The position numbers and the translations under genes are program-made. This document shows positions 1-64,000 of a stretch of 64,000 nucleotides of DNA, one piece after another (within the stretch, counting starts at the first letter, position 1; every line of letters starts with the position of its first letter). Below the pieces are notes generated by a model. It did no database searches, had not been told where the DNA came from, and saw nothing but the letters and a program-made list of their open reading frames with translations. The stretch is from Croceitalea dokdonensis DOKDO 023 (lineage in GTDB: Bacteria > Bacteroidota > Bacteroidia > Flavobacteriales > Flavobacteriaceae), in the NCBI RefSeq assembly GCF_001306415.1, contig NZ_LDJX01000003.1, positions 124,001 through 188,000 on the forward strand, given 5' to 3'.

Positions 1-42
1 TTTCATAATACTAAGGGTGATTTATAGTGTTTTTTGATTGAT

Positions 43-1401
43 TTATTGGTTTAATATCACTTCTAACTGGGTTCTTCGGTTAATGACATCAACCATGGAT
101 TGTAGGTACTCTTGTTGGCTATTGTATAGTTGTGTCTGTGCCTGCCGCAGCTCAAAACTAGTGGCCAGCCCTTCGTTATATTTAATTTCATTTTTGGTTT
201 CTATACGTTCTGCTAGGGCCAAATTCTCCTTGGAAGTTTGGTACTGTTCTATGGAAAAAGTGTAGTCGCTCTTTGCCCGATCTAGCTGTAACCGTATTTG
301 CTGCTCTGCTTCTGTGAGTTGGGTTTTTGCTTTTTCCAAAGCAATCTTTGCACGTTGGGTAGACGCACTCCTGCCCAAAGAACTGAAGATTGGGATGCTT
401 AAGTCTAACCCTAAAATGGATTGTTCAAACCATTGTTGGCCAGGGCTTAAAAAATTAAATCTGTCACTGAAGGAGTTGGCACCATAGCTCAAAAAACCGT
501 TTAAGGTGGGCAGTGCGCGGCTCTTTGCCAGTTTTAGTTCATAAAAACGCTGTTCGTTAAGGTTAAGGGCAAGCTTGTAATCTATGTTGTTCTCAATCTG
601 AAAAGCTTGTGTTAAGAAGTTGGAATCCATGTTTTGTTCCGTTAGACTAGTTAAGTTATCTAAAAGTGTAGTTGGGTTCTCTGTATCAAGGCCCATCATC
701 AGATTCAGCATTTGTAAGGTGATTTTTTCTAATCTAATGGCGTTCTTTAATTGATTGTCCACGGAAGCCAGCGTAATCTGCAGCTGGTCCACACTTTCCT
801 CATCGCCCAGGCCGTTTTCAAAAATCTTTTGCGTTTCCACTAAGTTCTTTTCTAGATTGGTTTTGTTTTTTTGGAAGATGGCCACACTCTCCCTGGCAAG
901 TAATACATTTCCATAAGCTTCAACCACCGCTTTACGGACCTCTAGGGCAGTTTTCTCCTTATTGTTCTGGCTGTAGCTCAGAAAGGACTTGGTGGCCTGC
1001 ACGCCAACAATGTAAGAACCGTCAAAAATCTGTTGTCTTAGCGTTGCCGATGCGGTCGCCGTTTGTGGCGGACCAAATACGATGGGAATAAAGGTGTCGG
1101 GATCTTGTACCACTCCTTCCGGTAAAAACTCTGGGGGCACCAAAATAGAGGGAAACTGGGCGATGGGCTGTATGATTTGGTTTTGGTAACCTACCGCTCC
1201 AGTTATTTGCGGTAATCCGCTTGCAATGACTTCCCACTTTTGCTTCTGGGCATCAAGAATATCCCTATCTGCATTTATGGCGCTATAGTTATGCTTTAAC
1301 GCGTAATTGACTGCGTCTTCCAGGGTAAAGGCCGTAGGTTGTTCCTGCGCAGTTATAAAGAAAGGTGCTATAAGCAATAGCACAATAAGGTGTAGTCGCA
1401 T
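43..1401 (-). CDS. TolC family outer membrane efflux protein
   Basis: This is an outer-membrane channel of a tripartite export system, most likely RND type. The 452-aa protein has a short signal peptide ending in TAQEQ. Two long alpha-helical heptad-rich halves follow (OEP domains, about residues 25-230 and 250-450), with the typical end pattern NEIKYNEGLATSFELRQAQT. The ATG start at 1401 directly abuts the stop of the upstream TetR gene, so the two form one operon. On the far left an ATG on the minus strand at positions 4-6 begins another gene 36 bases downstream; a HlyD-type adaptor would be expected there, but only two codons are in the window. The substrate is unknown. Family assignment is firm. 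Confidence 0.9.
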   Translation of the reverse strand: MRLHLIVLLLIAPFFITAQEQPTAFTLEDAVNYALKHNYSAINADRDILDAQKQKWEVIASGLPQITGAVGYQNQIIQPIAQFPSILVPPEFLPEGVVQDPDTFIPIVFGPPQTATASATLRQQIFDGSYIVGVQATKSFLSYSQNNKEKTALEVRKAVVEAYGNVLLARESVAIFQKNKTNLEKNLVETQKIFENGLGDEESVDQLQITLASVDNQLKNAIRLEKITLQMLNLMMGLDTENPTTLLDNLTSLTEQNMDSNFLTQAFQIENNIDYKLALNLNEQRFYELKLAKSRALPTLNGFLSYGANSFSDRFNFLSPGQQWFEQSILGLDLSIPIFSSLGRSASTQRAKIALEKAKTQLTEAEQQIRLQLDRAKSDYTFSIEQYQTSKENLALAERIETKNEIKYNEGLATSFELRQAQTQLYNSQQEYLQSMVDVINRRTQLEVILNQ

Positions 1402-2007
1402 TTATTCGTGATTAGAATTGATGATGTTGTTTAATATTTTTCTGCCTTCAGGGGTAACTATGCCACGAAGGTGGTATTCCAAATAGTTTTCCATAAGGCT
1501 GCGCATGGTAAATAGATGATTGGGGAACAAGCGGCTGTCCTTGATACTGGTTACCCCGGTAAAATAGATGCGCACCACAAACTCCACATTTAGGTTTGCT
1601 CTGTATATCCCTTGTTGAATGCCGCGCTCCACATTGTCTTTAATGCAGGTTTGCATCATGTGGAACTGCTTTTCCTTTAAGTTCCGGTGCACCTCCGGAT
1701 AGTATTTTTGCAGTTGGTATTCCGGGGAAGCGGCCTCATCGTTTAAATGTTCCATGACAAAACGCTTAATGTCATATAACTCCTCAATAGGGTTCTTGTC
1801 AAGCGTGCAAATGGCATCAATACCGTTGGATATCTTTCCAAAAAGCTGCATAGTGCAAGCTTCTACCAATTGCCCTTTATTGCTAAAGTGGGTGTAAATG
1901 GTTTTTTTGGATATGCCCATTTCTTGGGCCAAATCGTCCATGGTAACACTCTTAAAGCCTAGGTTTAGGAAGAGTTGGGTGGCGGTATGTAGAATATTTT
2001 CACGCAT
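1402..2007 (-). CDS. TetR/AcrR family transcriptional regulator
   Basis: This is a probable local repressor of the efflux operon. The N-terminal helix-turn-helix (about residues 1-50) shows ILHTATQLFLNLGFKSVTMD followed by LAQEMGISKKTIYTHF, the classic TetR DNA-binding pattern. The remaining 150 residues are a helical ligand-binding domain with no recognisable signature. An upstream TTG or ATG would add about 32 residues (to 2103), but the HTH begins right after the ATG at 2007, the usual spacing in the family, so I chose 2007. It lies immediately upstream of the TolC gene with no gap. The ligand is unknown. Confidence 0.9.
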   Translation of the reverse strand: MRENILHTATQLFLNLGFKSVTMDDLAQEMGISKKTIYTHFSNKGQLVEACTMQLFGKISNGIDAICTLDKNPIEELYDIKRFVMEHLNDEAASPEYQLQKYYPEVHRNLKEKQFHMMQTCIKDNVERGIQQGIYRANLNVEFVVRIYFTGVTSIKDSRLFPNHLFTMRSLMENYLEYHLRGIVTPEGRKILNNIINSNHE

Positions 2008-2280
2008 TAAGAGCGGCAAAAATAAGTCGGAAACTTTAAAAACAAATAAAGTTTCCAAAGTTTTACGTTTTTTTAACCTTGTGTGATTTTTCAGTAATTC
2101 CAACTATCAAGTCACTTTATAAGCTTAGGCAATACCATTGGTAAGGAGTAAAACTAGCCTGTTGTGTTTTTGTACGGGTCAGATAACTTTCGCCCTTTAT
2201 TCTCGGAATTTATTTGGCTCGTATTTATGGCTAGCCCAAGACTCCAAAAAAATAACTTGTGACGATATCGATTTTGATTG

Positions 2281-2709
2281 TTATTGCTTTGGGTTTTCTT
2301 CTTCATTTTTTCCTTTTTCCAGTTTACTTAAATAATTTTCAAACGCCTGTTCTCCTTCGCTCTTCCAAAACTCATCATAATGCTTCCATTTAGAAAACTC
2401 GTTTCTCATTGGTCCACACTTGCGTGTCAAGGGTCTGTTTTTGGGCATTCCTTTTTTGCCAGGTCCACCGCTGCCAAAACCAAAGAATATTTTGGCAAGC
2501 ACAATGAGGCCTACCGCTTGCCAATAACCAATGGTTGATAGGCTAAATAGCTCTGGCATAAGCCAGTTCCAAAGGCGCATGACCACGTAGCCCACCAAAA
2601 AGACAATGAGCGCCCCAAAGCATATGGCGAAAATGATTTTCACCCCTTTTTTTACGTAGTTGGTTACTTGGTTTTTTACCTGATGTTCCATTTGATGTTT
2701 ACTTTTCAT
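2281..2709 (-). CDS. small membrane protein of unknown function, co-transcribed with the ECF sigma factor
   Basis: This 142-aa protein starts with a charged segment. Two hydrophobic segments follow (about residues 24-50 and 60-80), then a glycine-rich link (FGFGSGGPGKKG) and a soluble, highly charged C-terminus ending in KGKNEEENPKQ. Its ATG overlaps the 3' end of the sigma-factor gene by 11 bases, so translation is probably coupled. That position is where an anti-sigma factor would sit, but no ZAS zinc motif or other anti-sigma signature is visible. A regulatory partner role is therefore only inferred from context. I do not recognise a named family. Confidence 0.75.
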   Translation of the reverse strand: MKSKHQMEHQVKNQVTNYVKKGVKIIFAICFGALIVFLVGYVVMRLWNWLMPELFSLSTIGYWQAVGLIVLAKIFFGFGSGGPGKKGMPKNRPLTRKCGPMRNEFSKWKHYDEFWKSEGEQAFENYLSKLEKGKNEEENPKQ

Positions 2710-3244
2710 ACGCGTAGTTTTTATGTTTTTCCAATTTCTTTAATAGTAAGGATATGGCCCTATGCCTTCTAGACATTAAGGTTCCTTGGGAAATGCCGGT
2801 TTCCTCTGAGATTTCCCGGTAGCTATACCCCTCAAAATCCATAGCTAGAATAATATCGCGGTAGGCTGGTTTCAATTCGTTTATTTCAATTTTAAGGATG
2901 GTCTTTAGTTCTTCCGTATAGGATAGTTCAGAACCGCTGTAAAAGGAGGCAGCAAAGTCCGTCCATAGTGCTTCAATTTCTTTTTCGCCCCTAATACGGA
3001 TTTTCTTTCCCCTCATCACATCAATCACCCTGTTTTTTAGAGCGCTGTACACAAAACCGGGAATATTATTGATGGGTACAGCGTCCAAGGGCCTTGAGAA
3101 CAATCGCACTGCAACATCTTGAATAATATCTTCGGCCTCGGCATCCACAGTTTCATCTATTCTGGACCGTACATAATTCTTAAGTGCCGAATATTCATCG
3201 GTAAAGAATTCTTTTATGGACGGATTGTTGGTTATGGATTCCAT
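2699..3244 (-). CDS. RNA polymerase ECF-type sigma-70 factor
   Basis: This 181-aa sigma factor carries region 2 (about residues 15-85; AEDIIQDVAVRLFSRP and NIPGFVYSALKNRVIDVMRG) and region 4 (about 120-175; YRDIILAMDFEGYSYREISEETGISQGTLMSRRHRA). The order and length match the ECF family. The ATG at 3244 is the first after an AT-rich leader. It overlaps the downstream membrane-protein gene. The divergent neighbour is a polyprenyl synthetase; 150 bases of AT-rich intergenic sequence separate them and probably hold both promoters. The regulon cannot be read from the sequence. Confidence 0.92.
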   Translation of the reverse strand: MESITNNPSIKEFFTDEYSALKNYVRSRIDETVDAEAEDIIQDVAVRLFSRPLDAVPINNIPGFVYSALKNRVIDVMRGKKIRIRGEKEIEALWTDFAASFYSGSELSYTEELKTILKIEINELKPAYRDIILAMDFEGYSYREISEETGISQGTLMSRRHRAISLLLKKLEKHKNYAYEK

Positions 3245-3395
3245 TTAAGGTTGTTATGTTGCACCTCACCCCTAAAGACGATGAAATACAAATCCATTGC
3301 ATCTTTTTTACTTTTTTTTAAAAATGCAGCTGCTAATTAGACTATCACACAATCAATTTGTAACAATGACCGTATTTTTGAACAAATTTTAAAGC

Positions 3396-4370
3396 ATGCA
3401 ATCCATAGCATTTTATCAAGAAGAGTTTGTCTCCTATCTTGAAAAAAGAAATCAGATTAAAGAGCCCAGAAACCTATACGAGCCTGTAGCCTATATTCTT
3501 GGTTTGGGCGGCAAACGCTTACGTCCGGTACTCACCTTAATGGCAGCGGATTTTTTTGGAGGGAACCATAAAGATGCTCTTGCTGCCGCCATGGCCGTTG
3601 AGGTGTTCCATAATTTTTCCTTGGTGCATGATGATATTATGGATGATGCGCCCCTGCGGCGTGGCAACCCTACCGTGCATGAAAAATGGGATGTGAACAC
3701 CGGTATACTTTCTGGGGATGCGATGCTGATTAACTCGTATCAACTTTTTGAGCAGTATGATGATGCTACCTTTGCCCGGTTGGTCCGCCTCTTTAGTGCA
3801 ACTGCCATAGAGGTTTGCGAGGGGCAGCAGTACGATGTTGATTTTGAAACACGGGATGATGTTAGCATCCCCGAGTATTTAAAGATGATAGAATATAAAA
3901 CCGCTGTTTTGGTGGCCTGCGCCTTAAAAATTGGTGCCATTGTTGCCGGTGCACCAGAACGGCAGCAAAATTTGATCTACGATTTTGGCAGAAATCTTGG
4001 CATCGCCTTTCAGATTCAAGATGATTATTTGGATGCCTTTGGCGATCCAAAAACCTTTGGCAAGCAAATAGGTGGTGATATCATAGAGAATAAAAAAACC
4101 TTCCTGTACCTAAAAGCATTGGAAAATGGGAACAAAGAACAGCAAAAGCAGCTGTTGGACCTGTATTCCATCCAACCCAATAACCCAGAGGGTAAGATTT
4201 TTGCCGTTAAAGAGGTTTTTACATCCACTGCCGCCGTGCAAGCAACCGCAGAGGCCATTGAAGCCTATACCCTAAAAGCATTTGAAGCGCTTGATCAAAT
4301 AGATCTGCCTAAAGAACGCAAAGCGATATTGGTAGAATTTGGAAATAACCTGATGAAGCGTACCACCTAA
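3396..4370 (+). CDS. polyprenyl synthetase (farnesyl/geranylgeranyl or longer-chain diphosphate synthase)
   Basis: This enzyme condenses isopentenyl diphosphate with an allylic diphosphate to make the prenyl chain used for carotenoids or quinones. At 324 aa it has the usual family length. The substrate-binding GGKRLRP is at residues 38-44, the first aspartate-rich motif DDIMDD at 79-84, and the second (FQIQDDYLD) at about 203-211. The ATG at 3396 is supported by the conserved N-terminus. The last four bases overlap the stop of the convergent lycopene cyclase gene, so the pair may feed one carotenoid pathway. Chain length cannot be read with confidence. Confidence 0.93.
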   Translation: MQSIAFYQEEFVSYLEKRNQIKEPRNLYEPVAYILGLGGKRLRPVLTLMAADFFGGNHKDALAAAMAVEVFHNFSLVHDDIMDDAPLRRGNPTVHEKWDVNTGILSGDAMLINSYQLFEQYDDATFARLVRLFSATAIEVCEGQQYDVDFETRDDVSIPEYLKMIEYKTAVLVACALKIGAIVAGAPERQQNLIYDFGRNLGIAFQIQDDYLDAFGDPKTFGKQIGGDIIENKKTFLYLKALENGNKEQQKQLLDLYSIQPNNPEGKIFAVKEVFTSTAAVQATAEAIEAYTLKAFEALDQIDLPKERKAILVEFGNNLMKRTT

Positions 4371-5506
4371 AAAACCCTTCCCAACAAGGCTTTAATAAAA
4401 GGCCACGGGTTGGGGGCCATCATAATAAACACATCTTCCACCAAAGAAGTTTCCTCATCTAAAAATTTGAAAATGAGTTGGGGTTTTCTGTTCTTAAAAA
4501 GAGATTCAAAAATAGGTTGCCCTAAGGAATTGTCCCGGTGCAGTATATCCAATAGTAAAAGGTCATAAAACCAAAAGCGGCTTTTGGTGGAAAAACTGAT
4601 GGGTTCTTTTCCGCGCTTTAAGTGGGCCACAAGTGCCTTTACGTTTTTTTGGCTTTTTTTAAAGGTGTATCCCGTGCTTGCCTTGGCCCAACCACCCGCC
4701 ATGCCTATGTTGAAAATAGGTTCGGAATTGTGCTGGCCAAAATCATAACAGGTCATGGGGATGTTACCGCGTTCCGTTTCCGTAATATCAAAAGTACCGG
4801 CATTTTTATCCTTTAGGTACTCTTTAATGGCATCTTCATATTCTGCCTTTGGAAGGGGAGTTTCGGAAAATAAGGTGTATTCCACCAATGCCTCCGTCTC
4901 GGAAAACGGTAAAACATACATAAAACGGGTATTTCCCTTTTGCGGAATGGAAAAATCCATGAACGTTGCTTCATCAATCTTAAAAATGGGCCTTTCGGTC
5001 TTAACAAACCAGCCCAAAAAATGCTGTTGTAGAATGGGAAATCCGGTGTCTTTTTTAAAGTTCCGATAATCAAAAATACTATTGAATACTTGCTTGGTTT
5101 GGTAGTTGTCCTTGCCAGTTACCAGTACGCTGCCATCTTCCAAAGGCGTGATATCCGTTACCTCTTCTTGGATAAATGTAATATTTGGATAGTCCCTAAG
5201 TTTGGAGAGATAGTAATTGTAGAAATCCAATCCCCTGACCATTTTATATTGGTACGGGGCAATGGCGGAAGATTGTCTTAATTTTTTACCGGCAAAGTAT
5301 ACCTTGGGCCACGTTTTGTGGACCATAGCGTCAAATTCTCCCTTTCCAGTTTCCCAAAAACACCAAGTACGGTCATTTTTCTTTTTATCGTCCTTATCTA
5401 GAATAGCGATTTTTTTATCCACAAAATAAGGGTCGCTTCCAAGGGCATCGGCCAAAAGCAGGCCGGACGCACCGGCACCAATGATAATGTAGTCGTACTT
5501 GGGCAT
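4367..5506 (-). CDS. crtY: lycopene cyclase (CrtY type)
   Basis: This enzyme closes the beta rings of lycopene to make beta-carotene, the step before flavobacterial zeaxanthin-type pigments. The 379-aa protein begins with a dinucleotide-binding fold (YDYIIIGAGASGLLLADAL, about residues 4-22) and carries the CrtY-family pattern KKNDRTWCFWE (about 42-52) and a late GMAGGWAKASTGYTF motif. It acts at the cytoplasmic membrane with bound flavin. It is convergent with the polyprenyl synthetase, overlapping it by 4 bases. No other crt genes are nearby, so the rest of the pathway lies elsewhere. Assignment is strong. Confidence 0.9.
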   Translation of the reverse strand: MPKYDYIIIGAGASGLLLADALGSDPYFVDKKIAILDKDDKKKNDRTWCFWETGKGEFDAMVHKTWPKVYFAGKKLRQSSAIAPYQYKMVRGLDFYNYYLSKLRDYPNITFIQEEVTDITPLEDGSVLVTGKDNYQTKQVFNSIFDYRNFKKDTGFPILQQHFLGWFVKTERPIFKIDEATFMDFSIPQKGNTRFMYVLPFSETEALVEYTLFSETPLPKAEYEDAIKEYLKDKNAGTFDITETERGNIPMTCYDFGQHNSEPIFNIGMAGGWAKASTGYTFKKSQKNVKALVAHLKRGKEPISFSTKSRFWFYDLLLLDILHRDNSLGQPIFESLFKNRKPQLIFKFLDEETSLVEDVFIMMAPNPWPFIKALLGRVF

Positions 5507-5597
5507 TGGTCAAAAGTACGCAAAGAAATGCAGCCCTTTGATCTTGTTGTAAGGAAGTCCTATTTTTTTTACTGTAGGTTGAATTAAATACCTTGGT

Positions 5598-6413
5598 TTA
5601 ATTGGATAAAAACGCGACTCCCTGGGCAATAACACTGTCCGTTCTTAGGATACGGAAGTGGCCGGTACCCTCTACTTCTAAAAGGGTGGACGCTTTCCAA
5701 TGTTGGTGAACATTTCTGGCACGTTCAATTGGGGTCGCCGTATCGTTTTTGTCATGAAGGATAAGGGCTTGTTTTACGTTAATATGTTTTACAAATTCAC
5801 TAACGCTTAAGGCGTTTACATCGGTACCTGTTTCCCGTTGTAATTTTAAGATAAGACGTTGTTTTACGGCATTGGTTATGCCCGTCATCCCACAAACATC
5901 ATCAATACGTTCGGAGAATTTATCCGGCACGGTAAAGAGGAGGTAATTGTCTATGGCGATATCTTGGTTTTTATATAGCGCGTAGGTAGTGGCCACACCA
6001 CCAAAGGAGTGACTTATCAAATTTTTTACCTCAAACTTTTTAAGTAGGGCAATGACGAGTTCCGTAAACTGGAATGGACTGGTGCGGCCTTTTGAGCTAT
6101 AGCCATGTGAGGGTGCATCAAAGCCATAAACGGTAAAGCCTCTCTTGATAAGCGCTTCAATAATTTCGGAAAAATTACCCGCCTGCCCTTCCCAGCCATG
6201 GATTAATAGCACACTTTTTTCACCGCCTTCCCAGGTATAGCATTGAATGGTAAATCCTTGGAACATAAAGGGCACTTTTGTGGCCTTATTTAAAGTACTT
6301 TCTTCATGGGTCCTTAATTTCCGCAACTGTGGATTGGTAAGCTGATCATATGCAAACCGGGTAAGCCGCCTTGGGAATAATTGGCAAGCTAGGCGTGTCA
6401 GGGTTTTTTTCAT
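5598..6413 (-). CDS. alpha/beta hydrolase
   Basis: This 271-aa serine hydrolase of the alpha/beta fold is predicted to be cytoplasmic, with a basic N-terminus and no clear signal peptide. The oxyanion region appears as LLIHGWEGQAGNF (about residues 90-102) and the nucleophile elbow as ISHSFGGVATTY (Ser in S-H-S-F-G-G). The likely acid and histidine are in LILHDKNDTATP and VEGTGHFRIL. The substrate is unknown; many flavobacteria carry similar esterase-like proteins. It stands alone, with an open 332-base gap upstream. Confidence 0.88.
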   Translation of the reverse strand: MKKTLTRLACQLFPRRLTRFAYDQLTNPQLRKLRTHEESTLNKATKVPFMFQGFTIQCYTWEGGEKSVLLIHGWEGQAGNFSEIIEALIKRGFTVYGFDAPSHGYSSKGRTSPFQFTELVIALLKKFEVKNLISHSFGGVATTYALYKNQDIAIDNYLLFTVPDKFSERIDDVCGMTGITNAVKQRLILKLQRETGTDVNALSVSEFVKHINVKQALILHDKNDTATPIERARNVHQHWKASTLLEVEGTGHFRILRTDSVIAQGVAFLSN

Positions 6414-6745
6414 GAATCTAATATGGTTTATCTTCTAATGACACCATGGCCATGTATAACACCGTAGTTCTTAAATCCTTTCTTAGCTAACCTTTCTTAC
6501 AAGATGTAAAAATGAATCTTCATCTAGGGTCATTTAACATTTAACCTCCGTATACATGCATCGCGGTTTGTTTTTAAGGAACATCTAGGTCCGGAGTATT
6601 GATGTTTTAGGTTATCCATAGTTGGTGTTAAAGGCCAAAATAGTACTTTCTGCAGAATTGGTATTTACCGAAAAGCAGCTTAAGCCATTTGGTATGCTGT
6701 AAACAGCTGTAAGTTCAACCTTTATTTTGCCTTGGATTTGGTGTG
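6414..6745. other. 332-base intergenic region without a recognised feature
   Basis: I see no open reading frame with coding character here and no strong hairpin. It should hold the promoter of the alpha/beta hydrolase gene on the minus strand and the 3' end of the DUF2200 transcript. Confidence 0.5.
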
Positions 6746-7117
6746 TCAATTCTTTTCTTGACGCAATATTTTTTCCATTTTTTTTCCCTTGGCCAGTTCG
6801 TCCACCAGTTTGTCCAGATACCGTACTTGCCTGTAGGGTTCAAATTCAATTTCCTCTACCCGATACCCACAAATAACACCCGTGATTAGGTGGGCATTGG
6901 GATGGATGGAAGCCTTTTTAAAAAACTCGGCAAAAGAGGTTTTTTTCCTGATAAACTCTTGTAAGCTTTCCTCACTAAAACCGGTAAGCCATTGGATTAC
7001 GGAATGCAGTTCCTCTTTGGTTCTCCCCTTTTTTTCAATTTTATTGACGTAGTGTGGATACACCGAGGAAAAGGTCATTTTTCCGATTTTTTCGTTTTTT
7101 TCTGCGGTGACTACCAT
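6746..7117 (-). CDS. DUF2200 family protein
   Basis: This is a 123-aa soluble protein. The family pattern is visible as [21 protein letters not shown] (about residues 17-37; the run is longer than the conserved part) and then [28 protein letters not shown] and the [13 protein letters not shown] tail. The family has no established biochemical role. It lies alone between two intergenic gaps, so context adds little. A shorter start at the internal Met (MTFSSVY, residue 14) is possible because family members often begin close to that point. Confidence 0.85.
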
Positions 7118-7315
7118 GGTTTATATGCATTTGTATGTTGCATTAGTTTTTTTAGAAAGTTACCCTTTTTTTTTGGTTCATTCTAAAGTCTACCTGGGAT
7201 AAGGGTTGGTTTGGGTATAGGAAAACAGCGTTCGGTCAAAGGTTTTGAGTAGCTTTAAAGCCGCCTTTAAACGTGCAGGTCATTTTTCTGTTTTTCCTTA
7301 TAAATCCTTTGGTTG

Positions 7316-7795
7316 TTATTGCAGATGCTGTTCCAAAACCTCCTGTAGGGCCTTTGGGGACAGGTAGTTAAAGTAACGGGCCTTTACCTGGAATTTTTCA
7401 TTGAGCACAACCATGGCTGGCAATGAGAATGGCTGTTCTTCCCGGCTTGCCAATAGTAGTGCCATATCATGAATGGGATTTCTGCTTTTCCCAATAAACC
7501 GGTTGGTTAGTGTTGTGCCCTCAAACACAATGGTATCTTGGGTCTGCGCATTCATTTTAACGGCATAATAGTGCTTGTTTAGCTCGGAAACCACCTCCTT
7601 ATTTTTAAAAGCCGCGACATCCATTTTTTTGCAGTACACACACCAATCTGCATAAAAACTGATGAATACCTTTTTAGGTTGTATGGCCAAGGAATCCTCC
7701 AATTGTTCAAAAGTTAGCCAATTGATGGATGTTTCTTGGGCCGTAGCAAGTTGCGGTACCGTAAGGTTTAGAAGCAAGAAAAATACCAGAAACAA
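7316..7795 (-). CDS. thioredoxin-like exported protein
   Basis: This protein has a hydrophobic signal segment (LVFFLLLNLTVPQLATAQ), then a thioredoxin fold of the fused, DUF255/DsbD-C type. The active-site region is SFYADWCVYCKKMD, and LPAMVVLNEKF provides the cis-proline strand. It should act in the periplasm in disulfide reduction. The reading frame stays open upstream to an ATG at 7972, adding 59 unusual basic and Cys-rich residues, but that extension reads through a repeat-like palindrome (about 7803-7819). I therefore prefer the TTG at 7795, right before the signal peptide. TTG starts recur in this window. The start remains uncertain. Confidence 0.75.
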   Translation of the reverse strand: MFLVFFLLLNLTVPQLATAQETSINWLTFEQLEDSLAIQPKKVFISFYADWCVYCKKMDVAAFKNKEVVSELNKHYYAVKMNAQTQDTIVFEGTTLTNRFIGKSRNPIHDMALLLASREEQPFSLPAMVVLNEKFQVKARYFNYLSPKALQEVLEQHLQ

Positions 7796-8017
7796 CTTAT
7801 AACCACCCTTTAAAGGAGGATCAGGTAGGGCGGTATATTTCCTTTTGGGCAAGGAGGGGCAATTAACAAGGCACTTTGCCTCATCCCTACGGTGAGATAA
7901 CCCGGGATTTTTAGTTAAGTCCGTTTGGGATATGCGGCAATTGCACATGGTACGTCTTTTGAAGTGCCGCATGGTTAAAATCCATTCATTTGGTTTGGAA
8001 TACAGCTGTGTTTCATT

Positions 8018-10375
8018 CTAGTGAAATTTACCAAATTTTAATCCCAAAAAGAAGGTTCTGGGTGCATCCGGGCCATAGACATAATCAGAATCTCTAGTAG
8101 GGCCTACATCAAAATCGTCCTGAAAGCTATTGAAGAGATTGGTGACCCCGCCAGAAACGGTCACCATAAAATCGTCGTTAAAATCAAAATGGGACTCTAA
8201 TTTAAGGTTGAGGTCAAAGAAGGTTCCAGATTCGTTCAAGGCCAAGAATCCCGTTTCGCTTATGACCCGTGGTACCGTCATATTACCGGTGTAGGTACCC
8301 GTTATGTCCACGTTAAAGGCCTTATTGGGAATCCAGGTGGAATTAAAATAGCCATAAAAATTGGGAACGCGAACAAATTGTTCCACGGATAAATCCGATT
8401 CCCCTACAGTGCCATCACTCTCAAAAAGCAATTGGGGGGCGTCCCATTGGGCACGTTGCAGGGTGCCGCCCACTTGAAATTGCCAATTGGGGTTTGGGGA
8501 GAGCCCAAATTCAAAATTGGCCCCAAACACTCGGGCACCCTCACCATTGCGGACTTCCTCCAAAATGGCCCCGTTTTCCAAAACTGCCCCTGTGCTCACC
8601 AAGGTAAAAGGGTTTTCCAAGGTGGTATAAAATCCTTCTATCAAAAAATCCATTTGGAGTACGTTCACGGTCTTTGCATAATTCAAGGAGCCGGTAAATG
8701 CATTGGAATATTCGGTCTCCAATCCTTCCGATAGAATAACGAATTGCGGCTCGCCGCCCACACTGGAGATATGCAAGTCTTCATTAAACGCCTGTGGTGC
8801 CCTAAATCCCCTGGCATAGCCACCGCGCACCCTTAAGGATTCCGTAAGCTTGTATGACAGCGTGAGGCGGGGGGAAACGGCAGTTTGGTCCAAATCCACA
8901 TTACGTGATATACCACCAATGGTATAATCTCCATTGACGCTGACGCGGTCCAGACGACCGCCCAACATGGCCGTAAAGTTGGAAGTAGGTTTCCATTCGT
9001 ACTGGGCATAGCCGCCCAAGGCTTGTACGTTTTGGTCAATGGTCCTGTTATATCCCGGTATTTGGTCCTCTGTGGAGTTAATGTTAAGCTCGGCACCTGT
9101 CGTTAAAACATCATCGTTCTTAAACGTTTTGTTCCACTGTAGCCCATTGACCCAGGCAAGGTCTTTTGTAGTTCCAAAGGCATTATTGGCGGTGATACTG
9201 TCTTGTTTGGTTCTTCCACCGCCCAATCCGCCATAGTAACTGTCCCTGTTGGTGTAGGAGGCAGATGTGTATGCCTGAAATTTACGTGTGTTTTCTGGGT
9301 TGTTGATTTCGTAATCTATCCCACCAATAAAAGTGTCATGGTCCAGTTCTTCCGTGATGTCCGTAAATTGGGGAGCAAGGTCCAAGCGATCACCGCCCCT
9401 TCTGTATTCCCGTATGGCATTGAGGTTCATAGAGAGCCTGCTCAGGTCCGTTGGTCTCACAAACCCCTTGGCACCCACCGTGGTGTTCCTTATCTCTACC
9501 AGTTCCGTAAAGCCATCATCATTGGCATCAAACGCATCCCGATTTCTGTAGGTACCAAAAAGTGTCACCCCGCTATTCAGGTCGTCTGCCACGTTAGAGG
9601 TATTAAAGTTCACCATGCGATCTATTGCCTTACCGCCAATACTGGCCAAGCTGCTCCCTATTTCCCAGGTGTTGAGAACAGGGTCTTTGGTGATGATGTT
9701 CACCGTACCTGCAATGGCATTGGAACCATACAGGGCAGAACCTCCGCTGCGCACTACTTCCACACGTTCAATGGTATTGGTAGGTATTTGTTCCAGTCCA
9801 TAAACCCCAAGTAAGGAGGTATAAATTGGTCTACTGTTTAATAATATTTGGGTGTAACCACCATCCAGACCATTTAAGCGTACCTGGGTAAAGCCGCAAT
9901 TTTGGCAGTTGGTCTCCACGCGCACCCCTGGGGTAAAGTTTAGCCCCTCTGCCACCGTTAAGGATTGTGTTGCGGTAAACAGCCTTGGTTTTAAGGTAGA
10001 TACCACTACGGGCGCGCTACGCCTCTCCACACGGTTTCTAGTGGCGCTTACTACAACCTCCTCCAGGCCTAGGATGTCTAGGACCAAAGAGATGTTTAGG
10101 ATTTGGGCTTCGCTTTCGGTTATGGAAATGGTTCTTTTTACGGTACGGTATCCTTGGGCCTGCACCACTACGGTCACATCCCCTGCCGTTAGCCTAAAAC
10201 TGTAGTTCCCGTCTTTATCGGCCACGGTACCATAGTTGGTGTTTTGTACATAAATGCTGGCAAAGGGTACGCCTTCCCCATTATGGGTTATGGTGCCTGA
10301 AAGGGTGGCGGATTGCCCCCAGAGGATTTGCCCTATGGCCAATAGAACTATCAATATATATTTTTTAATCATCAA
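8018..10375 (-). CDS. TonB-dependent outer membrane receptor, probable metal-chelate importer
   Basis: This 785-aa receptor has a signal peptide (to about residue 20) and a carboxypeptidase-regulatory-like domain (about 22-95; GVPFASIYVQNTNYGTVADK). A TonB-box-like EEVVVSATR is at about 104-112. The plug follows (about 120-230; LNGLDGGYTQILLNSRPI, GSNAIAGTVNIITK), then a 22-strand barrel ending in an aromatic residue pattern (FFLGLKFGKF). It is divergent from a DtxR/MntR-like regulator and a ZIP transporter, and its start lies 9 bases from a perfect palindrome, so import of a chelated metal (Fe, Mn or Zn) under that regulator is likely. The exact substrate is unknown. Confidence 0.9.
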   Translation of the reverse strand: MMIKKYILIVLLAIGQILWGQSATLSGTITHNGEGVPFASIYVQNTNYGTVADKDGNYSFRLTAGDVTVVVQAQGYRTVKRTISITESEAQILNISLVLDILGLEEVVVSATRNRVERRSAPVVVSTLKPRLFTATQSLTVAEGLNFTPGVRVETNCQNCGFTQVRLNGLDGGYTQILLNSRPIYTSLLGVYGLEQIPTNTIERVEVVRSGGSALYGSNAIAGTVNIITKDPVLNTWEIGSSLASIGGKAIDRMVNFNTSNVADDLNSGVTLFGTYRNRDAFDANDDGFTELVEIRNTTVGAKGFVRPTDLSRLSMNLNAIREYRRGGDRLDLAPQFTDITEELDHDTFIGGIDYEINNPENTRKFQAYTSASYTNRDSYYGGLGGGRTKQDSITANNAFGTTKDLAWVNGLQWNKTFKNDDVLTTGAELNINSTEDQIPGYNRTIDQNVQALGGYAQYEWKPTSNFTAMLGGRLDRVSVNGDYTIGGISRNVDLDQTAVSPRLTLSYKLTESLRVRGGYARGFRAPQAFNEDLHISSVGGEPQFVILSEGLETEYSNAFTGSLNYAKTVNVLQMDFLIEGFYTTLENPFTLVSTGAVLENGAILEEVRNGEGARVFGANFEFGLSPNPNWQFQVGGTLQRAQWDAPQLLFESDGTVGESDLSVEQFVRVPNFYGYFNSTWIPNKAFNVDITGTYTGNMTVPRVISETGFLALNESGTFFDLNLKLESHFDFNDDFMVTVSGGVTNLFNSFQDDFDVGPTRDSDYVYGPDAPRTFFLGLKFGKFH

Positions 10376-10383
10376 AATTAAAA

Positions 10384-10399
10384 TTTAGACAAATCTAAA
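10384..10399. promoter_or_regulatory. candidate DtxR/MntR-type operator
   Basis: This is a perfect palindrome, TTTAGA-CAAA-TCTAAA, lying between the divergent TonB receptor and dtxR-like genes. On the minus strand the bases 10390-10397 read TAGATTTG, which fits the Bacteroidetes -7 element TAnnTTTG, so a bound repressor would cover the receptor promoter. On the plus strand a TATTTTTG (10424-10431) could serve the regulator gene. The half-site resembles the TTTAG/CTAAA arms of known DtxR-family boxes. Binding is inferred. Confidence 0.65.
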
Positions 10400-10466
10400 A
10401 ATATGTTTTTATAAATAAAAATGTATTTTTGGTGAAAGCTATTTGCGAGGCCTTAATTTTTTTTGG

Positions 10467-11123
10467 ATGACACGAGCAGAAGAAAACTACATCAAAGCCA
10501 TTTTTCATTTGGGGGGTCATGGAGGGACGCTAATTTCTACCAATGCCCTTGCCGCTGAAATGGAGACCAAACCTTCCTCAGTTACGGATATGGCTAAAAG
10601 ATTAGGGGACAAACAGCTACTGGACTATGTGCCTTACCAAGGGGTTTGCCTTACCCAAAAAGGAGTTAAAACGGCTCTGGCAGTGATTAGAAAACACCGC
10701 CTTTGGGAAGTATTTTTGGTAAAGAAGTTGGATTTTACATGGGATGAGGTGCACGAGGTAGCGGAACAATTAGAGCATATCAAAAGTGAAAAATTGATAG
10801 ATAAGCTTGATGCCCTATTGGATTTTCCCAAATATGATCCCCATGGAGATCCCATTCCCACCAAAAACGGGGAATTTTTAGAACGGGATAAAGAACTCTT
10901 AAGTGACATTCCCATTCCCTCCTCCGGAATCTGTTTGGGGGTCAAGGATACCTCGGCCAGTTTTTTAAAGTTCTTGGATAAAAACCGCATTGCATTGGGA
11001 GATAAGATAACCGTGATGGAAAAAGAAGCTTTTGATGATTCCCTCCGCATTAAAATAGGGAATCGGGAGCTTCAGATATCCAATCAAATAGCCACCAACC
11101 TGTATGTTAAAATAGAAGCCTGA
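10467..11123 (+). CDS. DtxR/MntR-family metal-dependent transcriptional repressor
   Basis: This 218-aa regulator of metal uptake has an N-terminal winged helix (about residues 1-60; TRAEENYIKAIFHLG, LAAEMETKPSSVTDMAKRLG), the iron-dependent repressor dimerisation and metal-binding domain (about 65-140; VFLVKKLDFTWDEVHEVAEQLEHI, with metal-ligand-like His and Glu residues and DPHGDPIP), and a C-terminal FeoA/SH3-like domain (about 150-218). The ATG at 10467 is chosen over a TTG at 10443 because the family starts at this point. Its stop overlaps the ZIP start (TGATG), so both are one operon. The palindrome at 10384-10399 is the likely operator. Confidence 0.92.
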   Translation: MTRAEENYIKAIFHLGGHGGTLISTNALAAEMETKPSSVTDMAKRLGDKQLLDYVPYQGVCLTQKGVKTALAVIRKHRLWEVFLVKKLDFTWDEVHEVAEQLEHIKSEKLIDKLDALLDFPKYDPHGDPIPTKNGEFLERDKELLSDIPIPSSGICLGVKDTSASFLKFLDKNRIALGDKITVMEKEAFDDSLRIKIGNRELQISNQIATNLYVKIEA

Positions 11124-11944
11124 TGGAACAGATAATAGCCTATTTTGAAGCAATAAATCCCATTTTAGGTGCATTTTACGCTACTCTTTTTACCTGGGGA
11201 CTAACGGCTGCCGGTGCCGGATTGGTTTTTTTATTTAAAAACCCAAGTAGGGCTCTCATGGATGCCATGTTGGGTTTTACCGGCGGTGTTATGGTGGCTG
11301 CAAGTTTTTGGAGTTTGTTGGCCCCCGGCATAGAGATGAGTCCAGGGGAAGGCTTTGTTAAGGTGATTCCTGCGGCGGTTGGATTTCTGTTGGGTGCTTT
11401 TTTCCTGTTTGGGTTGGATAAGGTACTGCCTCATTTACACCTAAATTTTAAGGAGGCCGAAGCAGAGGGAATTAAATCGCCTTGGCATAGGACTACCTTG
11501 CTCACCTTGGCCATAACACTTCATAATATACCAGAGGGTTTGGCAGTGGGTGTTCTTTTTGGGGGCGTTGCCGCCGGATTTGACGGGACTACCATTGGGG
11601 GTGCCGTAGCCCTGGCCTTGGGTATTGGCCTTCAGAATTTTCCAGAGGGCTTCGCAGTAGCCATGCCCCTTAGAAGGCAAGGCCTATCTAGAAGGCGAAG
11701 TTTTCTGTACGGCCAGGCTTCCGCAATTGTGGAACCCATAGCTGCGGTCATTGGAGCGTGGGCGGTCATCACCTTTCAGCCCATTTTGCCATATGCCTTG
11801 GCCTTTGCTGCCGGTGCCATGATTTTTGTGGTCGTGGAAGAAGTAATACCGGAAACACAGCAGGACAAACATTCAGATGTTGCCGTGATGGGGTTTATCG
11901 GTGGGTTTATTGTGATGATGACCCTAGACGTAGGACTTGGCTAA
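11123..11944 (+). CDS. ZIP family metal transporter (ZupT-like)
   Basis: This 273-aa inner-membrane protein imports divalent cations, typically zinc, iron or manganese. It has about eight transmembrane segments. The two metal-site helices are clear: TLHNIPEGLAVGVLFGG (about residues 133-150) and GLQNFPEGFAVAMPLRR (about 173-189), both with the ZIP pattern of N-(I/F)-P-E-G. A histidine-bearing loop (LPHLHLNF) precedes them. Start and stop of the dtxR-like gene overlap it by one base, which ties expression to that repressor. Confidence 0.93.
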   Translation: MEQIIAYFEAINPILGAFYATLFTWGLTAAGAGLVFLFKNPSRALMDAMLGFTGGVMVAASFWSLLAPGIEMSPGEGFVKVIPAAVGFLLGAFFLFGLDKVLPHLHLNFKEAEAEGIKSPWHRTTLLTLAITLHNIPEGLAVGVLFGGVAAGFDGTTIGGAVALALGIGLQNFPEGFAVAMPLRRQGLSRRRSFLYGQASAIVEPIAAVIGAWAVITFQPILPYALAFAAGAMIFVVVEEVIPETQQDKHSDVAVMGFIGGFIVMMTLDVGLG

Positions 11945-12017
11945 AACACCATCCAACTGTTAGCATGACTTGTTTTAATGACCAATCATCAAAATCAAAC
12001 ATATTCTCCCAATGATG

Positions 12018-12027
12018 TTTACCTTTG
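12018..12027 (+). promoter_or_regulatory. candidate Bacteroidetes -7 element of the Pel-like locus
   Basis: The bases TTTACCTTTG contain TACCTTTG, matching TAnnTTTG, 17 bases before the ATG at 12045. No good -33 TTTG was found at the expected distance, so the call is tentative. The same ten bases recur at 13105-13114 ahead of the PelF gene. Confidence 0.4.
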
Positions 12028-12044
12028 TTCCCTAAGTTTAATTC

Positions 12045-13061
12045 ATGTACGTCAAAAGCATTTTTAAATTCTTGATTATGGGTTTTGCAGTTCTAAACTG
12101 CTCCCAAAAGGGTAACTTGGATACGGATGAGGAAGTATCTGTGGTTAATAACCTGTTTTACAGAGATGAAATGCGCACGTTTATCCAGAATATTAGTGCA
12201 CATGCCAAGGCTAAAAAACCGGGTTTTGCCATTATTCCGCAAAATGGCATTGAACTCGTAACCACCAACGGGCTGCCCACAAGTGCTATAGAAATGGACT
12301 ATTTAAGCAGTATTGATGCCCATGGGCAGGAATCCTTGTTTTATGGGGATACACGGGATAACGGTAAGACAAAGGAATCACGTTCCACCTATTTAATGAA
12401 TCTCCTGGACATCTCAAAGAATACCGGGAATACGATTATTGTAACCGATTATTGTAGCACTGAGAGTAAGGTGGATGATAGCTATGCATTAAACCTACAA
12501 CACGGTTATGTAGGATTTGCGGCCGATGATAGAAACTTGACCACAATACCTGCATACCCCCAAGAGCCTATTTTGGTGAACGATGAAAATATCCAAGACA
12601 TCCAAAGCGTAAAAAACCATATTTTTCTTTTAAACTACGCAAAGTTCCCAACCAAGGAAGCATTGATTGCCGCCTTAAAGAATACCAATTATGATCTTTT
12701 GGTATTGGATGCCTTTTTTAATGATGGTTCGCCCTTTACCGCGGATGATGTAGCCCAATTAAAACAAAAACAGAACGGTGGGGACCGGCTGGTGGTGAGC
12801 TATATGTCTATTGGAGAGGCCGAGGATTATAGGGGATATTGGGACCTGAATTGGGATTTTGAGGCACCGGATTGGCTCGGAGAGGAAAACCCAAGATGGA
12901 AGGGAAATTACAAGGTAAAATATTGGGACCAAGACTGGCAAGACCTTATTGCGTTTTCAGAAACTTCATACCTCAACGGTATCATAAATGCAGGTTTTGA
13001 TGGCGTCTATATGGACATCGTCGATGCTTTTGAACATTTTGAGGAATTAGAGGGAAACTAG
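12045..13061 (+). CDS. GH114-like TIM-barrel lipoprotein (putative endo-alpha-1,4-polygalactosaminidase family)
   Basis: This 338-aa lipoprotein has the lipobox VLNC at residues 16-19. The rest is a glycoside-hydrolase-like TIM barrel of the GH114/TM1410 type: YDLLVLDAFF (a beta-strand with paired Asp), VVSYMSIGEAEDYRGYW, a tryptophan-rich loop NPRWKGNYKVKYWDQDW, and GFDGVYMDIVDAFEHFE at the C-terminus. Pel systems use a related hydrolase domain in PelA. Its place just before the PelF gene suggests trimming or release of the polymer in the periplasm or at the outer membrane. The two acidic catalytic residues are inferred, not proven. Confidence 0.75.
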   Translation: MYVKSIFKFLIMGFAVLNCSQKGNLDTDEEVSVVNNLFYRDEMRTFIQNISAHAKAKKPGFAIIPQNGIELVTTNGLPTSAIEMDYLSSIDAHGQESLFYGDTRDNGKTKESRSTYLMNLLDISKNTGNTIIVTDYCSTESKVDDSYALNLQHGYVGFAADDRNLTTIPAYPQEPILVNDENIQDIQSVKNHIFLLNYAKFPTKEALIAALKNTNYDLLVLDAFFNDGSPFTADDVAQLKQKQNGGDRLVVSYMSIGEAEDYRGYWDLNWDFEAPDWLGEENPRWKGNYKVKYWDQDWQDLIAFSETSYLNGIINAGFDGVYMDIVDAFEHFEELEGN

Positions 13062-13104
13062 TCTTGTAAGAAAACTTGGAACAACCTTCCCTTCAAAGGA
13101 TAAT

Positions 13105-13114
13105 TTTACCTTTG
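13105..13114 (+). promoter_or_regulatory. candidate -7 element before the PelF gene
   Basis: TTTACCTTTG repeats exactly the ten bases found at 12018-12027. A TTG at 13076-13078 lies further upstream than the usual spacing, so only the -7 box is supported. Confidence 0.4.
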
Positions 13115-13159
13115 GTCTTGCAAAATTGATAGCACCATACTTCTGTGCTTTTTTTGTAA

Positions 13160-13187
13160 GTACGTTTAGAACTGACCGTTAACGTAC
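13160..13187 (+). repeat. inverted repeat just upstream of the PelF start
   Basis: GTACGTT (13160-13166) and AACGTAC (13181-13187) form a perfect 7-bp inverted repeat around 14 bases, ending 5 bases before the TTG start at 13193. As RNA it could shield the ribosome-binding region; as DNA it could be an operator. Confidence 0.5.
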
Positions 13188-13192
13188 ATACT

Positions 13193-14806
13193 TTGGAGCA
13201 CAAAAAAAATGTCTTATTAATTACTGAGGGCACCTATCCGTATATGGGTGGGGGTGTATCCACATGGGCGCATCACCTTACCCAACGTATCACCGGGTAC
13301 GATTTTTCCATTTATTCCCTAAATGCGGATGTGGTAGATGAACCAAAGTTTGTATTGGGCAGTTCTGTCAAAGAGGTGCTACAAGTACCCATGTGGGCAC
13401 CAGAAGAACCCTATGACTGTGTAGATTACAACCAGAAATATTCCCAAATCTTACTTAGGCGGGAACGAACCAATGCTGCGGTAATCATTAACCGCTTTCT
13501 ACCACACTTTAAAAAATTTTTAGCATATACCTTTTTTCCTGAAACTACGCAGGACGATGCTGAACAAAGTGGCTTGCTGGAGGCCTTTCAACGAATGTGG
13601 TCATTTTTTGAAGTCTATGATTATAAAACCACGATGGTCAGTGAACAGGTTTGGAGTTGTTTTAAGAACAATTTAATTGCCCATTGGCCAAAGCAGGAAA
13701 TGGCAGGGGTAAAATTAATGGATTTGACCATGGCGCTCCGTTTGCTGTTCAGGTACCTGATACCTTTGGCCATTAAAGTGCCCAAGTCCGATGTTTCCCA
13801 CCTTACCATTGCCGGTATTGGGATTATCCCGGCCTTAAAGCAAAAACAACAATTTGGCAATCCTATCATATTAACGGAACATGGGGTGTTTATTCGCGAG
13901 CGAATGATAGCGATAAGCAATACGGATTATTCCCAATTTTTAAAGAAGGTTTTGATTCGTTTTTCTGAGGCAATGACCAGACTTACCTATGCCCAAAGCG
14001 ATAAAATTATCTCCGTAAGTAAGTTTAACGTCATTTGGGAACAACGTTATGGTGCAGATGTCTCAAGAATACAGGTAATCTACAACGGTGTGGACCATCA
14101 ATTATTTGCCCCGCAAGAGGATAGCACAAAAAAAGAAAGACCTACCGTTGTTGCGGCTGCAAGAATCTTTGAGCTCAAGGATATTTTAACGATGATCAAA
14201 ACCTGTGCCTACGTAAAAAAAACCATCCCTAATGTTCATTTTCTGGTTTATGGTGATAAAACTGCGGTTCCGGATTATACACAAAGCTGTGAAGCAATGA
14301 TTGCAAAATTGGGGGTAAAAGCCAATTTTAGTTTGGCGGGTTACCATGATACCCCAAGTGCTCTTTTTCATGAGGGCGATATCTCCATTCTCACCTCCAT
14401 ATCCGAGGGTTTCCCTTTTACGGTCATTGAATCCATGAGTTGCGGCATTCCTATTGTTGCAACAGATGTGGGTGGGGTTGCTGAGGCCATTGAAGACGGT
14501 GTTACTGGTTTTATTTGCAAACCTAAAGACCATAAAAGCCTTGGAAAAAGGGTCGTTCAGTTATTGGATGATGTTAAACTAAGGGAACAGATGGGTGCCA
14601 ATGCCAGGAACAAGGTTTTGGAATCCTTTACCATTGAGAAGTTTACGGAATCCTTCTCTAACGCTTATGCGGAGGTGCTGGACACCCCTAAACTTAAATC
14701 ACTAAAGAAAAAAGATAAAGGCAAAAAAAATAAGAAAGACAAGAAAGGCAGTAAAGACAGGAAAAAGAAGCAAAAGAAATCAACTAAATCAGTACAAACG
14801 ATTTAA
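13193..14806 (+). CDS. pelF: PelF-type GT4 glycosyltransferase
   Basis: This cytoplasmic enzyme polymerises nucleotide sugars for a Pel-like exopolysaccharide. The PelF hallmark near the N-terminus is plain: ITEGTYPYMGGGVSTWAHHL (residues 10-29). The acceptor region includes LTEHGVFIRERM, and the GT4 donor site shows SEGFPFTVIESMSCGIPIV with the E-x7-E pattern. At 537 aa it is longer than usual because of a lysine-rich tail from about residue 500 (KKKDKGKKNKKDKKG). The frame is open only from 13160 and has no ATG, so the TTG at 13193 is the start. It is followed 11 bases later by the PelG-like gene. Confidence 0.9.
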   Translation: MEHKKNVLLITEGTYPYMGGGVSTWAHHLTQRITGYDFSIYSLNADVVDEPKFVLGSSVKEVLQVPMWAPEEPYDCVDYNQKYSQILLRRERTNAAVIINRFLPHFKKFLAYTFFPETTQDDAEQSGLLEAFQRMWSFFEVYDYKTTMVSEQVWSCFKNNLIAHWPKQEMAGVKLMDLTMALRLLFRYLIPLAIKVPKSDVSHLTIAGIGIIPALKQKQQFGNPIILTEHGVFIRERMIAISNTDYSQFLKKVLIRFSEAMTRLTYAQSDKIISVSKFNVIWEQRYGADVSRIQVIYNGVDHQLFAPQEDSTKKERPTVVAAARIFELKDILTMIKTCAYVKKTIPNVHFLVYGDKTAVPDYTQSCEAMIAKLGVKANFSLAGYHDTPSALFHEGDISILTSISEGFPFTVIESMSCGIPIVATDVGGVAEAIEDGVTGFICKPKDHKSLGKRVVQLLDDVKLREQMGANARNKVLESFTIEKFTESFSNAYAEVLDTPKLKSLKKKDKGKKNKKDKKGSKDRKKKQKKSTKSVQTI

Positions 14807-14817
14807 TCATCATCCGG

Positions 14818-16401
14818 TTGGGCAGAAAAAAGAATTTTGAAAAGCTAAAGAAGAAAACCTTTCAACGGGTAGGTATTCCTGTTGGGGAGTGGACCGTTTT
14901 GGCCACCATAGAATCCTTTGGCATACGGGAGGTGGATGCAAAACCGGATTATGGCTATGATTCCTTAGTAGAATTGGCTCATGCCATAGAGGAGTCTATT
15001 GCAGGAAATACCAAGGATTGGCAGAAAGCTTCTAAAAATGGCAGTAAACTCTATCCAGTAAATGCCTACATGCAGGTGCCGGTAAACTGGTTTTTTCAAT
15101 ATTATATCTCTGGTCTCGTACAATTGTTCCCAATCCTTATCCAGATTATCGCCATTATTTATTTTAATTATTCACTTTGGACCTATTTGGATTTTAACCT
15201 GTATCAATCTACCGCCGTGGTACTGGGCGTCATTTTAGGTTTTGTCATCTCTGGTGGGTTTGTACAGGTTATAGGTAGGCAGTCCTTCTTTTACTGGCAG
15301 CACAAAAAATACGATAAAGCCAAAGATGTTATTTATACCTTTTTAAGGTTGGGAGCAAAAGGTATGGTATTGGCTCTTTTGGTATTGATTGCCGTTAATT
15401 TCTTCTTTAATTTATATACCCAACGTTTTATGTTGGTTTTGGTGGTCTATGCTTTTCTGGTAGGATTTTTACTCATTACTTTGGCTCCCTTTCATCCTTT
15501 GAACAAAAGATCGATCATAACCTTGAGTATTTCCGTGGCCACCATTCTGGCCTTGGTGCTTTTTAAGTTTACGGACCTTCATGTTTATTTTACCCACTGG
15601 TTAGGTATTGGCGTGGCCATTTTAATTAACCTCCTTTGTTTAAAGGCCTATCTGCCAAAGCAAAAAATTAGCGAAACCGTAGTACAACGGCCTAGAAAAT
15701 TAATGGTGGCCTACAAAACCTATCGGTATTTCTTTTATGGAATACTCATATTTGTGTTTTTCTTTATTGATCGTTTGTTGGCTTGGTCCGTGAACACGGA
15801 TTTAAACAGTGCATTTATTTTTCAATATGAAAAAAACTACGAGATCGGTATGGACTTGGCCATTCTCATGTTCTTTTCACTCGCGGGAGTTTTGGAATAC
15901 GCCATCAGTACTTACAGTCGTTTGTTGGATCAATGGCAAAAGTCCTTTACTGTTTTGGAGGCCAACCGTTTTAACCAAAAGTTTAAACAGCTGTACAATC
16001 GCCATCTCCTAGTATTTCTGGTGACCAGTGTGGTGGCAGGTTTGTTGATCTATCTCATCATTACCCAACCCTGGGGCTACCTAGCAAATTTTGGGGTAGA
16101 GGTACCCCTTTTGAGCATCCATGTTTGTCTTGTAGGGGCAATAGGCTATGTTTTTCTCACTTTGGGAATGATGAACGTTCTGTACATGTTTACGCTTAAC
16201 CGTTCCAAAGAAGGCTTAAACGCCTTGATTGTGGCTACGTTGGCCAACTTTATCATAGGGTTCTTAAGTAGCCGGTTTATAAGTTATGAATATAGTGTTG
16301 TGGGCTTATTGTTTGGAGCTATGGTCTTTATGGTAATGACAACCCATTCCGTAAAAAAATTCTTTAAAAAAATGGATTACGAATACTATGCGGCATATTA
16401 A
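14818..16401 (+). CDS. pelG: PelG-like polytopic membrane protein (exopolysaccharide flippase)
   Basis: This 527-aa protein has a soluble N-terminus of about 90 residues and then about 12 hydrophobic segments of the MATE/Wzx-like PelG type. Context next to PelF supports a role in moving the polymer across the inner membrane. The N-terminal stretch (VGEWTVLATIESFGIREVDA) is unlike the short glycine-rich start of proteobacterial PelG, so this is a divergent member. The start is a TTG at 14818; no ATG is in frame between it and the PelF stop. The 3' end overlaps the next gene by 14 bases. Confidence 0.75.
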   Translation: MGRKKNFEKLKKKTFQRVGIPVGEWTVLATIESFGIREVDAKPDYGYDSLVELAHAIEESIAGNTKDWQKASKNGSKLYPVNAYMQVPVNWFFQYYISGLVQLFPILIQIIAIIYFNYSLWTYLDFNLYQSTAVVLGVILGFVISGGFVQVIGRQSFFYWQHKKYDKAKDVIYTFLRLGAKGMVLALLVLIAVNFFFNLYTQRFMLVLVVYAFLVGFLLITLAPFHPLNKRSIITLSISVATILALVLFKFTDLHVYFTHWLGIGVAILINLLCLKAYLPKQKISETVVQRPRKLMVAYKTYRYFFYGILIFVFFFIDRLLAWSVNTDLNSAFIFQYEKNYEIGMDLAILMFFSLAGVLEYAISTYSRLLDQWQKSFTVLEANRFNQKFKQLYNRHLLVFLVTSVVAGLLIYLIITQPWGYLANFGVEVPLLSIHVCLVGAIGYVFLTLGMMNVLYMFTLNRSKEGLNALIVATLANFIIGFLSSRFISYEYSVVGLLFGAMVFMVMTTHSVKKFFKKMDYEYYAAY

Positions 16402-17194
16402 AATGGTTATGGTCACACTCCTTTTCGCGGTCTTTGCAAAGGCACAACATACTCCCGTTGTTCCATCCACCTTTGTTGTATGCTACGGGAAAGTGTACCC
16501 TTCGCAACTTAGTGGTATAGAACTGGCCATAGTGGAGCCTGGTCATTATGATGAAAAAGGGGTAAAAAGGTTAAAGGCAACTGGCGCCAGAATCCTGGCA
16601 TACCTAAGCTTGACAGAAATAAATACTGCCCACCCAAAGTTTAGGCGTTTGCGTTCATATTGTGTACAGCGTAATGAAAATTGGAACAGCTATTACATTG
16701 ATATTGGAAACCCAGCCGCACAGGACATCTTGGTGGAACATGCCAAGGATTTAATGAAACTGGGCTACGACGGACTTTTTTTTGACAATTTGGACAATAC
16801 CAACCTATGGGGCAAGCTGAGCCATCAGCAGCAAGAGCTTGAATATTTGGTACAACGACTAAGAGATCATTTTCCAAAAACAACATTTGTCCAGAACGGC
16901 GGGTTTCATTTATCCAAAGAAACCCAGAATAAGACGGATTATGTCCTAGTGGAGTCCGTGGTAACCACTTATGATTTTAAGAACCAGAGGTATCTAATTC
17001 GGGATTATGAAGATTTTTTGCAGCGCTTGGCACTGATTGAAAAGTACCAACAAACCTATAACAAACCAGTATTGGCTGTAGAATACCAAAAAGATAATAC
17101 CAAGCATAAATTGATAAGAAGAAGGTTGGAAGGATTTTCCACATCAGTGTTCATAACAACTATAGACCTCCAAGAAATACCTAAACAAGGATAG
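16388..17194 (+). CDS. exported TIM-barrel protein, GH114-like, second copy in the Pel-like locus
   Basis: This 268-aa protein has a signal peptide (to about residue 20; VTLLFAVFAKAQ). A TIM barrel follows with FVVCYGKVYPSQLSGIEL, ARILAYLSLTEIN, a WNSYYIDIGNP strand, GYDGLFFDNLDN and a late VLAVEYQKDN. The paired Asp in FFDNLDN and the Glu in VLVESV sit where GH114-type catalytic residues fall, but that is inferred. It differs from the lipoprotein at 12045 in lacking a lipobox and the W-rich loop, so the two are distant paralogues. It overlaps the PelG-like gene by 14 bases and is followed 4 bases later by a large membrane protein. Hydrolysis or processing of the polymer in the periplasm is likely. 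Confidence 0.7.
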   Translation: MRHIKMVMVTLLFAVFAKAQHTPVVPSTFVVCYGKVYPSQLSGIELAIVEPGHYDEKGVKRLKATGARILAYLSLTEINTAHPKFRRLRSYCVQRNENWNSYYIDIGNPAAQDILVEHAKDLMKLGYDGLFFDNLDNTNLWGKLSHQQQELEYLVQRLRDHFPKTTFVQNGGFHLSKETQNKTDYVLVESVVTTYDFKNQRYLIRDYEDFLQRLALIEKYQQTYNKPVLAVEYQKDNTKHKLIRRRLEGFSTSVFITTIDLQEIPKQG

Positions 17195-17198
17195 TAAA

Positions 17199-19196
17199 AT
17201 GCTCAACAAGATCGTAGACAACATTACGGCAGCACCGCTAAGACTAATTTTATTGGTCTTGGCCTTTTTTGTCCTGCACCAATTGTTGACCAGACAGAAT
17301 ATGGCTAAGTATGACTATCGTTTCTTTTTGGTTCGTTTCTCTATTTATGGTGCACTTACTCTTATTTCAATCTTTTTGCTGATACAGTTAAATATGTACC
17401 ATATTTTTTCTGTGCTGGCGCTTTTATTGGTTTTAATTGGTCTTAGGTACTTTAATTTAAGGGAGCTTATTGCCTATTCCCAAAGTGGTGGTAGGTTTAG
17501 AAGGGCCACTCTTCTGGGTTTTTTCAGGTTTATTGAAAAAAGGGAGACCATTGTTAAAAAGAACTTTAAAAACATGCTCACCGTTTTAAGGCCTAAAAAG
17601 GTGGATTATGGTTTTTTCCTTATTCTGATGGTTGGAATAAGTGCCGTAATCGCAAGGGTGGTCTTTTTGGAAAATGATGTGTACACCTTTTCAAATCTAT
17701 GGGTGCAAACATTGGAAATAGTTAAAAACTTTGATAATAACCAATGGTTTGTACGTGGGCGCAGTCAGGTAGTGGGGGAGCTGGCAGCTATGAATTTCTA
17801 CGCCAACCTTGTTGGTATCAGCAAAGAAATGGCCATATATACCTTTGGATTGTTAGAGAGTTTTCTAATGGCCGCCTTTGTGTTCTATACCGTTAATGCC
17901 CTTACCAATTCTAGGTATTTTGCACCTTTGGTAGCCGGTATTTCGTTTGCATGTCTTTTTGCGTTTTTACCCATAAATATCAATACCCTTTTTCAGCATT
18001 CATCTATTTACCTGAGCTTGCTGTTTGCATTGCCGTTACTTATTTTTTCTTTGATTCCCGCGGAATTGGGAATGCTAAAGAGACGGTATTTTAAAATACA
18101 ATTGGCCTTGGCCATCGCCACAGCGTTTACGGATTTCTATGTCATGTTCATTATTTTACCTGTCTTTTTTGTAGTGGCATGGGCCGTGAATTTTGGTAAG
18201 AAAAGTATTGGGCAGACAGTTCTGGCCTATTTGGGAGGAGTGGTCTTTGTCCTGTCCTTTAAAGTTGTGGTTAGCTTTATAAAAAACATCGATTTTTTAA
18301 CCTATTTTTTGGGGAATATCATTGTCTTTGAAAGTTATAGCTATACACCTCAGTTGTTGGTATCGGAAAGCCAATTGGGGGTGTTGTTCATCGCGCTTGG
18401 ACTATCCGCTTTGTTTGCCGCCCTTGTGTTGTCGATCTTCTTCAAGGCTAAAAAGCGCGCTGCCCTAACCTTTATTTTATTCTACCTGGCACTGCTTGTC
18501 ATCAACAGCTTAGAGGTTTCTTGGTTAGATGCCGATTTATTTAACCAAACCCTTACGGTTTTGGTACCCATTATCATAGGATTTAACGTCTCGTTATTTG
18601 GCAAGTTAGTAGAAAAATTGAGCCCTACCCTCACTTATGTTTATAGTGCCGTGGTGGCAGGAATAATGATTTTTTTAATATTTCAGGGCTATTCCCATAG
18701 CCTCAGGGGCCAAAAGTTTCAAGATGTAAACAAGTTAAAAATAGACTTGTTAAAGGTGTATGACCAATTGTCTACCTATCAAATGAAAAATAGTTATGCC
18801 ATTGTCAATGAGGCTTATGGGGTAAAACTCAGTGGTAAGGAACATATTTTTATCAATTACAGCGACTTTTTGGAAAACTATCTGGAAAGGGATTCCGTGT
18901 ATCACCAAATTAAGGAAGACGTAAGGCTGTTGAATGAAAATCCTGAGTATATCCTTCCCAGCAGTGTTTTTGTGTTTATTTCGGATACCACCCGTACCAA
19001 CGCAAAGGACTACTTTTTAAAAACACCGGGGGAGGTAGCCAATGCATTAAACACACAATTGCAACAACTAAAAAACAGGGGCAGGCAGGTGAACACCTAC
19101 TACACCTCAGAACAGTTAAAAGTACTGGAAATTGTTAACAACGCTAATGGCAGCAACTTAAATGACATGATTTTTGCCTATGAAAAGGATAAGTAA
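17199..19196 (+). CDS. large polytopic membrane protein of the Pel-like locus, function unknown
   Basis: This 665-aa protein has about 12 hydrophobic segments (residues 10-120 and 145-500), then a soluble tail of about 155 residues. It contains no GGDEF, GAF or PilZ pattern, so it is not a plain PelD. Its operon position (overlapping the next gene by 23 bases and 4 bases after the previous stop) suggests an inner-membrane part of the same export machine, perhaps standing in for PelD/PelE. A GT-C-like glycosyltransferase is another possibility, but I see no acidic loop motif that would settle it. Regard the function as open. Confidence 0.75.
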   Translation: MLNKIVDNITAAPLRLILLVLAFFVLHQLLTRQNMAKYDYRFFLVRFSIYGALTLISIFLLIQLNMYHIFSVLALLLVLIGLRYFNLRELIAYSQSGGRFRRATLLGFFRFIEKRETIVKKNFKNMLTVLRPKKVDYGFFLILMVGISAVIARVVFLENDVYTFSNLWVQTLEIVKNFDNNQWFVRGRSQVVGELAAMNFYANLVGISKEMAIYTFGLLESFLMAAFVFYTVNALTNSRYFAPLVAGISFACLFAFLPININTLFQHSSIYLSLLFALPLLIFSLIPAELGMLKRRYFKIQLALAIATAFTDFYVMFIILPVFFVVAWAVNFGKKSIGQTVLAYLGGVVFVLSFKVVVSFIKNIDFLTYFLGNIIVFESYSYTPQLLVSESQLGVLFIALGLSALFAALVLSIFFKAKKRAALTFILFYLALLVINSLEVSWLDADLFNQTLTVLVPIIIGFNVSLFGKLVEKLSPTLTYVYSAVVAGIMIFLIFQGYSHSLRGQKFQDVNKLKIDLLKVYDQLSTYQMKNSYAIVNEAYGVKLSGKEHIFINYSDFLENYLERDSVYHQIKEDVRLLNENPEYILPSSVFVFISDTTRTNAKDYFLKTPGEVANALNTQLQQLKNRGRQVNTYYTSEQLKVLEIVNNANGSNLNDMIFAYEKDK

Positions 19197-22100
19197 AGCC
19201 ATACTACCTTTGGTAATGATGCTCTGGGTCGTCTCCTGTAAGACGACCACGGACGCCTATGGTGATTTTGAGACCTTGGTAAAGAGTGGGGAGGCTCCAT
19301 TGGTCACCCTATTGGTGGATGATGTAGAGCATGTCCAAGAGGACCCCTTTACTCAAATAAAGAAAGCCGCGGATTACGCAAAAATAGCGGTCACGGAAAA
19401 ACCTATGAGCGTTTTTAACACATACGGAAAAATAGCACCGTCTACCCGTATCATTTGTATAGAAGATACCTACCCCATTAGTGATATGGCGGTAGATTCC
19501 TTGCACACTTTTGTGGCAAAAGGCGGTACGTTGTTTTTGGCCAAGACCACCTTTGATGAACGTATGGTATTTTTAATGGGGCTGTCCCCCAGCTATAAAA
19601 TGGTTGCGGATACAGAGGCCACGGGAATAAAGTTTAAGGAAAATGTACTTCCGGAAATGGCGGGTTTGCACATTGTAGAGGACACAAAGCACACCGGCCT
19701 AAGAGGGGAAAACTTCTCCCAGCGTACCAAAGTCTTGGCAACAGCCTTGAATTCTGATGATTTTCCGGTGATTACCTTAAATAATGTCGGTAATGGAAAA
19801 GTGGTGCTTTTTAATTCTGTTTTAGATTTTGATAAGCGTACAAGGGGCCTGGTGTTTGCGCAACTTCTCGCAGGGTTGGAAGGTGTTCCATATCCAGTGG
19901 CCAATGTGGCCAACATCCATTTGGATGATTTTCCCGCTCCGGTATACGATATTTACAAAGAACCGGTAAAGACACAAATGGGCTTAAACATGTCGGACTA
20001 TGTAACCAATGTCTGGTGGCCAGATATGCAAGATTTAGCACGTAAACATGACTTAAAATATACGGCATACCCTGCTTTTGATTACAACTATAGTGTAAGT
20101 CCGCCATTTATTTTTGAAGAATGGGAAGCCAATAGGTTCAACAAAAATGACTATGATCAGGAAATTAGCGGATGGCTGGGCAGGGATGTGCTTAGGAAGG
20201 GTCACGAACTTGGTTTTCACGGGTATAATCATGTTTCCCTTACCCAATATGAATGGGATCAACCAGATTATATGGTTACCGCGCTAAATGCTGCCGCCAA
20301 AAAATGGAAAACCTCAAAATTTAGGAACCTACCAACTTCCTATGTACCTCCGTCCAATATTATAGACAGTTTGGGCTTGGCAAAACTTAAAGAAGGTATG
20401 CCCTCCTTAAAGTATATGCAAAGTATTTATTTGGGCAAGCGGGAAGACGGCGGAAATAGGGAGTTTGAACCAGACCCCTACAATCCCCATTTTTTTGATG
20501 TTCCAAGGATTTCTAGTGGTTATTTTTTGAAGGATAAATCAAAATTCAATATATCCTCCTTGTTTTTGCTTACCGGTATTTGGACGCATTTTGTGCACCC
20601 GGATGATGTTTTCCAAATTCCCGATGGGAGCAACGCAACCACGGCAGGAAGTTATGGGTATAGAAACCCGGAAGAGTTGCCTTGGCGCACCTTTAAAGGC
20701 AAAAAAGGACTTTTGGAAACTTTTGATGGTGAACTTACCCTTTTTAAGGAACATTACCCACTTACCAGGTTTATGACGGCCACAGCTGCTGCGGAGTCCA
20801 TTGTTAAATGGAGGTATGCTTACTATCAACATATAAATAAAGATGGCCTTTATGCTGTGTTGAGCGATGATTTCATGGACGACGAAAAATTTGAGAATTA
20901 CTGGTTTACCTACGTGAGCGAGGCAAATGATGCCCTTTTTGAGCGCAACTTGGAAAGCGAGGTGATGTTCTACCACAAATCCAAATTTTTAGATGGATAT
21001 CTTTATCAGATAAAGACAGATGGTGCCTTTATATCCTTGGTGGATTTAAAATATGAGAATCAGGGCAATGAACAACAGCTTAGTGCCATCATAGAGGAAG
21101 AGCGCCAAAAGTTTCAGCGGGCAAAATTTGATCTTCTTCCCTTTTTGACCAGGTTAGAAGAGCTTAAAAACCTAGGGGAGTACAACACTGCCGCCAGTTT
21201 GGTGGAAAAGGAGGTAAAAAACGGAAAAAACCTGCCCTTGGCAGAATGGATGACTTACGCCCAGCTCCTGTCTTGGCAAAATAATCCAGGACGTTTTTGG
21301 TCCTTTTTAGAGGAAACGTATCAAGACAACCCGTCCAACAATTTAATTTATTTGGCCTTAAAGGCCGATAAAACCTATGGTGTGCCAACCCAAGACATCT
21401 CGGAAAGATGGCTCTCCCGTGCCATTGGGGCCAACTTGGGCGGCTTGCCCATTTTACGGGAGTATGCCCAGTCTTTTGATACAGAGGGGAACCAAGAAAA
21501 CATAAAACAGACCTTGTTCAAAATTTATAAGCTCACCGGTAATGATGACGATCAGTTGGCGTACTTGCGTTATTTGGTAGATTCCAAGGATGCCAATCTT
21601 ATCACGGAGCTCAACAATGCGGTTCCTTGCAGTGGTAAATTAAGCGATATAGCTTATGATATTGCATGGGCCTATGCAGATAACTTTGATTTTAACGCTG
21701 CTTACCAATGGTCTAAATGCAGCACCCAAATAGATAGGGAAACTGCTGATGATTGGTTCTACAAATCCAAATATTTTGAAGAATTAAAGGACAAGGAACC
21801 CTACACGTATTTTGGCATTTTATTGCGTACCGATGAGAATAGGGCTTTTAAGGAATTGGAGTTGGTACAGATATGTACAAGGGAGCTAAGGCCACTGGCA
21901 GGCCAAATTGCAGAGTTGTTTGGGGATAATGAGGACTACCGGGGTGCCGTTGCATGGTCCAAATGCGCTAAGACCGTACCCGTAAAAAAATTGATGCTAT
22001 GGCAATACGAATTAAAAAACTATGTGCAGGTAAAAAAAATCTACCAGCATTATATCATTGAGCATCCCAAAGCCTATGATGTCATGACGCAAATGGCCCG

Positions 22101-23187
22101 TATCCATTTATACATGGGAGATTTACAATCAATGGCAAAATTGGTGGCACAATTACCTCCAAGTACAGACTTTGTGCAGCTGCGGGGGCTCCTCAACAAA
22201 AATATTGAGTATGCAGATTTAAAGTTAAAGAAGCATCTTATTTATACCTATGATGCACTTTTTAGTGAAAAGACCAAAAAAGAGATCAAAGAAGAAATAA
22301 GGGTTCAGCGTGGGAATGATTTCTTTTTTCAGGGCAGTTCCATGAATGATCGTTTTGACCCCACCCAACTGGAGTTTACGGGAGGGTACGATCTCATAGA
22401 CAAAAGAGAGAACATCCATAGGCTCGCGGGGGTTCGGGGCTTTGTGTTCCCCATCAATTTTATTACCAATGAACCAGATAATCTTGAGCGTAATTTAATA
22501 GGCTTGCAGTATGGCTTTACCAAAAAACTGAATGAAAAAAATGAAGTGGGCCTTATGGCAAGGGTAGAGGGGGATAATGCCAACAACACCTTTTTACAGG
22601 CCGGTGCTTCTTGGAACCGTACTGGCTCCAATACCTTTTTGGCCACACAGTTAACTTACCGTCCGGTACAGACCGGTCCGGGTTACGTGCGCAATATTTA
22701 CCAGACCTTATTTTCATTGTATGCAGAGCTGGGAACCACCAACCGTATCAAACCAATTTTCACTTTAGAGGGCAATCAGTACTCAGATGATAATATGGAT
22801 GCGACTGTCAACACCAGGATTGAGGCCCAATTAATAAAAGGAGCTGTTTTGGAGCTAACACCCTTGGTAGAAGGTGCGTATTCCCTGGCTACGGATGATC
22901 TTCGAGATGGCTTTCCATACTGGATGGCAGATAATCGCTTGATTGCTGGTGGAGGCTTGGCACTTCGTCTTGGGAAATTGGAGAGCAAGTTCTATTTGGA
23001 TACCAGTGCCACGTTGTTTTACGAAAATCAGGGGGAACCCACTTTTGAAAGATATTTGGCAAATTTAAACGTAAAGATCAAAAAGTATTTTACGGTCTCC
23101 GCAGGGGCGGAATTCTATACCATAGAAAGCTTTTTTTCCAACGCCTTTAACTTAGGTCTCAAATATGATATCAGTCCTTTAAAATAG
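19180..23187 (+). CDS. deacetylase-TPR-beta-barrel fusion lipoprotein (PelA-like plus PelB-like)
   Basis: This 1335-aa lipoprotein (lipobox VVSC, Cys20) appears to fuse parts that are separate proteins in Pseudomonas. Residues about 30-240 form an N-terminal domain of unknown fold. About 240-600 is a carbohydrate-deacetylase-like domain (DUF2194 type) with ANIHLDDFPAP (metal Asp pair, about 245-252) and GHELGFHGYNHVS (H-x3-H pattern, about 343-355). About 640-1045 is an alpha-helical repeat, TPR-like region. About 1060-1335 has alternating beta-strands of an outer-membrane barrel, ending in LGLKYDISPLK. It would deacetylate the polymer and lead it out through one protein. The start is MKRISK at 19180; an ATG six bases upstream is also possible. 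It overlaps the preceding gene by 17 bases. Confidence 0.8.
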   Translation: MKRISKAILPLVMMLWVVSCKTTTDAYGDFETLVKSGEAPLVTLLVDDVEHVQEDPFTQIKKAADYAKIAVTEKPMSVFNTYGKIAPSTRIICIEDTYPISDMAVDSLHTFVAKGGTLFLAKTTFDERMVFLMGLSPSYKMVADTEATGIKFKENVLPEMAGLHIVEDTKHTGLRGENFSQRTKVLATALNSDDFPVITLNNVGNGKVVLFNSVLDFDKRTRGLVFAQLLAGLEGVPYPVANVANIHLDDFPAPVYDIYKEPVKTQMGLNMSDYVTNVWWPDMQDLARKHDLKYTAYPAFDYNYSVSPPFIFEEWEANRFNKNDYDQEISGWLGRDVLRKGHELGFHGYNHVSLTQYEWDQPDYMVTALNAAAKKWKTSKFRNLPTSYVPPSNIIDSLGLAKLKEGMPSLKYMQSIYLGKREDGGNREFEPDPYNPHFFDVPRISSGYFLKDKSKFNISSLFLLTGIWTHFVHPDDVFQIPDGSNATTAGSYGYRNPEELPWRTFKGKKGLLETFDGELTLFKEHYPLTRFMTATAAAESIVKWRYAYYQHINKDGLYAVLSDDFMDDEKFENYWFTYVSEANDALFERNLESEVMFYHKSKFLDGYLYQIKTDGAFISLVDLKYENQGNEQQLSAIIEEERQKFQRAKFDLLPFLTRLEELKNLGEYNTAASLVEKEVKNGKNLPLAEWMTYAQLLSWQNNPGRFWSFLEETYQDNPSNNLIYLALKADKTYGVPTQDISERWLSRAIGANLGGLPILREYAQSFDTEGNQENIKQTLFKIYKLTGNDDDQLAYLRYLVDSKDANLITELNNAVPCSGKLSDIAYDIAWAYADNFDFNAAYQWSKCSTQIDRETADDWFYKSKYFEELKDKEPYTYFGILLRTDENRAFKELELVQICTRELRPLAGQIAELFGDNEDYRGAVAWSKCAKTVPVKKLMLWQYELKNYVQVKKIYQHYIIEHPKAYDVMTQMARIHLYMGDLQSMAKLVAQLPPSTDFVQLRGLLNKNIEYADLKLKKHLIYTYDALFSEKTKKEIKEEIRVQRGNDFFFQGSSMNDRFDPTQLEFTGGYDLIDKRENIHRLAGVRGFVFPINFITNEPDNLERNLIGLQYGFTKKLNEKNEVGLMARVEGDNANNTFLQAGASWNRTGSNTFLATQLTYRPVQTGPGYVRNIYQTLFSLYAELGTTNRIKPIFTLEGNQYSDDNMDATVNTRIEAQLIKGAVLELTPLVEGAYSLATDDLRDGFPYWMADNRLIAGGGLALRLGKLESKFYLDTSATLFYENQGEPTFERYLANLNVKIKKYFTVSAGAEFYTIESFFSNAFNLGLKYDISPLK

Positions 23188-23315
23188 ATGGCTTTTTAAG
23201 CGGTACACTTTAAACCTGGTAGACCAAGAACTTTCTTGATAGGAAAAACGTACTCTATTTCCCACTTTAACACCTCAAGAATAGCGATAAGAAGCAATAC
23301 TAAAAGCCATCTATT
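23183..23315. repeat. 14-bp inverted repeat joining two convergent gene ends
   Basis: The bases 23183-23196 and 23302-23315 are perfect reverse complements (AATAGATGGCTTTT / AAAAGCCATCTATT). They include the stop codon of the upstream Pel-like gene and the last codons of the convergent amidohydrolase. The 105 bases between are AT-rich. It may act as a two-way transcription stop. Confidence 0.6.
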
Positions 23316-24832
23316 GGAATAGATCGGGATTCGTTATTACGTTCCCTCACCGCCCTTAGCATATTGTCCAAGGTCTCCTTGGGATACCATCTGCCTTTGG
23401 AGATTACCCCTTCTATAGTTCTGGTATTGCCTATTTGGCTAAGCGGATTTTCTGAAAGCAATACCAAATCTGCATCAAGTCCGCTGGCGATACTGCCGGT
23501 ATTGTTGCCCATCCATGCAGAGGCTTTTTTGGTTGCTGCCTCCAAAACCGCTCTAGGGTCCATTCCGGCCTCTTGCAGGCTGGTAAGCTCATCGTGCAAG
23601 GAGAAACCGGGTACGGTAACGGGGCAGTTGGCATCGGTACCCGGCAAAACGGTAACCCCATTGGCCACCATGGACCGTAATAGGATTTCATTGGCTTTGG
23701 CATAGGTTTGCCAGTAAATTTTGCTGTCCTCTTTTTCCTTGGGGCTCATGCCTTCCGGCCATCTATATATATTCACCTTTGGTAACCAGCCCAACCCCCT
23801 TGAGGTGATTGGGGTCCCTTCTATCAAGCCCGTATTTGCATACGTTAAACGAACCTCTGACAGTAGCTTGGGCAGATCAGCTTTTTGTCGGACAAAACTT
23901 TGCATTAACCACAGGGTAGAAGTCACCGTAATGCCCTTTGCTGCAATCTGCTTGGATAGTTGATTACCACGGCTTTGCACATAGGCCAAAAATTCTTGGG
24001 CGTTTTCACTGGTATAGCCGCCAAATTCACGGTTCAGGAATTTCATGAACTCCTCAATATGGGCCACTTCCTTTTGATTGGATTGCCATAAATCCTCCAA
24101 GGATACCTCCAACGGAATATGGCCTACCAAGCGGATGCCTTGTTCACGGGATTGCTCACTAACCATTAGGTAATGTTCCCTATCTAAAAAGGTGCCTATT
24201 TTCAATCCATCAAATCCCTTGCTTTTTAGTGTTTTAATTTTAGCAGCTACCTCGGTACCTTCATCAATGGCTATAACGGGTTGGGTCCATTCTGTCATAT
24301 ATTTTTTAAAGCCGCGGTAAGAATTCATTTTTTTAGAACAAATGAACAACTCCGGTCCTGGACGCTCACCTTTTATAATGTCGGCCTTCCATTGCAAATG
24401 TTGCTCAGTTCCCGTCATTTCCCTTATTCCCGTTACCCCATTGGCCAAATAAAGCAGTAGGTCATTTGGACTTCGCAACAGGTGCGCGTGGGAGTCTATA
24501 AGTCCTGGAATTAAGTATTTATCGGTTCCGTCAAGGATTACGGCATCATCTATTGCTGGTGAAATGGAATCTACGGACCGGATTTTCCCCCCTGATATAT
24601 AGACAAATTGCCCTGGAACCATAACCAAGCTATCCGTGGAAAAAATGGATACATTGCGGATAAGGACGTTTTCTTGGGGTCGCTTAAACTGGTTGCTATC
24701 TACTTGCCCAACATGGCTTCCATACATCGCATTTAGTTCATAATCAATATAAAAATAGCTTACGAGCAGGCCTATGAGCCCAACTAAAAGTATTCCCAAA
24801 AACCACGTTTTAATTTGTTTTGCCTTTATCAT
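23300..24832 (-). CDS. membrane-anchored amidohydrolase
   Basis: This 510-aa metal-dependent hydrolase is tied to the membrane by an N-terminal segment (about residues 10-30). The metal site appears as LIDSHAHLLRSP (H-x-H), then LVGHIPLEVS and EVAHIEEFM for later histidines, and LPGTDANCP for the catalytic Asp. These are the features of the imidazolonepropionase/prolidase-like amidohydrolase superfamily. The ANGVTGIREM pattern is also typical. A related enzyme lies in the island at 48176. It is convergent with the Pel-like operon and seems unrelated to it. The substrate is unknown. Confidence 0.88.
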   Translation of the reverse strand: MIKAKQIKTWFLGILLVGLIGLLVSYFYIDYELNAMYGSHVGQVDSNQFKRPQENVLIRNVSIFSTDSLVMVPGQFVYISGGKIRSVDSISPAIDDAVILDGTDKYLIPGLIDSHAHLLRSPNDLLLYLANGVTGIREMTGTEQHLQWKADIIKGERPGPELFICSKKMNSYRGFKKYMTEWTQPVIAIDEGTEVAAKIKTLKSKGFDGLKIGTFLDREHYLMVSEQSREQGIRLVGHIPLEVSLEDLWQSNQKEVAHIEEFMKFLNREFGGYTSENAQEFLAYVQSRGNQLSKQIAAKGITVTSTLWLMQSFVRQKADLPKLLSEVRLTYANTGLIEGTPITSRGLGWLPKVNIYRWPEGMSPKEKEDSKIYWQTYAKANEILLRSMVANGVTVLPGTDANCPVTVPGFSLHDELTSLQEAGMDPRAVLEAATKKASAWMGNNTGSIASGLDADLVLLSENPLSQIGNTRTIEGVISKGRWYPKETLDNMLRAVRERNNESRSIPIDGF

Positions 24833-24980
24833 GTTCTGGTTTTCTAAAATGTGCCATAAACTTAAGCTTTTTACTCCATCATCGGATACCCAAGGTGCAT
24901 CGCCTTAAAAGGAAGTCTCGTTGCATTTGCCATAGCTCCTTTAGAGACGCACCATGATGCCCGCTACCCTTGGAAAAGAC

Positions 24981-25027
24981 AAAAAAATCCTAATGCCCTT
25001 ACTTGAATAATTTAAGGGCATTAGGAT
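24981..25027 (-). terminator. strong rho-independent terminator of the SPFH gene
   Basis: A perfect 15-bp stem is formed by 24987-25001 and 25013-25027 (CCTAATGCCCTTA and its complement) around 11 bases. Seven A residues at 24981-24987 give a U run on the minus-strand transcript, 70-odd bases after the SPFH stop. Confidence 0.9.
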
Positions 25028-25099
25028 GTGAACAAATTAGGTATGAAGCTATACCGTTGTTAGGTGCGGCAATGTCTGCTACAAGCTATCCATTAGCGC

Positions 25100-25879
25100 T
25101 TACTTGGGGTCTGGTGTAATAAGCATTGGCGTTTTGCCATCGGTAACGATTATTTTACTATTGGGGGATTTGGAAAGTTCCCTAAAGGCCTCAATGCTTC
25201 GTATTTGTATGATTTCTTTGGTTAAACCCTCCGATAGAATTTTTTGGGCATCCCGCTCTCCTTCCGCTTCAATAATTTTTCTGTCTGCCTCTAGGCGTGC
25301 CTGCTGCAGGATAAATTCCATCCGCATCGCATCTTGTTCCGCCTGTAATTTTTGCTCTATGGAAGTAGAAAGGCCTCTTGGTAATTGAATGCTTTTCATC
25401 AGTACGGCCTCTATGATAATACCTTGGATTTTTAGGGTTTCGTCCATTTTTTCCATGATGGCCTGTTCAATCTCGGCACGTTTTCCGGAATGCATATCTT
25501 TTGCAAAAAACTGCGAACAGACATCTGCTGATGCAGACCGAAAAACACTGGTGACAATTTCAGGATAATTTGGACCAATGTTTTGAAGGATTTCCGCGAC
25601 CTTGGCAGTTTCTAGCCGGTATAAAATGGAAATTTCAGAATCCACGCTCAATCCTTCCTTACTGGGCAATCTTAGAAAAAGTTCTAAGTTATTGGTCTGG
25701 ATGGAGGCCTTTACCACCCGAGTGGTAAATGGATTAAAGGTGATGGTGCCCTGTGTAGTGATTTCATTGTCAAACTCGCCCAATCTTTGCTTTACCCCAG
25801 CCTCACCTGGCCTTATTACGGCACAGCTGGTGAAAAGTAGCGTGCAACCTAAAATGCCTAAAGTTGATCTCATAGTCAT
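25100..25879 (-). CDS. SPFH/band 7 (prohibitin-like) lipoprotein
   Basis: This 259-aa protein carries a lipobox-type signal (LLFTSC, Cys at 18 when counted from the ATG at 25879). The SPFH domain spans about residues 25-190: GEAGVKQRLGEF, then VVKASIQTNNLELFLRLPSKEG and SILYRLETAKVAEI. A charged coiled coil follows (about 190-235; RLEADRKIIEAEGERDAQKIL). Such proteins form membrane-bound scaffolds. Two ATGs six bases apart (25879 and 25873) could start it. Upstream are two palindromes that may be control sites. The partner is unknown. Confidence 0.88.
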   Translation of the reverse strand: MTMRSTLGILGCTLLFTSCAVIRPGEAGVKQRLGEFDNEITTQGTITFNPFTTRVVKASIQTNNLELFLRLPSKEGLSVDSEISILYRLETAKVAEILQNIGPNYPEIVTSVFRSASADVCSQFFAKDMHSGKRAEIEQAIMEKMDETLKIQGIIIEAVLMKSIQLPRGLSTSIEQKLQAEQDAMRMEFILQQARLEADRKIIEAEGERDAQKILSEGLTKEIIQIRSIEAFRELSKSPNSKIIVTDGKTPMLITPDPK

Positions 25880-26259
25880 CTGATTTTATGTTTTACTCGA
25901 TAATCGAGTGTTTATATACTTGGATCCAAGTAAGAACACCATCTACATTACACGGTTAAACCCAATGATGTCTGGCAGGACCCGTCTTCTTTTTCATAGC
26001 CTATTTTGGCTAAGGAAAGATAAAATGAAAAGAGGTGTACTTTTGTTAAAGCCCTCATAATGGAGTGGTAACTTTACCAGTTATTTAACAAATTTTATGC
26101 CGCTAAAGGAAGAAACAAAAGAAAGTGTCCGTTCTTATCAAAAAGAAATAAGACAATTTAGTTAGGTCCACCTTTTTCTTGCTTGCGGATTAGGAAATGA
26201 GGCCAGGAAATACGTAAATAAACCTAGTTAGAAAAAGAAGGTTTTGATGCCTAAGTAAT
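25880..26259. other. 380-base intergenic region with two palindromes
   Basis: Only the palindromes at 25895-25930 stand out. The rest is AT-rich and holds no believable gene. The left part must hold the SPFH promoter. Confidence 0.5.
25895..25930. promoter_or_regulatory. two perfect palindromes upstream of the SPFH gene
   Basis: ACTCGA-TAA-TCGAGT (25895-25909) and CTTGGATCCAAG (25919-25930) lie 16 to 51 bases upstream of the start. Either may be a repressor site. No family could be assigned from the sequence. Confidence 0.4.
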
Positions 26260-26745
26260 CTAGGGTTCTGTGGTCTTTAATTGATCTAAAAGCTGGCCGT
26301 AATCATACTGCAGATCTTCATGCAGAACATCTATTTTCTTTTCTACATAACCCAACTGCCTTTGGTATAGATTCATTAGGGTAGCGTTTCTGGTAATGGG
26401 CGGATGCATGTGCTTCATCTTTTTACAAAAATAAAGGAGAAGGACAACTTCAGTTTCCTTGTTCCCGGAATACCGCACGTATTTTTTAAGGGTCCTAAGG
26501 ATTTTACGAACGCTTTTTTTAATGTAAAAGTAACTAGAGGTATTGATAAGGTTAAACTGCTGGTCTACCTCTTCTTTTACCGCATTTACATAGCCCTCTT
26601 CATGCTCAGCTTCAAATAACAGATAGGTAAGCAATTCCTTGTTTTCCTTTTTAAACCTGGCTAATTTAAGACATAATTGCAACAGCTCATCTGGATTGCG
26701 ATGTTGCAGTTCTTTTTTAAGTTGGGCTACGGTTGCTGCTTTCAT
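26260..26745 (-). CDS. hypothetical helical protein
   Basis: This 161-aa protein has no signal peptide and is nearly all alpha-helical and charged (LKKELQHRNPDELLQLCLKLARFKKENKELL at the start; the pattern is shown only in part). A short basic stretch, KSVRKILRTLKKYVRY, lies in the middle. I do not recognise a named family. The SDR gene begins 9 bases upstream of it on the same strand, so the two are probably co-transcribed. Confidence 0.75.
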   Translation of the reverse strand: MKAATVAQLKKELQHRNPDELLQLCLKLARFKKENKELLTYLLFEAEHEEGYVNAVKEEVDQQFNLINTSSYFYIKKSVRKILRTLKKYVRYSGNKETEVVLLLYFCKKMKHMHPPITRNATLMNLYQRQLGYVEKKIDVLHEDLQYDYGQLLDQLKTTEP

Positions 26746-26754
26746 CGTACCAAC

Positions 26755-27513
26755 TTAACTCCTTAAATAACTTGCACCATTTACGTCAATAATGGTCCCT
26801 GAAGAATAGGCGGCTCCCTCGGAAGCTAAAAATAGGATGGCATGGGCCACTTCTTTGGGTTGTGCCATGCGTTTAAATGGAGATTCCCTCAACAGGTTTT
26901 CACGTTCAGCAGGGGTTAGGGTTATGGCGGCCATCTCCGTTTCCGTAAATCCAGGGGCAACTACGCCAACATAAATTTGGTAAGGGGCCAATTTTTTGGC
27001 CAAGGATTGGCTCATGGCGTTTAATGCCGCCTTACTTGCGCCATAGGCAGGTTTTGTAGGTTCTCCACGAAACGCTCCCCTTGAGGAAACGTTCACAATA
27101 TGTCCTCCGCCAGATGTCATCATGGCCTGGGCAGCCCAGTAACTGGTATTGGCAACGGCAAAAAGATTGGTTTTAAAAGTTTGTTCCCAAGCATAAGTCC
27201 AATCCTCAAAACCTACCTCGTCCAAATCGTGGAAGATGGAGATTCCCGCATTGTTCACCAAAACGTCCAATTTGCCGTATTGGGTTACAAAATCCTGTAT
27301 AAGGGCTTTGGTTTCTTCTTTTTTGGAGACATCATAAGCAAATAAGGAATGGCCAGTGCCTTTAAGCTCTGCAAGGGTTTTATTGGCCTCTTCCGTATTA
27401 TTTCTGTAATTGATGCCAACCTTTGCACCTTTTTCCGCAAATGCCAATGCGGTAGCTTTGCCAATTCCCCGTGATGCACCCGTTATAAGAATATTTTTGT
27501 TCGTGAAATCCAT
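26755..27513 (-). CDS. short-chain dehydrogenase/reductase (SDR)
   Basis: This 252-aa NAD(P)-dependent oxidoreductase of the classical SDR type carries the cofactor motif ILITGASRGIGKA (residues 6-18), LVNNAGISIFHD, the catalytic Ser in NVSSRGAF, and YGASKAALN (Tyr-x3-Lys). The C-terminus has the FLASEGAAYSSGTIIDVNG end typical of the family. I chose the ATG at 27513 because it lies just before the fold starts and after the stop of the upstream S41 gene. The substrate is unknown. Confidence 0.92.
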   Translation of the reverse strand: MDFTNKNILITGASRGIGKATALAFAEKGAKVGINYRNNTEEANKTLAELKGTGHSLFAYDVSKKEETKALIQDFVTQYGKLDVLVNNAGISIFHDLDEVGFEDWTYAWEQTFKTNLFAVANTSYWAAQAMMTSGGGHIVNVSSRGAFRGEPTKPAYGASKAALNAMSQSLAKKLAPYQIYVGVVAPGFTETEMAAITLTPAERENLLRESPFKRMAQPKEVAHAILFLASEGAAYSSGTIIDVNGASYLRS

Positions 27514-27524
27514 GCTGTTTGGTA

Positions 27525-28694
27525 TTAATGTGCGTTTATAAATTCCATAGTTTGTGTAATCCAATCCCGGTCATACTCCAATAGCATATCTGGTTCAATT
27601 CCCTTGGACTCAAATGGCAGATATTCCTTATGTCTTTTTGAAGTTACAATGGCTACAAACTTGCCACATCCCAGCGGGTTGGAAATGTTCTTTTTTAATT
27701 CATAGGCTAAGGTGCCCTGTGTACGATCACCAAGAATGGTGGTATTGGGCAATTGCTTTAGTTTTAACGTAAACTGTTCCGCATTACTTGCTGTATTATG
27801 GTTGATAAGGACGTAAAGCTTATTGTTCTGGGCATATGTAGTTAGTAGCTCCAATAAGATATTGGAGTTGCGCTCCCCACCACCTGTATTGTCCCGTAAA
27901 TCTACGATGAGGTGTTTCTTTGTGAGCTTGTCTTGGAGTGAGGCATAAAAGGCCTCGGCATCAGCTAGTTTTGGGTAAAACGAACTAAAACTACCTGTTT
28001 TTATGTAGCTTATGGCATTATCCAGTTCTTTTTTAATAAACAGGGAATCTGGCTCTGGTGCCAAGTGGAACGCTTGGGCTTCCTTATTTTTCCTTAACCC
28101 TAATTTTAGAAACATCCCGTGTTTAATGCGCTCGGAAACGGCCACGATGCGCTTGCTTTTTCCTTGTCCAAAAATGGCCAAATGTAAATCTTTACCGTAT
28201 GGGAGCAAGGTATACATGATGTCGCCTGCGTCCCAATTGGGAAGTTGGGAGGCAAGAATTACACCAATATATGTTTCTTGTTCTTTATACAGGCCCAAAG
28301 TTACATACTTGGGGAGGCTATAAACCCCTTCTATAGCAGTAAAAGGCTTGGCCGCCAACGCCTGTTCCAAACTATCCAAATTCATTTTGGTTTTCTGAAT
28401 TTTCACCGCGTTTTTATCGGCTAAGCCAAAAATATTGCTATGGTTGTCATTTAGGCCAAGCGCCAATCTGTTGAGCAGGACCAAACAGTCATAATCCAAG
28501 GAAACCTTCCCCACTATAGATTGGAGCTTTAGATGGTTTTCCTCATACGCTTTTTTGTGATCCTTGTACGCCGGTGTTTTGCGCAGCAATAGGTTCAACT
28601 GGTCAAAATCGGTTTTGCAACGGCAATCCTGTGCTTTTACGGTATTCCCGATAAGAATACCCATTAAAACCATACAATAGATAGTGTGCTTCAA
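27525..28694 (-). CDS. S41 family peptidase
   Basis: This 389-aa exported protease of the tail-specific (C-terminal processing) type has a clear signal peptide (MKHTIYCMVLMGILIGNTVKA) when started at the TTG at 28694. Longer frames run into the upstream gene and give a basic, non-natural N-terminus. The peptidase core has LIVDLRDNTGGGERNSNILL and INHNTASNAEQFTLKLK with the likely catalytic Ser in TASNAEQ. It starts 11 bases after the stop of the FAD oxidoreductase and is probably in one operon with it. It lacks an obvious PDZ domain. Confidence 0.82.
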   Translation of the reverse strand: MKHTIYCMVLMGILIGNTVKAQDCRCKTDFDQLNLLLRKTPAYKDHKKAYEENHLKLQSIVGKVSLDYDCLVLLNRLALGLNDNHSNIFGLADKNAVKIQKTKMNLDSLEQALAAKPFTAIEGVYSLPKYVTLGLYKEQETYIGVILASQLPNWDAGDIMYTLLPYGKDLHLAIFGQGKSKRIVAVSERIKHGMFLKLGLRKNKEAQAFHLAPEPDSLFIKKELDNAISYIKTGSFSSFYPKLADAEAFYASLQDKLTKKHLIVDLRDNTGGGERNSNILLELLTTYAQNNKLYVLINHNTASNAEQFTLKLKQLPNTTILGDRTQGTLAYELKKNISNPLGCGKFVAIVTSKRHKEYLPFESKGIEPDMLLEYDRDWITQTMEFINAH

Positions 28695-28705
28695 CTTTTC
28701 AAATT

Positions 28706-30259
28706 TTATAGTCCAACAATCGCCGCCTCTGCGCAACGTTCTCCGTCCATAGCTGCAGAAACGATACCTCCGGCATAACCTCCGCCTTCCCCACAAGGGA
28801 ACAAACCCTTAATTTCTGGATGTTCCAGCTTTTCCGTTCTCGGTATGGTAATGGGTGAAGAGGTTCTGGATTCTACCCCAACAATATTGGCCTCCTGCGT
28901 ATAATAGCCTTTCATTTTTTTTCCAAATTGGACAAAACCTTTCCGCAGCCTACTTCCAATCAGCTTTGGAAAGAGAGAATGTAGCGGAGCAGCATTCAAT
29001 CCAGGCTGGTATGAGGTAGGGTTTACGTCTTGTGACATCTTACCTTCCACAAAATCTGTAAGGCGTTGGGCAGGTGCTGTTTGCGTCCTGCCGCCGGCGG
29101 TGAATGCCAATCGTTCCAAGGTCTTTTGATATTCCAATCCCTTAAAAACCCCAAATTTTTCATAATTGGGCAAATCTTTGTCCACATTAATTTCTACCAC
29201 TATCCCGGAATTGGCAAATTGATTGTTCCTTTTTGAAGGGGACATGCCATTGACTACTACCTCGCCTTCTGCGGTTGCAGCCGGAACAATAAAACCTCCC
29301 GGGCACATACAAAAAGAGTATACCCCGCGGTTATTTACCTGCTGTACCAGGCTATAAGCGGCCGCGGGCAACAGTTTGCTGCGTTCTCCAGGACAATGGT
29401 ATTGTATGGAGTCTATGATATGCTGTGGGTGTTCTACCCTAACACCCATGGCAAAGGATTTGGCTTTTAAGCTGATGCCTTTTTGGTGCAAAAGCTCAAA
29501 AATATCCCGTGCAGAATGGCCAGTGGCTAAAATTACACGTTGCGTGGCCAGTTCCTTTTCATTATTGACCACTATGGCATCCAACCGATGGTTCCTTATC
29601 TTAAAGTCGGTCACCTTGGTGTTAAAATGCACTTGGCCACCAAATCGTATGATGGTCTCCCGTATGTTTTGGACAATTTTGGGAAGTTTATTGGTGCCAA
29701 TATGTGGATGCGCATCCACAAGGATGTCTTGTGTAGCCCCATGGAACACCAAGCTTTCAAAAACCCGGCGAACATCCCCCCTTTTTAAACTTCTGGTGTA
29801 CAATTTTCCATCGGAATAGGTGCCGGCGCCGCCCTCCCCAAAGCAGTAGTTGCTTTCGCTATGGACTTTATGGTCTTGGTTAATGGCCTTAAGATCCCTG
29901 CGCCTTTCCCTGACATCCTTTCCACGTTCCAACACAATGGGCTTATACCCCAATTCCAAACAGCGTAACGCAGCCCACATTCCTGCAGGCCCAAAACCAA
30001 TAATGTGGATGGGCTTTGCTTTGGAAACATCTTTATACGCAAATTTAAATCCCTCACTGTTGGGCATAGGTTCATTGATGTAGACTTCTAGTTTGTAATT
30101 AAAGTAAATATTGGGTTTACGCGCATCAATGGACTTTCTTTGTACTTTAAGTTCAAATTGGTCTTCTGAAATACCCAAATACTTGGCAGTTTTGGTCTTA
30201 AGGCCGTTAGGTTGCCCTTCTTCCTTTAAACTGATCCGTATCTGAATGTTTCTCACCAT
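28706..30259 (-). CDS. FAD-dependent oxidoreductase (COG2509 type)
   Basis: This 517-aa flavoprotein has an N-terminal domain (about residues 1-75) of the kind found before NAD(P)/FAD-dependent dehydrogenases. The dinucleotide fold appears as PIHIIGFGPAGMWAALRCLELG, followed by PIVLERGKDVRERRRDL. Later parts include YCFGEGGAGTYSDGKLYTR, a second ATGHSARDIFELL and CGEGGGYAGGIVSAAMDG near the C-terminus. The reaction is unknown. It has an ATG at 30259 and is followed by an S41 peptidase. Confidence 0.9.
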   Translation of the reverse strand: MVRNIQIRISLKEEGQPNGLKTKTAKYLGISEDQFELKVQRKSIDARKPNIYFNYKLEVYINEPMPNSEGFKFAYKDVSKAKPIHIIGFGPAGMWAALRCLELGYKPIVLERGKDVRERRRDLKAINQDHKVHSESNYCFGEGGAGTYSDGKLYTRSLKRGDVRRVFESLVFHGATQDILVDAHPHIGTNKLPKIVQNIRETIIRFGGQVHFNTKVTDFKIRNHRLDAIVVNNEKELATQRVILATGHSARDIFELLHQKGISLKAKSFAMGVRVEHPQHIIDSIQYHCPGERSKLLPAAAYSLVQQVNNRGVYSFCMCPGGFIVPAATAEGEVVVNGMSPSKRNNQFANSGIVVEINVDKDLPNYEKFGVFKGLEYQKTLERLAFTAGGRTQTAPAQRLTDFVEGKMSQDVNPTSYQPGLNAAPLHSLFPKLIGSRLRKGFVQFGKKMKGYYTQEANIVGVESRTSSPITIPRTEKLEHPEIKGLFPCGEGGGYAGGIVSAAMDGERCAEAAIVGL

Positions 30260-30694
30260 GTGGTAAAACTAGTGGATTTTAGCCATACTTTACCCCTCGT
30301 GTTCCCAGAAGTAACTTGCATTTTGTGTGTAGTACAAATCCATTTAAAAATTTTGGAATGGGCATTGCCAAAAGAGAATCCATTTAAAGACCGCCCCATC
30401 TCTTACAAACGGTTGATTACGTCCCCAGATTTCGCGAAAGGTAAGCGCTTTTTAAGTTTTTGATGGGTTGGCTTTGGTTAGCAGCGGAACTGCAATTGGT
30501 GGTGTAGGGACATATGGGAGCGATTTTGGGGATTACACCGTAATAGGCCTTACCCTTGCTTTTAGGTAGTATATTTTGGATATACCTTTTTATAGCGGTA
30601 ATAAGGGTTTTGGTTAAGATTCGCTTTGGGGTAATGACGGCTTGCGCTTGTGAAGGACAAGCCTTTCCGTTACCTTTATGCTTTTGGAGGCGGC
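30260..30694. other. 435-base intergenic region without a recognised gene
   Basis: The region lies between divergent genes and must hold both promoters. A 67-codon frame at 30260-30463 has no family pattern or likely start, so I left it out. Confidence 0.5.
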
Positions 30695-31123
30695 ATGAAA
30701 AAAGGTAATTGGTTCTGGAATTTGGTGATTCTCCTTACGGTTGTGGTTTGTGTGGCCGCCTTTGTGCTGCATTATAAAAATTGGGCCAAATTAGAGGAGG
30801 GAAACTTTGGTATTACTTCGGGTATTTACCGTAAGACCATCCCAATAAATGATATTTCTGTGGTGGCTTGGGTGGATAAAATTCCCCAAATGGAAAGGAA
30901 AAATGGCTTTTCTTGGGGAGTAAAGGAAAAAGGGATTTTTATGGATTCCATTACTGCAAAAGAGGTATTTGTGTTTGTGGACAATTTAAGGACAAGAAAA
31001 GTTCTACTTAGTTCCAAAGATTCCATAGACCTTTATTTCAACTTTACCGATAGTACGGAAACCCAACGGATGTATCAGAAAATAAAAGCATTGCTAACAC
31101 AGCAACAAACCGTGAAACCATGA
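30695..31123 (+). CDS. membrane protein with PH-like soluble domain, unknown function
   Basis: This 142-aa protein has one transmembrane segment (about residues 7-25; NLVILLTVVVCVAAFVL). A soluble domain of mixed strands follows (GIYRKTIPINDISVVAWVDKIPQ, a pattern like bacterial PH-type domains, then KALLTQQQTVKP). I picked the ATG at 30695 because it comes right before the membrane segment; an earlier start at 30650 would add 15 residues of no clear sense. Its stop overlaps the next start by 4 bases. Confidence 0.7.
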   Translation: MKKGNWFWNLVILLTVVVCVAAFVLHYKNWAKLEEGNFGITSGIYRKTIPINDISVVAWVDKIPQMERKNGFSWGVKEKGIFMDSITAKEVFVFVDNLRTRKVLLSSKDSIDLYFNFTDSTETQRMYQKIKALLTQQQTVKP

Positions 31124-31527
31124 AATGTATAACCCCAATTTTACTCTTGCTAAGTGCGTTATGTACGGCACAACATACTATAACGGTCAGTGTGGAGAAC
31201 GTAAAAAATAGCAATGGGGCCATAAGGGCGGCACTTTATGATAGCTCTGACAGTTTTTTAAAATTTGATGCCGTTTTTGCCTCTACCGCATCCAAAGCCA
31301 CACCAACAACCACGGTTTTGGTCTTTAAGGATATTCCTAGCGGGGCCTACGGTATCGCCCTTTTTCATGACGAAAACGATAACGGCGAAATGGATACCAA
31401 TTGGATGGGTATTCCAAAGGAGAAAGTAGCTTTTTCAAAAGCAAGGATGAAGGCCTTTGGCCCGCCGGATTTTGAGGAATGTAAGTTTGCGGTACAAAAA
31501 GACATCAACTTGGTCATTGAACTATAG
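31120..31527 (+). CDS. DUF2141 family exported protein
   Basis: This 135-aa protein starts with a signal peptide (ILLLLSALCTAQ). The family core is visible: VSVENVKNSNGAIRAALYD, then FKDIPSGAYGIALFHDENDNGEMDTNWMGIP. The function of the family is not settled. It overlaps the membrane-protein gene upstream by 4 bases, and the two are probably translated together. Confidence 0.88.
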   Translation: MKCITPILLLLSALCTAQHTITVSVENVKNSNGAIRAALYDSSDSFLKFDAVFASTASKATPTTTVLVFKDIPSGAYGIALFHDENDNGEMDTNWMGIPKEKVAFSKARMKAFGPPDFEECKFAVQKDINLVIEL

Positions 31528-31532
31528 GGTAG

Positions 31533-31922
31533 TTATTCCACTGTAATCTCAATAACGCCCTGTCCGCCCCTGGACCCATAAATAGCAGCATCCGGTCCAG
31601 ATAATACTTTAATTTCCTTTACCATAAAATTATTGATGGCCTCATCTGCCAGTCTAATGGAATTGCCTAGAATTTGACCGTTTAGGACATAAAGGGGTTC
31701 TCCGGTATTTTCAGGGGCTAGGGAATTATTGGCTTTTAGTAGCACGGGAACCCCATTGCGCAAAATAATTCCCGGTTGTTGCCGTATTTGGTTCAGCAAG
31801 GAAAAGTTTCCCCGGTTCTTTTCTTCCAAATCATCCCTTAGATCGGTATTGCCCGCGGTTTTAGTGGTCTGGCAAGAAATGCCCAACATCAGGATAAGCA
31901 GTAGGAAACGGTATGGATTCAT
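31533..31922 (-). CDS. small lipoprotein with TonB-receptor plug-like domain
   Basis: This 129-aa lipoprotein (lipobox GISC, Cys at about 17) holds only the plug-like part of a TonB receptor: GEPLYVLNGQILGNS, then VKEIKVLSGPDAAIYGSRGGQGVIEITVE at the C-terminus. There is no beta-barrel; the gene stops where the plug ends. It could be a partner that mimics the plug. It lies 27 bases from the small Cys-rich FeoB-associated gene. Confidence 0.8.
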   Translation of the reverse strand: MNPYRFLLLILMLGISCQTTKTAGNTDLRDDLEEKNRGNFSLLNQIRQQPGIILRNGVPVLLKANNSLAPENTGEPLYVLNGQILGNSIRLADEAINNFMVKEIKVLSGPDAAIYGSRGGQGVIEITVE

Positions 31923-31949
31923 CTTGGTTTATTTAGATACAAAAAAAAG

Positions 31950-32093
31950 TTATCCGCAGCCGCAGTTAGAATTGCTACAGGACCTTGTTGCTTTTTCTTT
32001 GGGTTTGGACAACAGGCGTTTTGGTAGAACAAAGGTTTTTACCAAATATGCCATGGCAATTAAAACAATAAGGTATACCAATATTTCCTGCAT
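31950..32093 (-). CDS. FeoB-associated Cys-rich small membrane protein
   Basis: This 47-aa protein has one transmembrane segment (about residues 4-22; ILVYLIVLIAMAYLVKTFVL), a basic stretch and a cysteine-rich end (SCSNSNCGCG). It sits 3 bases after the FeoB stop in the same orientation. Such proteins follow feoB in many Bacteroidetes and may help iron transport. Its frame is too short for standard ORF lists, so I read it directly. Confidence 0.85.
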   Translation of the reverse strand: MQEILVYLIVLIAMAYLVKTFVLPKRLLSKPKEKATRSCSNSNCGCG

Positions 32094-32096
32094 AGG

Positions 32097-34283
32097 TCAA
32101 TTTAAGGTTTGAAAAGCCACCAATGCTACAAGATAAGCAAAAACGCTCATGAATCCTAGTTGTACCATGGGCCATTTCCAGCTATTGGTTTCCCGTTTTA
32201 CGATGGCCAATGTGCTCATACATTGCATGGCAAACGCGTAGAACAACATGAGTGAGATGCCCGATGCTAAATTAAAGAGGGGTTTTTTGCCGCTATCATC
32301 CAGTTCTGCCGCCATACGGTTCTTTATGGTCTCTTCCTCATCGCTGCCAACACTGTAAATGGTGGCCAGGGTACTTACAAAAACCTCCCTCGCCGCAAAG
32401 GAAGTCAATACGGCAATACCAATTTTCCAATCGTAGCCCAAGGGCTTTACAATGGGTTCAATGGCCTTTCCGGCATATCCAATGAAGGAATGTTCCAACT
32501 TATAACTCGCAATTTCTTGTTGTACCGCTTTTTTGGTAAGTTCTTGTTTCACTATGACCAAGGAATCTTTTGGAAGGTCCACGGCGGCCATACGGTTATT
32601 GATGTAGTTTTTACTGTAGTTATTTAACCCTTCCTTCTCAATCCGCTGGGTGACAATGGAATCTGCATTTTTAAATTTTTCAGAAATGCCGTTAGAACCC
32701 AAAAACCAAAGTACCACTGCTATGGCGAGAATAATTTTACCCGCTCCAAAAACAAAACTCTTGGTCTTTTCAAGTACGGTGTAAAAAACATTTTTAAACA
32801 AGGGAAGACGGTAGGCGGGCATTTCTATCATAAAAAATGACCTGCTTTTGATGTTAAGTATTTTGTTCAATACCGTGGCAGACGCAATGGCCATGGCAAA
32901 CCCCAAAATATAAAGTAACATAAGGGTGAGCGCCTGGTAGCCCAGACCAAGAAAACTACCTTCCGGTATCACAAGGGCAATCAAGATCAAGTAGACGGGC
33001 AAGCGGGCAGAGCAAGTGGTGAAAGGCACCACCAATATGGTTATAAGCCGTTCTTTCCAGCTTTCTATGGTGCGTGTTGCCATTACGGCAGGTATGGCGC
33101 ATGCCGTCCCAGAAATTAGGGGCACAACACTTTTACCGCTAAGTCCAAATGGGCGCATGAGTTTATCCATTAAAAAAACCACCCGGCTCATGTAACCAGA
33201 CTCCTCTAGTAAGGATATAAAAAAGAACAAAAATGCGATTTGCGGAACAAAAATAGCAATACCCCCAATCCCAGTAATGATGCCTTCTGCCAATAAATCC
33301 GTTAGCACCCCAGGGGGCAAGGTGGCTTTAATCCATTCTGCCGTTGCAGCAAATTGGGCGTCTATCCAATCAGAGGGATAGGAACTCCACTCAAAAATGG
33401 CTTGGAAAATAATCAATAGGATGAAAAAGAAAATGAGATAGCCCAAAATCCGATGGGTGAGAATCTTATCTAGCGTGGCACGTAAGCCTACGGCACTGTT
33501 TAGATCTACCTTATAGGTTTCCTTTAAAACTGCATTGATAAATTGATACCTAATTACGGTTTCCTTGTGTTGTAGTTTTTTGAGTTGTTCTGCCGATTTT
33601 GTTGAAAAAGAGCCCGCATCCGCGATACGTTGTTTTTCAATGGGCATAAAGTTCACATCCTGTGTAATGACCAACCACAGTTTATAGGTGTCCTCTTCTG
33701 GAAAAGCCTTGGTCAAGGCTTCAAAATAAGGCCGGTCAATGCTGCTAATGTCTATATTGGGGGCTACAGGAAGGTCTTTGTAATTGGCTATAAGGGTTTT
33801 GATGCGTTCAATTCCCTTATTTTTTCTTGTGCTTACCAAGGCAATCTTGGTCTGGAGTTTTTGGTTGAGCCTTTCAATATCCAGTGAAATGCCCTTGCGC
33901 GACATCCGGTCTGACATATTGATGACAAGGATAGTTGGTATTTTTAAATCCTTTATTTGGGTAAAAAGCAGTAAATTTCTTTTTAGGTTCTCCACATCTG
34001 AAATCACCACCGCAACGTCCGGATAATCGCTACTGTTTTTGTTGAGCAGCAACTCCACCACCACACTCTCATCCAACGAGGTGGTATTTAAGCTGTAGGT
34101 GCCAGGTAAATCCAGAATACGCGCCTTTTTTCCCTCTGAAAGCTTGCACAAGCCTACCTTTTTTTCCACCGTGATGCCGGGGTAGTTTCCCACCTTTTGT
34201 TTGAGACCGGTAAGTTGGTTAAAAACAGAGGTCTTCCCGGTGTTGGGGTTTCCTATAAGGGCTACGTTAATGGTTCTGCTCAT
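32097..34283 (-). CDS. feoB: ferrous iron transport protein FeoB
   Basis: This 728-aa inner-membrane Fe(II) transporter has an N-terminal GTP-binding domain: GNPNTGKTSVFN (G1, residues 11-22), LDLPGTYSLN (G3), and NMSDRMSRKG (G4-like, with N-x-x-D). The membrane part has two gate regions, including PFTTCSARLPVYLILIALVI with its conserved Cys, and about eight to ten helices. It overlaps feoA by 4 bases. Confidence 0.97.
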   Translation of the reverse strand: MSRTINVALIGNPNTGKTSVFNQLTGLKQKVGNYPGITVEKKVGLCKLSEGKKARILDLPGTYSLNTTSLDESVVVELLLNKNSSDYPDVAVVISDVENLKRNLLLFTQIKDLKIPTILVINMSDRMSRKGISLDIERLNQKLQTKIALVSTRKNKGIERIKTLIANYKDLPVAPNIDISSIDRPYFEALTKAFPEEDTYKLWLVITQDVNFMPIEKQRIADAGSFSTKSAEQLKKLQHKETVIRYQFINAVLKETYKVDLNSAVGLRATLDKILTHRILGYLIFFFILLIIFQAIFEWSSYPSDWIDAQFAATAEWIKATLPPGVLTDLLAEGIITGIGGIAIFVPQIAFLFFFISLLEESGYMSRVVFLMDKLMRPFGLSGKSVVPLISGTACAIPAVMATRTIESWKERLITILVVPFTTCSARLPVYLILIALVIPEGSFLGLGYQALTLMLLYILGFAMAIASATVLNKILNIKSRSFFMIEMPAYRLPLFKNVFYTVLEKTKSFVFGAGKIILAIAVVLWFLGSNGISEKFKNADSIVTQRIEKEGLNNYSKNYINNRMAAVDLPKDSLVIVKQELTKKAVQQEIASYKLEHSFIGYAGKAIEPIVKPLGYDWKIGIAVLTSFAAREVFVSTLATIYSVGSDEEETIKNRMAAELDDSGKKPLFNLASGISLMLFYAFAMQCMSTLAIVKRETNSWKWPMVQLGFMSVFAYLVALVAFQTLN

Positions 34284-34519
34284 AGAGATTCCGGTGCTAC
34301 AAGCTCAATCTCAATTTTTTCGGCAATGTGTTTCCGTATGGCAATATGGCTTCCGTTAACATTGAGGTAAAGCGGGTCTGATAGTGGCGCAATATGCAAT
34401 AACTCAACGGAATTTCCGGGGAGGCAGCCCATTTCCAATAACTTAATGGGTATCCTATACTCCACAAAATGCTTGATAATGCCCTTTTGTCCTTGTTTTA
34501 GCTGTGCAACCGTTGCCAA
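34280..34519 (-). CDS. feoA: FeoA family protein
   Basis: This 79-aa cytosolic SH3-like partner of FeoB carries LKQGQKGIIKHFVE and LLEMGCLPGNSVELLHIAPLSDP, ending in YLNVNGSHIAIRKHIAEKIEIE, the usual FeoA pattern. The start is a TTG at 34519; no ATG is in the frame. The stop overlaps the feoB start by 4 bases. A possible DtxR-like site lies 10 bases upstream of the start. Confidence 0.92.
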   Translation of the reverse strand: MATVAQLKQGQKGIIKHFVEYRIPIKLLEMGCLPGNSVELLHIAPLSDPLYLNVNGSHIAIRKHIAEKIEIELVAPESL

Positions 34520-34528
34520 TAGACCTTA

Positions 34529-34544
34529 TTTAGATTGATTTTAA
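34529..34544. promoter_or_regulatory. imperfect DtxR-like site upstream of feoA
   Basis: TTTAGA-TTGA-TTTTAA has one half matching the palindrome at 10384-10399 exactly and a second half matching 4 of 6 bases. It lies 10 bases upstream of the feoA start. Weak on its own. Confidence 0.3.
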
Positions 34545-34583
34545 TTAGCAAATGTAACTTAAAATTTTGAAAGCTTTGGGGTG

Positions 34584-35255
34584 CTATTGGTAAGATGCCT
34601 TTAGAATTTGGATATCGCCCAAAAGCTTTTCAATCTCTTCCGTTTTGGTGCCATCATAAAACCCTCGGATACGTCTTTCTTTGTCCACCAAAACAAAATT
34701 CTCTGTGTGTATCATATCGTAGGGTCCACCATCGCCATCACTTTTAGCTGCCAAATAAGATTTTCTCGCCAGTTCATAAATCTGCTTTTTATCACCCGTG
34801 ACCAAATTCCACTTATGGTCAATGACCCCTTTTTCCAAGGCGTATTTTTTAAGCTGTGCAACGGAGTCTATTTCTGGGGTAACGGAATGGGAAAGCAACA
34901 TGATATCATCATCGGCTAGGATGGCCTCTTGTACCACGGCCATGTTTTTTGTCATAATGGGACAAATGCTGGGGCAGGTGGTAAAGAAAAAATCGGCCAC
35001 GTAAATCTTGTTTTTGTACTCTTGTTGCGTTATGGTATCCCCGTTTTGGTTAATGAGTTTAAAGTCTGCAATCTGGGCCTTTTGTTTTTGGTAGTGTAAA
35101 CTACTATCAATTAGCTCGGTGTTGACCATGTTGGGGGTATAGATGGGCAGTCTTTTCTCTATTTTTAGCGCATCATAGATAAAGTAGATGATGATCAAGG
35201 ATATGACTCCCAGGACACTACCAAATAATTTAAACTGTTTTAAAAAATTTCCCAT
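34584..35255 (-). CDS. SCO family protein
   Basis: This 223-aa thioredoxin-fold protein is held in the inner membrane by an N-terminal helix (about residues 10-28). The copper-binding or redox motif is TTCPSICPIM (C-x3-C), with the later HTENFVLVDKERRIRGFYDG containing the conserved His. SCO proteins deliver copper for cytochrome oxidase assembly. I used the ATG at 35255; a TTG three codons upstream would also work. It is followed by the feo genes but does not overlap. Confidence 0.9.
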   Translation of the reverse strand: MGNFLKQFKLFGSVLGVISLIIIYFIYDALKIEKRLPIYTPNMVNTELIDSSLHYQKQKAQIADFKLINQNGDTITQQEYKNKIYVADFFFTTCPSICPIMTKNMAVVQEAILADDDIMLLSHSVTPEIDSVAQLKKYALEKGVIDHKWNLVTGDKKQIYELARKSYLAAKSDGDGGPYDMIHTENFVLVDKERRIRGFYDGTKTEEIEKLLGDIQILKASYQ

Positions 35256-35408
35256 AGGATACAAAAATAGGGCAGCACGTGGTATTGCTCAATTTTCTTT
35301 GCGGTTTTGGTGCTAAATGTTTCTTAAAAGCCCAAGGCAAATAAAGGCTATGGTTTTGTAAGCAGCTATAAACGCTTACTTTTGTCGGCTTACAGGAAAG
35401 AATTTAGA

Positions 35409-36764
35409 ATGAATCCGATAGTTATACAGGTCATACAGTTTTTTTTAAGCCTCTCTTTATTGATCGTTTTGCATGAGCTTGGGCATTTTATACCTGCCAA
35501 GTACTTTAAGACCAGGGTAGAAAAGTTTTACCTCTTTTTCGATGTTAAATTTTCCCTCTTTAAAAAGAAAATTGGAGAAACGGAATATGGGATAGGTTGG
35601 CTGCCGCTGGGAGGTTATGTAAAAATATCCGGGATGATTGATGAGAGCATGGATACCGAAGCCATGAAAGAGGAACCAAAGCCCTGGGAGTTTAGGAGCA
35701 AGCCAGCTTGGCAACGATTGATCATAATGTTGGGCGGGGTAACGGTAAACTTTGTCCTTGCAGTGATCATTTATATTGGTATGGCCTACCAATACGGGGA
35801 TGAATTTATTCCAATGGAAAGCTTAAAAGATGGGGTTTGGGTGTTGGAGAAAAACATCGGGGATAAAGCAGGCATTAAAACAGGGGATAAGATTCTGGCC
35901 ATTGATGGCAAGAAAATAGAAACCTTTAGCAGCGTGTACCTGGAATTGGTGAACGGGAACGTGGTCACTATTGAAAGGGACGGACAGCGGATGGATATGC
36001 AAATGCCGGTTGATTTTATTGAAACCTTGATCGAGGATGAAGATAAGGTACGGTTCTTGTATCCCAGGGTCCCCTTTATTATTGGCGAGGTGCCGGAAGA
36101 TTCGCATAATTACACATCTGGTCTACAGCCAGAGGATAAGGTCACCAAAATTGGTGGCCAGCCGATTACCTATTACGATGAATATGATGAGATTATTAAA
36201 AAATATAAGGGAGGTGAGGTAGATTTTACTGTAGTAAGTCCCAATGGGCAAACCAAAAATATTCCCATTAAGGTAAATGATTCTGCCAAAGTAGGCATTA
36301 GGGCGGGCATTCCAAATTTATTTGATTTAGCCGAAACAGGTACGGTGGACATAGAGACCACAAAATATACTTTCGCGGAGGCCATTCCGGCAGGCATTAA
36401 CAAGGGGGTTGCCACCTTGACCAGCTATGTAAAGCAATTAAAAAAGATTTTTAATCCGTCTACCGGGGCATACAAAGGGGTAGGTGGTTTTGCCGCCATA
36501 GGGAAAATGTTTCCAGATACTTGGAATTGGGCCGCTTTTTGGTCTACCACGGCGTTAATATCCATTATTTTGGCCTTTATGAACATATTACCCATTCCGG
36601 CATTGGATGGGGGGCATGTCATGTTTTTGTTGTACGAGATGGTGTCTGGCCGTAAGCCCAGCGACAAGTTTATGGAGTACGCCCAGATGGCCGGATTTTT
36701 TATTTTGATCGCCCTGTTGCTCTTTGCCAATGGCAATGATGTCTACAAAGCTATTTTTAAATAA
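35409..36764 (+). CDS. rseP: RIP metalloprotease RseP (site-2 protease)
   Basis: This 451-aa inner-membrane zinc protease cuts anti-sigma factors within the membrane. The zinc-binding HELGH is at residues 22-26 in the first helix, two PDZ domains fill the middle (GIKTGDKILAIDGKKIETF and GLQPEDKVTKIGGQPITYY), and NILPIPALDGGHV near the C-terminus supplies the third ligand region. I chose the ATG at 35409, directly before the first membrane helix. It lies upstream of the tRNA-Asn promoter. Confidence 0.95.
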   Translation: MNPIVIQVIQFFLSLSLLIVLHELGHFIPAKYFKTRVEKFYLFFDVKFSLFKKKIGETEYGIGWLPLGGYVKISGMIDESMDTEAMKEEPKPWEFRSKPAWQRLIIMLGGVTVNFVLAVIIYIGMAYQYGDEFIPMESLKDGVWVLEKNIGDKAGIKTGDKILAIDGKKIETFSSVYLELVNGNVVTIERDGQRMDMQMPVDFIETLIEDEDKVRFLYPRVPFIIGEVPEDSHNYTSGLQPEDKVTKIGGQPITYYDEYDEIIKKYKGGEVDFTVVSPNGQTKNIPIKVNDSAKVGIRAGIPNLFDLAETGTVDIETTKYTFAEAIPAGINKGVATLTSYVKQLKKIFNPSTGAYKGVGGFAAIGKMFPDTWNWAAFWSTTALISIILAFMNILPIPALDGGHVMFLLYEMVSGRKPSDKFMEYAQMAGFFILIALLLFANGNDVYKAIFK

Positions 36765-36780
36765 AATGATTGATTTTTTC

Positions 36781-36812
36781 TTTGCGGTGTGTCAAAGAAA
36801 AATTTATATTTG
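36781..36812 (+). promoter_or_regulatory. Bacteroidetes promoter for the tRNA-Asn transcript
   Basis: TTTG (36781-36784), 20 bases, then TATATTTG (36805-36812) matches the -33/-7 pattern of this phylum. Transcription would begin near 36819, reading first the palindrome-split tRNA-like fragment, then tRNA-Asn. Confidence 0.75.
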
Positions 36813-36830
36813 CAGCCGCTTTGGATAAAT

Positions 36831-36865
36831 TCCTCCTTACCTGCCTGCCGGCAGGCAGGGCTCAG
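36831..36865 (+). repeat. tRNA-Asn 5' fragment split by a 20-bp palindrome
   Basis: TCCTCCTTA (36831-36839) and GCTCAG (36860-36865) are exactly the first 15 bases of the tRNA-Asn at 36940. Between them is a perfect 20-bp palindrome, CCTGCCTGCCGGCAGGCAGG (36840-36859). After GCTCAG the match ends; AACTGAGC follows and forms a second small hairpin. Confidence 0.7.
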
Positions 36866-36939
36866 AACTGAGCTTCTACCGTAAACCGGCAAAAAGTAAT
36901 GGAGTTAGGTCATAAAAGGCCTTACAAATAGAGTAATAT

Positions 36940-37013
36940 TCCTCCTTAGCTCAGTTGGTTAGAGCATCTGACTGTTAATCAGAGGGTCCTTGGTTCGAGC
37001 CCAAGAGGGGGAG
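36940..37013 (+). tRNA. tRNA-Asn (GTT)
   Basis: The cloverleaf folds well: the acceptor pairs 36940-36946 with 37006-37012, the anticodon stem pairs TCTGA (36967-36971) with TCAGA (36979-36983), and the T stem pairs CTTGG (36989-36993) with CCAAG (37001-37005) around TTCGAGC. The anticodon GTT is at 36974-36976. The CCA end is not encoded. A terminator follows. Confidence 0.97.
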
Positions 37014-37025
37014 CAGCAACAGCAA

Positions 37026-37060
37026 GGCTTCAGAGAAATTCATACTCTGGAGCCTTTTTT
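37026..37060 (+). terminator. rho-independent terminator after tRNA-Asn
   Basis: GGCTTCAGAG (37026-37035) pairs with CTCTGGAGCC (37045-37054), with one G-T pair, around 9 bases and is followed by six T (37055-37060). Confidence 0.88.
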
Positions 37061-37071
37061 ATTTGCACGCA
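37061..37071 (+). repeat. candidate left attachment-type repeat (ATTTGCACGCA)
   Basis: These eleven bases lie just after the tRNA terminator and recur next to the integrase start at about 60327-60349, there in tandem (TTTGCACGCAA twice). The shared word may mark an integrase-binding or crossover site. The match is short, so this is tentative. Confidence 0.4.
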
Positions 37072-37341
37072 GATTGATAAAATTTTTATTTAGGGTCAAA
37101 CTTTAACATTTCAGTCTACATTTATCCAGAATAACCAGCTATTTGTCCCATTTCTTACCTGAATACTTAGCGCATGGATCCTATTTCAATTTTATAGTAT
37201 TCGGGAAGATAAGCGTAAAATAAAATTGAAATAGGGCGCTCCTACAAATTTTAGTTTTATTCCTTTTCTCTTTACTGGTATTTTGCGAATACCAATAAGA
37301 ACCAATTGAGTTCAAAAATTATTTAGTAAAAAACACTGTTC

Positions 37342-37790
37342 AAAATTCAACAAAGAGGCACAAATATTATTTTTTGCGACAAAATTCTCCATTGTTTACA
37401 GGGGTTTTCTCTCCTTTTGTCGCAATTACTAAAAATCACATTCGGTTTATTTCATAATTAAATGATATTCATTTACTTAAATAGAGAAACATCGCTTTAG
37501 CGTGTTACCCTCTTGCTTTACATTCTTCGTCCTGCAAGCAGGACAGAATTTATAAACATAAAGTGCCTTTCACGTCAATCATATTGAACCAAAACAGTCA
37601 AAATTTCATTGACTTATAATTTTTAGAGAAAATCACATTATGAAATTATTATATAAACCTATTTACTATTAATTAAAATCAAAATATGATAAGAAACAGA
37701 ATATGCGTTTCAAACCATCCAATAAAAGGTGAATTAACGAAACTAATAAAAGAGACCACAAATGGGATTTTTAAAGAAATGGCCTTTTTC
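37342..37790 (+). repeat. left copy of the approx. 450-bp hairpin-rich direct repeat
   Basis: The first 93 bases match the right copy (from 60460) with one change; identity then falls but stays clear for another 350 bases. It has an 11-bp inverted repeat (TTGCGACAAAA at 37374-37384, TTTTGTCGCAA at 37415-37425), a hairpin around CGCTTTAGCG (37494-37503) and GTCCTGCAAGCAGGAC (37529-37544). A 63-codon frame at 37686-37877 is not conserved in the other copy, so I do not call it a gene. Confidence 0.8.
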
Positions 37791-38042
37791 CCTTATGAAA
37801 CTGTCTTATTAATCGGCCCTGTTAATCCATTTCAATTGAACAGTTGCACTCATCTTTACTTTCTACAATTGCACTAGACCGATTTTCTAAAATATGAGAT
37901 GAGGGTAATTACGGTTCTTTTTGGCAACAAACAAAATCCATTTATCTTTCATTGGTTATACACTAAAAAATAGAGTCATAAGTATTCAAGACTGAAGTTA
38001 GATTAGGCAACTTCGTAAATTTAGTTACATTTGAGTAAAATA
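37791..38042. other. AT-rich region between the left repeat and the ilv leader
   Basis: No gene or hairpin is supported. It probably holds the promoter of the ilv leader. Confidence 0.4.
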
Positions 38043-38093
38043 ATGAGAAATTCTAAAGACATAAAAACAGTTATTAGTATTCCCAATTGTTAA
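38043..38093 (+). CDS. candidate ilv leader peptide
   Basis: A 16-codon frame, MRNSKDIKTVISIPNC, holds four branched-chain codons (three Ile, one Val) in a small peptide and ends 27 bases before a terminator hairpin. This is the layout of a transcription attenuator. It is weak evidence taken alone; the terminators and the ilvB gene downstream support it. Confidence 0.4.
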   Translation: MRNSKDIKTVISIPNC

Positions 38094-38120
38094 ACTAGGG
38101 AATGATATTTATTTATAAAA

Positions 38121-38151
38121 AAAAGGCCATCCCAACAGGGTGGCCTTTTTG
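38121..38151 (+). terminator. first leader terminator/attenuator
   Basis: GGCCA-T-CCC (38125-38133) pairs with GGG-TGGCC (38138-38145) with one bulged T around AACA, followed by T5. It lies 150 bases before ilvB. Confidence 0.75.
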
Positions 38152-38241
38152 TTTTGAATAAAGAAAATGCAAAAAACACAAATTAATATCATTATAATTT
38201 TTAATTCCGAATAACGGATTACACCTTATTGTTACAACATA

Positions 38242-38269
38242 GGCCACTCCAAAAAGGGTGGCTTTTTTT
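38242..38269 (+). terminator. second leader terminator/attenuator
   Basis: GCCAC (38243-38247) pairs with GTGGC (38258-38262), followed by seven T, 16 bases before the ilvB start. It resembles the first hairpin (both read GGCCA-like and GGGTGGC), so the two probably arose by duplication. Confidence 0.75.
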
Positions 38270-38284
38270 ATTTAATACTGACAA

Positions 38285-39801
38285 ATGGAAGAAACAAAGA
38301 CATTATTTGAATCCAAATTGAGAACTCCAATGCAGATGAGTGGAGCCGAATCGGTAGTCCACAGCTTAATAGCAGAGAAGGTCACTACTTTGTTTGGCTA
38401 CCCAGGTGGAGCAATCATGCCTGTTTATGACGAACTTTTTAAATATGATAACAAATTAAAACACATACTCTGTCGTCATGAACAAGGGGCCATACATGCG
38501 GCTCAAGGTTTTGCGAGGGTCAAAAACGGTGTTGGTGTGGTTCTAGCAACCTCAGGGCCTGGAGCAACCAATTTATTGACGGGTATCACCGACGCTCAGA
38601 TAGATTCCACAGCATTGGTATGCATTACTGGTCAGGTAGATAGTAAACTTCTTGGTTCGGACGCCTTCCAAGAAACAGATATTATTTCGGCCTCTACCCC
38701 TTTGACCAAATGGAACTTCCAAATAACTAGAGCATCAGAAATCCCATCAATAATGGCCAGAGCATTTTATATCGCAAAATCAGGGCGTCCTGGCCCCGTT
38801 TTAATTGATATTACGAAAGATGCGCAATTTGAGCTTGCGCAATTCCATTATAAACCGTGCACAGCTTTGGACGGATTTGTTCCATACCCTAAAATTGAAA
38901 TGCAAAATATCCGTGCGGCCGCAGAACGTATAAACTCAGCAAAGAGGCCTCTCGTAGTATGGGGGCAGGGAATCCTATTGGGTAATGCCGAATCGGAATT
39001 CAAAGCCTTTGTTGATAAATCGGGGATACCTTCGGCATCGACTATAATGGGAGCGTCCGCACTTCCTACGGCACATCCGTTGAATATGGGTATGCTGGGT
39101 ATGCACGGTAATTACGCACCTAATGTTTTGACCAATGAATGTGATGTTCTTATTGCCTTAGGTATGCGTTTTGATGATAGGGTCACCGGAAACCTAGAAT
39201 CATACGCTAAGGACGCTACCGTGATTCACTTTGAAATTGATTCCGCCGAATTGAACAAGAATGTCATCGCGGATATTCCGGTTCTTGGTAATGTTAAGGA
39301 GTCTTTGCATAAAATCCTCCCTTTAATTCAAGAAAAGGAATATCCTGCTTGGTACAAGAGATTCGCGGATAAAAAATCAATTGAATTCAAGGAGATTATC
39401 AATTACGATTTAAACCCTAGTAAGGAAGAATTAACCATGGCAGAAGTGTTGGAAACCATCAATAAGGCGACTGGCCAAGAAGCTATAATTGTATCGGATG
39501 TAGGTCAACATCAAATGGTATCATGTCGTTACGGAAGCTATAAAAATTCGCGTAGCCATATTACCTCAGGGGGCCTGGGCACGATGGGTTTTTCCCTTCC
39601 CTCAGCTATTGGGGCGAAATTAGGGAGTCCACAACGAGAAGTGGTGGCAGTAATTGGAGATGGTGGATTTCAGATGACGCTTCAGGAGTTAGGCACCATT
39701 TTCAATATAGGATTGCCGTAAAAATCGTAATTCTCAACAATAATTTTCTGGGAATGGTAAGGCAGTGGTAAGAAATGTTCTTTGATGGAAGGTATTCCAA
39801 A
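38285..39801 (+). pseudogene. ilvB: acetolactate synthase large subunit, truncated and frameshifted
   Basis: The first 478 residues are a good IlvB: a TPP-enzyme N-terminal domain (VTTLFGYPGGAIMPVYDEL, ATSGPGATNLLTGI), a central domain, and the C-terminal ThDP region with GLGTMGFSLPSAIGAKLG and VVAVIGDGGFQMT. After GLP at 39718 one base is missing, so the frame ends at a TAA (39719-39721). Read one base on, VKIVILNNNFLGMVRQW continues the family sequence, hits a TAA where Gln is expected (39769-39771), and runs to DGRYSK. There it joins ilvA. About 85 C-terminal residues are gone. It cannot make a full enzyme. Confidence 0.88.
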
Positions 39802-40965
39802 AAGTACGAAGCCAACATCTTTTTTAAAAGGGAAGACTTACAAGAAGTCCGTTCTTATAAAATAAGGGGAGCTTATAATAAGATGAGTTAATTGAGCCGT
39901 ACGGAAAAAAGAAAGGGGGTTATTTGCGCTTCAGCTGGCAATCATTCTCAAGGGGTGGCATATTCCTGTAAATCACTAGGTATAACCGGAACGATTTTCA
40001 TGCCGATAACCAGGCCCATTCAAAAAGTTGAACAGGTCAAAATGTTCGGTGAAAGCTTTGTGGAAGTTGTGCTTTACGGAGACACTTTTGATGATGCAAA
40101 GGCAAAGACTGTCAATGAAAGCAAAGATCAAGGCAAAGTTTTTGTGCACCCATTTGATGACCCTAGAATCATTGAAGGTCAAGCAACAGTCGGACTGGAG
40201 CTAACTGAGCAAGCGGACTTCCCGATTGACTACATATTCGTGCCAGTTGGAGGAGGTGGCTTAGTTGCTGGAATCTTGACCATACTAAAGCATTTATCAC
40301 CAAAAACAACTGTTATTGGGCTAGAACCAGAGGGAGCGGCTTCCATGCTACTTGCTATCGATAATGGCCATGTCTCATCCTTAAGTGACATAGATACGTT
40401 CGTGGATGGGGCTTCGGTAAAACAAGTAGGAGGACTAAACTTTTCTATATGTCATGGGCATCTTAAAGAATTGCTCAGTGTCCCCTCCGGTAAGGTAGCG
40501 AAAGAGGTAATTGAACTATATAATAGGGATGCAATGGTAATTGAACCAGCGGGGGTCCTGTCAGTTTCTGCGCTGGATTACTATAGGGATATCATTAAGG
40601 AGAAGAATGTGGCCTGCATTCTCAGCGGGGGTAACAATGACATTTCAAGGACACCTGAATTCAGTGAACGAGCATTATTATTTGAGAACCTCAAACACTA
40701 TTTCTTGGTGAATTTCCCCCAAAGGGCAGGTGCTCTGAGGGAATTTGTAATTAAAATCCTCGGGCCTAATGATGATATTACATTTTTTCAGTTTATTAAG
40801 AAGAATAATAGTAGTAGAGCCATAGCCGTGGTGGGAGTGGAATTAAAATCCGTTGAAGATTTACAACCTCTCATACATAGAAAAAAACTACACGGCTTCT
40901 ACAGTGACCATCTGAATGGGAAGCCGGAACTTTTGAAGTCTTTGGTTTGGACAAGTCTTTTGTAA
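39802..40965 (+). pseudogene. ilvA: threonine dehydratase, N-terminally truncated
   Basis: From [20 protein letters not shown] the frame is IlvA without its first approx. 40 residues. The PLP lysine (SYKIRGA, codon 39859-39861) lies upstream of a TAA (39889-39891) that stands where Gln is expected, so the open 357-codon frame starting with TTG at 39892 lacks it. The rest is intact: CASAGNHSQGVAYSCKSLG, the glycine loop VGGGGLVAG and a C-terminal ACT-like regulatory part with FPQRAGALREFV. A free-standing product would be inactive. Confidence 0.85.
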
Positions 40966-41243
40966 TAATGAATTACAACCGATAAAGTTCTTAATAGTAA
41001 TGAGTTCTTACAAGTGGTTTTCAAAATTTAAAATCTTCATTTTTTTTAAGAAACTAGTCAACATTCAATATCCAAGATTTACAATCTAACTTTCCAGCAA
41101 TCCATATTCTTAATCATCTTTTACAATTCAATGGAATCTTAAAGGTTTCAAAAAAGATTTTAAATCTGGAATGGTAATTACAGCGGTTATTAATTACAAA
41201 GGTTATTCTAAAGGCAGTCGACATGTGAATTGATAAAATGGAA

Positions 41244-41274
41244 TTTTGACATAAGAGAATAATTTATATTTTTG
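41244..41274 (+). promoter_or_regulatory. Bacteroidetes promoter of the CocE-type hydrolase gene
   Basis: TTTTG (41244-41248), 18 bases, TATTTTTG (41267-41274). The TetR gene at 44985 has the same pair with the same spacing. Confidence 0.75.
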
Positions 41275-41290
41275 AGTGAATGTTCATTCA
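41273..41290. promoter_or_regulatory. TetR operator, first copy
   Basis: TGAGTGA-ATGT-TCATTCA is 6 of 7 symmetric and begins in the last two bases of the -7 box. It matches the site at 44960-44977 in 15 of 18 bases. The TetR at 44985 probably represses here. Confidence 0.7.
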
Positions 41291-41304
41291 TTAATTAGAA
41301 AGCA

Positions 41305-43245
41305 ATGAAAACAATTAATAATCCAATAATCATCCTTCTATTCCTCTTCGCTATTCATTTTCTAGCTGCGAATACTAACGAATACGTGCTCCCAAGAGAG
41401 ATAATATCTGATTCCATAATTCCTTTTTATAAAGGCCCATACAAAGTACGCGTGGAGCGCAGCCATTTTATCAAAATGCGAGATGGGGCGCGACTTTCTA
41501 CCGATTTGTATTTTCCAGTGGATTACGAAGGAAAGCTTCCAGTTATCTTGGAGCGTACCCCCTATGACAAGGCCAATAGAAGAATAGCCGACCCAGAGGC
41601 ACCTATTACCATGAATAATCAGGCTTATTATTACGCGAGTCATGGTTTTGTGTTTGCAGTACAAGATAGAAGAGGCAAGTTTGAATCTGAAGGAGATTAC
41701 ACTATTGGCTATGGAGATGTTAACGATGCATACGATACCTTAGAATGGTTCGAAAAGCAAGACTGGTTTAACGGTAATGTTGGAATGATTGGTTGTTCTA
41801 TTCCAGGGGGCAACGTAATCAAAGCTGGCATGAGCCAACATAAATCTCTAAAAGGTCTGGTACCTCAGTCAGCAGGTTTTGGGCACGGTACGGCCGGAGG
41901 CACTATGGCAAGGGGCTTTTTACGTGGAGGGGTTCAGAATATGTGGATGCCACTTTGGACTCATGGTTTTGGGTCCAAACTGTTTTATCGCCCATCAAAA
42001 CGATTAAATCGAGAAGAGTATCTCAAAGTAGCAGATAGATTTGATTTTAGACCAAACGTCAATGATTTAGTGGAATATATGGATCTTACCACCGGTGCTT
42101 TTACAAAAAAAGGCTTGGAGACCATTATGCACCTCCCGTTGGTTGAGATAGATGACCTTATGGGCTCCCCACCATCTGATTGGGACAATTTAATATCCAA
42201 ACCACCTATGGACCCCTGGTGGCTGGCCGGCGATTATCTCGAGGACGAGGATGCAGTTAGCGGAGGAGCCTTGCACGTTAACTCATGGCACGATTACAGT
42301 GTCCATGAAACTATGCTTCAATTTGAACATTTTTCGAAAAAAGGTAAAACTGAATGGGATAGAGAAAATCAATACGCAATCATTGGACCGTTGGGACATT
42401 GCAGACTTGAAAATCTCACTTCAAACACTATTAATGTTGATAGGGAATTGGGTGATGCCAGATTTGATGCCTGGGGTACGTATCTTAAATGGTGGGATTA
42501 TACCTTAAAAGGCAACAAGGATGCTTTTGAAGGGACTCCAAAAATCCAGTATTTTTTACCCGGGGCCAATGAATGGCGTTCCTCGGACGAATGGCCAATT
42601 GCCGGAACTGTTCCAACAAAACTCTACCTTTCAAGTAACGGGAGCGCCAATACCCGTCTTGGTGATGGAAGCTTAAATTGGGAAAAAGCAAAAAGTGATG
42701 AAATAGATGAATATGAATATGACCCTTCAAATCCAGTTGGAAACTTTGAAGAAGCTGTAAACCAGGGCTCATCGGATATGTCAGAATTAGAATTACGCAA
42801 AGATATACTGGTCTATTCTACATCGCCTTTAGAAGAAGATATCGAAATGACAGGAAAAATTCGAGCTAAAATTTGGGTATCTACCAATGTACCGGATACC
42901 GATTTGGCCTTAAAGTTGGTAGATGTATATCCCGATGGTCGCGCTTATGCCATAAAAGAAACGTATTTACGATTACGTTACCGAGATGGATATGATAAGA
43001 CCGTCATGATGGAACCTGGAAAAATATATCCCATTGAGCTTGGTACAATGACCAGTGCAAACCTTTTTAAGAAAGGCCACCAAATACGTATTGAAATTAC
43101 CAGTTCCAACTTCCCCACCTTCGCACGAAACTTAAATACGGGAGGTAACAATGCCACGGAAACTGAATTTCAGAAAGCTAACGTAAAAATTCTCCATGGT
43201 AAGAGACATCCATCACATATCGAATTACCGATAATTAAAAGATAA
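41305..43245 (+). CDS. CocE/NonD (S15, X-Pro dipeptidyl-peptidase-like) hydrolase, exported
   Basis: This 646-aa exported serine hydrolase has a signal peptide (to about residue 22), an alpha/beta hydrolase domain with MRDGARLSTDLYFP and GNVGMIGCSIPGGNVIKAG (nucleophile Ser in G-C-S-I-P-G), the later IGPLGHCRLE for the histidine, and a C-terminal jelly-roll domain (about 420-640). Family members cleave esters, amides and X-Pro peptides. It is first in the island cargo with its own promoter and operator. The substrate is unknown. Confidence 0.9.
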   Translation: MKTINNPIIILLFLFAIHFLAANTNEYVLPREIISDSIIPFYKGPYKVRVERSHFIKMRDGARLSTDLYFPVDYEGKLPVILERTPYDKANRRIADPEAPITMNNQAYYYASHGFVFAVQDRRGKFESEGDYTIGYGDVNDAYDTLEWFEKQDWFNGNVGMIGCSIPGGNVIKAGMSQHKSLKGLVPQSAGFGHGTAGGTMARGFLRGGVQNMWMPLWTHGFGSKLFYRPSKRLNREEYLKVADRFDFRPNVNDLVEYMDLTTGAFTKKGLETIMHLPLVEIDDLMGSPPSDWDNLISKPPMDPWWLAGDYLEDEDAVSGGALHVNSWHDYSVHETMLQFEHFSKKGKTEWDRENQYAIIGPLGHCRLENLTSNTINVDRELGDARFDAWGTYLKWWDYTLKGNKDAFEGTPKIQYFLPGANEWRSSDEWPIAGTVPTKLYLSSNGSANTRLGDGSLNWEKAKSDEIDEYEYDPSNPVGNFEEAVNQGSSDMSELELRKDILVYSTSPLEEDIEMTGKIRAKIWVSTNVPDTDLALKLVDVYPDGRAYAIKETYLRLRYRDGYDKTVMMEPGKIYPIELGTMTSANLFKKGHQIRIEITSSNFPTFARNLNTGGNNATETEFQKANVKILHGKRHPSHIELPIIKR

Positions 43246-43381
43246 AAAATTTCCCAAATGGAAAGCTGGGAATATGGATAATATGCTAACCAGAATGCTC
43301 TAATCACATAAACCAAAAATGAATATGACTAAGGTAAATGAGCATTTTTTTCATTTAAACTTTAAAAATTTAAATAGTATT

Positions 43382-44803
43382 ATGAGAATTTGGATTATCC
43401 TAATGTTAGCAATAGTAAGTCCAATTTTAAATTTTGCTCAGGCAAATCAGGAGGGGTTACAACTACATATTTCTCCCGCGGAACGCCTCTTAACGGATTC
43501 TGCCAAAGTCATCATTACAGGAGCGCCACCTGGAGCGGAGATTACACTCCTGGCAACTTTAAAGGATAACGGCGGACAGACGTGGTCATCAAGGGCTATT
43601 TATTATGCTAATCGTGATGGCTCAGTAGATTTATCAAAAGATGCTTCATTGGCCGGAACCTATCAGGGTGTGGACAACGAAGGTATTTTTTGGTCCATGC
43701 AGCCAGCAACTTTAGAAGAGCTGGGTAATATGGGTATGAGCGAACAAAATATTGACCACCCTCGTCGCATACCTGATTTTGATTCATGGAATGCTGCTTA
43801 TTCTACCTTCAAGAATGGCGTGGACATTGTGTTCAAAGCAAAAATCACAGGAGCAGTCGCTTCATCTTTTCCAAAAGTGGTGATAGGCAAACAACATATA
43901 CAGTGGGTGAAAAGAGGAGTGAAAAGGATAGAGATCAAGGAAGGTGGATTACGAGGTGTTTTGTACGAGGCTGGCGGAGAGGGTCCCCAGCCCATTGCGC
44001 TCGTGGTTACAGGTTCAGGAGGCGGAGCTTATGAAAACAAAGCTGCCGTATTGGCCTCCAATGGCATCACGGCCTTTGCTTTGGCACATTTCAATTATTC
44101 GGATAGGCCAAAAGAGTTAAAAAATATACCGTTGGAGTATTTTGAAAGTGCTTTGGATTGGTTATCCAAACGTTATGATTTGGAACGCATTGCCCTATTT
44201 GGTGACTCACGGGGTGGCGAGGGTGTCCTATTAATAGCCTCAACATTTCCCGACAAAGTTTCCGTAGTAGTGGCTGGGGTGCCTTCAAACGTGGTCTGGA
44301 GTGGCTATTATGGAGTTCCTTCGTGGACATTGGAAAATCAAGCTTTACCACATATCCCGTGGGATTTTAAATTAAGGGAAAGCGATATATCACCAAATTC
44401 CATGGAAGCGAGGGACTTATTCTTGAAAGGCATGACTTCATATGACTTCGATGACCCGCACTGGATTCCAGTCGAAAAAATTCAATCACCAATACTGCTT
44501 GTGTCTGGTGATGCAGATGCCATTTGGCCATCCAGTATAGCTTCTGAAAAAATAGTGGAGCGTCTTAAGAAAAGGAGATTCAATTTTCCGGTTGAACATC
44601 TGGAATACAAAGGTGCCGGTCATCAAGTTACATTTCCTATGTTGGTCAAAGGTAGATTGACACAGATGGAAGAAAAGAATAACATTTCATTGACCTTAGG
44701 GGGCACACCACAAGGCAACGCGAGGGCCCAAACAGATGCCTTCCAAAGAATATTGAGTTTCATCAAACATTATGCCAAAACAAATTCTTCCGTTAATGAG
44801 TGA
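43382..44803 (+). CDS. acyl-CoA thioester hydrolase/BAAT-like exported hydrolase
   Basis: This 473-aa protein has a signal peptide, a beta-rich N-terminal domain like the acyl-CoA thioesterase/bile-acid-CoA:amino acid N-acyltransferase family (LLTDSAKVIITGAPPGAEIT), and an alpha/beta hydrolase domain with ALFGDSRGGEGVLLIAS (Ser nucleophile; human BAAT has Cys here). The Asp and His lie in SGDADAIWP and GAGHQVTFP. The ATG at 43382 gives the signal peptide; an earlier ATG at 43319 would push it inward. The export signal makes a CoA substrate unlikely; an acyl ester or amide fits better. Confidence 0.85.
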   Translation: MRIWIILMLAIVSPILNFAQANQEGLQLHISPAERLLTDSAKVIITGAPPGAEITLLATLKDNGGQTWSSRAIYYANRDGSVDLSKDASLAGTYQGVDNEGIFWSMQPATLEELGNMGMSEQNIDHPRRIPDFDSWNAAYSTFKNGVDIVFKAKITGAVASSFPKVVIGKQHIQWVKRGVKRIEIKEGGLRGVLYEAGGEGPQPIALVVTGSGGGAYENKAAVLASNGITAFALAHFNYSDRPKELKNIPLEYFESALDWLSKRYDLERIALFGDSRGGEGVLLIASTFPDKVSVVVAGVPSNVVWSGYYGVPSWTLENQALPHIPWDFKLRESDISPNSMEARDLFLKGMTSYDFDDPHWIPVEKIQSPILLVSGDADAIWPSSIASEKIVERLKKRRFNFPVEHLEYKGAGHQVTFPMLVKGRLTQMEEKNNISLTLGGTPQGNARAQTDAFQRILSFIKHYAKTNSSVNE

Positions 44804-44930
44804 TAATTCATTTGAAATATCGTCAATATTGATTACGATAACTCCTTTATAAATGACGGATATACAGAATAGGGAGTTCAAGTTGAAAATTGGCAGAACA
44901 TATTGTAGATAGATGAATTTCTGATAAAAA

Positions 44931-44961
44931 TTTTGATATCCCAACATTTTTTTTATTTTTG
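44931..44961 (+). promoter_or_regulatory. promoter of the TetR gene
   Basis: TTTTG (44931-44935), 18 bases, TATTTTTG (44954-44961); the same layout as at 41244-41274. Confidence 0.75.
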
Positions 44962-44977
44962 AATGAATAGTCATTCA
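44960..44977. promoter_or_regulatory. TetR operator, second copy (autoregulatory)
   Basis: TGAATGA-ATAG-TCATTCA is a perfect 7-4-7 palindrome overlapping the -7 box by two bases and ending 7 bases before the ATG of the TetR gene. Confidence 0.8.
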
Positions 44978-44984
44978 ATAAAAG

Positions 44985-45572
44985 ATGCCAAGAACACTTG
45001 AACAGAATAAAAAAATTAAAGAAGCCTCCAAAAAGCGCATTATGGAAGCTGCTTTAAAAGTCTTTGGGGAATATGGTTTTGATGGCGCCTCCGTAAGTCA
45101 AATAGCTAGAGAGGCAGGTATAAGTACCGGTTTAATGTACAACTATTTTGCGAGTAAGGATGATTTGGTCTTGACTATCGTGGATGACTTTTTAGAACAT
45201 CATTTTGGCGAATGGGGAAAGAAAATTTCCGATGCTCAAACACCTTATGACAAACTGGTTGTAGCTGTTGACCGATACGTCATACCGCTACAGGAAGATG
45301 TAAACAAATGGCGATTGATTAGGGAGTTGTCAGTGAGAAAGGAATTCAAGGATGAGTTTTGGAATATTGTCTCTCCTATCAGAAATGTTTACGCAAAACA
45401 ATTGGAAAGTCTCTATCTGCAATTAGGAGAAGACCCAGTTAAAGGATTCTGGGGCCTCCAGACTTTCCTCGAAGGAGTCGCGAGTTGTTATTGTAGCTAC
45501 GGAGAAAAATATCCAATTCAGCAAATAAGAAATCAATACTTAAAGGGATATAGACAAAAGCTTTACGAGTGA
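44985..45572 (+). CDS. TetR/AcrR family regulator of the island cargo
   Basis: This 195-aa repressor has an N-terminal HTH (about residues 15-60; RIMEAALKVFGEYGFDGASV, IAREAGISTGLMYNYFASKDDL) and a helical ligand domain of no named type. The ATG at 44985 follows its own palindromic operator. The same site lies before the CocE-type gene at 41305. So it probably controls itself, the hydrolases and perhaps the TonB receptor gene downstream. The inducer is probably the cluster's substrate. Confidence 0.92.
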   Translation: MPRTLEQNKKIKEASKKRIMEAALKVFGEYGFDGASVSQIAREAGISTGLMYNYFASKDDLVLTIVDDFLEHHFGEWGKKISDAQTPYDKLVVAVDRYVIPLQEDVNKWRLIRELSVRKEFKDEFWNIVSPIRNVYAKQLESLYLQLGEDPVKGFWGLQTFLEGVASCYCSYGEKYPIQQIRNQYLKGYRQKLYE

Positions 45573-45662
45573 TAATGGAAAGGGGGTTCAATGTTCCACC
45601 ATCCAAACCCCCAATACCTTGTATCAATTACTAACGTGAATTACTAACTAATACTTTTTAAA

Positions 45663-48158
45663 ATGACCACAAAAATGGAAAAATTTACAGAGAAAACGAA
45701 ATCGTGTGTATTTCAGGTTCGAAAAAAGGCAAGTTTTCTACTGAGTGCTTTACTGCTAATCTTCTTTAATTTGGCTTATGGAAATAAAAGCCCTTTGCCA
45801 GCACAACAGCAGGTAACGATTTCTGGAAAAATAAGTGATTCCAATACTGGGGAGCCATTGGCAGGAGCCAATGTAGTTTTGATGGGCGGTACACAAGGTA
45901 CTACGGCAGATTTTGATGGTAATTATAGTTTCACCATTACTTCGCAAGATGATGCTGTTCAGTTAGAGGCCAGTTATATCGGGTATGCTACTAAGGTGAC
46001 CTCGGTAAATATAACCGGAGCCTCGGTTACCGTAAACTTTTCATTGAACCAATCGGCTCAAGCGCTCGGAGCCGTAGTGGTTACCGCAAACAAACGTGGT
46101 GAACGTCTACAAGATGTTCCCAGTTCAGTTCAAGCCCTTACCAGCGAGACTGTTGAACAAATTGGAATACGCGATATCAACGAAGTATTGGCCTTTGTGC
46201 CGGGGGCTTCTGAAGACCTATCGTTTGGAGCCGGTCTAAGACAGTACCAGTTGAGGGGTATTCCCCAAGGTCCTGGCGACCCTACCATAGGGTATTACGT
46301 AGATGACATCCCTTTTAATTTTTTTGGTTTTCGCTGGGCACCTTTAGGTAGAACCTTTGACGTGAGTCGCGTAGAAGTGCTGAGGGGCCCCCAAAGTACC
46401 TTGTACGGTGCGGGAGCAATGGGTGGTGTTATAAAGTTTGTGACTAATAAACCCAATTTGTATGAATTCGGCGGAAAAGCGGTTGCTGGTTTGACCACTT
46501 TGGCGGATGGGGATTCAGGTTATTATACTGATTTGGCATTGAACGTACCTATTATTAAAGAAAAATTAGCAATTCGACTTACCGGAAGTTTAGAGCAAAT
46601 TGGAGGTTACGCAGATAACAATCCAGAATTATTGCAAGAAGACTTTGCAAAGAATATAAATGAGGCAGATATATCGCAGTTCAGGGCTCAATTGCTATAC
46701 CAGCCCACAGAGAACTTCCAGATAAGAGCATCTTATTATAGGAACGAGAATGAACAGGATGGTGGTACGTTTCTGTCTGAGCTTGACCCCGAAATTTTAT
46801 TGGGTTCAAAAAATGACATAGCCAGAGCAAATTGGGAAGTTTTCTCAGGTACCTTACAATATGATTTTAGTTTCGCTACCCTTACTTCGACATTTAGCTC
46901 AATAAATGTGGAATCAACAGTTTCTACAAGTCTGTTTTTAGGTGATGTATTCGGCACGGGAGAACCTCTGGGTTTGTTGACCTCATTTAGTGACAACAAT
47001 GTTAAAGGCTTCAATCATGAGACTAGAATAACTTCAAGGGGGGATGGTCCTTTTAAATGGCTTGGTGGCTTCTATTTTGTAGAATCGGATGCTACATTCG
47101 ATTCCTTTATTGTTCCCGAACTAGCGTTCTTCCCTCCCTCAGAGTCCCTTTCACAATCCGTATCACCCTCATTTTTTGGAGAGGTTTCCTATGGATTTTT
47201 GGATAATAAATTGGTTGCGCTTGCGGGCTTGAGAACCTTTAGAGATCGTCGAACTTTTACCGAAGACTTTATCTCATTTACTGCCGATGGTGCTGTGCCA
47301 GTAACGGACCAGCAGCAAAACACCTTTACTAGTATCAATCCACGATTAAACCTTTCTTATCAACCTAATGAAAACACCAATTTCTATATTAATGCCGCCA
47401 AAGGATTTAGAGGCGGACAATTCAACAGCAATGCCGTTGTTGCGGAACATACTGCTTTTGGCTTACCGGCATCCAACCTTATAGAATCCGATGAGATTTG
47501 GAGTTATGAAGTTGGTTCTAAACTATCATTGGCAGAAAATCAAGTTTCGGTTGAGCTTGCAGCCTATAGACAGAATTGGAGTAATGCCATTCTTCAATTT
47601 GCCGTGGTATCTTTTGCCGACTATAATGTAGGAGACGTATTGGGGCAAGGTATCGATTTAGGAGTGGCCTATGCCCCTGCGAACACCCCATGGACCTTTA
47701 CCGCAACTGCAAACTTGAACAGTACTGAATTTGATGATATCCGCCCGGAACTTTTGGAAAGCATAGAGGTTCCTTCTGGTGTGGCGGATCCTCCAACTAT
47801 TGAAGTGCAGCCATTGGGCTTCCAAAATGGTGATGCCTATCCCTTTGTTCCAAACTTCACCTTCGCTGCCAGTATCAATTACAACAAGACGTTTGGAACC
47901 AAAGGATGGGGTACCAACAATACTGTCTCCTTCTCACATAGAGGCGAACAGCCTGGTAATGGGGATATTGTATCCGACCCTTTGTCTTTGATGCGTTTAC
48001 GTCTAGGGGTGACCAAAGATAATTTTGCTATAACCTTATTCGGAAACAATCTGTTCAATGATAGGGATTCTAATTATGCACAACGCACACCTGCATTAAC
48101 CGCCTTTACACCTACGCTACCAAGACAACTTGGTTTAGAGGTAAGTGTCGGATTTTAA
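45663..48158 (+). CDS. TonB-dependent outer membrane receptor (island)
   Basis: This 831-aa receptor has a long signal segment (to about residue 42), a carboxypeptidase-regulatory-like domain (about 50-130; SGKISDSNTGEPLAGANVVL), a plug (about 140-260; RGERLQDVPSSVQALTSE, VEVLRGPQSTLYGAGAMGG) and a 22-strand barrel with a C-terminal Phe (LGLEVSVGF). The plug style is that of siderophore and small-substrate receptors rather than of SusC, and no SusD follows. It lies between the TetR gene and an amidohydrolase. It probably imports the compound handled by the cluster. Confidence 0.9.
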   Translation: MTTKMEKFTEKTKSCVFQVRKKASFLLSALLLIFFNLAYGNKSPLPAQQQVTISGKISDSNTGEPLAGANVVLMGGTQGTTADFDGNYSFTITSQDDAVQLEASYIGYATKVTSVNITGASVTVNFSLNQSAQALGAVVVTANKRGERLQDVPSSVQALTSETVEQIGIRDINEVLAFVPGASEDLSFGAGLRQYQLRGIPQGPGDPTIGYYVDDIPFNFFGFRWAPLGRTFDVSRVEVLRGPQSTLYGAGAMGGVIKFVTNKPNLYEFGGKAVAGLTTLADGDSGYYTDLALNVPIIKEKLAIRLTGSLEQIGGYADNNPELLQEDFAKNINEADISQFRAQLLYQPTENFQIRASYYRNENEQDGGTFLSELDPEILLGSKNDIARANWEVFSGTLQYDFSFATLTSTFSSINVESTVSTSLFLGDVFGTGEPLGLLTSFSDNNVKGFNHETRITSRGDGPFKWLGGFYFVESDATFDSFIVPELAFFPPSESLSQSVSPSFFGEVSYGFLDNKLVALAGLRTFRDRRTFTEDFISFTADGAVPVTDQQQNTFTSINPRLNLSYQPNENTNFYINAAKGFRGGQFNSNAVVAEHTAFGLPASNLIESDEIWSYEVGSKLSLAENQVSVELAAYRQNWSNAILQFAVVSFADYNVGDVLGQGIDLGVAYAPANTPWTFTATANLNSTEFDDIRPELLESIEVPSGVADPPTIEVQPLGFQNGDAYPFVPNFTFAASINYNKTFGTKGWGTNNTVSFSHRGEQPGNGDIVSDPLSLMRLRLGVTKDNFAITLFGNNLFNDRDSNYAQRTPALTAFTPTLPRQLGLEVSVGF

Positions 48159-48175
48159 TCTTAAAAGCTACCCAA

Positions 48176-49651
48176 ATGACAAAAATTAGAAAAAGTGTAC
48201 TCGGAATAATTCTGATAGTACTTCTATGGAGCTGTCAATCTGAAAAAACCAAGCAAATTGAGGCCGATTGGCTTATCGCCAATATTACCGTAATAGATGT
48301 GGAAACTGGTGATGAATTACCAAATTCCTATGTCGCGATTATCGGGGATAGTATTTCTGCGGTGCTTGATGAGCAGGTTACAATACAGGATACCACCAAG
48401 GTAATAGATGGTACCGGAAAATATCTTATACCCAGTTTTTGGGACATGCATGCCCATGTAAGTTTTAACCACAAGTATCAGCAAGGTCTGTTGGTCGCCA
48501 ATGGAGTTGCAGGCGTTAGAGAAATGTGGGGCAAAATGGATATCATAGACTCGATTAGGCAAGAAACCAAAAAAGGTAACATGATTGCCCCGGAGATCTA
48601 CACGTCTTCGGCAATAATTGGGGGAGACCCCCCCTACTGGCCAGGTTCCGACATTGTAGGAAACGCAGAACAAGCAAAATCAGTGCTTCAAAACCAAGCT
48701 AATGAGGGTGTTGATTTCTTTAAAATATATAGTCTGCTCAACAAAGATGCTTATATGGCTATTGCCGAAGAGAGTAAGCGTTTGGGAATACCTTTCGCGG
48801 GACACGTACCTGAATCGGTTTCGCTCTTCCAAGCCATAGATGCGGGACAAGCAACCACCGAACACTTGATGCGATTTATTCCTTCTTGCTCCACCGCTGA
48901 GGAGGAATTTTATGGAACCGCTGGCCTGTCCAGCTTTGTAGCTGAAAAGATTGAGCGTTCTTTGGAGACATTTAGCCAAGAAAAGTATGATAGCCTAGTT
49001 CAAAAATTAGCCAAAAGTGACACATGGCTAGTTCCTACCATGGTAACGAAAAGGGGTATCGCCATGGCTACTGATACAATTTTGCTTAGCGTTGATCCAG
49101 AAATAAATCCTCTAATCAAATTTATGCCTGCCCATTCCGTAGCGGTATGGAAAATGATGCCACAATTTGCCGAAATGAAATTTGGTGATGGTTTTTTTGA
49201 AGCCAATAGGAAAAGATATGAAAAGGAAATGAGCCTACTTGGTGATATGCAAGATAAGGGCGTCAAGTTTTTGGTCGGTACCGATTACGCCAATCCACAT
49301 TGCTATCCTGGTTTTTCAATGCATACAGAGATGCAGCTCTTGGTCGAAGGAGGCTTTAGCCCTTTCGAGGCATTACAGGCAGCCACTTATAATCCCGCCC
49401 TCTTTTTCAAAAAAACAAATGAAATGGGTACGGTCGCAGATGGAAAAGTTGCCAATTTAATTTTGCTCAATGGAAATCCGCGTGAAGATATTGGCAATAC
49501 CGAAACAATAGAGGCTGTTTTTCTTCGTGGCGTTTACATGGACAGGAATCGTTTGGACGGACTAATTGAAGAATCAAGGGCCTTAGCTGAAAAGGAAATC
49601 AATGAAGTGGAGTTACCAGGAGGGATGCCTATTCACATGCACATGCACTAA
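48176..49651 (+). CDS. amidohydrolase lipoprotein (island)
   Basis: This 491-aa enzyme is exported as a lipoprotein (LLWSC, Cys20). Its metal site is like that of the chromosomal amidohydrolase at 23300: FWDMHAHVSF (H-x-H), FAGHVPESV, TTEHLMRF, and VGTDYANPH for the catalytic Asp. A C-terminal tail is rich in Met and His (GGMPIHMHMH), which may bind metal. The family cleaves amides, lactams and X-Pro-type bonds. It follows the TonB receptor by 17 bases. Confidence 0.88.
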   Translation: MTKIRKSVLGIILIVLLWSCQSEKTKQIEADWLIANITVIDVETGDELPNSYVAIIGDSISAVLDEQVTIQDTTKVIDGTGKYLIPSFWDMHAHVSFNHKYQQGLLVANGVAGVREMWGKMDIIDSIRQETKKGNMIAPEIYTSSAIIGGDPPYWPGSDIVGNAEQAKSVLQNQANEGVDFFKIYSLLNKDAYMAIAEESKRLGIPFAGHVPESVSLFQAIDAGQATTEHLMRFIPSCSTAEEEFYGTAGLSSFVAEKIERSLETFSQEKYDSLVQKLAKSDTWLVPTMVTKRGIAMATDTILLSVDPEINPLIKFMPAHSVAVWKMMPQFAEMKFGDGFFEANRKRYEKEMSLLGDMQDKGVKFLVGTDYANPHCYPGFSMHTEMQLLVEGGFSPFEALQAATYNPALFFKKTNEMGTVADGKVANLILLNGNPREDIGNTETIEAVFLRGVYMDRNRLDGLIEESRALAEKEINEVELPGGMPIHMHMH

Positions 49652-49790
49652 TTTTCGTTGGAAATAACAATAAGTTAAGGATATGGTATTAATGCGTTTT
49701 ACGCGGCTTATTTGATATTGAAAAAACAAGTTTAAGATATTTCGATGAACTCTTATACCTCTATATCCGCCAGTACCTAAAAATGTTTAA

Positions 49791-51173
49791 ATGGAGAAAA
49801 ACACCCAGAAAAGCGATTCATTAGGTAATCATCCATACGATTTCCCACTTGCGGCTAAAATACCTCAGGAGGTCTTGGATAAAGAAGTGGAAAAACTGGA
49901 AGGGCTTAAAACCGCACCACTACATAAAAAGCTTTTAGGCTATGCAAAAATGGGTGGTCCAGGCTTTATGGGCGCTGCGATTACCCTTGGAGCCGGAACT
50001 TTGACCGCTTCTATGTTGTCCGGGGCGGAGTTTGGGTATAAGACACTTTGGATTTACTGGGTGGCTATGGGACTCTCCTTGTTCATGATGGCGGCTATGG
50101 CTCGTTTCACATCCTTCGGGAAGGAGCCTTTCATAAGAACCCAAAACCGATATCATGGCCGTATCATTGGTTCGTTCCTAACCGCCTTTATAGGTCTAGG
50201 CGCTGTAGCGGTCATCTTCAATTCAGGTCAGTACAGTTTGGGTACCAATATTTTGGAAAGTATGACCCCGCTTATTGGGTTTGAGTTTCCACGGCAATAC
50301 AATTGGGTTGTTTATATGGGCATAACCACTTGGCTGACCCTTAGCTACGGAAAAGGTTCAAAGGGTACTAGGTTGGTTGAAAATTTCATGAAGATTTGCA
50401 TAGGTATAATGATTTTATGCTTTGGGGCCACCTTGATTTTGGTAGGAATAGACTGGAATCAATTTTTTAAAGGCGTTTTTGTGCCTTGGTTGCCTTCCGG
50501 AAGCGCTGGGATTGACCTGTTCATAGCATCTTCCGCAGCTGCGGTCGGAGTGGCCGATTGGATGTTTTTTCATTATTCAGGATTGGCCCGTGGATGGGGG
50601 AAAAAACACGAAAGTTTACAACGTTCCGACTTTTCAATGGGCCTTTTCATTCCCTTTGTATTGATAAATTTCTTGGTAGTGGCGGTTTTCGCGCAGACCC
50701 TTTATGGCGAAGGCACCATTCCCCAGACTGCTGCGGAGCTTTCCAAGGCGCTTGAACCTTTATTGGGTGCAGATGCTGCAATGTTGGTATTTTATATTGG
50801 CTTCTTATCAGTTCCAATATCCTCTAGTGTGGGCCTCGGTATACTTTCCGGACTTGCGTTTCATGAAGCGTTTGGATGGAAAATGGATACCTCTTCCTGG
50901 CGTTGGAAATTAACCGTTTTACTTCCCCAATTTGGATTTTTGGCTGTTTGGTATCCCAATCCTGTTTGGCTGGTCATCATAATAGGTGCTTTTCTGTCGT
51001 TGACCAACAATGTTGTGGGTTGGTCGGTCTATCTCCTCTTGAACGATAAGAGGGCTTTGGGAGATAAAAGAAGTTCTTCCCGTTTCTGGAACACGGGGGT
51101 CTTGATACAAATCACCTTATTGAACATGGTGGCAATTTTATATGTTTTAAATCGATTGGGATTATGGATTTAG
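49791..51173 (+). CDS. Nramp-related inner-membrane transporter
   Basis: This 460-aa protein has 11 or so transmembrane segments in the Nramp/LeuT-like order. The first helix reads GGPGFMGAAITLGAGTLTA where canonical Nramp has D-P-G-N; the sixth reads ASSAAAVGVADWMFFHYSGLA where Nramp has M-P-H. Both metal-binding motifs are thus missing. It is related to the family but may carry another substrate. It overlaps a small membrane protein by 10 bases. Confidence 0.82.
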   Translation: MEKNTQKSDSLGNHPYDFPLAAKIPQEVLDKEVEKLEGLKTAPLHKKLLGYAKMGGPGFMGAAITLGAGTLTASMLSGAEFGYKTLWIYWVAMGLSLFMMAAMARFTSFGKEPFIRTQNRYHGRIIGSFLTAFIGLGAVAVIFNSGQYSLGTNILESMTPLIGFEFPRQYNWVVYMGITTWLTLSYGKGSKGTRLVENFMKICIGIMILCFGATLILVGIDWNQFFKGVFVPWLPSGSAGIDLFIASSAAAVGVADWMFFHYSGLARGWGKKHESLQRSDFSMGLFIPFVLINFLVVAVFAQTLYGEGTIPQTAAELSKALEPLLGADAAMLVFYIGFLSVPISSSVGLGILSGLAFHEAFGWKMDTSSWRWKLTVLLPQFGFLAVWYPNPVWLVIIIGAFLSLTNNVVGWSVYLLLNDKRALGDKRSSSRFWNTGVLIQITLLNMVAILYVLNRLGLWI

Positions 51174-51355
51174 ATAAAAAGTACGGCTTGGCCACGTTGA
51201 GGGTTTGGGGGTTAATTTTAAACTTCATGATGAATTTCTTGACCTTGTTTGGAGCTGCTAATTATTTGCGCGGTGATACGGATGCAACGGTTATGATCGT
51301 GGGGATTATCGGGACCATAATTTGTATAACGGTTCTTTCCAAACCCCAAAATTAA
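51164..51355 (+). CDS. small two-helix membrane protein
   Basis: This 63-aa protein has two hydrophobic segments (about residues 11-32 and 42-58). Its start overlaps the Nramp-like gene by 10 bases, which suggests a subunit or stabiliser of that transporter. No family is known to me. Confidence 0.7.
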   Translation: MDLDKKYGLATLRVWGLILNFMMNFLTLFGAANYLRGDTDATVMIVGIIGTIICITVLSKPQN

Positions 51356-51365
51356 AAATGAATAC

Positions 51366-51782
51366 ATGGATTTAAAGAAATTATTGCAGAGCTCTCCCTT
51401 TCATCGCTTACTCGGATTGAAATGGATTTCCTCAAATATGAACGAGGTCGTATTAGGTGTCGATTACAAGAAAGAATTGGATGGTAGCGACGAAGGAGTG
51501 AACATACACGGAGGGGTTATAGCCTCCCTTATTGACGTATCGGCTTGCTTTGCCATGATGAATGCAATTGGTGGTGATGCTCCAAACATGAACTTGGAGG
51601 TACATTATACCCTAATGGCGGCCTCGGGAGATTCTTTGAAAGCCACGGCCAAGACACTTAAAGTAGGACGAACAATCGGAATCGCTGATGTCATAGTGAC
51701 AAATCAAGATGGAAAGCTGATTGCCGTTGGACGTTCCACACTAGCAAACGCAGCACCATCTCGGGATAAATTAACGAAATAG
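51366..51782 (+). CDS. hotdog-fold acyl-CoA thioesterase (PaaI type)
   Basis: This 138-aa cytosolic enzyme has the hotdog core: NIHGGVIASLIDVSACFAMMN (the H-G-G-x4-D pattern), then LEVHYTLMAASGDSLKATAK and GRTIGIADVIVTNQDGKLIAVG. It hydrolyses acyl- or aryl-CoA thioesters. The acyl-CoA ligase two genes on would make its substrate. It is 10 bases from the small membrane protein. Confidence 0.9.
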   Translation: MDLKKLLQSSPFHRLLGLKWISSNMNEVVLGVDYKKELDGSDEGVNIHGGVIASLIDVSACFAMMNAIGGDAPNMNLEVHYTLMAASGDSLKATAKTLKVGRTIGIADVIVTNQDGKLIAVGRSTLANAAPSRDKLTK

Positions 51783-51809
51783 AAATACTAACCTTTAACA
51801 AAAAACATA

Positions 51810-52817
51810 ATGAAAGCGATAGTACTGCACCAACACGGCGGCGTCGAAGAATTCAAATTTCAAGAGGTTCCAACACCAGAATTGGGCCCTAAGGATGTAA
51901 AGGTAGCCATTAAAGCGGTGAGCCTTAACTTCCTTGATATTCTCGTCCGAAGGGGTAGTCCCGGACTCCATGTAGAATTCCCGCACATTGGAGGTGGCGA
52001 CATGGCTGGAGAAATAGTTGCCACAGGGAATGGAGTTTCTGAATTCTACGTGGGTCAACGAATTTTGGTTCAAGCCATATATACCCAAGAAAATGGGAGG
52101 CCCGCACTTATGGGCGAACAGGGCAACGGAGGACTATGTGAATACATGGTGTTGCCCAAAGAACACATCATACCCATAGCCGATAGCTTAAGCTATGAAG
52201 ATGCAGCCTGTTTGCCCGTGGCTTATGGAACAGCATGGCGCATGTTGATGACCCGCGGTAAGCTGACCAAAGAAGATAGCATATTTATTTTGGGTGCAGC
52301 GGGTGGCGTAGGTACCGGATGCCTCCAAATCGCAAAAATGGTGGGATGCAAGAAGATTTTTGTTGCGGCAGGATCTCAGGAAAAATTGGAATTACTTAAA
52401 GAGCTAGGAGCGCATGAATTAATAAATTATAAAGAGGAACCTGAATTTCACAAAGCAATAAGGTCTAGAAATGATGGAAAACCTGTTGATGTAGTTGTAA
52501 ATTATGTAGGAGGCGAAAGCTGGGCCACAAGTTTAAAATGCCTTAAAAATGACGGTCGTTTGTTAACCTGTGGTGGTGCCGCGGGATATTGGCCCAAAAC
52601 AGATCTCAGATATATTTTCGGTAAGGAATTGAATATAATCGGTTCCGATGGATGGACCATGCAAGACCTAAAAGATTTGATTAAGGCTACGGAAGAGGGG
52701 CGTATCAAACCCGTTATAGATAGTGTGATGCCCTTCTCCAAAATTGCAGAGGCCCACCAGCGGATTGAAAATCGAGAAGTCATTGGAAAAATTGTGCTCA
52801 CACCTGATTTTGATTGA
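51810..52817 (+). CDS. zinc-free quinone oxidoreductase-like (MDR superfamily)
   Basis: This 335-aa NADPH-dependent reductase has a GroES-like N-terminus (HQHGGVEEFKFQEVP, VKVAIKAVSLNFLDILVRRG) and a Rossmann domain with IFILGAAGGVGTGCLQIAKM (about residues 155-174). The zinc ligands of alcohol dehydrogenases are absent. It would reduce a quinone, enone or enoyl-CoA. Its stop overlaps the start region of the acyl-CoA ligase gene. Confidence 0.9.
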   Translation: MKAIVLHQHGGVEEFKFQEVPTPELGPKDVKVAIKAVSLNFLDILVRRGSPGLHVEFPHIGGGDMAGEIVATGNGVSEFYVGQRILVQAIYTQENGRPALMGEQGNGGLCEYMVLPKEHIIPIADSLSYEDAACLPVAYGTAWRMLMTRGKLTKEDSIFILGAAGGVGTGCLQIAKMVGCKKIFVAAGSQEKLELLKELGAHELINYKEEPEFHKAIRSRNDGKPVDVVVNYVGGESWATSLKCLKNDGRLLTCGGAAGYWPKTDLRYIFGKELNIIGSDGWTMQDLKDLIKATEEGRIKPVIDSVMPFSKIAEAHQRIENREVIGKIVLTPDFD

Positions 52818-52822
52818 ATAAC

Positions 52823-54367
52823 ATGGATGCGATTCAGTCAAATAATTTAGGCACACTTTTTTATGGAGCAGTCCTACTCTATCCTAATAAGGTCGCCATT
52901 GTCCAAGATGAACGCTCAATCACATATAGCGAACTTCAACATCGGACGTTAAGACTAAAATCATATTTGACCGAGCTCGGCATAAGGAAAGGAGATAAGG
53001 TTGCTATCTTGGCCGAAAATGATTTTCGTTTCGCTGAATGTCTTTTTGGTATTATGCAGGTGGGAGCAATCGCCGTGCCAATCAACATAAAGATGGGTGA
53101 AGAAATTCTGGACTATATTCTCGAGAATTCAGAAACCAAGTATTTAATATGTACCAAAACCTTTGAGGATTATGCGAAACACGCAACATCAAATAAATTA
53201 GATTTAATAGGCTATTTGATTCTTGATAATCAGGAACTGTATGAGCAAAAAATATATCAAAAAGCACAACTGGATATAGTTGTAAGGGTTGAACCCGAAG
53301 ATACTGCATTGATTATGTATACCTCGGGATCCACGGGTAAACCAAAAGGTTGTCAACTAACCCATGGTGGAACCCTTTGGATGATAAAAACAACAGTACA
53401 CAGTTATTTCGTGGACAACACGGATAGTTCTTTGATTACAGGTCCATTATACCATGCCAATGCGCTTTGGTGTACATTTTATCCCATGATATTTTGTGGT
53501 GGAACGGTTTACGTTCGTTCTGGTTTTGAAGCGATGGACGCGCTAAAATCCATTGCCAAGTTCAAACCAACCTATATCGCTGGGACACCAGCTATGTTCG
53601 CTTTGTTGTTGCGAAAAATTGCTGAGAAGGAAATCCCAAGTTCGTCAATGGCCTGTTTACGTTTTCTGGTCTTTGGGTCAGCTCCTGTTTCACAAAAATT
53701 ATTGAATGACATCCAAGCTCAATGGGATTGCGATATATTGGAAGGTTACGGTTCCACCGAGGCAGGTATCGTCAGCTGTTTGCCGCGATGGGGAATGAAA
53801 AAAATTGGAAGTATAGGCATTCCTTTTAAGGATGTGGAAGTTAAAATCATTGATACCTCTACAGGGGGAGAATGCAAAGTTGGGGAGGTGGGTGAATTGT
53901 ATATCAAGTCCCCAGCTCTGTTGTCTTGCTATTACAAAAATCCAACGGCTTTCGCAAAAAAGATGAAATCAGGTTGGTTTACATCGAACGATTTGGTCGT
54001 GATGGATAGCGATGGCTATCTCTATTTTAAGGGCCGAACCGATGATATGATCAATTGTGGAGGAGAAAATATTTTCCCAAAAGAAGTTGAACAACTGCTG
54101 TTGAAACATCCCATGGTAGCGGATGTCGCTGTTCTTCCGGTTAAACACCCACTGAAAGGTAGTGCCCCAGTAGCATGGGTGGTATATAAAGATAGTGAAG
54201 AACCATCCGAAAAAGGCATAAAAGATTATGCCCTTGAAAATGGACCGGCGTACGCACATCCTCGACGTGTGTTTTTTATAGATGAACTACCGCTCAATGG
54301 AACAAAAAAGGTGAACTACAAAGAGTTGGAAACACTTACCAAAGAAGAATTGCCACATGGACTTTAG
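52823..54367 (+). CDS. AMP-binding acyl-CoA ligase
   Basis: This 514-aa enzyme activates a carboxylic acid as acyl-AMP and then acyl-CoA. P-loop: ALIMYTSGSTGKPKGCQLTH (about 165-184); EGYGSTEAGI; GWFTSNDLVVMDSDGYLYFKGRTDDMI; GGENIFPKEVEQ; final catalytic Lys near NGTKKVNYKEL. The ATG at 52823 comes 5 bases after the oxidoreductase stop. Which acid it takes cannot be read. Confidence 0.93.
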   Translation: MDAIQSNNLGTLFYGAVLLYPNKVAIVQDERSITYSELQHRTLRLKSYLTELGIRKGDKVAILAENDFRFAECLFGIMQVGAIAVPINIKMGEEILDYILENSETKYLICTKTFEDYAKHATSNKLDLIGYLILDNQELYEQKIYQKAQLDIVVRVEPEDTALIMYTSGSTGKPKGCQLTHGGTLWMIKTTVHSYFVDNTDSSLITGPLYHANALWCTFYPMIFCGGTVYVRSGFEAMDALKSIAKFKPTYIAGTPAMFALLLRKIAEKEIPSSSMACLRFLVFGSAPVSQKLLNDIQAQWDCDILEGYGSTEAGIVSCLPRWGMKKIGSIGIPFKDVEVKIIDTSTGGECKVGEVGELYIKSPALLSCYYKNPTAFAKKMKSGWFTSNDLVVMDSDGYLYFKGRTDDMINCGGENIFPKEVEQLLLKHPMVADVAVLPVKHPLKGSAPVAWVVYKDSEEPSEKGIKDYALENGPAYAHPRRVFFIDELPLNGTKKVNYKELETLTKEELPHGL

Positions 54368-54520
54368 CACAAATATTTCAATGGGATTTTTTTATGGGAT
54401 TTTTGTTATTCCAATAATGATTCAGAAAATCTGTGAGCTTCCAGATAAGCTTCATATTCACATCACAGGATTATTTATTGACAAAACCCAGGTTGGGTAC
54501 CAATCTAAATATAAAATAAG

Positions 54521-55366
54521 ATGATAAAATCCTTAGACCATTTTGTGCATTTAGTGCTCAACTTGGATAAAGCAAGAGAACACTATATAAAATTAGGATT
54601 CAATGTTAGACCAGCATCACAACATTTAGAACTGGGCTCTTCAAACTGCGTGATTCAATTTCCGAAAACCTATTATGAGCTGGTCGACCTTTCTGAGGGT
54701 GAAAAATGGTTGAGCGATCCATATCTGAATCGATTTAAGTTAGGTGAAGGCTTGGCACATGTTTCCCTCGATAGTGAGAACCTCGTTTCGGATAGGGCTC
54801 GATTAATTGAATTAGGTTATGAGCCCGAGCCAATTGTAAGTGCTAGGAGAAAGATTACCATGCCAGATGGCGCTGTTGATGAAACCGATAGCGACTGTTT
54901 TTATGTATGGAGAAAAGACAACCCTTATTTGTCCCTTTTTACCAGTATTCACAATAAACCCGAGACAATATTCATTCCCGAATTCCGTCAACACCCAAAT
55001 AAAGCCATTGCCTTAAAGGAATTGGTCTTTATTACAACAAGGCTAGAGGAGGATATTGTTTATTTCACGGACCAATATGGCAAATCTCCAGATGAGATTA
55101 GTAATGAGGGTTTTAGCTTGGTTGGTAGACGTGGCGATGTTGCTAAAGTGATGACCCCAAGTGTTTTTGCAAAAGAGTATGGTGACATCGCGCATTCAGA
55201 ATTGGGTCCGTTATCTGGCATTCCCAAAGTAGTTGTATTCAAAAGCCATGATTTATCAAAAACCCAACAGTATTTTGAAAATAGTGGAATTCCGTTTAAA
55301 AAGCTGGCAAGCAGTATTGCGGTGCATGAAGATAATGGGATGGGAGCAGCAATGATTTTTACATAA
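54521..55366 (+). CDS. VOC (glyoxalase-like) family protein
   Basis: This 281-aa protein has two vicinal-oxygen-chelate halves: LDHFVHLVLNLDKAREHYIK (the glyoxalase-like start) and ALKELVFITTRLEEDIVYFT in the second half. Members include dioxygenases, lyases and isomerases; the metal ligand set (His8 or His11, His in GLAHVSLD, Glu in the second half) cannot be fixed. It follows a 153-base gap, so a second promoter may drive the last four genes. Confidence 0.82.
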   Translation: MIKSLDHFVHLVLNLDKAREHYIKLGFNVRPASQHLELGSSNCVIQFPKTYYELVDLSEGEKWLSDPYLNRFKLGEGLAHVSLDSENLVSDRARLIELGYEPEPIVSARRKITMPDGAVDETDSDCFYVWRKDNPYLSLFTSIHNKPETIFIPEFRQHPNKAIALKELVFITTRLEEDIVYFTDQYGKSPDEISNEGFSLVGRRGDVAKVMTPSVFAKEYGDIAHSELGPLSGIPKVVVFKSHDLSKTQQYFENSGIPFKKLASSIAVHEDNGMGAAMIFT

Positions 55367-55370
55367 TGGT

Positions 55371-56492
55371 ATGAAGCAAATATTAGACCCATATGAAATT
55401 ACAGGAGGTGGTACGGCCTATGTCTACTTGGATGGTAAACCTTTTTTGAATTTTGGCGGAAATAATTATCTGGCCCTGAATTCAAGAAAGGAACTTAAGC
55501 AGGCAGCTTTAAGGGAACTTGAAAAAACCAACGGCTATTCCATGCACTTACCCGATGCCTACGGTGCCAAAGAAGAAGCTTTTATGTCAGTTGAGGAAAA
55601 AGCGGCCCTCTTTTTTGACACCGAAGCAGCTGTCTATTTACCTTCGGGGTATTTCATTGCACACGCTGCGATGTCGGGTCTAGAGGGCCTATATGATGCC
55701 ATTGTCATTGATGAATTGGCCCATTGGTGTACACAGGATGCTGCAAATTTATCGGGCCATCCCGTTCTCTATTTCAAGCATAACGACCTCAAAGACCTGG
55801 AAAAGGTATTAACAGATTTACCAGCTAGTTATAGGCCTCTGATTGCAACGGATGGATGTTTTGCTACAACGGGAGAGATTCCACCAATCAATGTTTATGA
55901 AAAACTGGCCAAAGAAAAAATGGGTGTCGTATATGTCGACGAATCACATTCCATTGGCGTAGTGGGGGAAAATGGTCGTGGTGCAAAGGAGTTCTGCAGG
56001 GCTGGTGATAGTGTTCATGTTGGTGCTACGTTGAGTAAAGGGATTTGCGGCCAAGGTGCGGTATTCATCGGCACTCATGAAATGGTCAAAAAAGCAAAAA
56101 CTTCTACGGTTTTAAGGGGTTCTTCAAAAGGGTCTCCCATCTCTGCCGCGGTATCCGCAACGGCCTTGGAAATTGTTAGGAAAAATCCGAAACTGGTAAA
56201 AAGTCTTTACGACAAGACCAAATATTTAAAAAGTAAGTTAAGTGTTGAGTTAGTCAGTGAAAACTCCCCAGCACCAATAGTTTCCTTTTCGCTGGGGAGT
56301 TTCAAAAAAAACCGTGCACTTCAAGAATTCTTATTCAAGAGAAACATTTACGTATTACATTCTAACTATATCGCTTCAGGACCGTCAGGTATAATCAGAC
56401 TTTCCATTTTTGCCGATCATCAAACTAAAGACCTAAATATTTTTATTGAAGCCTTAAACGATTTTTTGAACAAAGATTCTTTTACGAAATGA
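55371..56492 (+). CDS. alpha-oxoamine synthase-like PLP enzyme (AONS/KBL/SPT family)
   Basis: This 373-aa PLP enzyme would condense an acyl-CoA with an amino acid. The core is plain: VYLPSGYFIAHAAMSG, VIDELAHWC, VDESHSIGVVGENGRG (Asp and His of the PLP site), and GATLSKGICGQGAVF (PLP Lys). At 373 aa it is slightly short; AONS has about 385. It might make an alpha-amino ketone from the CoA ester formed by the neighbour ligase. It starts 4 bases after the VOC stop and overlaps the next gene by 4. Confidence 0.88.
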   Translation: MKQILDPYEITGGGTAYVYLDGKPFLNFGGNNYLALNSRKELKQAALRELEKTNGYSMHLPDAYGAKEEAFMSVEEKAALFFDTEAAVYLPSGYFIAHAAMSGLEGLYDAIVIDELAHWCTQDAANLSGHPVLYFKHNDLKDLEKVLTDLPASYRPLIATDGCFATTGEIPPINVYEKLAKEKMGVVYVDESHSIGVVGENGRGAKEFCRAGDSVHVGATLSKGICGQGAVFIGTHEMVKKAKTSTVLRGSSKGSPISAAVSATALEIVRKNPKLVKSLYDKTKYLKSKLSVELVSENSPAPIVSFSLGSFKKNRALQEFLFKRNIYVLHSNYIASGPSGIIRLSIFADHQTKDLNIFIEALNDFLNKDSFTK

Positions 56493-57652
56493 CGAAAGCC
56501 AAAACACTTTATTTCGATAATGCGGCAACTACGATGATGCGGCCTAAAGTACTATCCTTAATAGCTTATGTAATGAGGGAAAACTATGGAAATCCGTCCT
56601 CCGCACATTCTGAAGGTCAAAAGTCAAGGAATATCATTGAGAAGGCAAGAAAAGCCATTGCCAGGGAACTAAGAGCAAAACCTAAAGAAATTATCTTCAC
56701 ATCAGGTGGTACCGAGGCTGACAACATGATTCTTTATACCGCAGTAAAGGACCTCGGCGTTGAAACCTTGATAACAAGCAAGATTGAGCACCATGCGGTT
56801 CTAAATACCTGTGAAATGCTGGGGAAGAACTTTGGGGTATCAGTTGAATATGTTGATTTGAATTCCTTTGGAAATATCGACTACAATCATTTGGAACGAC
56901 TGCTAAAAGCGGATAAGTCGATTAAAATGGTAAGCTTGATGCATGTGAACAACGAAATCGGAAATATTACGGACATTCATGCTGTAGGTGATTTATGTTC
57001 AAAACACGGTGCTTATTTTCATTCTGATACGGTACAGTCCATCGGGCATTACAAATTCGATCTGGAAAATACCCCTATTGACTTCTTGACCGCTTCGGCA
57101 CATAAATTCCATGGTCCAAAGGGAGTTGGTTTTGCATACGTCAGGACGGGTATTCCCATTTCGGGAATGATATTTGGTGGATCACAAGAATCTGATCTTA
57201 GGGCCGGTACGGAATCCTTACATAACATAGCTGGCATGCATTGTGCTTTTGACATTGCTTATAAAAATCTTTCCATTGAAAGAGCTCATGTGCAAGGTTT
57301 GAAAGAATATTTCATTGAAGGATTGATAACCAACATTCCGGAGATTTCTTTTAATGGCCTTTCTTCTGATATCACAAGAAGTACCTACACCTTGTTAAAC
57401 GTAAGCCTGCCGTTAGAACATTCAAGAGCGGCCATGGTAATGTTCCAATTGGACATGAAAGGAATTATCTGTTCAAAGGGTAGCGCATGTTCAAGTGGTA
57501 GTTCAAAAAGTTCCCATGTCTTAGAGCAAATTTTACCTGAAGGTGAATTAAGCAAGCCATCCTTACGCTTTTCATTGTCATATCAAAATACCAAAGAAGA
57601 AATCGATTTCCTTATAAAGGAACTCTCAGAAATTTTAAAATCCATAGCATGA
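56489..57652 (+). CDS. cysteine desulfurase/NifS-like aminotransferase class V
   Basis: This 387-aa PLP enzyme has FDNAATTMMRP, NPSSAHSEGQKSR, FTSGGTEADNM, IEHHAVLNTCE, HVNNEIGN, SAHKFHGPKGVGFAYV (PLP Lys) and a catalytic-Cys loop CSKGSACSSGSSKSSHVLEQ. All active residues of the NifS/IscS group are there. No IscU-like scaffold gene is near, so it may supply sulfur to a special product or act as a lyase. It overlaps both neighbours by 4 bases. Confidence 0.9.
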   Translation: MTKAKTLYFDNAATTMMRPKVLSLIAYVMRENYGNPSSAHSEGQKSRNIIEKARKAIARELRAKPKEIIFTSGGTEADNMILYTAVKDLGVETLITSKIEHHAVLNTCEMLGKNFGVSVEYVDLNSFGNIDYNHLERLLKADKSIKMVSLMHVNNEIGNITDIHAVGDLCSKHGAYFHSDTVQSIGHYKFDLENTPIDFLTASAHKFHGPKGVGFAYVRTGIPISGMIFGGSQESDLRAGTESLHNIAGMHCAFDIAYKNLSIERAHVQGLKEYFIEGLITNIPEISFNGLSSDITRSTYTLLNVSLPLEHSRAAMVMFQLDMKGIICSKGSACSSGSSKSSHVLEQILPEGELSKPSLRFSLSYQNTKEEIDFLIKELSEILKSIA

Positions 57653-58893
57653 TGAAAAAATTAATCGCAGTGTTGATTCTAGGTTATTTGTCCATAAGTG
57701 TACGTGGTCAAGACTCCTTAAACTTGAAGATAGCCGAACAGGTTGAAGTAATTGAACACCTTGTTAGGGAGCCCATGTTTGTTGAACATCCTTCCGGGAG
57801 TTTATTTGTTAGTGGTTATAGCAATAAGACAGCCACTCCCCACTTGTGGCGCAGTGATGATAAGGGTAAAACATGGAATATATTGGATGTTGGTACCCAA
57901 TCAGAAGGTGCCGATGGAAATTCGGATGTTGATCTTGCTGTAGATAGCCAAGGTACTCTGTATTTTATCACAATGCGTTACACGACTTTTCCAGAGAACA
58001 TGGATGATTTTGATTTCATGAAAGCTAAAGGAAAACATATAGCCGTTGGTGTTAGTAAAGATGAAGGCAGTTCTTGGAAATGGAAATATATTTCTAAAGA
58101 GGATTATGATGACCGGCCATGGATAGTTGTGGATTCGGACCATGGAGCACATATCATCTGGAACAATAATAAAGGAGTACATTATGTCAAGAGCAAGGAT
58201 CAGGGAGAAACCTGGTCGGAAAAAATGACCATTTCCCCCAAAGGTGGTTCTAGTCATTTTGCAGCAGGCGAAAATGGTCTTCTTGCTGTACGTGTTTCAG
58301 CCTTATCAGCTTCAGCTACAATTTATAGTTCAGGCACTGATTTTGTCAGTATAAGTAAGGACAATGGCGACACATGGAATTCGGTAAAATTACCCGGCAA
58401 ACGTTCTTGGAAAGGAGAAAGGTCAAATGGGGTGGATCGATGGGTCGATCCATTAGCTTGGGATGATAATGACATACTATATCATATGTGGTCAGAAAAT
58501 CAAACCCTTTACCTTGGTGTGTCTGAGGACTACGGGCAAAACTGGAATATTATTGAAGTCCTAAAAAATGAAGACCAATTGTATTTCCCCTTTTTAAGCA
58601 TTAAGAACGGTACTTTGGCTTTCTCATGTCTTTCTGGATATGATAACGATATACGTCATCATGCCGGGGTGATAAATCTCGTTGGAAACGAATACAATGT
58701 AAGTGCAATTGAGCCATTAAAATTAGAGAATCTTAAGGGAAGGTTTGGTTCGGATACGCTGTCCCACGGTGGTGAATACTTTCCAATTCAAGTTTTGAAG
58801 GATGGTGACCTTGGAATGGTAACTACAATCCAGGACTATGGTAAAAATCAACTTGGGTTCACTTGGTGGAGATTGAAAATAGAATTGGATTGA
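57649..58893 (+). CDS. exported Asp-box (BNR) beta-propeller protein, sialidase-like
   Basis: This 414-aa protein has a signal peptide (to about residue 20) and five Asp-boxes with the S-x-D-x-G-x-x-W pattern: WRSDDKGKTW, VSKDEGSSW, VKSKDQGETW, ISKDNGDTW, VSEDYGQNW. This gives a six-blade propeller. No full set of sialidase arginines is plain, so it may be a lyase, another hydrolase or a binding protein. It overlaps the NifS-like gene by 4 bases, so it is in the operon. Confidence 0.85.
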   Translation: MMKKLIAVLILGYLSISVRGQDSLNLKIAEQVEVIEHLVREPMFVEHPSGSLFVSGYSNKTATPHLWRSDDKGKTWNILDVGTQSEGADGNSDVDLAVDSQGTLYFITMRYTTFPENMDDFDFMKAKGKHIAVGVSKDEGSSWKWKYISKEDYDDRPWIVVDSDHGAHIIWNNNKGVHYVKSKDQGETWSEKMTISPKGGSSHFAAGENGLLAVRVSALSASATIYSSGTDFVSISKDNGDTWNSVKLPGKRSWKGERSNGVDRWVDPLAWDDNDILYHMWSENQTLYLGVSEDYGQNWNIIEVLKNEDQLYFPFLSIKNGTLAFSCLSGYDNDIRHHAGVINLVGNEYNVSAIEPLKLENLKGRFGSDTLSHGGEYFPIQVLKDGDLGMVTTIQDYGKNQLGFTWWRLKIELD

Positions 58894-59086
58894 GGTTTTT
58901 TAAGAAATATTGGGTCCTTATCATGTATTTTGCAATGTAAAACATATTGCATAAAAAAAATCGAATGAGGATTTAACTCAAGGTCCATATTTGTTTCTTA
59001 AAAAGAACGTTTTATGGAACTACAGAAAATTGGATATTATTTTTCCTATTGCCGATAGATATTTAGAAGAAAGGTTTATAATCAAT

Positions 59087-60313
59087 TTATAAGGAGTTCA
59101 ATTCTAACTGATAGGAATCGAGTATGTTGTTTGGTAAGGACTTGAGGTAAATTTGTGTTGTACTTAACTTATTGTGACCCATCATAGCGGAAATTGCCTC
59201 TAAAGGAACTTTTTTGAACATAGCATGTGTTGCAAAACTATGTCTGGATACATAGGAGGTCAAACGTTCTTCAATACCACACTTTTTAGCTATTTCTTTC
59301 AGCCCAACATTATATCTTCTAAGTTCCCATTGAGCATCTTTGTATTGTAACTCTATTGTGTCCCTATAGATTATAGGTAATAAAAAACCAGATGGATTAG
59401 GATTTTCCAGATAGTATTGAATTATGGGTTTAATCTGATTTGTAATGATTATATCATAGCGCTTTCCTGTTTTCCGTCTTTGGAATTTAACACGACCATC
59501 GATTATATTATCTCTTTTTAGAAATGCCATATCAATAAAGGACATACCCAACATAAGATAGGAAAGAATAAAATAATTACGATAGTGAAAAAAATTGGAA
59601 CCTATCTCAGTTTTCATTTCAAGTATTTTCTTTATGTTTTCAATCTTAATAGCTCTTTTTTCAGTCGGCTTGGTTTTGATTGTATAGTATTTAAAAGAAT
59701 ATAGAACTTCATCCACCATGCCCTCCTTGATTCCTTTATTATAAATGGCCTTTATCGTTCTCATATATGATGCAATTCCATTAATGGTATTGCCTGGTTT
59801 CGATAAATGGTGCCTTTCAAACCGTTTTAGGAATTCAAGATTGAGTTCATTGAATTTTAAATCTCGGTTATTGGTAAACACCTTTAGTCTTCCTATAATT
59901 CCGGAATAGTTTCTGGCGGTGCCAATCCTTTTTTCTCTTATAAGCTCTTCAGCCTTTTGAAGACCGAACTCATAGAACGAGTTTAACCTTTTTCTATTAA
60001 CGATTTTATCGGCAATATCTTTTGCGGTAAGTCTGTCCAATTGGTCATTATCGGCCAGTCTATTAATTACTTCTTGTGCCTTGAGTTGTTTTTTTAATAA
60101 AAGGGTATTCAACAAGTGAACCGAATCAACATCTGGAAAATTTCTTTTTACTTTGCATCTGTGATTATCCCAATATTCCTCTGGCACATAATGGCCTGTT
60201 TTTATCGAAGTAGTTTTTCTGAAATGGGTAAGCCTCAAAATAATAGGAAAACATCCATTTTGGGTCATTCTACGGGTGTCCAAACTTAGTTTTATACTCG
60301 TGTTCATGAACAT
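59087..60313 (-). CDS. tyrosine recombinase (site-specific integrase)
   Basis: This 408-aa integrase has an Arm DNA-binding domain at the N-terminus (TSIKLSLDTRRMTQNGCFPI, then RKTTSIKTGHYVPEEYWD), a SAM-like core-binding domain (about 100-205), and a catalytic domain with YLMLGMSFIDMAFLKRDNI (Arg position replaced or shifted), YVSRHSFATHAMFKKVPLE (R-H-x2 box) and a C-terminal Tyr in TTQIYLKSLP. It is at the right end of the island with its 5' end toward the TTTGCACGCAA tandem. The active first Arg is not plain in this reading. Confidence 0.93.
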   Translation of the reverse strand: MFMNTSIKLSLDTRRMTQNGCFPIILRLTHFRKTTSIKTGHYVPEEYWDNHRCKVKRNFPDVDSVHLLNTLLLKKQLKAQEVINRLADNDQLDRLTAKDIADKIVNRKRLNSFYEFGLQKAEELIREKRIGTARNYSGIIGRLKVFTNNRDLKFNELNLEFLKRFERHHLSKPGNTINGIASYMRTIKAIYNKGIKEGMVDEVLYSFKYYTIKTKPTEKRAIKIENIKKILEMKTEIGSNFFHYRNYFILSYLMLGMSFIDMAFLKRDNIIDGRVKFQRRKTGKRYDIIITNQIKPIIQYYLENPNPSGFLLPIIYRDTIELQYKDAQWELRRYNVGLKEIAKKCGIEERLTSYVSRHSFATHAMFKKVPLEAISAMMGHNKLSTTQIYLKSLPNNILDSYQLELNSL

Positions 60314-60327
60314 AAGTTATAAAAAAA

Positions 60328-60349
60328 TTTGCACGCAATTTGCACGCAA
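60328..60349 (+). repeat. tandem TTTGCACGCAA repeat beside the integrase start
   Basis: Two exact 11-bp units (60328-60338 and 60339-60349) lie 15 bases upstream of the integrase start. A single ATTTGCACGCA is at 37061-37071 near tRNA-Asn. It may be the right attachment site or an integrase arm site. Confidence 0.45.
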
Positions 60350-60459
60350 AAACTTGGTTTCAATTGATTTGATTTGACTACAAGAATTATTAAATACTTG
60401 ATATTCAATAAAATATGTAATTTTTAAAATTTGCTTATACCCCATTTGGCGACGCTGTT

Positions 60460-60905
60460 AAAATTCAACAAAGAGGCACAAATATTATTTTTTGCGACAA
60501 AATTCTCCATTGTTTACAGGGGTTTCCTCTCCTTTTGTCGCAATTACTAAAAAATTACATTTTGTTTATTTTATAATTATATGATATTCAGTTAATTAAA
60601 CAGAGTAACATCGCTTTAGCGTGTTACCCTCTTGCTTTACATTCTTAGTCCTGCAAGTAGGACAAAAATTGCAAACCTAAAGTGCCTTTCACATCAATCA
60701 TATTAAACCAAAACAGTCAAAATTTCTTTGACTCATAATATTTAGAGAAAATCAGATCAGAAGAAATATTATATAAATTTATTTGGTATTAATTGAAATC
60801 AAAATGTGAAAAGAACTAAAATATGCGTATAAAACCATCCTATAAAAGGGAAATTAGTGAAATACTGAAAGAGTCCACGAATAGTACTCTTGACAAAATA
60901 CCATT
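60460..60905 (+). repeat. right copy of the approx. 450-bp hairpin-rich direct repeat
   Basis: It matches the copy at 37342 over its whole length, best at the left end. It holds the same 11-bp inverted repeat (60492-60502 and 60533-60543), the CGCTTTAGCG hairpin with longer flanking pairing, and GTCCTGCAAGTAGGAC, where a C-to-T change keeps a G-U pair. No gene is found here; the left copy's small frame is broken. Confidence 0.8.
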
Positions 60906-61084
60906 TCTACATTTTGAAATTGTTTAATTTAACAATCATTTTAAATCCGACTATGTGATAGTCAATTTTACTACGGAGACTTTCTTCTTATATTAAATTA
61001 TACTTAGAAAAGATATTTTTTGCATCAAATTGCAAAACCTATTCTGAATCGCTTAATTTGGATTTTTTAGGTTAAAAGATAAAA
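60906..61084. other. AT-rich region upstream of the GltS-like gene
   Basis: No gene or hairpin is supported. It probably holds the promoter of the symporter gene. Confidence 0.4.
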
Positions 61085-62443
61085 TTGGAAGAAGGTTTTT
61101 TAAACATCAATATTTGGTATGCGGCGCTAATAATTGTCTTCTACCTGTTCAGTCAATCGAAACTATTAAGGAGTCATTCTTCGGTAACCAAGTTTATTCC
61201 ATCAAGTCTCATCATTGGTCTGGTTGTATCTATTGTAATCAATGCTATTCCCTATAAAATTGAATTTGAGTCATTTTCAACAATTGCATTTCATATTTTC
61301 AATTTGAGTGTCATTTCAATGGGATTAACATCAACCGAGAATGATGGAACTAAAACAAAACATAAAACTATTTGGGGCGGAATTTGGATGACTGCAATCT
61401 TCACCGCTATTTTATGCCTACAGTCAATAACTGGTTTTGGTAGTGTTACCTTGTTCAATGCTTTTGGTGAGAATAGTTTTTTTGAGGGCTACGGACTTTT
61501 ATCTGGTCACGGGTTTGCACAAGGTTCAGGGCACTCTATGTCTATAGGTAGTATTTGGGAAAGTAAATACGATTTAAAAGGTGCCATCTCAATAGGATTA
61601 ACCTTTTCAGCAATCGGGTATTTGATAGCTGTAGTAGTTGGCATACCATTCACGAAATGGTTTTTAATGAAAAGTAATCCGAGCTTAATTCATGAGAAAA
61701 ATGACGAACCCTTAGTACTTGAAAGTGAAATGGAGGAGAATGGTAGAACAAAAATTTCTGATTATACTTCTAATATTCTTGTTCTTGTAATCATCTATAT
61801 GTTAAGTATTTTTATTGCTTTCTTCTTGAGAGATGTTGTTTTAAAAGATTGGCTTCAAGAATATAACTTCGCCCAAACCCTTGCTAATATTATTATGGGA
61901 TTAATTTTTGTCATCGGTTTGGCAATGGCCATTATTTTCAAGGCAATTTTATTTAAAATTAAAGTGAATTCAGTTTTAAATAATCAGATTCAAAAAAGAT
62001 ACACGTCATCATTAATCGATTTATTAATTATATCAACATTCTTGTCAATTAAGTATGCAATTATTTCAGATGTTGGTATTCCAATCATAATGGTAATCGT
62101 CTTTAATACCCTGATAACCTGTTTCGCATTCTACATGATTCATAAAAAGAGTAGGGCTAATTACTTGAGTGAAAGAGTAGCGGCTTTATTGGGTACTACA
62201 TTTGGTTCTTTAGCAAATGGCCTAATTCTCTTAAAAATTTTAGACCCAAAAATTAAGTCTCCTGTGTATTATGAATTGGCTTTAATGAACTTTTATTCAG
62301 CATTTACCCTCGGTCATATAATGCTCATCATATTTGCAATAGGCGAATGGAATTACTTAGGCGCTATTACTGGAATCTATTTTATTACTTTGATATTGAG
62401 TCTAATTGTAGCTCGTTTCGTTGAAGTGAAATTAAATAATTAG
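61085..62443 (+). CDS. sodium/glutamate symporter (GltS) family-like protein
   Basis: This 452-aa inner-membrane protein has about 11 helices in two halves. The first re-entrant region is GLLSGHGFAQGSGHSMSIGS (about residues 138-157), and LGTTFGSLANGLILLKILDP in the second half resembles the GltS repeat. Substrate: glutamate or another carboxylate. The start is a TTG at 61085, since a stop lies 12 bases upstream and no ATG is in frame near. Outside the second repeat, so perhaps part of another island. Confidence 0.82.
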   Translation: MEEGFLNINIWYAALIIVFYLFSQSKLLRSHSSVTKFIPSSLIIGLVVSIVINAIPYKIEFESFSTIAFHIFNLSVISMGLTSTENDGTKTKHKTIWGGIWMTAIFTAILCLQSITGFGSVTLFNAFGENSFFEGYGLLSGHGFAQGSGHSMSIGSIWESKYDLKGAISIGLTFSAIGYLIAVVVGIPFTKWFLMKSNPSLIHEKNDEPLVLESEMEENGRTKISDYTSNILVLVIIYMLSIFIAFFLRDVVLKDWLQEYNFAQTLANIIMGLIFVIGLAMAIIFKAILFKIKVNSVLNNQIQKRYTSSLIDLLIISTFLSIKYAIISDVGIPIIMVIVFNTLITCFAFYMIHKKSRANYLSERVAALLGTTFGSLANGLILLKILDPKIKSPVYYELALMNFYSAFTLGHIMLIIFAIGEWNYLGAITGIYFITLILSLIVARFVEVKLNN

Positions 62444-62686
62444 GTTATCCTAAATCTTTATGTAGATCTAAAATAAAATGCTAATGAGTCGTTATCTAAT
62501 CCTCATTGGTAGTTATGCCAGTTCCCCTTCTAGTGATTTTACTTTCTGTCCATTATACATTTTTCTGCTTGATTAAGAATAATGTACAATCTATTCCGAA
62601 CAATCTACCTTCCTTAAGATTAAGTAATCTTATAGGTTTGTATGGCTTTAAGGAGCACAACACCCAATCAAATACAAGTTATTACC

Positions 62687-64000
62687 ATGGTAGCAAAGAA
62701 GGTAAAAATTGCCCAAATTTCTAATCTTAAAATTAAGGCACCTACACACGCATTAGTAAAAAATACCGATTTGGTGATTACGAAACACGAACACGGTATT
62801 TCTGTACTTTATGGACATTGTCTTCATAGAGGTGCTTTGATGTCTGATGGTTATGTTGAAGGCCATAACCTGATATGTGGTGTTCATGGATGGGATTATA
62901 GGGTAGATACTGGCGTCTCAGAATATAATAACAAAGAGGTGCTTCATAAATTTCAAGAAATTATTGAAGGTGATGACCTTTATGTTGATGAAAATGAGAT
63001 TCTTGCATTTGAAAGGGAGAATCCACAGCCATTTGACCGTGAATCGTATTTAGGAACTTATGCAGATACACATCCTGAAGATACGGAACCGTATACCGGT
63101 TATATTAAGGAATTGGCCCAAAATGGATTAAAGAACATTGGGCATCACGGATTTTCGGCATCTATGGGGGTTGATAGAAATACCTTACCAAAATGGAACG
63201 ATATCCAATTTCTTCCAGCTCAATTGGCCACAAGGCCTTTATTGGATGAAGAATCCGTAGCAACAAAAGTGGTGATTGGTCCTAACTCCAAAAAACCACT
63301 ACACCTAGATATACCACTTTTTGTCTCTGACATGAGTTTTGGGGCATTATCCAAAGAAGCAAAAATAGCATTGTCTAAGGGCGCGGAATTAGCAGGAACA
63401 GGAATCTGTTCTGGTGAAGGTGGTATGCTACCAGAAGAACAAGCAAGTAACTCTAAATATTTTTACGAATTGGCATCTGCTCAATTCGGATTTTCTTGGG
63501 ATAAATTGGATAATGTACAAGCTTTTCATTTTAAAGGAGGTCAAGGTGCAAAAACAGGAACGGGCGGGCATTTACCAGGTAGTAAGGTTAGTGCTGAGAT
63601 TGCTGAGGTAAGAGGTTTAAAAGAAGGAGAGACAGCTATTTCACCAGCTGCAAATCCTAATTTTCATTCGGTTGAAGATTTTAAAATGTTTGCAGAAAAA
63701 GTGCGTGAACGCACTGGAGGGATTCCTATCGGATTTAAAATTGCAGCCAGCCATATTGAAAAAGATATTCAGTTTGCATTGGACGTTGGCGTCGATTATA
63801 TCATTCTCGATGGTCGTGGAGGCGGAACAGGTTCTGCGCCAACAATTCTGAGAGACCATATTAATGTACCAACTATTCCCGCATTAGCTAGAGCCAGAAC
63901 ATATATGGATAAGGTCGGAGCAAAAGATGTTACTTTAATAATTACAGGCGGTTTACGTGTTGCCGAAGATTTCGCCAAAGCCATGATGCTAGGAGCTGAT
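62687..64000 (+). CDS. Rieske/FMN glutamate-synthase-like protein, cut by the window end
   Basis: The first approx. 110 residues are a Rieske [2Fe-2S] domain with GHCLHRGAL (C-x-H) and CGVHGWDYRV (C-x2-H). The FMN-binding glutamate synthase domain follows: VSDMSFGALSKEAKIALSKG, SGEGGM, FKGGQGAKTGTGGHLPG, ISPAANPNFHSVEDF, and GRGGGTGSAPTILRDH. The frame is open to the last base. I used the ATG at 62687; an earlier one at 62642 in the same frame would add 15 residues. It may pair with the GltS-like symporter for an amino-acid-related reaction. Confidence 0.88.
   Translation, partial: MVAKKVKIAQISNLKIKAPTHALVKNTDLVITKHEHGISVLYGHCLHRGALMSDGYVEGHNLICGVHGWDYRVDTGVSEYNNKEVLHKFQEIIEGDDLYVDENEILAFERENPQPFDRESYLGTYADTHPEDTEPYTGYIKELAQNGLKNIGHHGFSASMGVDRNTLPKWNDIQFLPAQLATRPLLDEESVATKVVIGPNSKKPLHLDIPLFVSDMSFGALSKEAKIALSKGAELAGTGICSGEGGMLPEEQASNSKYFYELASAQFGFSWDKLDNVQAFHFKGGQGAKTGTGGHLPGSKVSAEIAEVRGLKEGETAISPAANPNFHSVEDFKMFAEKVRERTGGIPIGFKIAASHIEKDIQFALDVGVDYIILDGRGGGTGSAPTILRDHINVPTIPALARARTYMDKVGAKDVTLIITGGLRVAEDFAKAMMLGAD

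Follow-up and report, generated by a model that had tools for sequence, protein, structure and literature searches.

A probable Pel-like exopolysaccharide operon of Bacteroidota without recognisable PelC, PelD or PelE and with a predicted GT-C-fold membrane protein

Pel is a major polymer of the biofilm matrix, and the published systems found for its synthesis all retain PelD, the usual cyclic di-GMP switch. Besides the pelABCDEFG operon of Pseudomonas aeruginosa, the closest described systems are the Gram-positive pelDEADAFG clusters of Bacillus cereus and Streptococcus intermedius, which keep PelD and PelE and require them, while Pel of S. intermedius is already independent of cyclic di-GMP through a PelD without a GGDEF domain (PMC7112168; PMC12345266). 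Two of the key surveys do not mention Bacteroidota, and neither a Bacteroidota pel cluster nor a GT-C protein in a pel cluster was found in the literature, with preprints and most subscription papers lying outside its scope. The operon described here, from the flavobacterium Croceitalea dokdonensis DOKDO 023, is real and conserved, and within the literature covered it is undescribed.

In the window, the whole stretch of 64,000 nucleotides that was analysed, six open reading frames are located on the plus strand at the positions already assigned to them by a first-pass annotation from the sequence:

Gene 1, 12045 to 13061, plus strand: GH114/TM1410-type putative glycoside hydrolase of 338 aa (Pfam GH114, TIGR01370)
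Gene 2, 13193 to 14806, plus strand: PelF, GT4 polysaccharide synthase of 537 aa (NF038011, DUF3492, motif, tree)
Gene 3, 14818 to 16401, plus strand: divergent PelG-like putative flippase of 527 aa (Pfam PelG, N-terminal domain, number of transmembrane segments)
Gene 4, 16388 to 17194, plus strand: putative free-standing PelA-type (GH166/GH114) hydrolase of 268 aa with a signal peptide (profile against the PDB)
Gene 5, 17199 to 19196, plus strand: integral membrane protein of 665 aa with a predicted GT-C fold (AlphaFold, Foldseek)
Gene 6, 19174 to 23187, plus strand: predicted lipoprotein of 1337 aa, a PelADA-type deacetylase-TPR-barrel fusion (PelADA match, AlphaFold, Foldseek)

Genes 1 and 2 are separated by 131 bp, while the following junctions measure +11 bp (genes 2 and 3), -14 bp (3 and 4), +4 bp (4 and 5) and -23 bp (5 and 6). 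Coordinates and profiles thus agree with the earlier description of six close genes on one strand that encode a PelF, two GH114 proteins, a polytopic protein and a deacetylase-TPR-barrel protein. Genes 2 to 6 form the conserved core, with gene 1 as an accessory outside it. A profile search of the six proteins found no PelC, PelD or PelE, as the first-pass annotation had claimed for the locus, and since genes 2 to 6 abut or overlap there is no space in the operon for PelC or PelE genes.

Compared with P. aeruginosa, the operon shares PelF, a PelG-like protein, homologues of the PelA hydrolase and deacetylase and a PelB-type TPR-barrel, but is devoid of PelC, PelD, PelE and a cyclic di-GMP receptor; PelA is split over two genes, its PelADA (CE26) deacetylase being fused to the barrel and lipidated, and a GT-C-fold protein is added. 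With the Gram-positive clusters it has in common PelF, a PelG-like protein, a PelADA-type deacetylase and a separate PelA-type hydrolase, whereas no PelD or PelE was found here and the TPR-barrel and the GT-C protein are extra. The co-occurrence of the PelF equivalog and of PelADA and PelA-hydrolase homologues in one operon bears out the earlier view of the locus as a Pel variant.

The identity of gene 2 as PelF is secure, as it scores 159.1 bits against the NCBIfam PelF equivalog NF038011 (cut-off 100), which upholds the earlier assignment as a clear PelF, and 178.6 bits against DUF3492 (cut-off 23.3), with an E-x7-E motif (SEGFPFTVIE) that is invariant in 10 homologues. By score, the putative membership of gene 3 in the PelG family is weak: it reaches 25.7 bits against Pfam PelG, where the cut-off is 29, in a match that runs from residue 95 to 524 and takes in almost all of the model, and four of 10 homologues match the same family (best E 1.2e-8). 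Twelve transmembrane segments are predicted at 15100-16389, preceded by a soluble N-terminal domain of about 85 aa (14818-15087), which resembles the starts of the proteins in the PelG position of Deinococcus, Thermus and Streptomyces; the scores behind this resemblance are weak, the best E-value being 1e-6 from a small set. The sequence profile of gene 3 had no matches among solved structures.

The two putative hydrolases are distinct. Gene 1, with a likely lipoprotein signal (..VLNCSQK), scores 58.6 bits against Pfam GH114 (cut-off 27) and 179.4 bits against TIGR01370 (cut-off 181.25); the second GH114 match in the locus reaches 62.0 bits against the cut-off of 27. The profile of gene 4 finds the PelA hydrolase in the PDB (5tcb, E 4.9e-34; 9cgy, E 5.3e-33), with TM1410 and the endo-alpha-1,4-polygalactosaminidase 6oj1 ranking behind PelA, and in a set of 34 sequences its Asp133 and Glu189 do not vary. 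The catalytic residue of PelA is E218 (PMC9894940), and Glu189 is probably its counterpart, as read from the aligned ES(I) motif rather than from the numbering. Gene 4 is thus a putative free-standing PelA hydrolase domain.

Gene 6 combines two parts. Residues 34-560 (19273-20853) match PelADA of B. cereus (9zau) over 527 residues with an E-value of 5.8e-70 and are of the CBM114-CE26 de-N-acetylase type; B. cereus PelADA is the founder of CE26 and CBM114 and a polymer de-N-acetylase needed for Pel, in which DD, HxxxH, PP, R and HPDD motifs have been described as catalytic (PMC13254593). The corresponding motifs of gene 6, DDFP, HGYNH, YVPPSN, PR and HPDD, do not vary among nine homologues (columns D251, D252, H349, H353, P392/P393, R445, H475, D477 and D478). 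The AlphaFold model of residues 570-1337 has a pLDDT of 89.6 and a pTM of 0.55, so that the relative placement of its domains is unsure, and predicts a TPR superhelix at residues of about 638-1046 (21085-22311) followed by a 16-strand outer-membrane barrel at about 1048-1333 (22315-23172). In Foldseek this C-terminal model retrieves BcsC (E 1.1e-10), PgaA (TM 0.72) and PelBC (9h80, E 1.1e-6), the likeness to PelB being at the level of the fold only, with BcsC and PgaA matching better than PelBC. The lipobox cysteine is Cys22, and by a strict pattern a lipobox is present in 69 of 80 homologues, the best 80 of 190. As modelled, gene 6 is in effect a PelA deacetylase fused to PelB and lipidated.

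The distribution of the operon was assessed in named genomes, with one genome per species and an aligned set of gene 6 N-termini as query, which found 190 relatives. The best 80 of these 190 are nearly all from Flavobacteriaceae (Maribacter, Flavobacterium, Mesonia, Salegentibacter, Gillisia, Aquimarina and others), together with Roseivirga; gene 5 as a plain single-sequence query retrieved no relatives from the named genomes. Among the best 80, 69 contigs span the region, the remaining 11 being broken by contig ends, and the survey of gene order in Bacteroidetes that the first-pass annotation had proposed gives the same result throughout: PelF, PelG, GH114, gene 5 and gene 6 follow each other on a single strand in every one of the 69 spanning contigs, a recurrence by which chance can be dismissed as the origin of the order. 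Gene 1 precedes the core in the same orientation in 20 of the 69 loci, is divergent in four and is absent from 45, which rules it out as a core member. The operon is patchy in the host's own family, where gene 5 is present in 10 of 301 genomes. In a sample of 396 genomes from the phylum, the genomes that are positive for PelF and those positive for gene 5 are the same 26 (Fisher p 3e-41, uncorrected for kinship).

In a PelF tree with several long branches, in which the placement of Thermus and Paracoccus is unsure, the Bacteroidota sequences form a single group (support 99/97) that is sister to PelF of Deinococcus, Thermus and Streptomyces, and a 100/99 branch parts these two groups from Paracoccus, Cetobacterium and Fusobacterium. 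The plasmid clusters of Deinococcus, Thermus and Streptomyces (L169-L171, L175) have in common with the operon a sister PelF, a similar N-terminal domain in the PelG position, a GH114 protein and the absence of an annotated PelD or PelE, but possess neither a relative of gene 5 by profile nor a DUF2194-barrel fusion. The plasmid pel cluster of Cetobacterium (L172) shares PelF, a PelG-type protein, a DUF2194 deacetylase and GH114; unlike the operon, it has a GAF protein with three transmembrane segments in the place of PelD and no GT-C protein, and its PelF falls outside the branch of Bacteroidota and Deinococcota/Streptomyces. Among plasmids, a DUF2194 query found Cetobacterium and Fusobacterium only. 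A profile of gene 5 found no relatives in the PelF clusters of other phyla, a search that covered five plasmid loci and Paracoccus and left out Fusobacterium vincentii (L174).

The protein without a family is gene 5. No Pfam family was assigned to it and its only NCBIfam match is marginal (E 0.08), 57 homologues yielded scattered matches at chance level, and its sequence profile had no matches among solved structures, GT-C members included. Its AlphaFold model (pLDDT 87.4, pTM 0.88), on the other hand, retrieves from the PDB with Foldseek 18 best matches (E up to 0.044) that are all GT-C proteins, with a probability of 1.00 for the best, including OST/STT3, DPY19, AftA, AftD, ALG9, ALG12, ArnT and AglB, while unrelated transporters follow only from an E-value of 0.09 and a probability of 0.2 or lower. 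The TM-scores of these matches are about 0.4 with large rmsd, which restricts the assignment to the level of the superfamily. From the E-values and the consistency of the matches, gene 5 is predicted to carry the GT-C fold. Its predicted membrane layout, with a charged cytoplasmic stretch at residues 86-136, a transmembrane helix at 137-159, Asp160 and two short helices, fits that of GT-C enzymes, so that gene 5 resembles superfamily members such as OST/STT3, DPY19, ArnT and AftA in predicted fold and layout but not in sequence. Membrane sides were assigned by charge and topology, the periplasmic side being a prediction. Conserved positions are Arg153, Asp160 in the loop (17676-17678), Asp444 and the C-terminal periplasmic domain (residues 504-665); entropy is lowest, at about 1.6-1.8 bits, in the first periplasmic loop, the loop at 253-268 and the cores of the C-terminal domain, and highest, at 2.7-3.1 bits, in the cytoplasmic loops.

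Cumulatively, the five-gene operon probably encodes a Pel-like synthase-dependent exopolysaccharide machine, for which computation shows homologies, predicted folds, gene order, co-occurrence and the lack of GGDEF and PilZ. While the architecture of the machine is well supported, we infer its polymer chemistry, transport path and every activity as follows. PelF would polymerise an N-acetylhexosamine in the cytoplasm (by homology from UDP-GalNAc), and the PelG-like protein would translocate the chain through the inner membrane. Where the chain emerges on the periplasmic side, the predicted GT-C protein of gene 5 may act on or hold it, either by transfer of a lipid-linked sugar to it or as a docking subunit of GT-C fold. 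The free PelA-type hydrolase of gene 4 may trim or clear the polymer, and lipid-anchored gene 6 would deacetylate it and then lead the cationic product out by way of its TPR tunnel and 16-strand barrel.

Gene 5 may tentatively be read as an active GT-C transferase that adds a sugar from a polyprenyl-phosphate donor to the emerging chain as a branch, cap or anchor, with a decorated Pel as the product. It is favoured by the exclusive GT-C identity of the best Foldseek matches, by the predicted periplasmic location of the conserved residues and by Asp160, which is invariant in 58 homologues and stands in the loop after helix 137-159, ahead of a pair of short helices, an arrangement known from GT-C enzymes. 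In three families (f24, f13 and f31), however, Asp160 is replaced by Asn or His, which speaks against the loop acid being catalytic throughout; these families also carry a second, shorter PelF-like GT4, and the two changes together amount to a single evolutionary contrast that proves nothing alone. Against an active transferase stand also the operon, in which no enzyme for making a lipid-linked sugar donor was found, and one member of the match list, 8imx_U, which is PIG-U, a subunit with a GT-C fold that is not known to be catalytic.

Alternatively, gene 5 might be a non-catalytic scaffold of GT-C fold, which as a platform for PelF and PelG replaces PelD and PelE and passes the chain to gene 6, a reading that can likewise be held only tentatively. 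Gene 5 is tied to PelF as strictly as PelD and PelE are in other systems, and it is retained in the three families despite the lost loop acid. A platform for cytoplasmic PelF would, though, hardly be expected to have its cytoplasmic parts as the least conserved ones (2.7-3.1 bits versus 1.8 bits for the first periplasmic loop), and the deeply conserved periplasmic acids suggest contact with a substrate.

That the polymer is not related to Pel at all, consisting of another sugar or linkage with the Pel labels reflecting distant family kinship only, is unlikely. The 25-33% identity of PelF to the plasmid-borne PelF homologues of other phyla, the PelG score below the cut-off and the epimerase and nucleotidyltransferase genes that the related clusters in Deinococcus and Streptomyces have of their own would be in line with such a polymer, but homologues of a GalNAc-polymer deacetylase and of the PelA hydrolase are encoded beside PelF, and three Pel-acting families agree. 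A highly diverged PelD or PelE or another cyclic di-GMP receptor is barely credible for gene 5, even if it is the sole membrane gene of the operon without a family, in view of the lack of any Pfam match to PelD, PilZ, GAF or GGDEF, the confident model of another fold, the periplasmic position of the conserved face and the absence of GGDEF and PilZ from the genome. With neither a PelD nor a PilZ domain found in the 665-aa protein, a feature named beforehand as speaking against a PelD-free variant, gene 5 is rejected as a PelD, PelE or PilZ protein.

With respect to cyclic di-GMP, neither a GGDEF domain, in a search of which the control worked, nor a PilZ domain was found in the genome, which is 99.99% complete and carries one DAC domain of the c-di-AMP synthase family; a genome search for PelD_GGDEF was empty with its control equally silent and is not evidence by itself. 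Cyclic di-GMP as a switch is very unlikely in this organism. GGDEF is lacking in 30 of 33 operon-bearing genomes and rarer with the operon (3/26) than without it (200/370; uncorrected for kinship). The first-pass annotation had considered the operon as adapted to a phylum without this signal, a view that is not supported: 203 of the 396 sampled Bacteroidota genomes possess GGDEF, the same PelD-free operon occurs in genomes of families f13 and f31 that do encode GGDEF, and PelF/PelG clusters that are by annotation free of PelD are also found in Deinococcus, Thermus and Streptomyces. The operon-bearing f13 and f31 genomes, the PelF tree and the count of 203 reject missing GGDEF as the main cause of PelD loss. 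As the sister clusters are PelD-free as well, this PelF branch has probably been without PelD from the outset; the absence of PelD appears ancestral, predating any loss of cyclic di-GMP and independent of it. A more far-reaching proposal is that PelF works only together with a GT-C transferase in the periplasm, which decorates, caps or anchors the chain with a lipid-linked sugar, and that this branch of Pel has always lacked PelD and is regulated independently of cyclic di-GMP; on present evidence the proposal is somewhat doubtful.

Without PelD, PelE and PelC, the operon indicates which parts of a Pel machine may be dispensable. With the deacetylase and the TPR-barrel on a single chain, the coupling of modification to export could be tested within one protein, and the constant presence of a GT-C-fold protein raises the question of decorated or anchored Pel-like polymers.

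The further suggestion of the first-pass annotation that the operon has its own control is unproven, as the operon in the window contains no regulator gene. Patterns for promoters and terminators were no commoner in it than in shuffled sequence. There is, though, evidence for other control in three families: in f24 and f13, response-regulator genes precede the operon and PelG and GH114 are separated by a gene for an HD-domain protein, while in f31 SpoIIE-type and GAF-HD proteins are encoded between gene 5 and gene 6. Upstream of the operon, MntR and ZIP genes, a possible tie to metal supply, are located in one clade only.

Directly upstream of the operon genes, a putative metal-related gene pair was read from the sequence:

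Window 10443-11944: two genes, one for a DtxR/MntR-like regulator, the other for a ZIP-type metal transporter

This regulator and transporter pair precedes the operon in 14 named loci, for the most part from Maribacter. As PelADA of B. cereus, a homologue of the deacetylase part of the gene 6 deacetylase-TPR-barrel fusion, is metal dependent (PMC13254593), it is possible that the operon is tied to metal supply through the upstream pair.

Downstream, Flavobacterium-type loci possess a convergent gene, found in L036 and 34 other such loci:

L036:13797-15443: DUF4832/DUF4874 protein carrying a tail for Por secretion

The product is possibly a secreted enzyme which acts on the operon's own polymer.

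Additional genes are located within the operons of the Bacteroidota families f24, f13 and f31:

L158:9325-10947, L163:9684-11315 and relatives (f24/f13 genomes): HD-domain (HD-GYP-like) protein
L158:4927-6096 and relatives (f24, f13 and f31): second, short PelF-like GT4 of about 395 aa

In the HD-GYP-like protein the GYP motif is replaced by GTP or GMP, and the c-di-GMP-synthesis domain GGDEF is absent from the f24 genomes tested. The second GT4 occurs in the same lineages whose gene 5 has Asn or His at the position of the loop Asp.

PelF/PelG/GH114 clusters are plasmid-borne in Deinococcus, Thermus and Streptomyces (L169, L170, L171, L175); the annotation of these clusters lacks the c-di-GMP receptor PelD, and some contain epimerase and nucleotidyltransferase genes. 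Flavobacterium-like operons are found on contigs titled Bifidobacterium breve (L061) and Sphingobacterium thalpophilum (L054), which are probably misbinned or mislabelled MAG contigs.

Some loci hold duplicated, extra or broken operon pieces:

L162:15274-19089: decayed second copy beside the intact operon of genome G651, consisting of PelF, PelG and gene 5 pieces and a GH114 gene
L038:1989-2942: additional PelG-like piece (317 aa) 5' of gene 1, Sediminicola luteus
L081:9947-13994: gene 6 as two ORFs (813 and 452 aa), Aquimarina contig

The split of gene 6 in this Aquimarina contig is a frameshift or sequencing error.

What the first reader, a model, noticed from the sequence alone, without database searches (positions are those of the whole stretch)
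41305..58893. Unnamed uptake-and-conversion cluster: hydrolases, TonB receptor, Nramp-like transporter, acyl-CoA and PLP enzymes
The genes span the whole path: exported hydrolases, outer-membrane receptor, periplasmic amidohydrolase, inner-membrane transporter, then ligase, thioesterase, reductase, VOC enzyme, two PLP enzymes and an exported propeller. I know no described pathway with this set. Options: breakdown of an acyl-amide or peptide-like compound, or making of an acyl-amino ketone.
Basis: inference. Interest (0 to 1): 0.72.

Follow-up and report, generated by a model that had tools for sequence, protein, structure and literature searches.

The report
Mobile acyl-peptide uptake and breakdown cluster
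A 17.6-kilobase set of thirteen genes, carried on a mobile genetic island in a Bacteroidota bacterium and mirrored in unrelated Proteobacteria, probably imports and breaks down an unidentified acylated amino acid or small peptide, using an unusual enzyme of a vitamin-B6-dependent family whose reaction is unknown.

Summary
The gene set is real. Thirteen same-strand genes fill 41305-58893, and residues checked by motif in seven of the enzymes are present. It is not a chance neighbourhood. A proteobacterial genome (G1260, locus L070) carries nine of the families within 12 kb, eight in one unbroken run: S15 hydrolase (45% identity), Nramp-fold transporter (56%), AOS-like PLP enzyme (48%), two amidohydrolases, ligase, thioesterase, reductase and VOC. 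Sphingosinicella microcystinivorans and a Steroidobacteraceae MAG carry further variants with the BAAT-like hydrolase and TonB receptor. In the window's own lineage it is foreign: 7 congeners and the other sampled family genomes lack the PLP enzyme, and the cluster lies on a tRNA-Asn integrative element with its own integrase.

Best reading: inducible uptake and catabolism of an acylated amino acid or small peptide-like compound. The AOS-like enzyme is a separate clade that kept its PLP and amino-acid residues but lost the acyl-CoA-linked signatures of KBL/SPT/BioF, and its homologues sit beside peptidases, epimerases and racemases. An 'acyl-amino ketone' synthesis is therefore less likely. 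The TetR gene has a perfect FadR-type operator before it, with a second copy before the first gene. Substrate, reaction order and the roles of VOC, NifS-like and propeller proteins remain unknown.

The parts
41305..43245 (+). Exported S15/CocE-family serine hydrolase (ester/amide)
   Evidence: Peptidase_S15 and PepX_C; CocE_NonD 342 bits; cocaine esterase E 1e-85; GCSIPGG, WHDY and GPLGH present; 45% identity to G1260 homologue
43319..44803 (+). Exported BAAT/acyl-CoA-thioesterase-like alpha/beta hydrolase; probable start about 43382
   Evidence: BAAT_C and Bile_Hydr_Trans; GDSRGGE nucleophile; 52% identity to Steroidobacteraceae homologue
41273..41290 (.). Candidate TetR operator upstream of first gene
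   Evidence: 2 mismatches to TGAATGANTANTCATTCA, about 15 bp before the CocE start
44960..44977 (.). Candidate TetR operator upstream of the regulator
   Evidence: perfect match to TGAATGANTANTCATTCA, about 8 bp before the TetR start
44985..45572 (+). TetR-family regulator, FadR-like DNA-binding domain
   Evidence: TetR_N; best NCBIfam match Bacillus FadR, 60 bits, below its 200 cut-off
45663..48158 (+). TonB-dependent outer-membrane receptor with N-terminal CarboxypepD-like domain
   Evidence: LYGAGAMGG-type motif shared with receptors of Variovorax and Duganella loci
48176..49651 (+). Exported lipoprotein amidohydrolase (M38 prolidase/aminoacylase-like)
   Evidence: Amidohydro_1; similarity to Xaa-Pro dipeptidases/carboxypeptidases; HxH, K, H, H, D metal ligands
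49791..51173 (+). Nramp-fold inner-membrane transporter without metal motifs
   Evidence: Nramp; neither DPGN nor MPH; 56% identity to G1260 homologue
51366..51782 (+). 4HBT (hotdog) acyl-CoA thioesterase
   Evidence: HGG motif
51810..52817 (+). MDR reductase of quinone/enoyl type, no catalytic-zinc cysteine
   Evidence: PIG3/QOR family 207 bits; NFLD in place of the zinc-ligand motif
52814..54367 (+). AMP-dependent acyl-CoA ligase
   Evidence: AMP-binding 291 bits; TSGSTGKPKG, YGSTE and catalytic Lys region
54521..55366 (+). Two-module VOC protein (Glyoxalase_3)
   Evidence: homologues next to or near AOS in L070, L024, L026, L028
55371..56492 (+). AOS-fold PLP enzyme of a divergent clade
   Evidence: tree; lost KBL/SPT motifs
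56489..57652 (+). NifS-like PLP enzyme (probable cysteine desulfurase/lyase)
   Evidence: Aminotran_5, NifS 367 bits below cut-off 531; PLP Lys and active Cys loop SACSSGS
57649..58893 (+). Exported BNR-type beta-propeller
   Evidence: BNR_2
59087..60313 (-). Tyrosine integrase of the carrying element
   Evidence: 59000-60461 is 99.7% identical to a second copy 16 kb on in the same genome
36940..37014 (+). tRNA-Asn, integration site
   Evidence: att remnant of the tRNA at extended own-genome position 76544-76611, beyond the window
37333..37810 (+). Left-end repeat of the element
   Evidence: 85% identical to 60452-60929
60452..60929 (+). Left-end repeat of the next element

Best explanation
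The cluster is an island-borne, inducible uptake and catabolic system for an acylated amino acid or small peptide-like compound. Inferred steps: the TonB receptor imports the compound. The exported S15/CocE and BAAT-like hydrolases and the lipoprotein M38 amidohydrolase cut ester and amide bonds in the periplasm. The Nramp-fold carrier moves an organic product into the cytoplasm. The ligase makes its CoA thioester, the MDR reductase and VOC protein modify it, and the thioesterase salvages CoA. The AOS-fold enzyme acts on the released, probably non-standard, amino acid, by a reaction that need not use acyl-CoA. The NifS-like enzyme handles a sulfur-bearing amino acid. The TetR protein represses two promoters and is released by a pathway intermediate, plausibly an acyl-CoA. 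Shown: gene content, linkage, cross-phylum conservation, mobility, intact catalytic residues where checked, and the operator sites. Inferred: substrate class, order of steps, and regulation.
For: The same families are linked in G1260 (S15, AOS, two amidohydrolases, Nramp, ligase, 4HBT, reductase, VOC), in two S. microcystinivorans loci and in two Steroidobacteraceae loci. A POT/PTR2 peptide-type transporter lies in L029 and an MFS transporter in L012. M38 relatives hydrolyse Xaa-Pro dipeptides and N-acyl amino acids (PMC11511702). Nramp-family PxpT is required for growth on 5-oxoproline (PMC13274462). AOS-clade neighbours elsewhere are dipeptide epimerase, beta-lactamase-family hydrolase, M81 and M55 peptidases, RidA and alanine racemase. 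Perfect and 2-mismatch FadR-type operators lie at the two promoters; 0.6 matches are expected by chance at up to 3 mismatches, and 4 were found. Similar sites lie by the TonB-receptor and TetR genes of L011 and L014.
Against: No substrate, transcript or phenotype data. The NifS-like gene and propeller had no homologue in the related loci examined, and BAAT is absent from L070, so part of the cluster could be unrelated cargo. Several family scores fall below curated equivalog cut-offs. The Nramp relative YcsG was also reported to import manganese (PMC10448178). In L070 the nearest receptor is about 7 kb beyond the run.
Confidence: 0.6

Rival explanations
1. The system protects the cell by destroying a peptide-like or beta-lactam-like antibiotic or a pollutant, rather than feeding on it; the cytoplasmic enzymes finish detoxification.
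For: S15/CocE relatives include alpha-amino acid ester hydrolases and cocaine esterase; amidohydrolase relatives include molinate and phenylurea hydrolases; mobile element and patchy distribution.
Against: A TonB receptor and inner-membrane importer bring the compound in. A CoA ligase, thioesterase and reductase suggest carbon use. No efflux pump or modified-target gene lies in the cluster.
Confidence: 0.18
2. The cluster makes and recycles an acyl-amino ketone or similar product: the ligase makes acyl-CoA, the AOS enzyme condenses it with an amino acid, and the hydrolases and receptor recover the product.
For: Ligase and AOS-family enzyme in one run; core AOS catalytic residues kept; true oxoamine synthases make aminoketones (established knowledge of the family).
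Against: The AOS clade lost the GSR..G..H and RPxLFS signatures and the N-terminal arm and separates from KBL/SPT with 100/100 support. No exporter in the cluster. Homologues sit with peptidases and racemases.
Confidence: 0.12
3. It is a metal or siderophore acquisition locus: receptor plus Nramp metal transporter, hydrolases to release the metal, NifS to build iron-sulfur clusters.
For: Receptor has siderophore-type profile similarity; Nramp name; YcsG reported as a manganese importer.
Against: Nramp DPGN and MPH metal motifs absent in both homologues; operator type is FadR-like, not Fur/MntR-like; no siderophore synthesis genes.
Confidence: 0.05
4. Two or more unrelated modules were placed side by side by the integrative element.
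For: Gaps of 139-192 bp split the run; NifS-like gene and propeller are not in related loci.
Against: L070 joins both halves (S15, amidohydrolase and Nramp with ligase, thioesterase, reductase, VOC and AOS) in another phylum.
Confidence: 0.05

Closest known systems
mlr microcystin-degradation clusters (MlrA-D) and mlr-like relatives
   Same: Uptake plus stepwise peptide hydrolysis of a natural product; the AOS clade sits beside M81 (MlrC family) and beta-lactamase-family genes in Variovorax; one relative is Sphingosinicella microcystinivorans
   Different: No M81, MlrA-type protease or beta-lactamase-family protein in the window cluster; whether the S. microcystinivorans loci relate to microcystin use was not tested
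5-oxoproline utilisation operon pxpTABC
   Same: Nramp-family carrier required for use of an amino-acid-like compound, next to its catabolic enzymes (PMC13274462)
   Different: No PxpABC oxoprolinase; different hydrolases and regulator
Threonine Tdh-Kbl pathway
   Same: MDR dehydrogenase plus AOS-family enzyme; a KBL-like gene lies in one related locus (L028)
   Different: The MDR protein lacks the zinc site, and the AOS enzyme is outside the KBL clade with KBL motifs lost
Fumonisin (fum) catabolic cluster
   Same: Catabolic cluster of a sphingomonad that opens a bioactive acylated amine with an esterase (general knowledge; the FumD and FumI enzymes appear in PMC9025740)
   Different: FumD-type carboxylesterase and FumI class III aminotransferase families not found in the window cluster

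Membership tests
alpha-oxoamine synthase (KBL/BioF/SPT/ALAS) | PLP lysine, stacking His, D-x-x-H, carboxylate-binding Arg | tested here: met
alpha-oxoamine synthase (KBL/BioF/SPT/ALAS) | GSR..G..H and RPxLFS signatures and N-terminal arm of acyl-CoA-using members | tested here: not met
   replaced in the whole clade
alpha-oxoamine synthase (KBL/BioF/SPT/ALAS) | Falls inside a characterised clade or above a curated cut-off | tested here: not met
   separate at 100/100; bioF 177 of 426 bits, KBL-type scores below cut-off
alpha-oxoamine synthase (KBL/BioF/SPT/ALAS) | Acyl-CoA-dependent activity | not testable with these tools
   needs enzyme assay
Nramp divalent metal transporter | DPGN (TM1) and MPH (TM6) metal motifs | tested here: not met
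Nramp divalent metal transporter | Nramp fold/family | tested here: met
   PF01566 112 bits
NifS/IscS cysteine desulfurase | PLP Lys and active-site Cys loop | tested here: met
NifS/IscS cysteine desulfurase | Score above a curated equivalog cut-off | tested here: not met
   367 of 531 bits
FadR-type TetR regulator | TGAATGANTANTCATTCA operator at own gene and target | tested here: met
   0 and 2 mismatches; the consensus itself is from memory
FadR-type TetR regulator | Score above FadR cut-off | tested here: not met
   60 of 200 bits
FadR-type TetR regulator | Acyl-CoA as ligand | not testable with these tools
   needs binding assay
mlr cluster | MlrA, MlrB, MlrC, MlrD homologues | tested here: not met
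   no such families among the 13 genes
tRNA-targeted integrative element | Tyrosine integrase, tRNA site, repeats and att remnant | tested here: met
tRNA-targeted integrative element | Excision or circular form | not testable with these tools
   needs PCR or reads

The most novel reading that the evidence does not exclude
The AOS-fold enzyme heads a new functional clade that performs a reaction other than acyl-CoA condensation (for example racemisation or C-C cleavage of non-standard amino acids). With VOC, MDR reductase, ligase and thioesterase it forms the core of an undescribed catabolic pathway for a class of acyl-peptide natural products, spread between phyla on mobile elements.
Probability: 0.35. 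Interest if true: 0.68.

Novelty: new variant of a known kind. Interest (0 to 1): 0.52.

Why it matters
A recurrent, cross-phylum gene set with a receptor, three kinds of exported hydrolase and a full CoA branch probably acts on something common enough in nature to be worth transferring. Finding the substrate would place a whole uptake-to-CoA route and give a function to an uncharacterised PLP-enzyme clade, to a non-metal Nramp-type carrier and to a VOC family. The operator sites and a named minimal gene set make this directly testable.

Tried and rejected
A single-sequence scan of genome contigs with the PLP enzyme found nothing; an alignment query solved this. Phylum-wide hits in one Bacteroidota family (f83) have an unrelated neighbourhood (decarboxylase and large proteins) and were set aside. 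VOC homologues on Roseobacter-group plasmids and BAAT homologues on other plasmids lack the set. Models of the VOC and PLP enzyme were poor (pLDDT 58); the VOC fold search only confirmed a two-module VOC fold. Promoter and terminator scans were near chance level. Paper searches for the gene set returned nothing. The threonine Tdh-Kbl reading was dropped because the MDR protein has no zinc site and the PLP enzyme is not a KBL. Reading the reductase and ligase as obligate partners of the AOS-like gene was tempered: the betaproteobacterial loci lack them.

Full report
Observation. Thirteen genes on one strand occupy 41305-58893 exactly as stated. Motif checks found the expected residues in seven enzymes: S15 serine hydrolase, BAAT-like hydrolase, M38 metal ligands, ligase, thioesterase HGG, the NifS-like lysine and cysteine, and the AOS-like core. 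The last three genes overlap by 4 bp and the VOC gene ends 4 bp before the AOS-like gene, so the 3' part looks translationally coupled. Larger gaps (139-192 bp) lie before the Nramp, thioesterase, VOC and TetR genes.

Is it more than chance? In the window's own group it is rare. The AOS-like gene was absent at E<=1e-60 from every other sampled family genome (249 searched including its own), and the 7 other congeners carry at most distant paralogues. The VOC was absent at E<=1e-20 from all others of 395 class genomes, and the Nramp-like gene at E<=1e-60 from all others of 247 phylum genomes. A scan of public genome contigs with an alignment of the AOS-like enzyme found five loci, four of them at 35-37% identity, in Duganella, Sphingosinicella microcystinivorans, a Steroidobacteraceae MAG and Variovorax. 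A search of the MAG's order then found G1260. Its locus L070 has an S15 hydrolase (45% identity), then in one unbroken run AOS-like (48%), amidohydrolase, amidohydrolase, Nramp-like (56%), ligase (33%), 4HBT (32%), reductase (43%) and VOC (37%). Two S. microcystinivorans loci and two Steroidobacteraceae loci carry overlapping subsets with BAAT-like hydrolases (up to 52%) and TonB receptors. The set is therefore a recurrent unit with variable accessories.

Mobility. A tRNA-Asn lies at 36940-37014 and a tyrosine integrase at 59087-60313. Left-end repeats at 37333 and 60452 are 85% identical. The integrase region 59000-60461 is 99.7% identical to a second copy at position 75089-76550 of the extended own-genome sequence, where a tRNA remnant closes the array (76544-76611). 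In congeners the same tRNA carries related integrases with other cargo. The cluster is thus cargo of one element in a tandem array at a tRNA-Asn hot spot. This explains its absence from relatives and its nearest AOS relative in Proteobacteria.

Regulation. A perfect FadR-type palindrome, TGAATGAATAGTCATTCA, lies about 8 bp before the TetR gene, and a 2-mismatch copy lies about 15 bp before the first gene. At up to 3 mismatches the window has 4 matches, all at or near these two promoters (one overlaps the end of the BAAT-like gene), against 0.6 expected, and none of 100 shuffles reached 4. Similar sites lie by the receptor and TetR genes of the Duganella and Variovorax E3 loci. The consensus is recalled from work on Bacillus subtilis FadR and was not found in a paper here. 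The TetR protein is only distantly FadR-like, so an acyl-CoA inducer is an inference.

The PLP enzyme. In the tree, the window enzyme pairs with G1260 (100/99), and 18 homologues separate from KBL/SPT-like proteins at 100/100. Aligned with KBL-like proteins, the clade keeps the PLP lysine, stacking histidine, DE-S-H and carboxylate arginine, but lacks the GSR..G..H segment, the RPxLFS segment and about 20 N-terminal residues. The link of these segments to acyl-CoA use is general knowledge of the family. Neighbours of the wider clade are dipeptide epimerase, beta-lactamase-family hydrolase, M81 and M55 peptidases, RidA, an FAD oxidoreductase and alanine racemase. This points to handling of amino acids released from peptides, perhaps D- or modified ones, rather than to synthesis of aminoketones. 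It is inference from context and motif loss, not a demonstrated activity.

The transporter. The Nramp-like protein lacks DPGN and MPH, as does its G1260 homologue. Nramp-family PxpT is required for growth on 5-oxoproline (PMC13274462), while its homologue YcsG has been reported to import manganese (PMC10448178). In related loci a POT-family or MFS carrier is found instead, which favours an organic, peptide-like cargo.

Model and rivals. The receptor, exported hydrolases and carrier feed a CoA branch (ligase, reductase, VOC, thioesterase) and an amino-acid branch (AOS-like, NifS-like). Antibiotic or pollutant detoxification is the nearest rival and chemically compatible. Synthesis of an aminoketone, a metal-uptake locus and unrelated side-by-side modules are less likely, for the reasons in the rivals list. 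Substrate and reaction order are not shown.

Novelty. No paper with the gene set was found. Each family is known and catabolic clusters with TonB receptors are a known kind, so I file this as a new variant of a known kind. The undefined reaction of the AOS-like clade is the part most likely to be new.

Noticed in passing
38285-40965: Degraded remnant of an ilv operon: ilvB reads to a premature stop after 478 codons with a further in-frame stop after it, then runs into an ilvA lacking its N-terminus; ilvN and ilvC are missing. It lies inside the same integrative element.
   Followed up: partly
59000-60461: Integrase region 99.7% identical over 1462 bp to a second copy about 16 kb away in the same genome (beyond the window), i.e. 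two tandem elements with recently shared ends.
   Followed up: yes
60461-64000: The next element in the array carries a glutamate-symporter-like membrane protein (61085-62443) and the start of a gene with a Rieske-like then glutamate-synthase-like region (about 62690 onward, read by eye).
   Followed up: no
L028 8698-9981: A KBL-like (glycine C-acetyltransferase-like) gene lies in the same run as the divergent AOS-like gene in S. microcystinivorans.
   Followed up: partly
L054-L061: In a distant Bacteroidota family (f83) the AOS-like clade sits in a conserved gene set with a PLP decarboxylase (Orn/DAP type), a ~975 aa and a ~487 aa protein of unknown function.
   Followed up: no
L062 4648-11879: A Bacteroidota genome has the AOS-like gene with a dipeptide-epimerase-like enolase, DUF819 membrane protein, beta-lactamase-family protein and a large TonB-type receptor, parallel to the betaproteobacterial loci.
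   Followed up: partly
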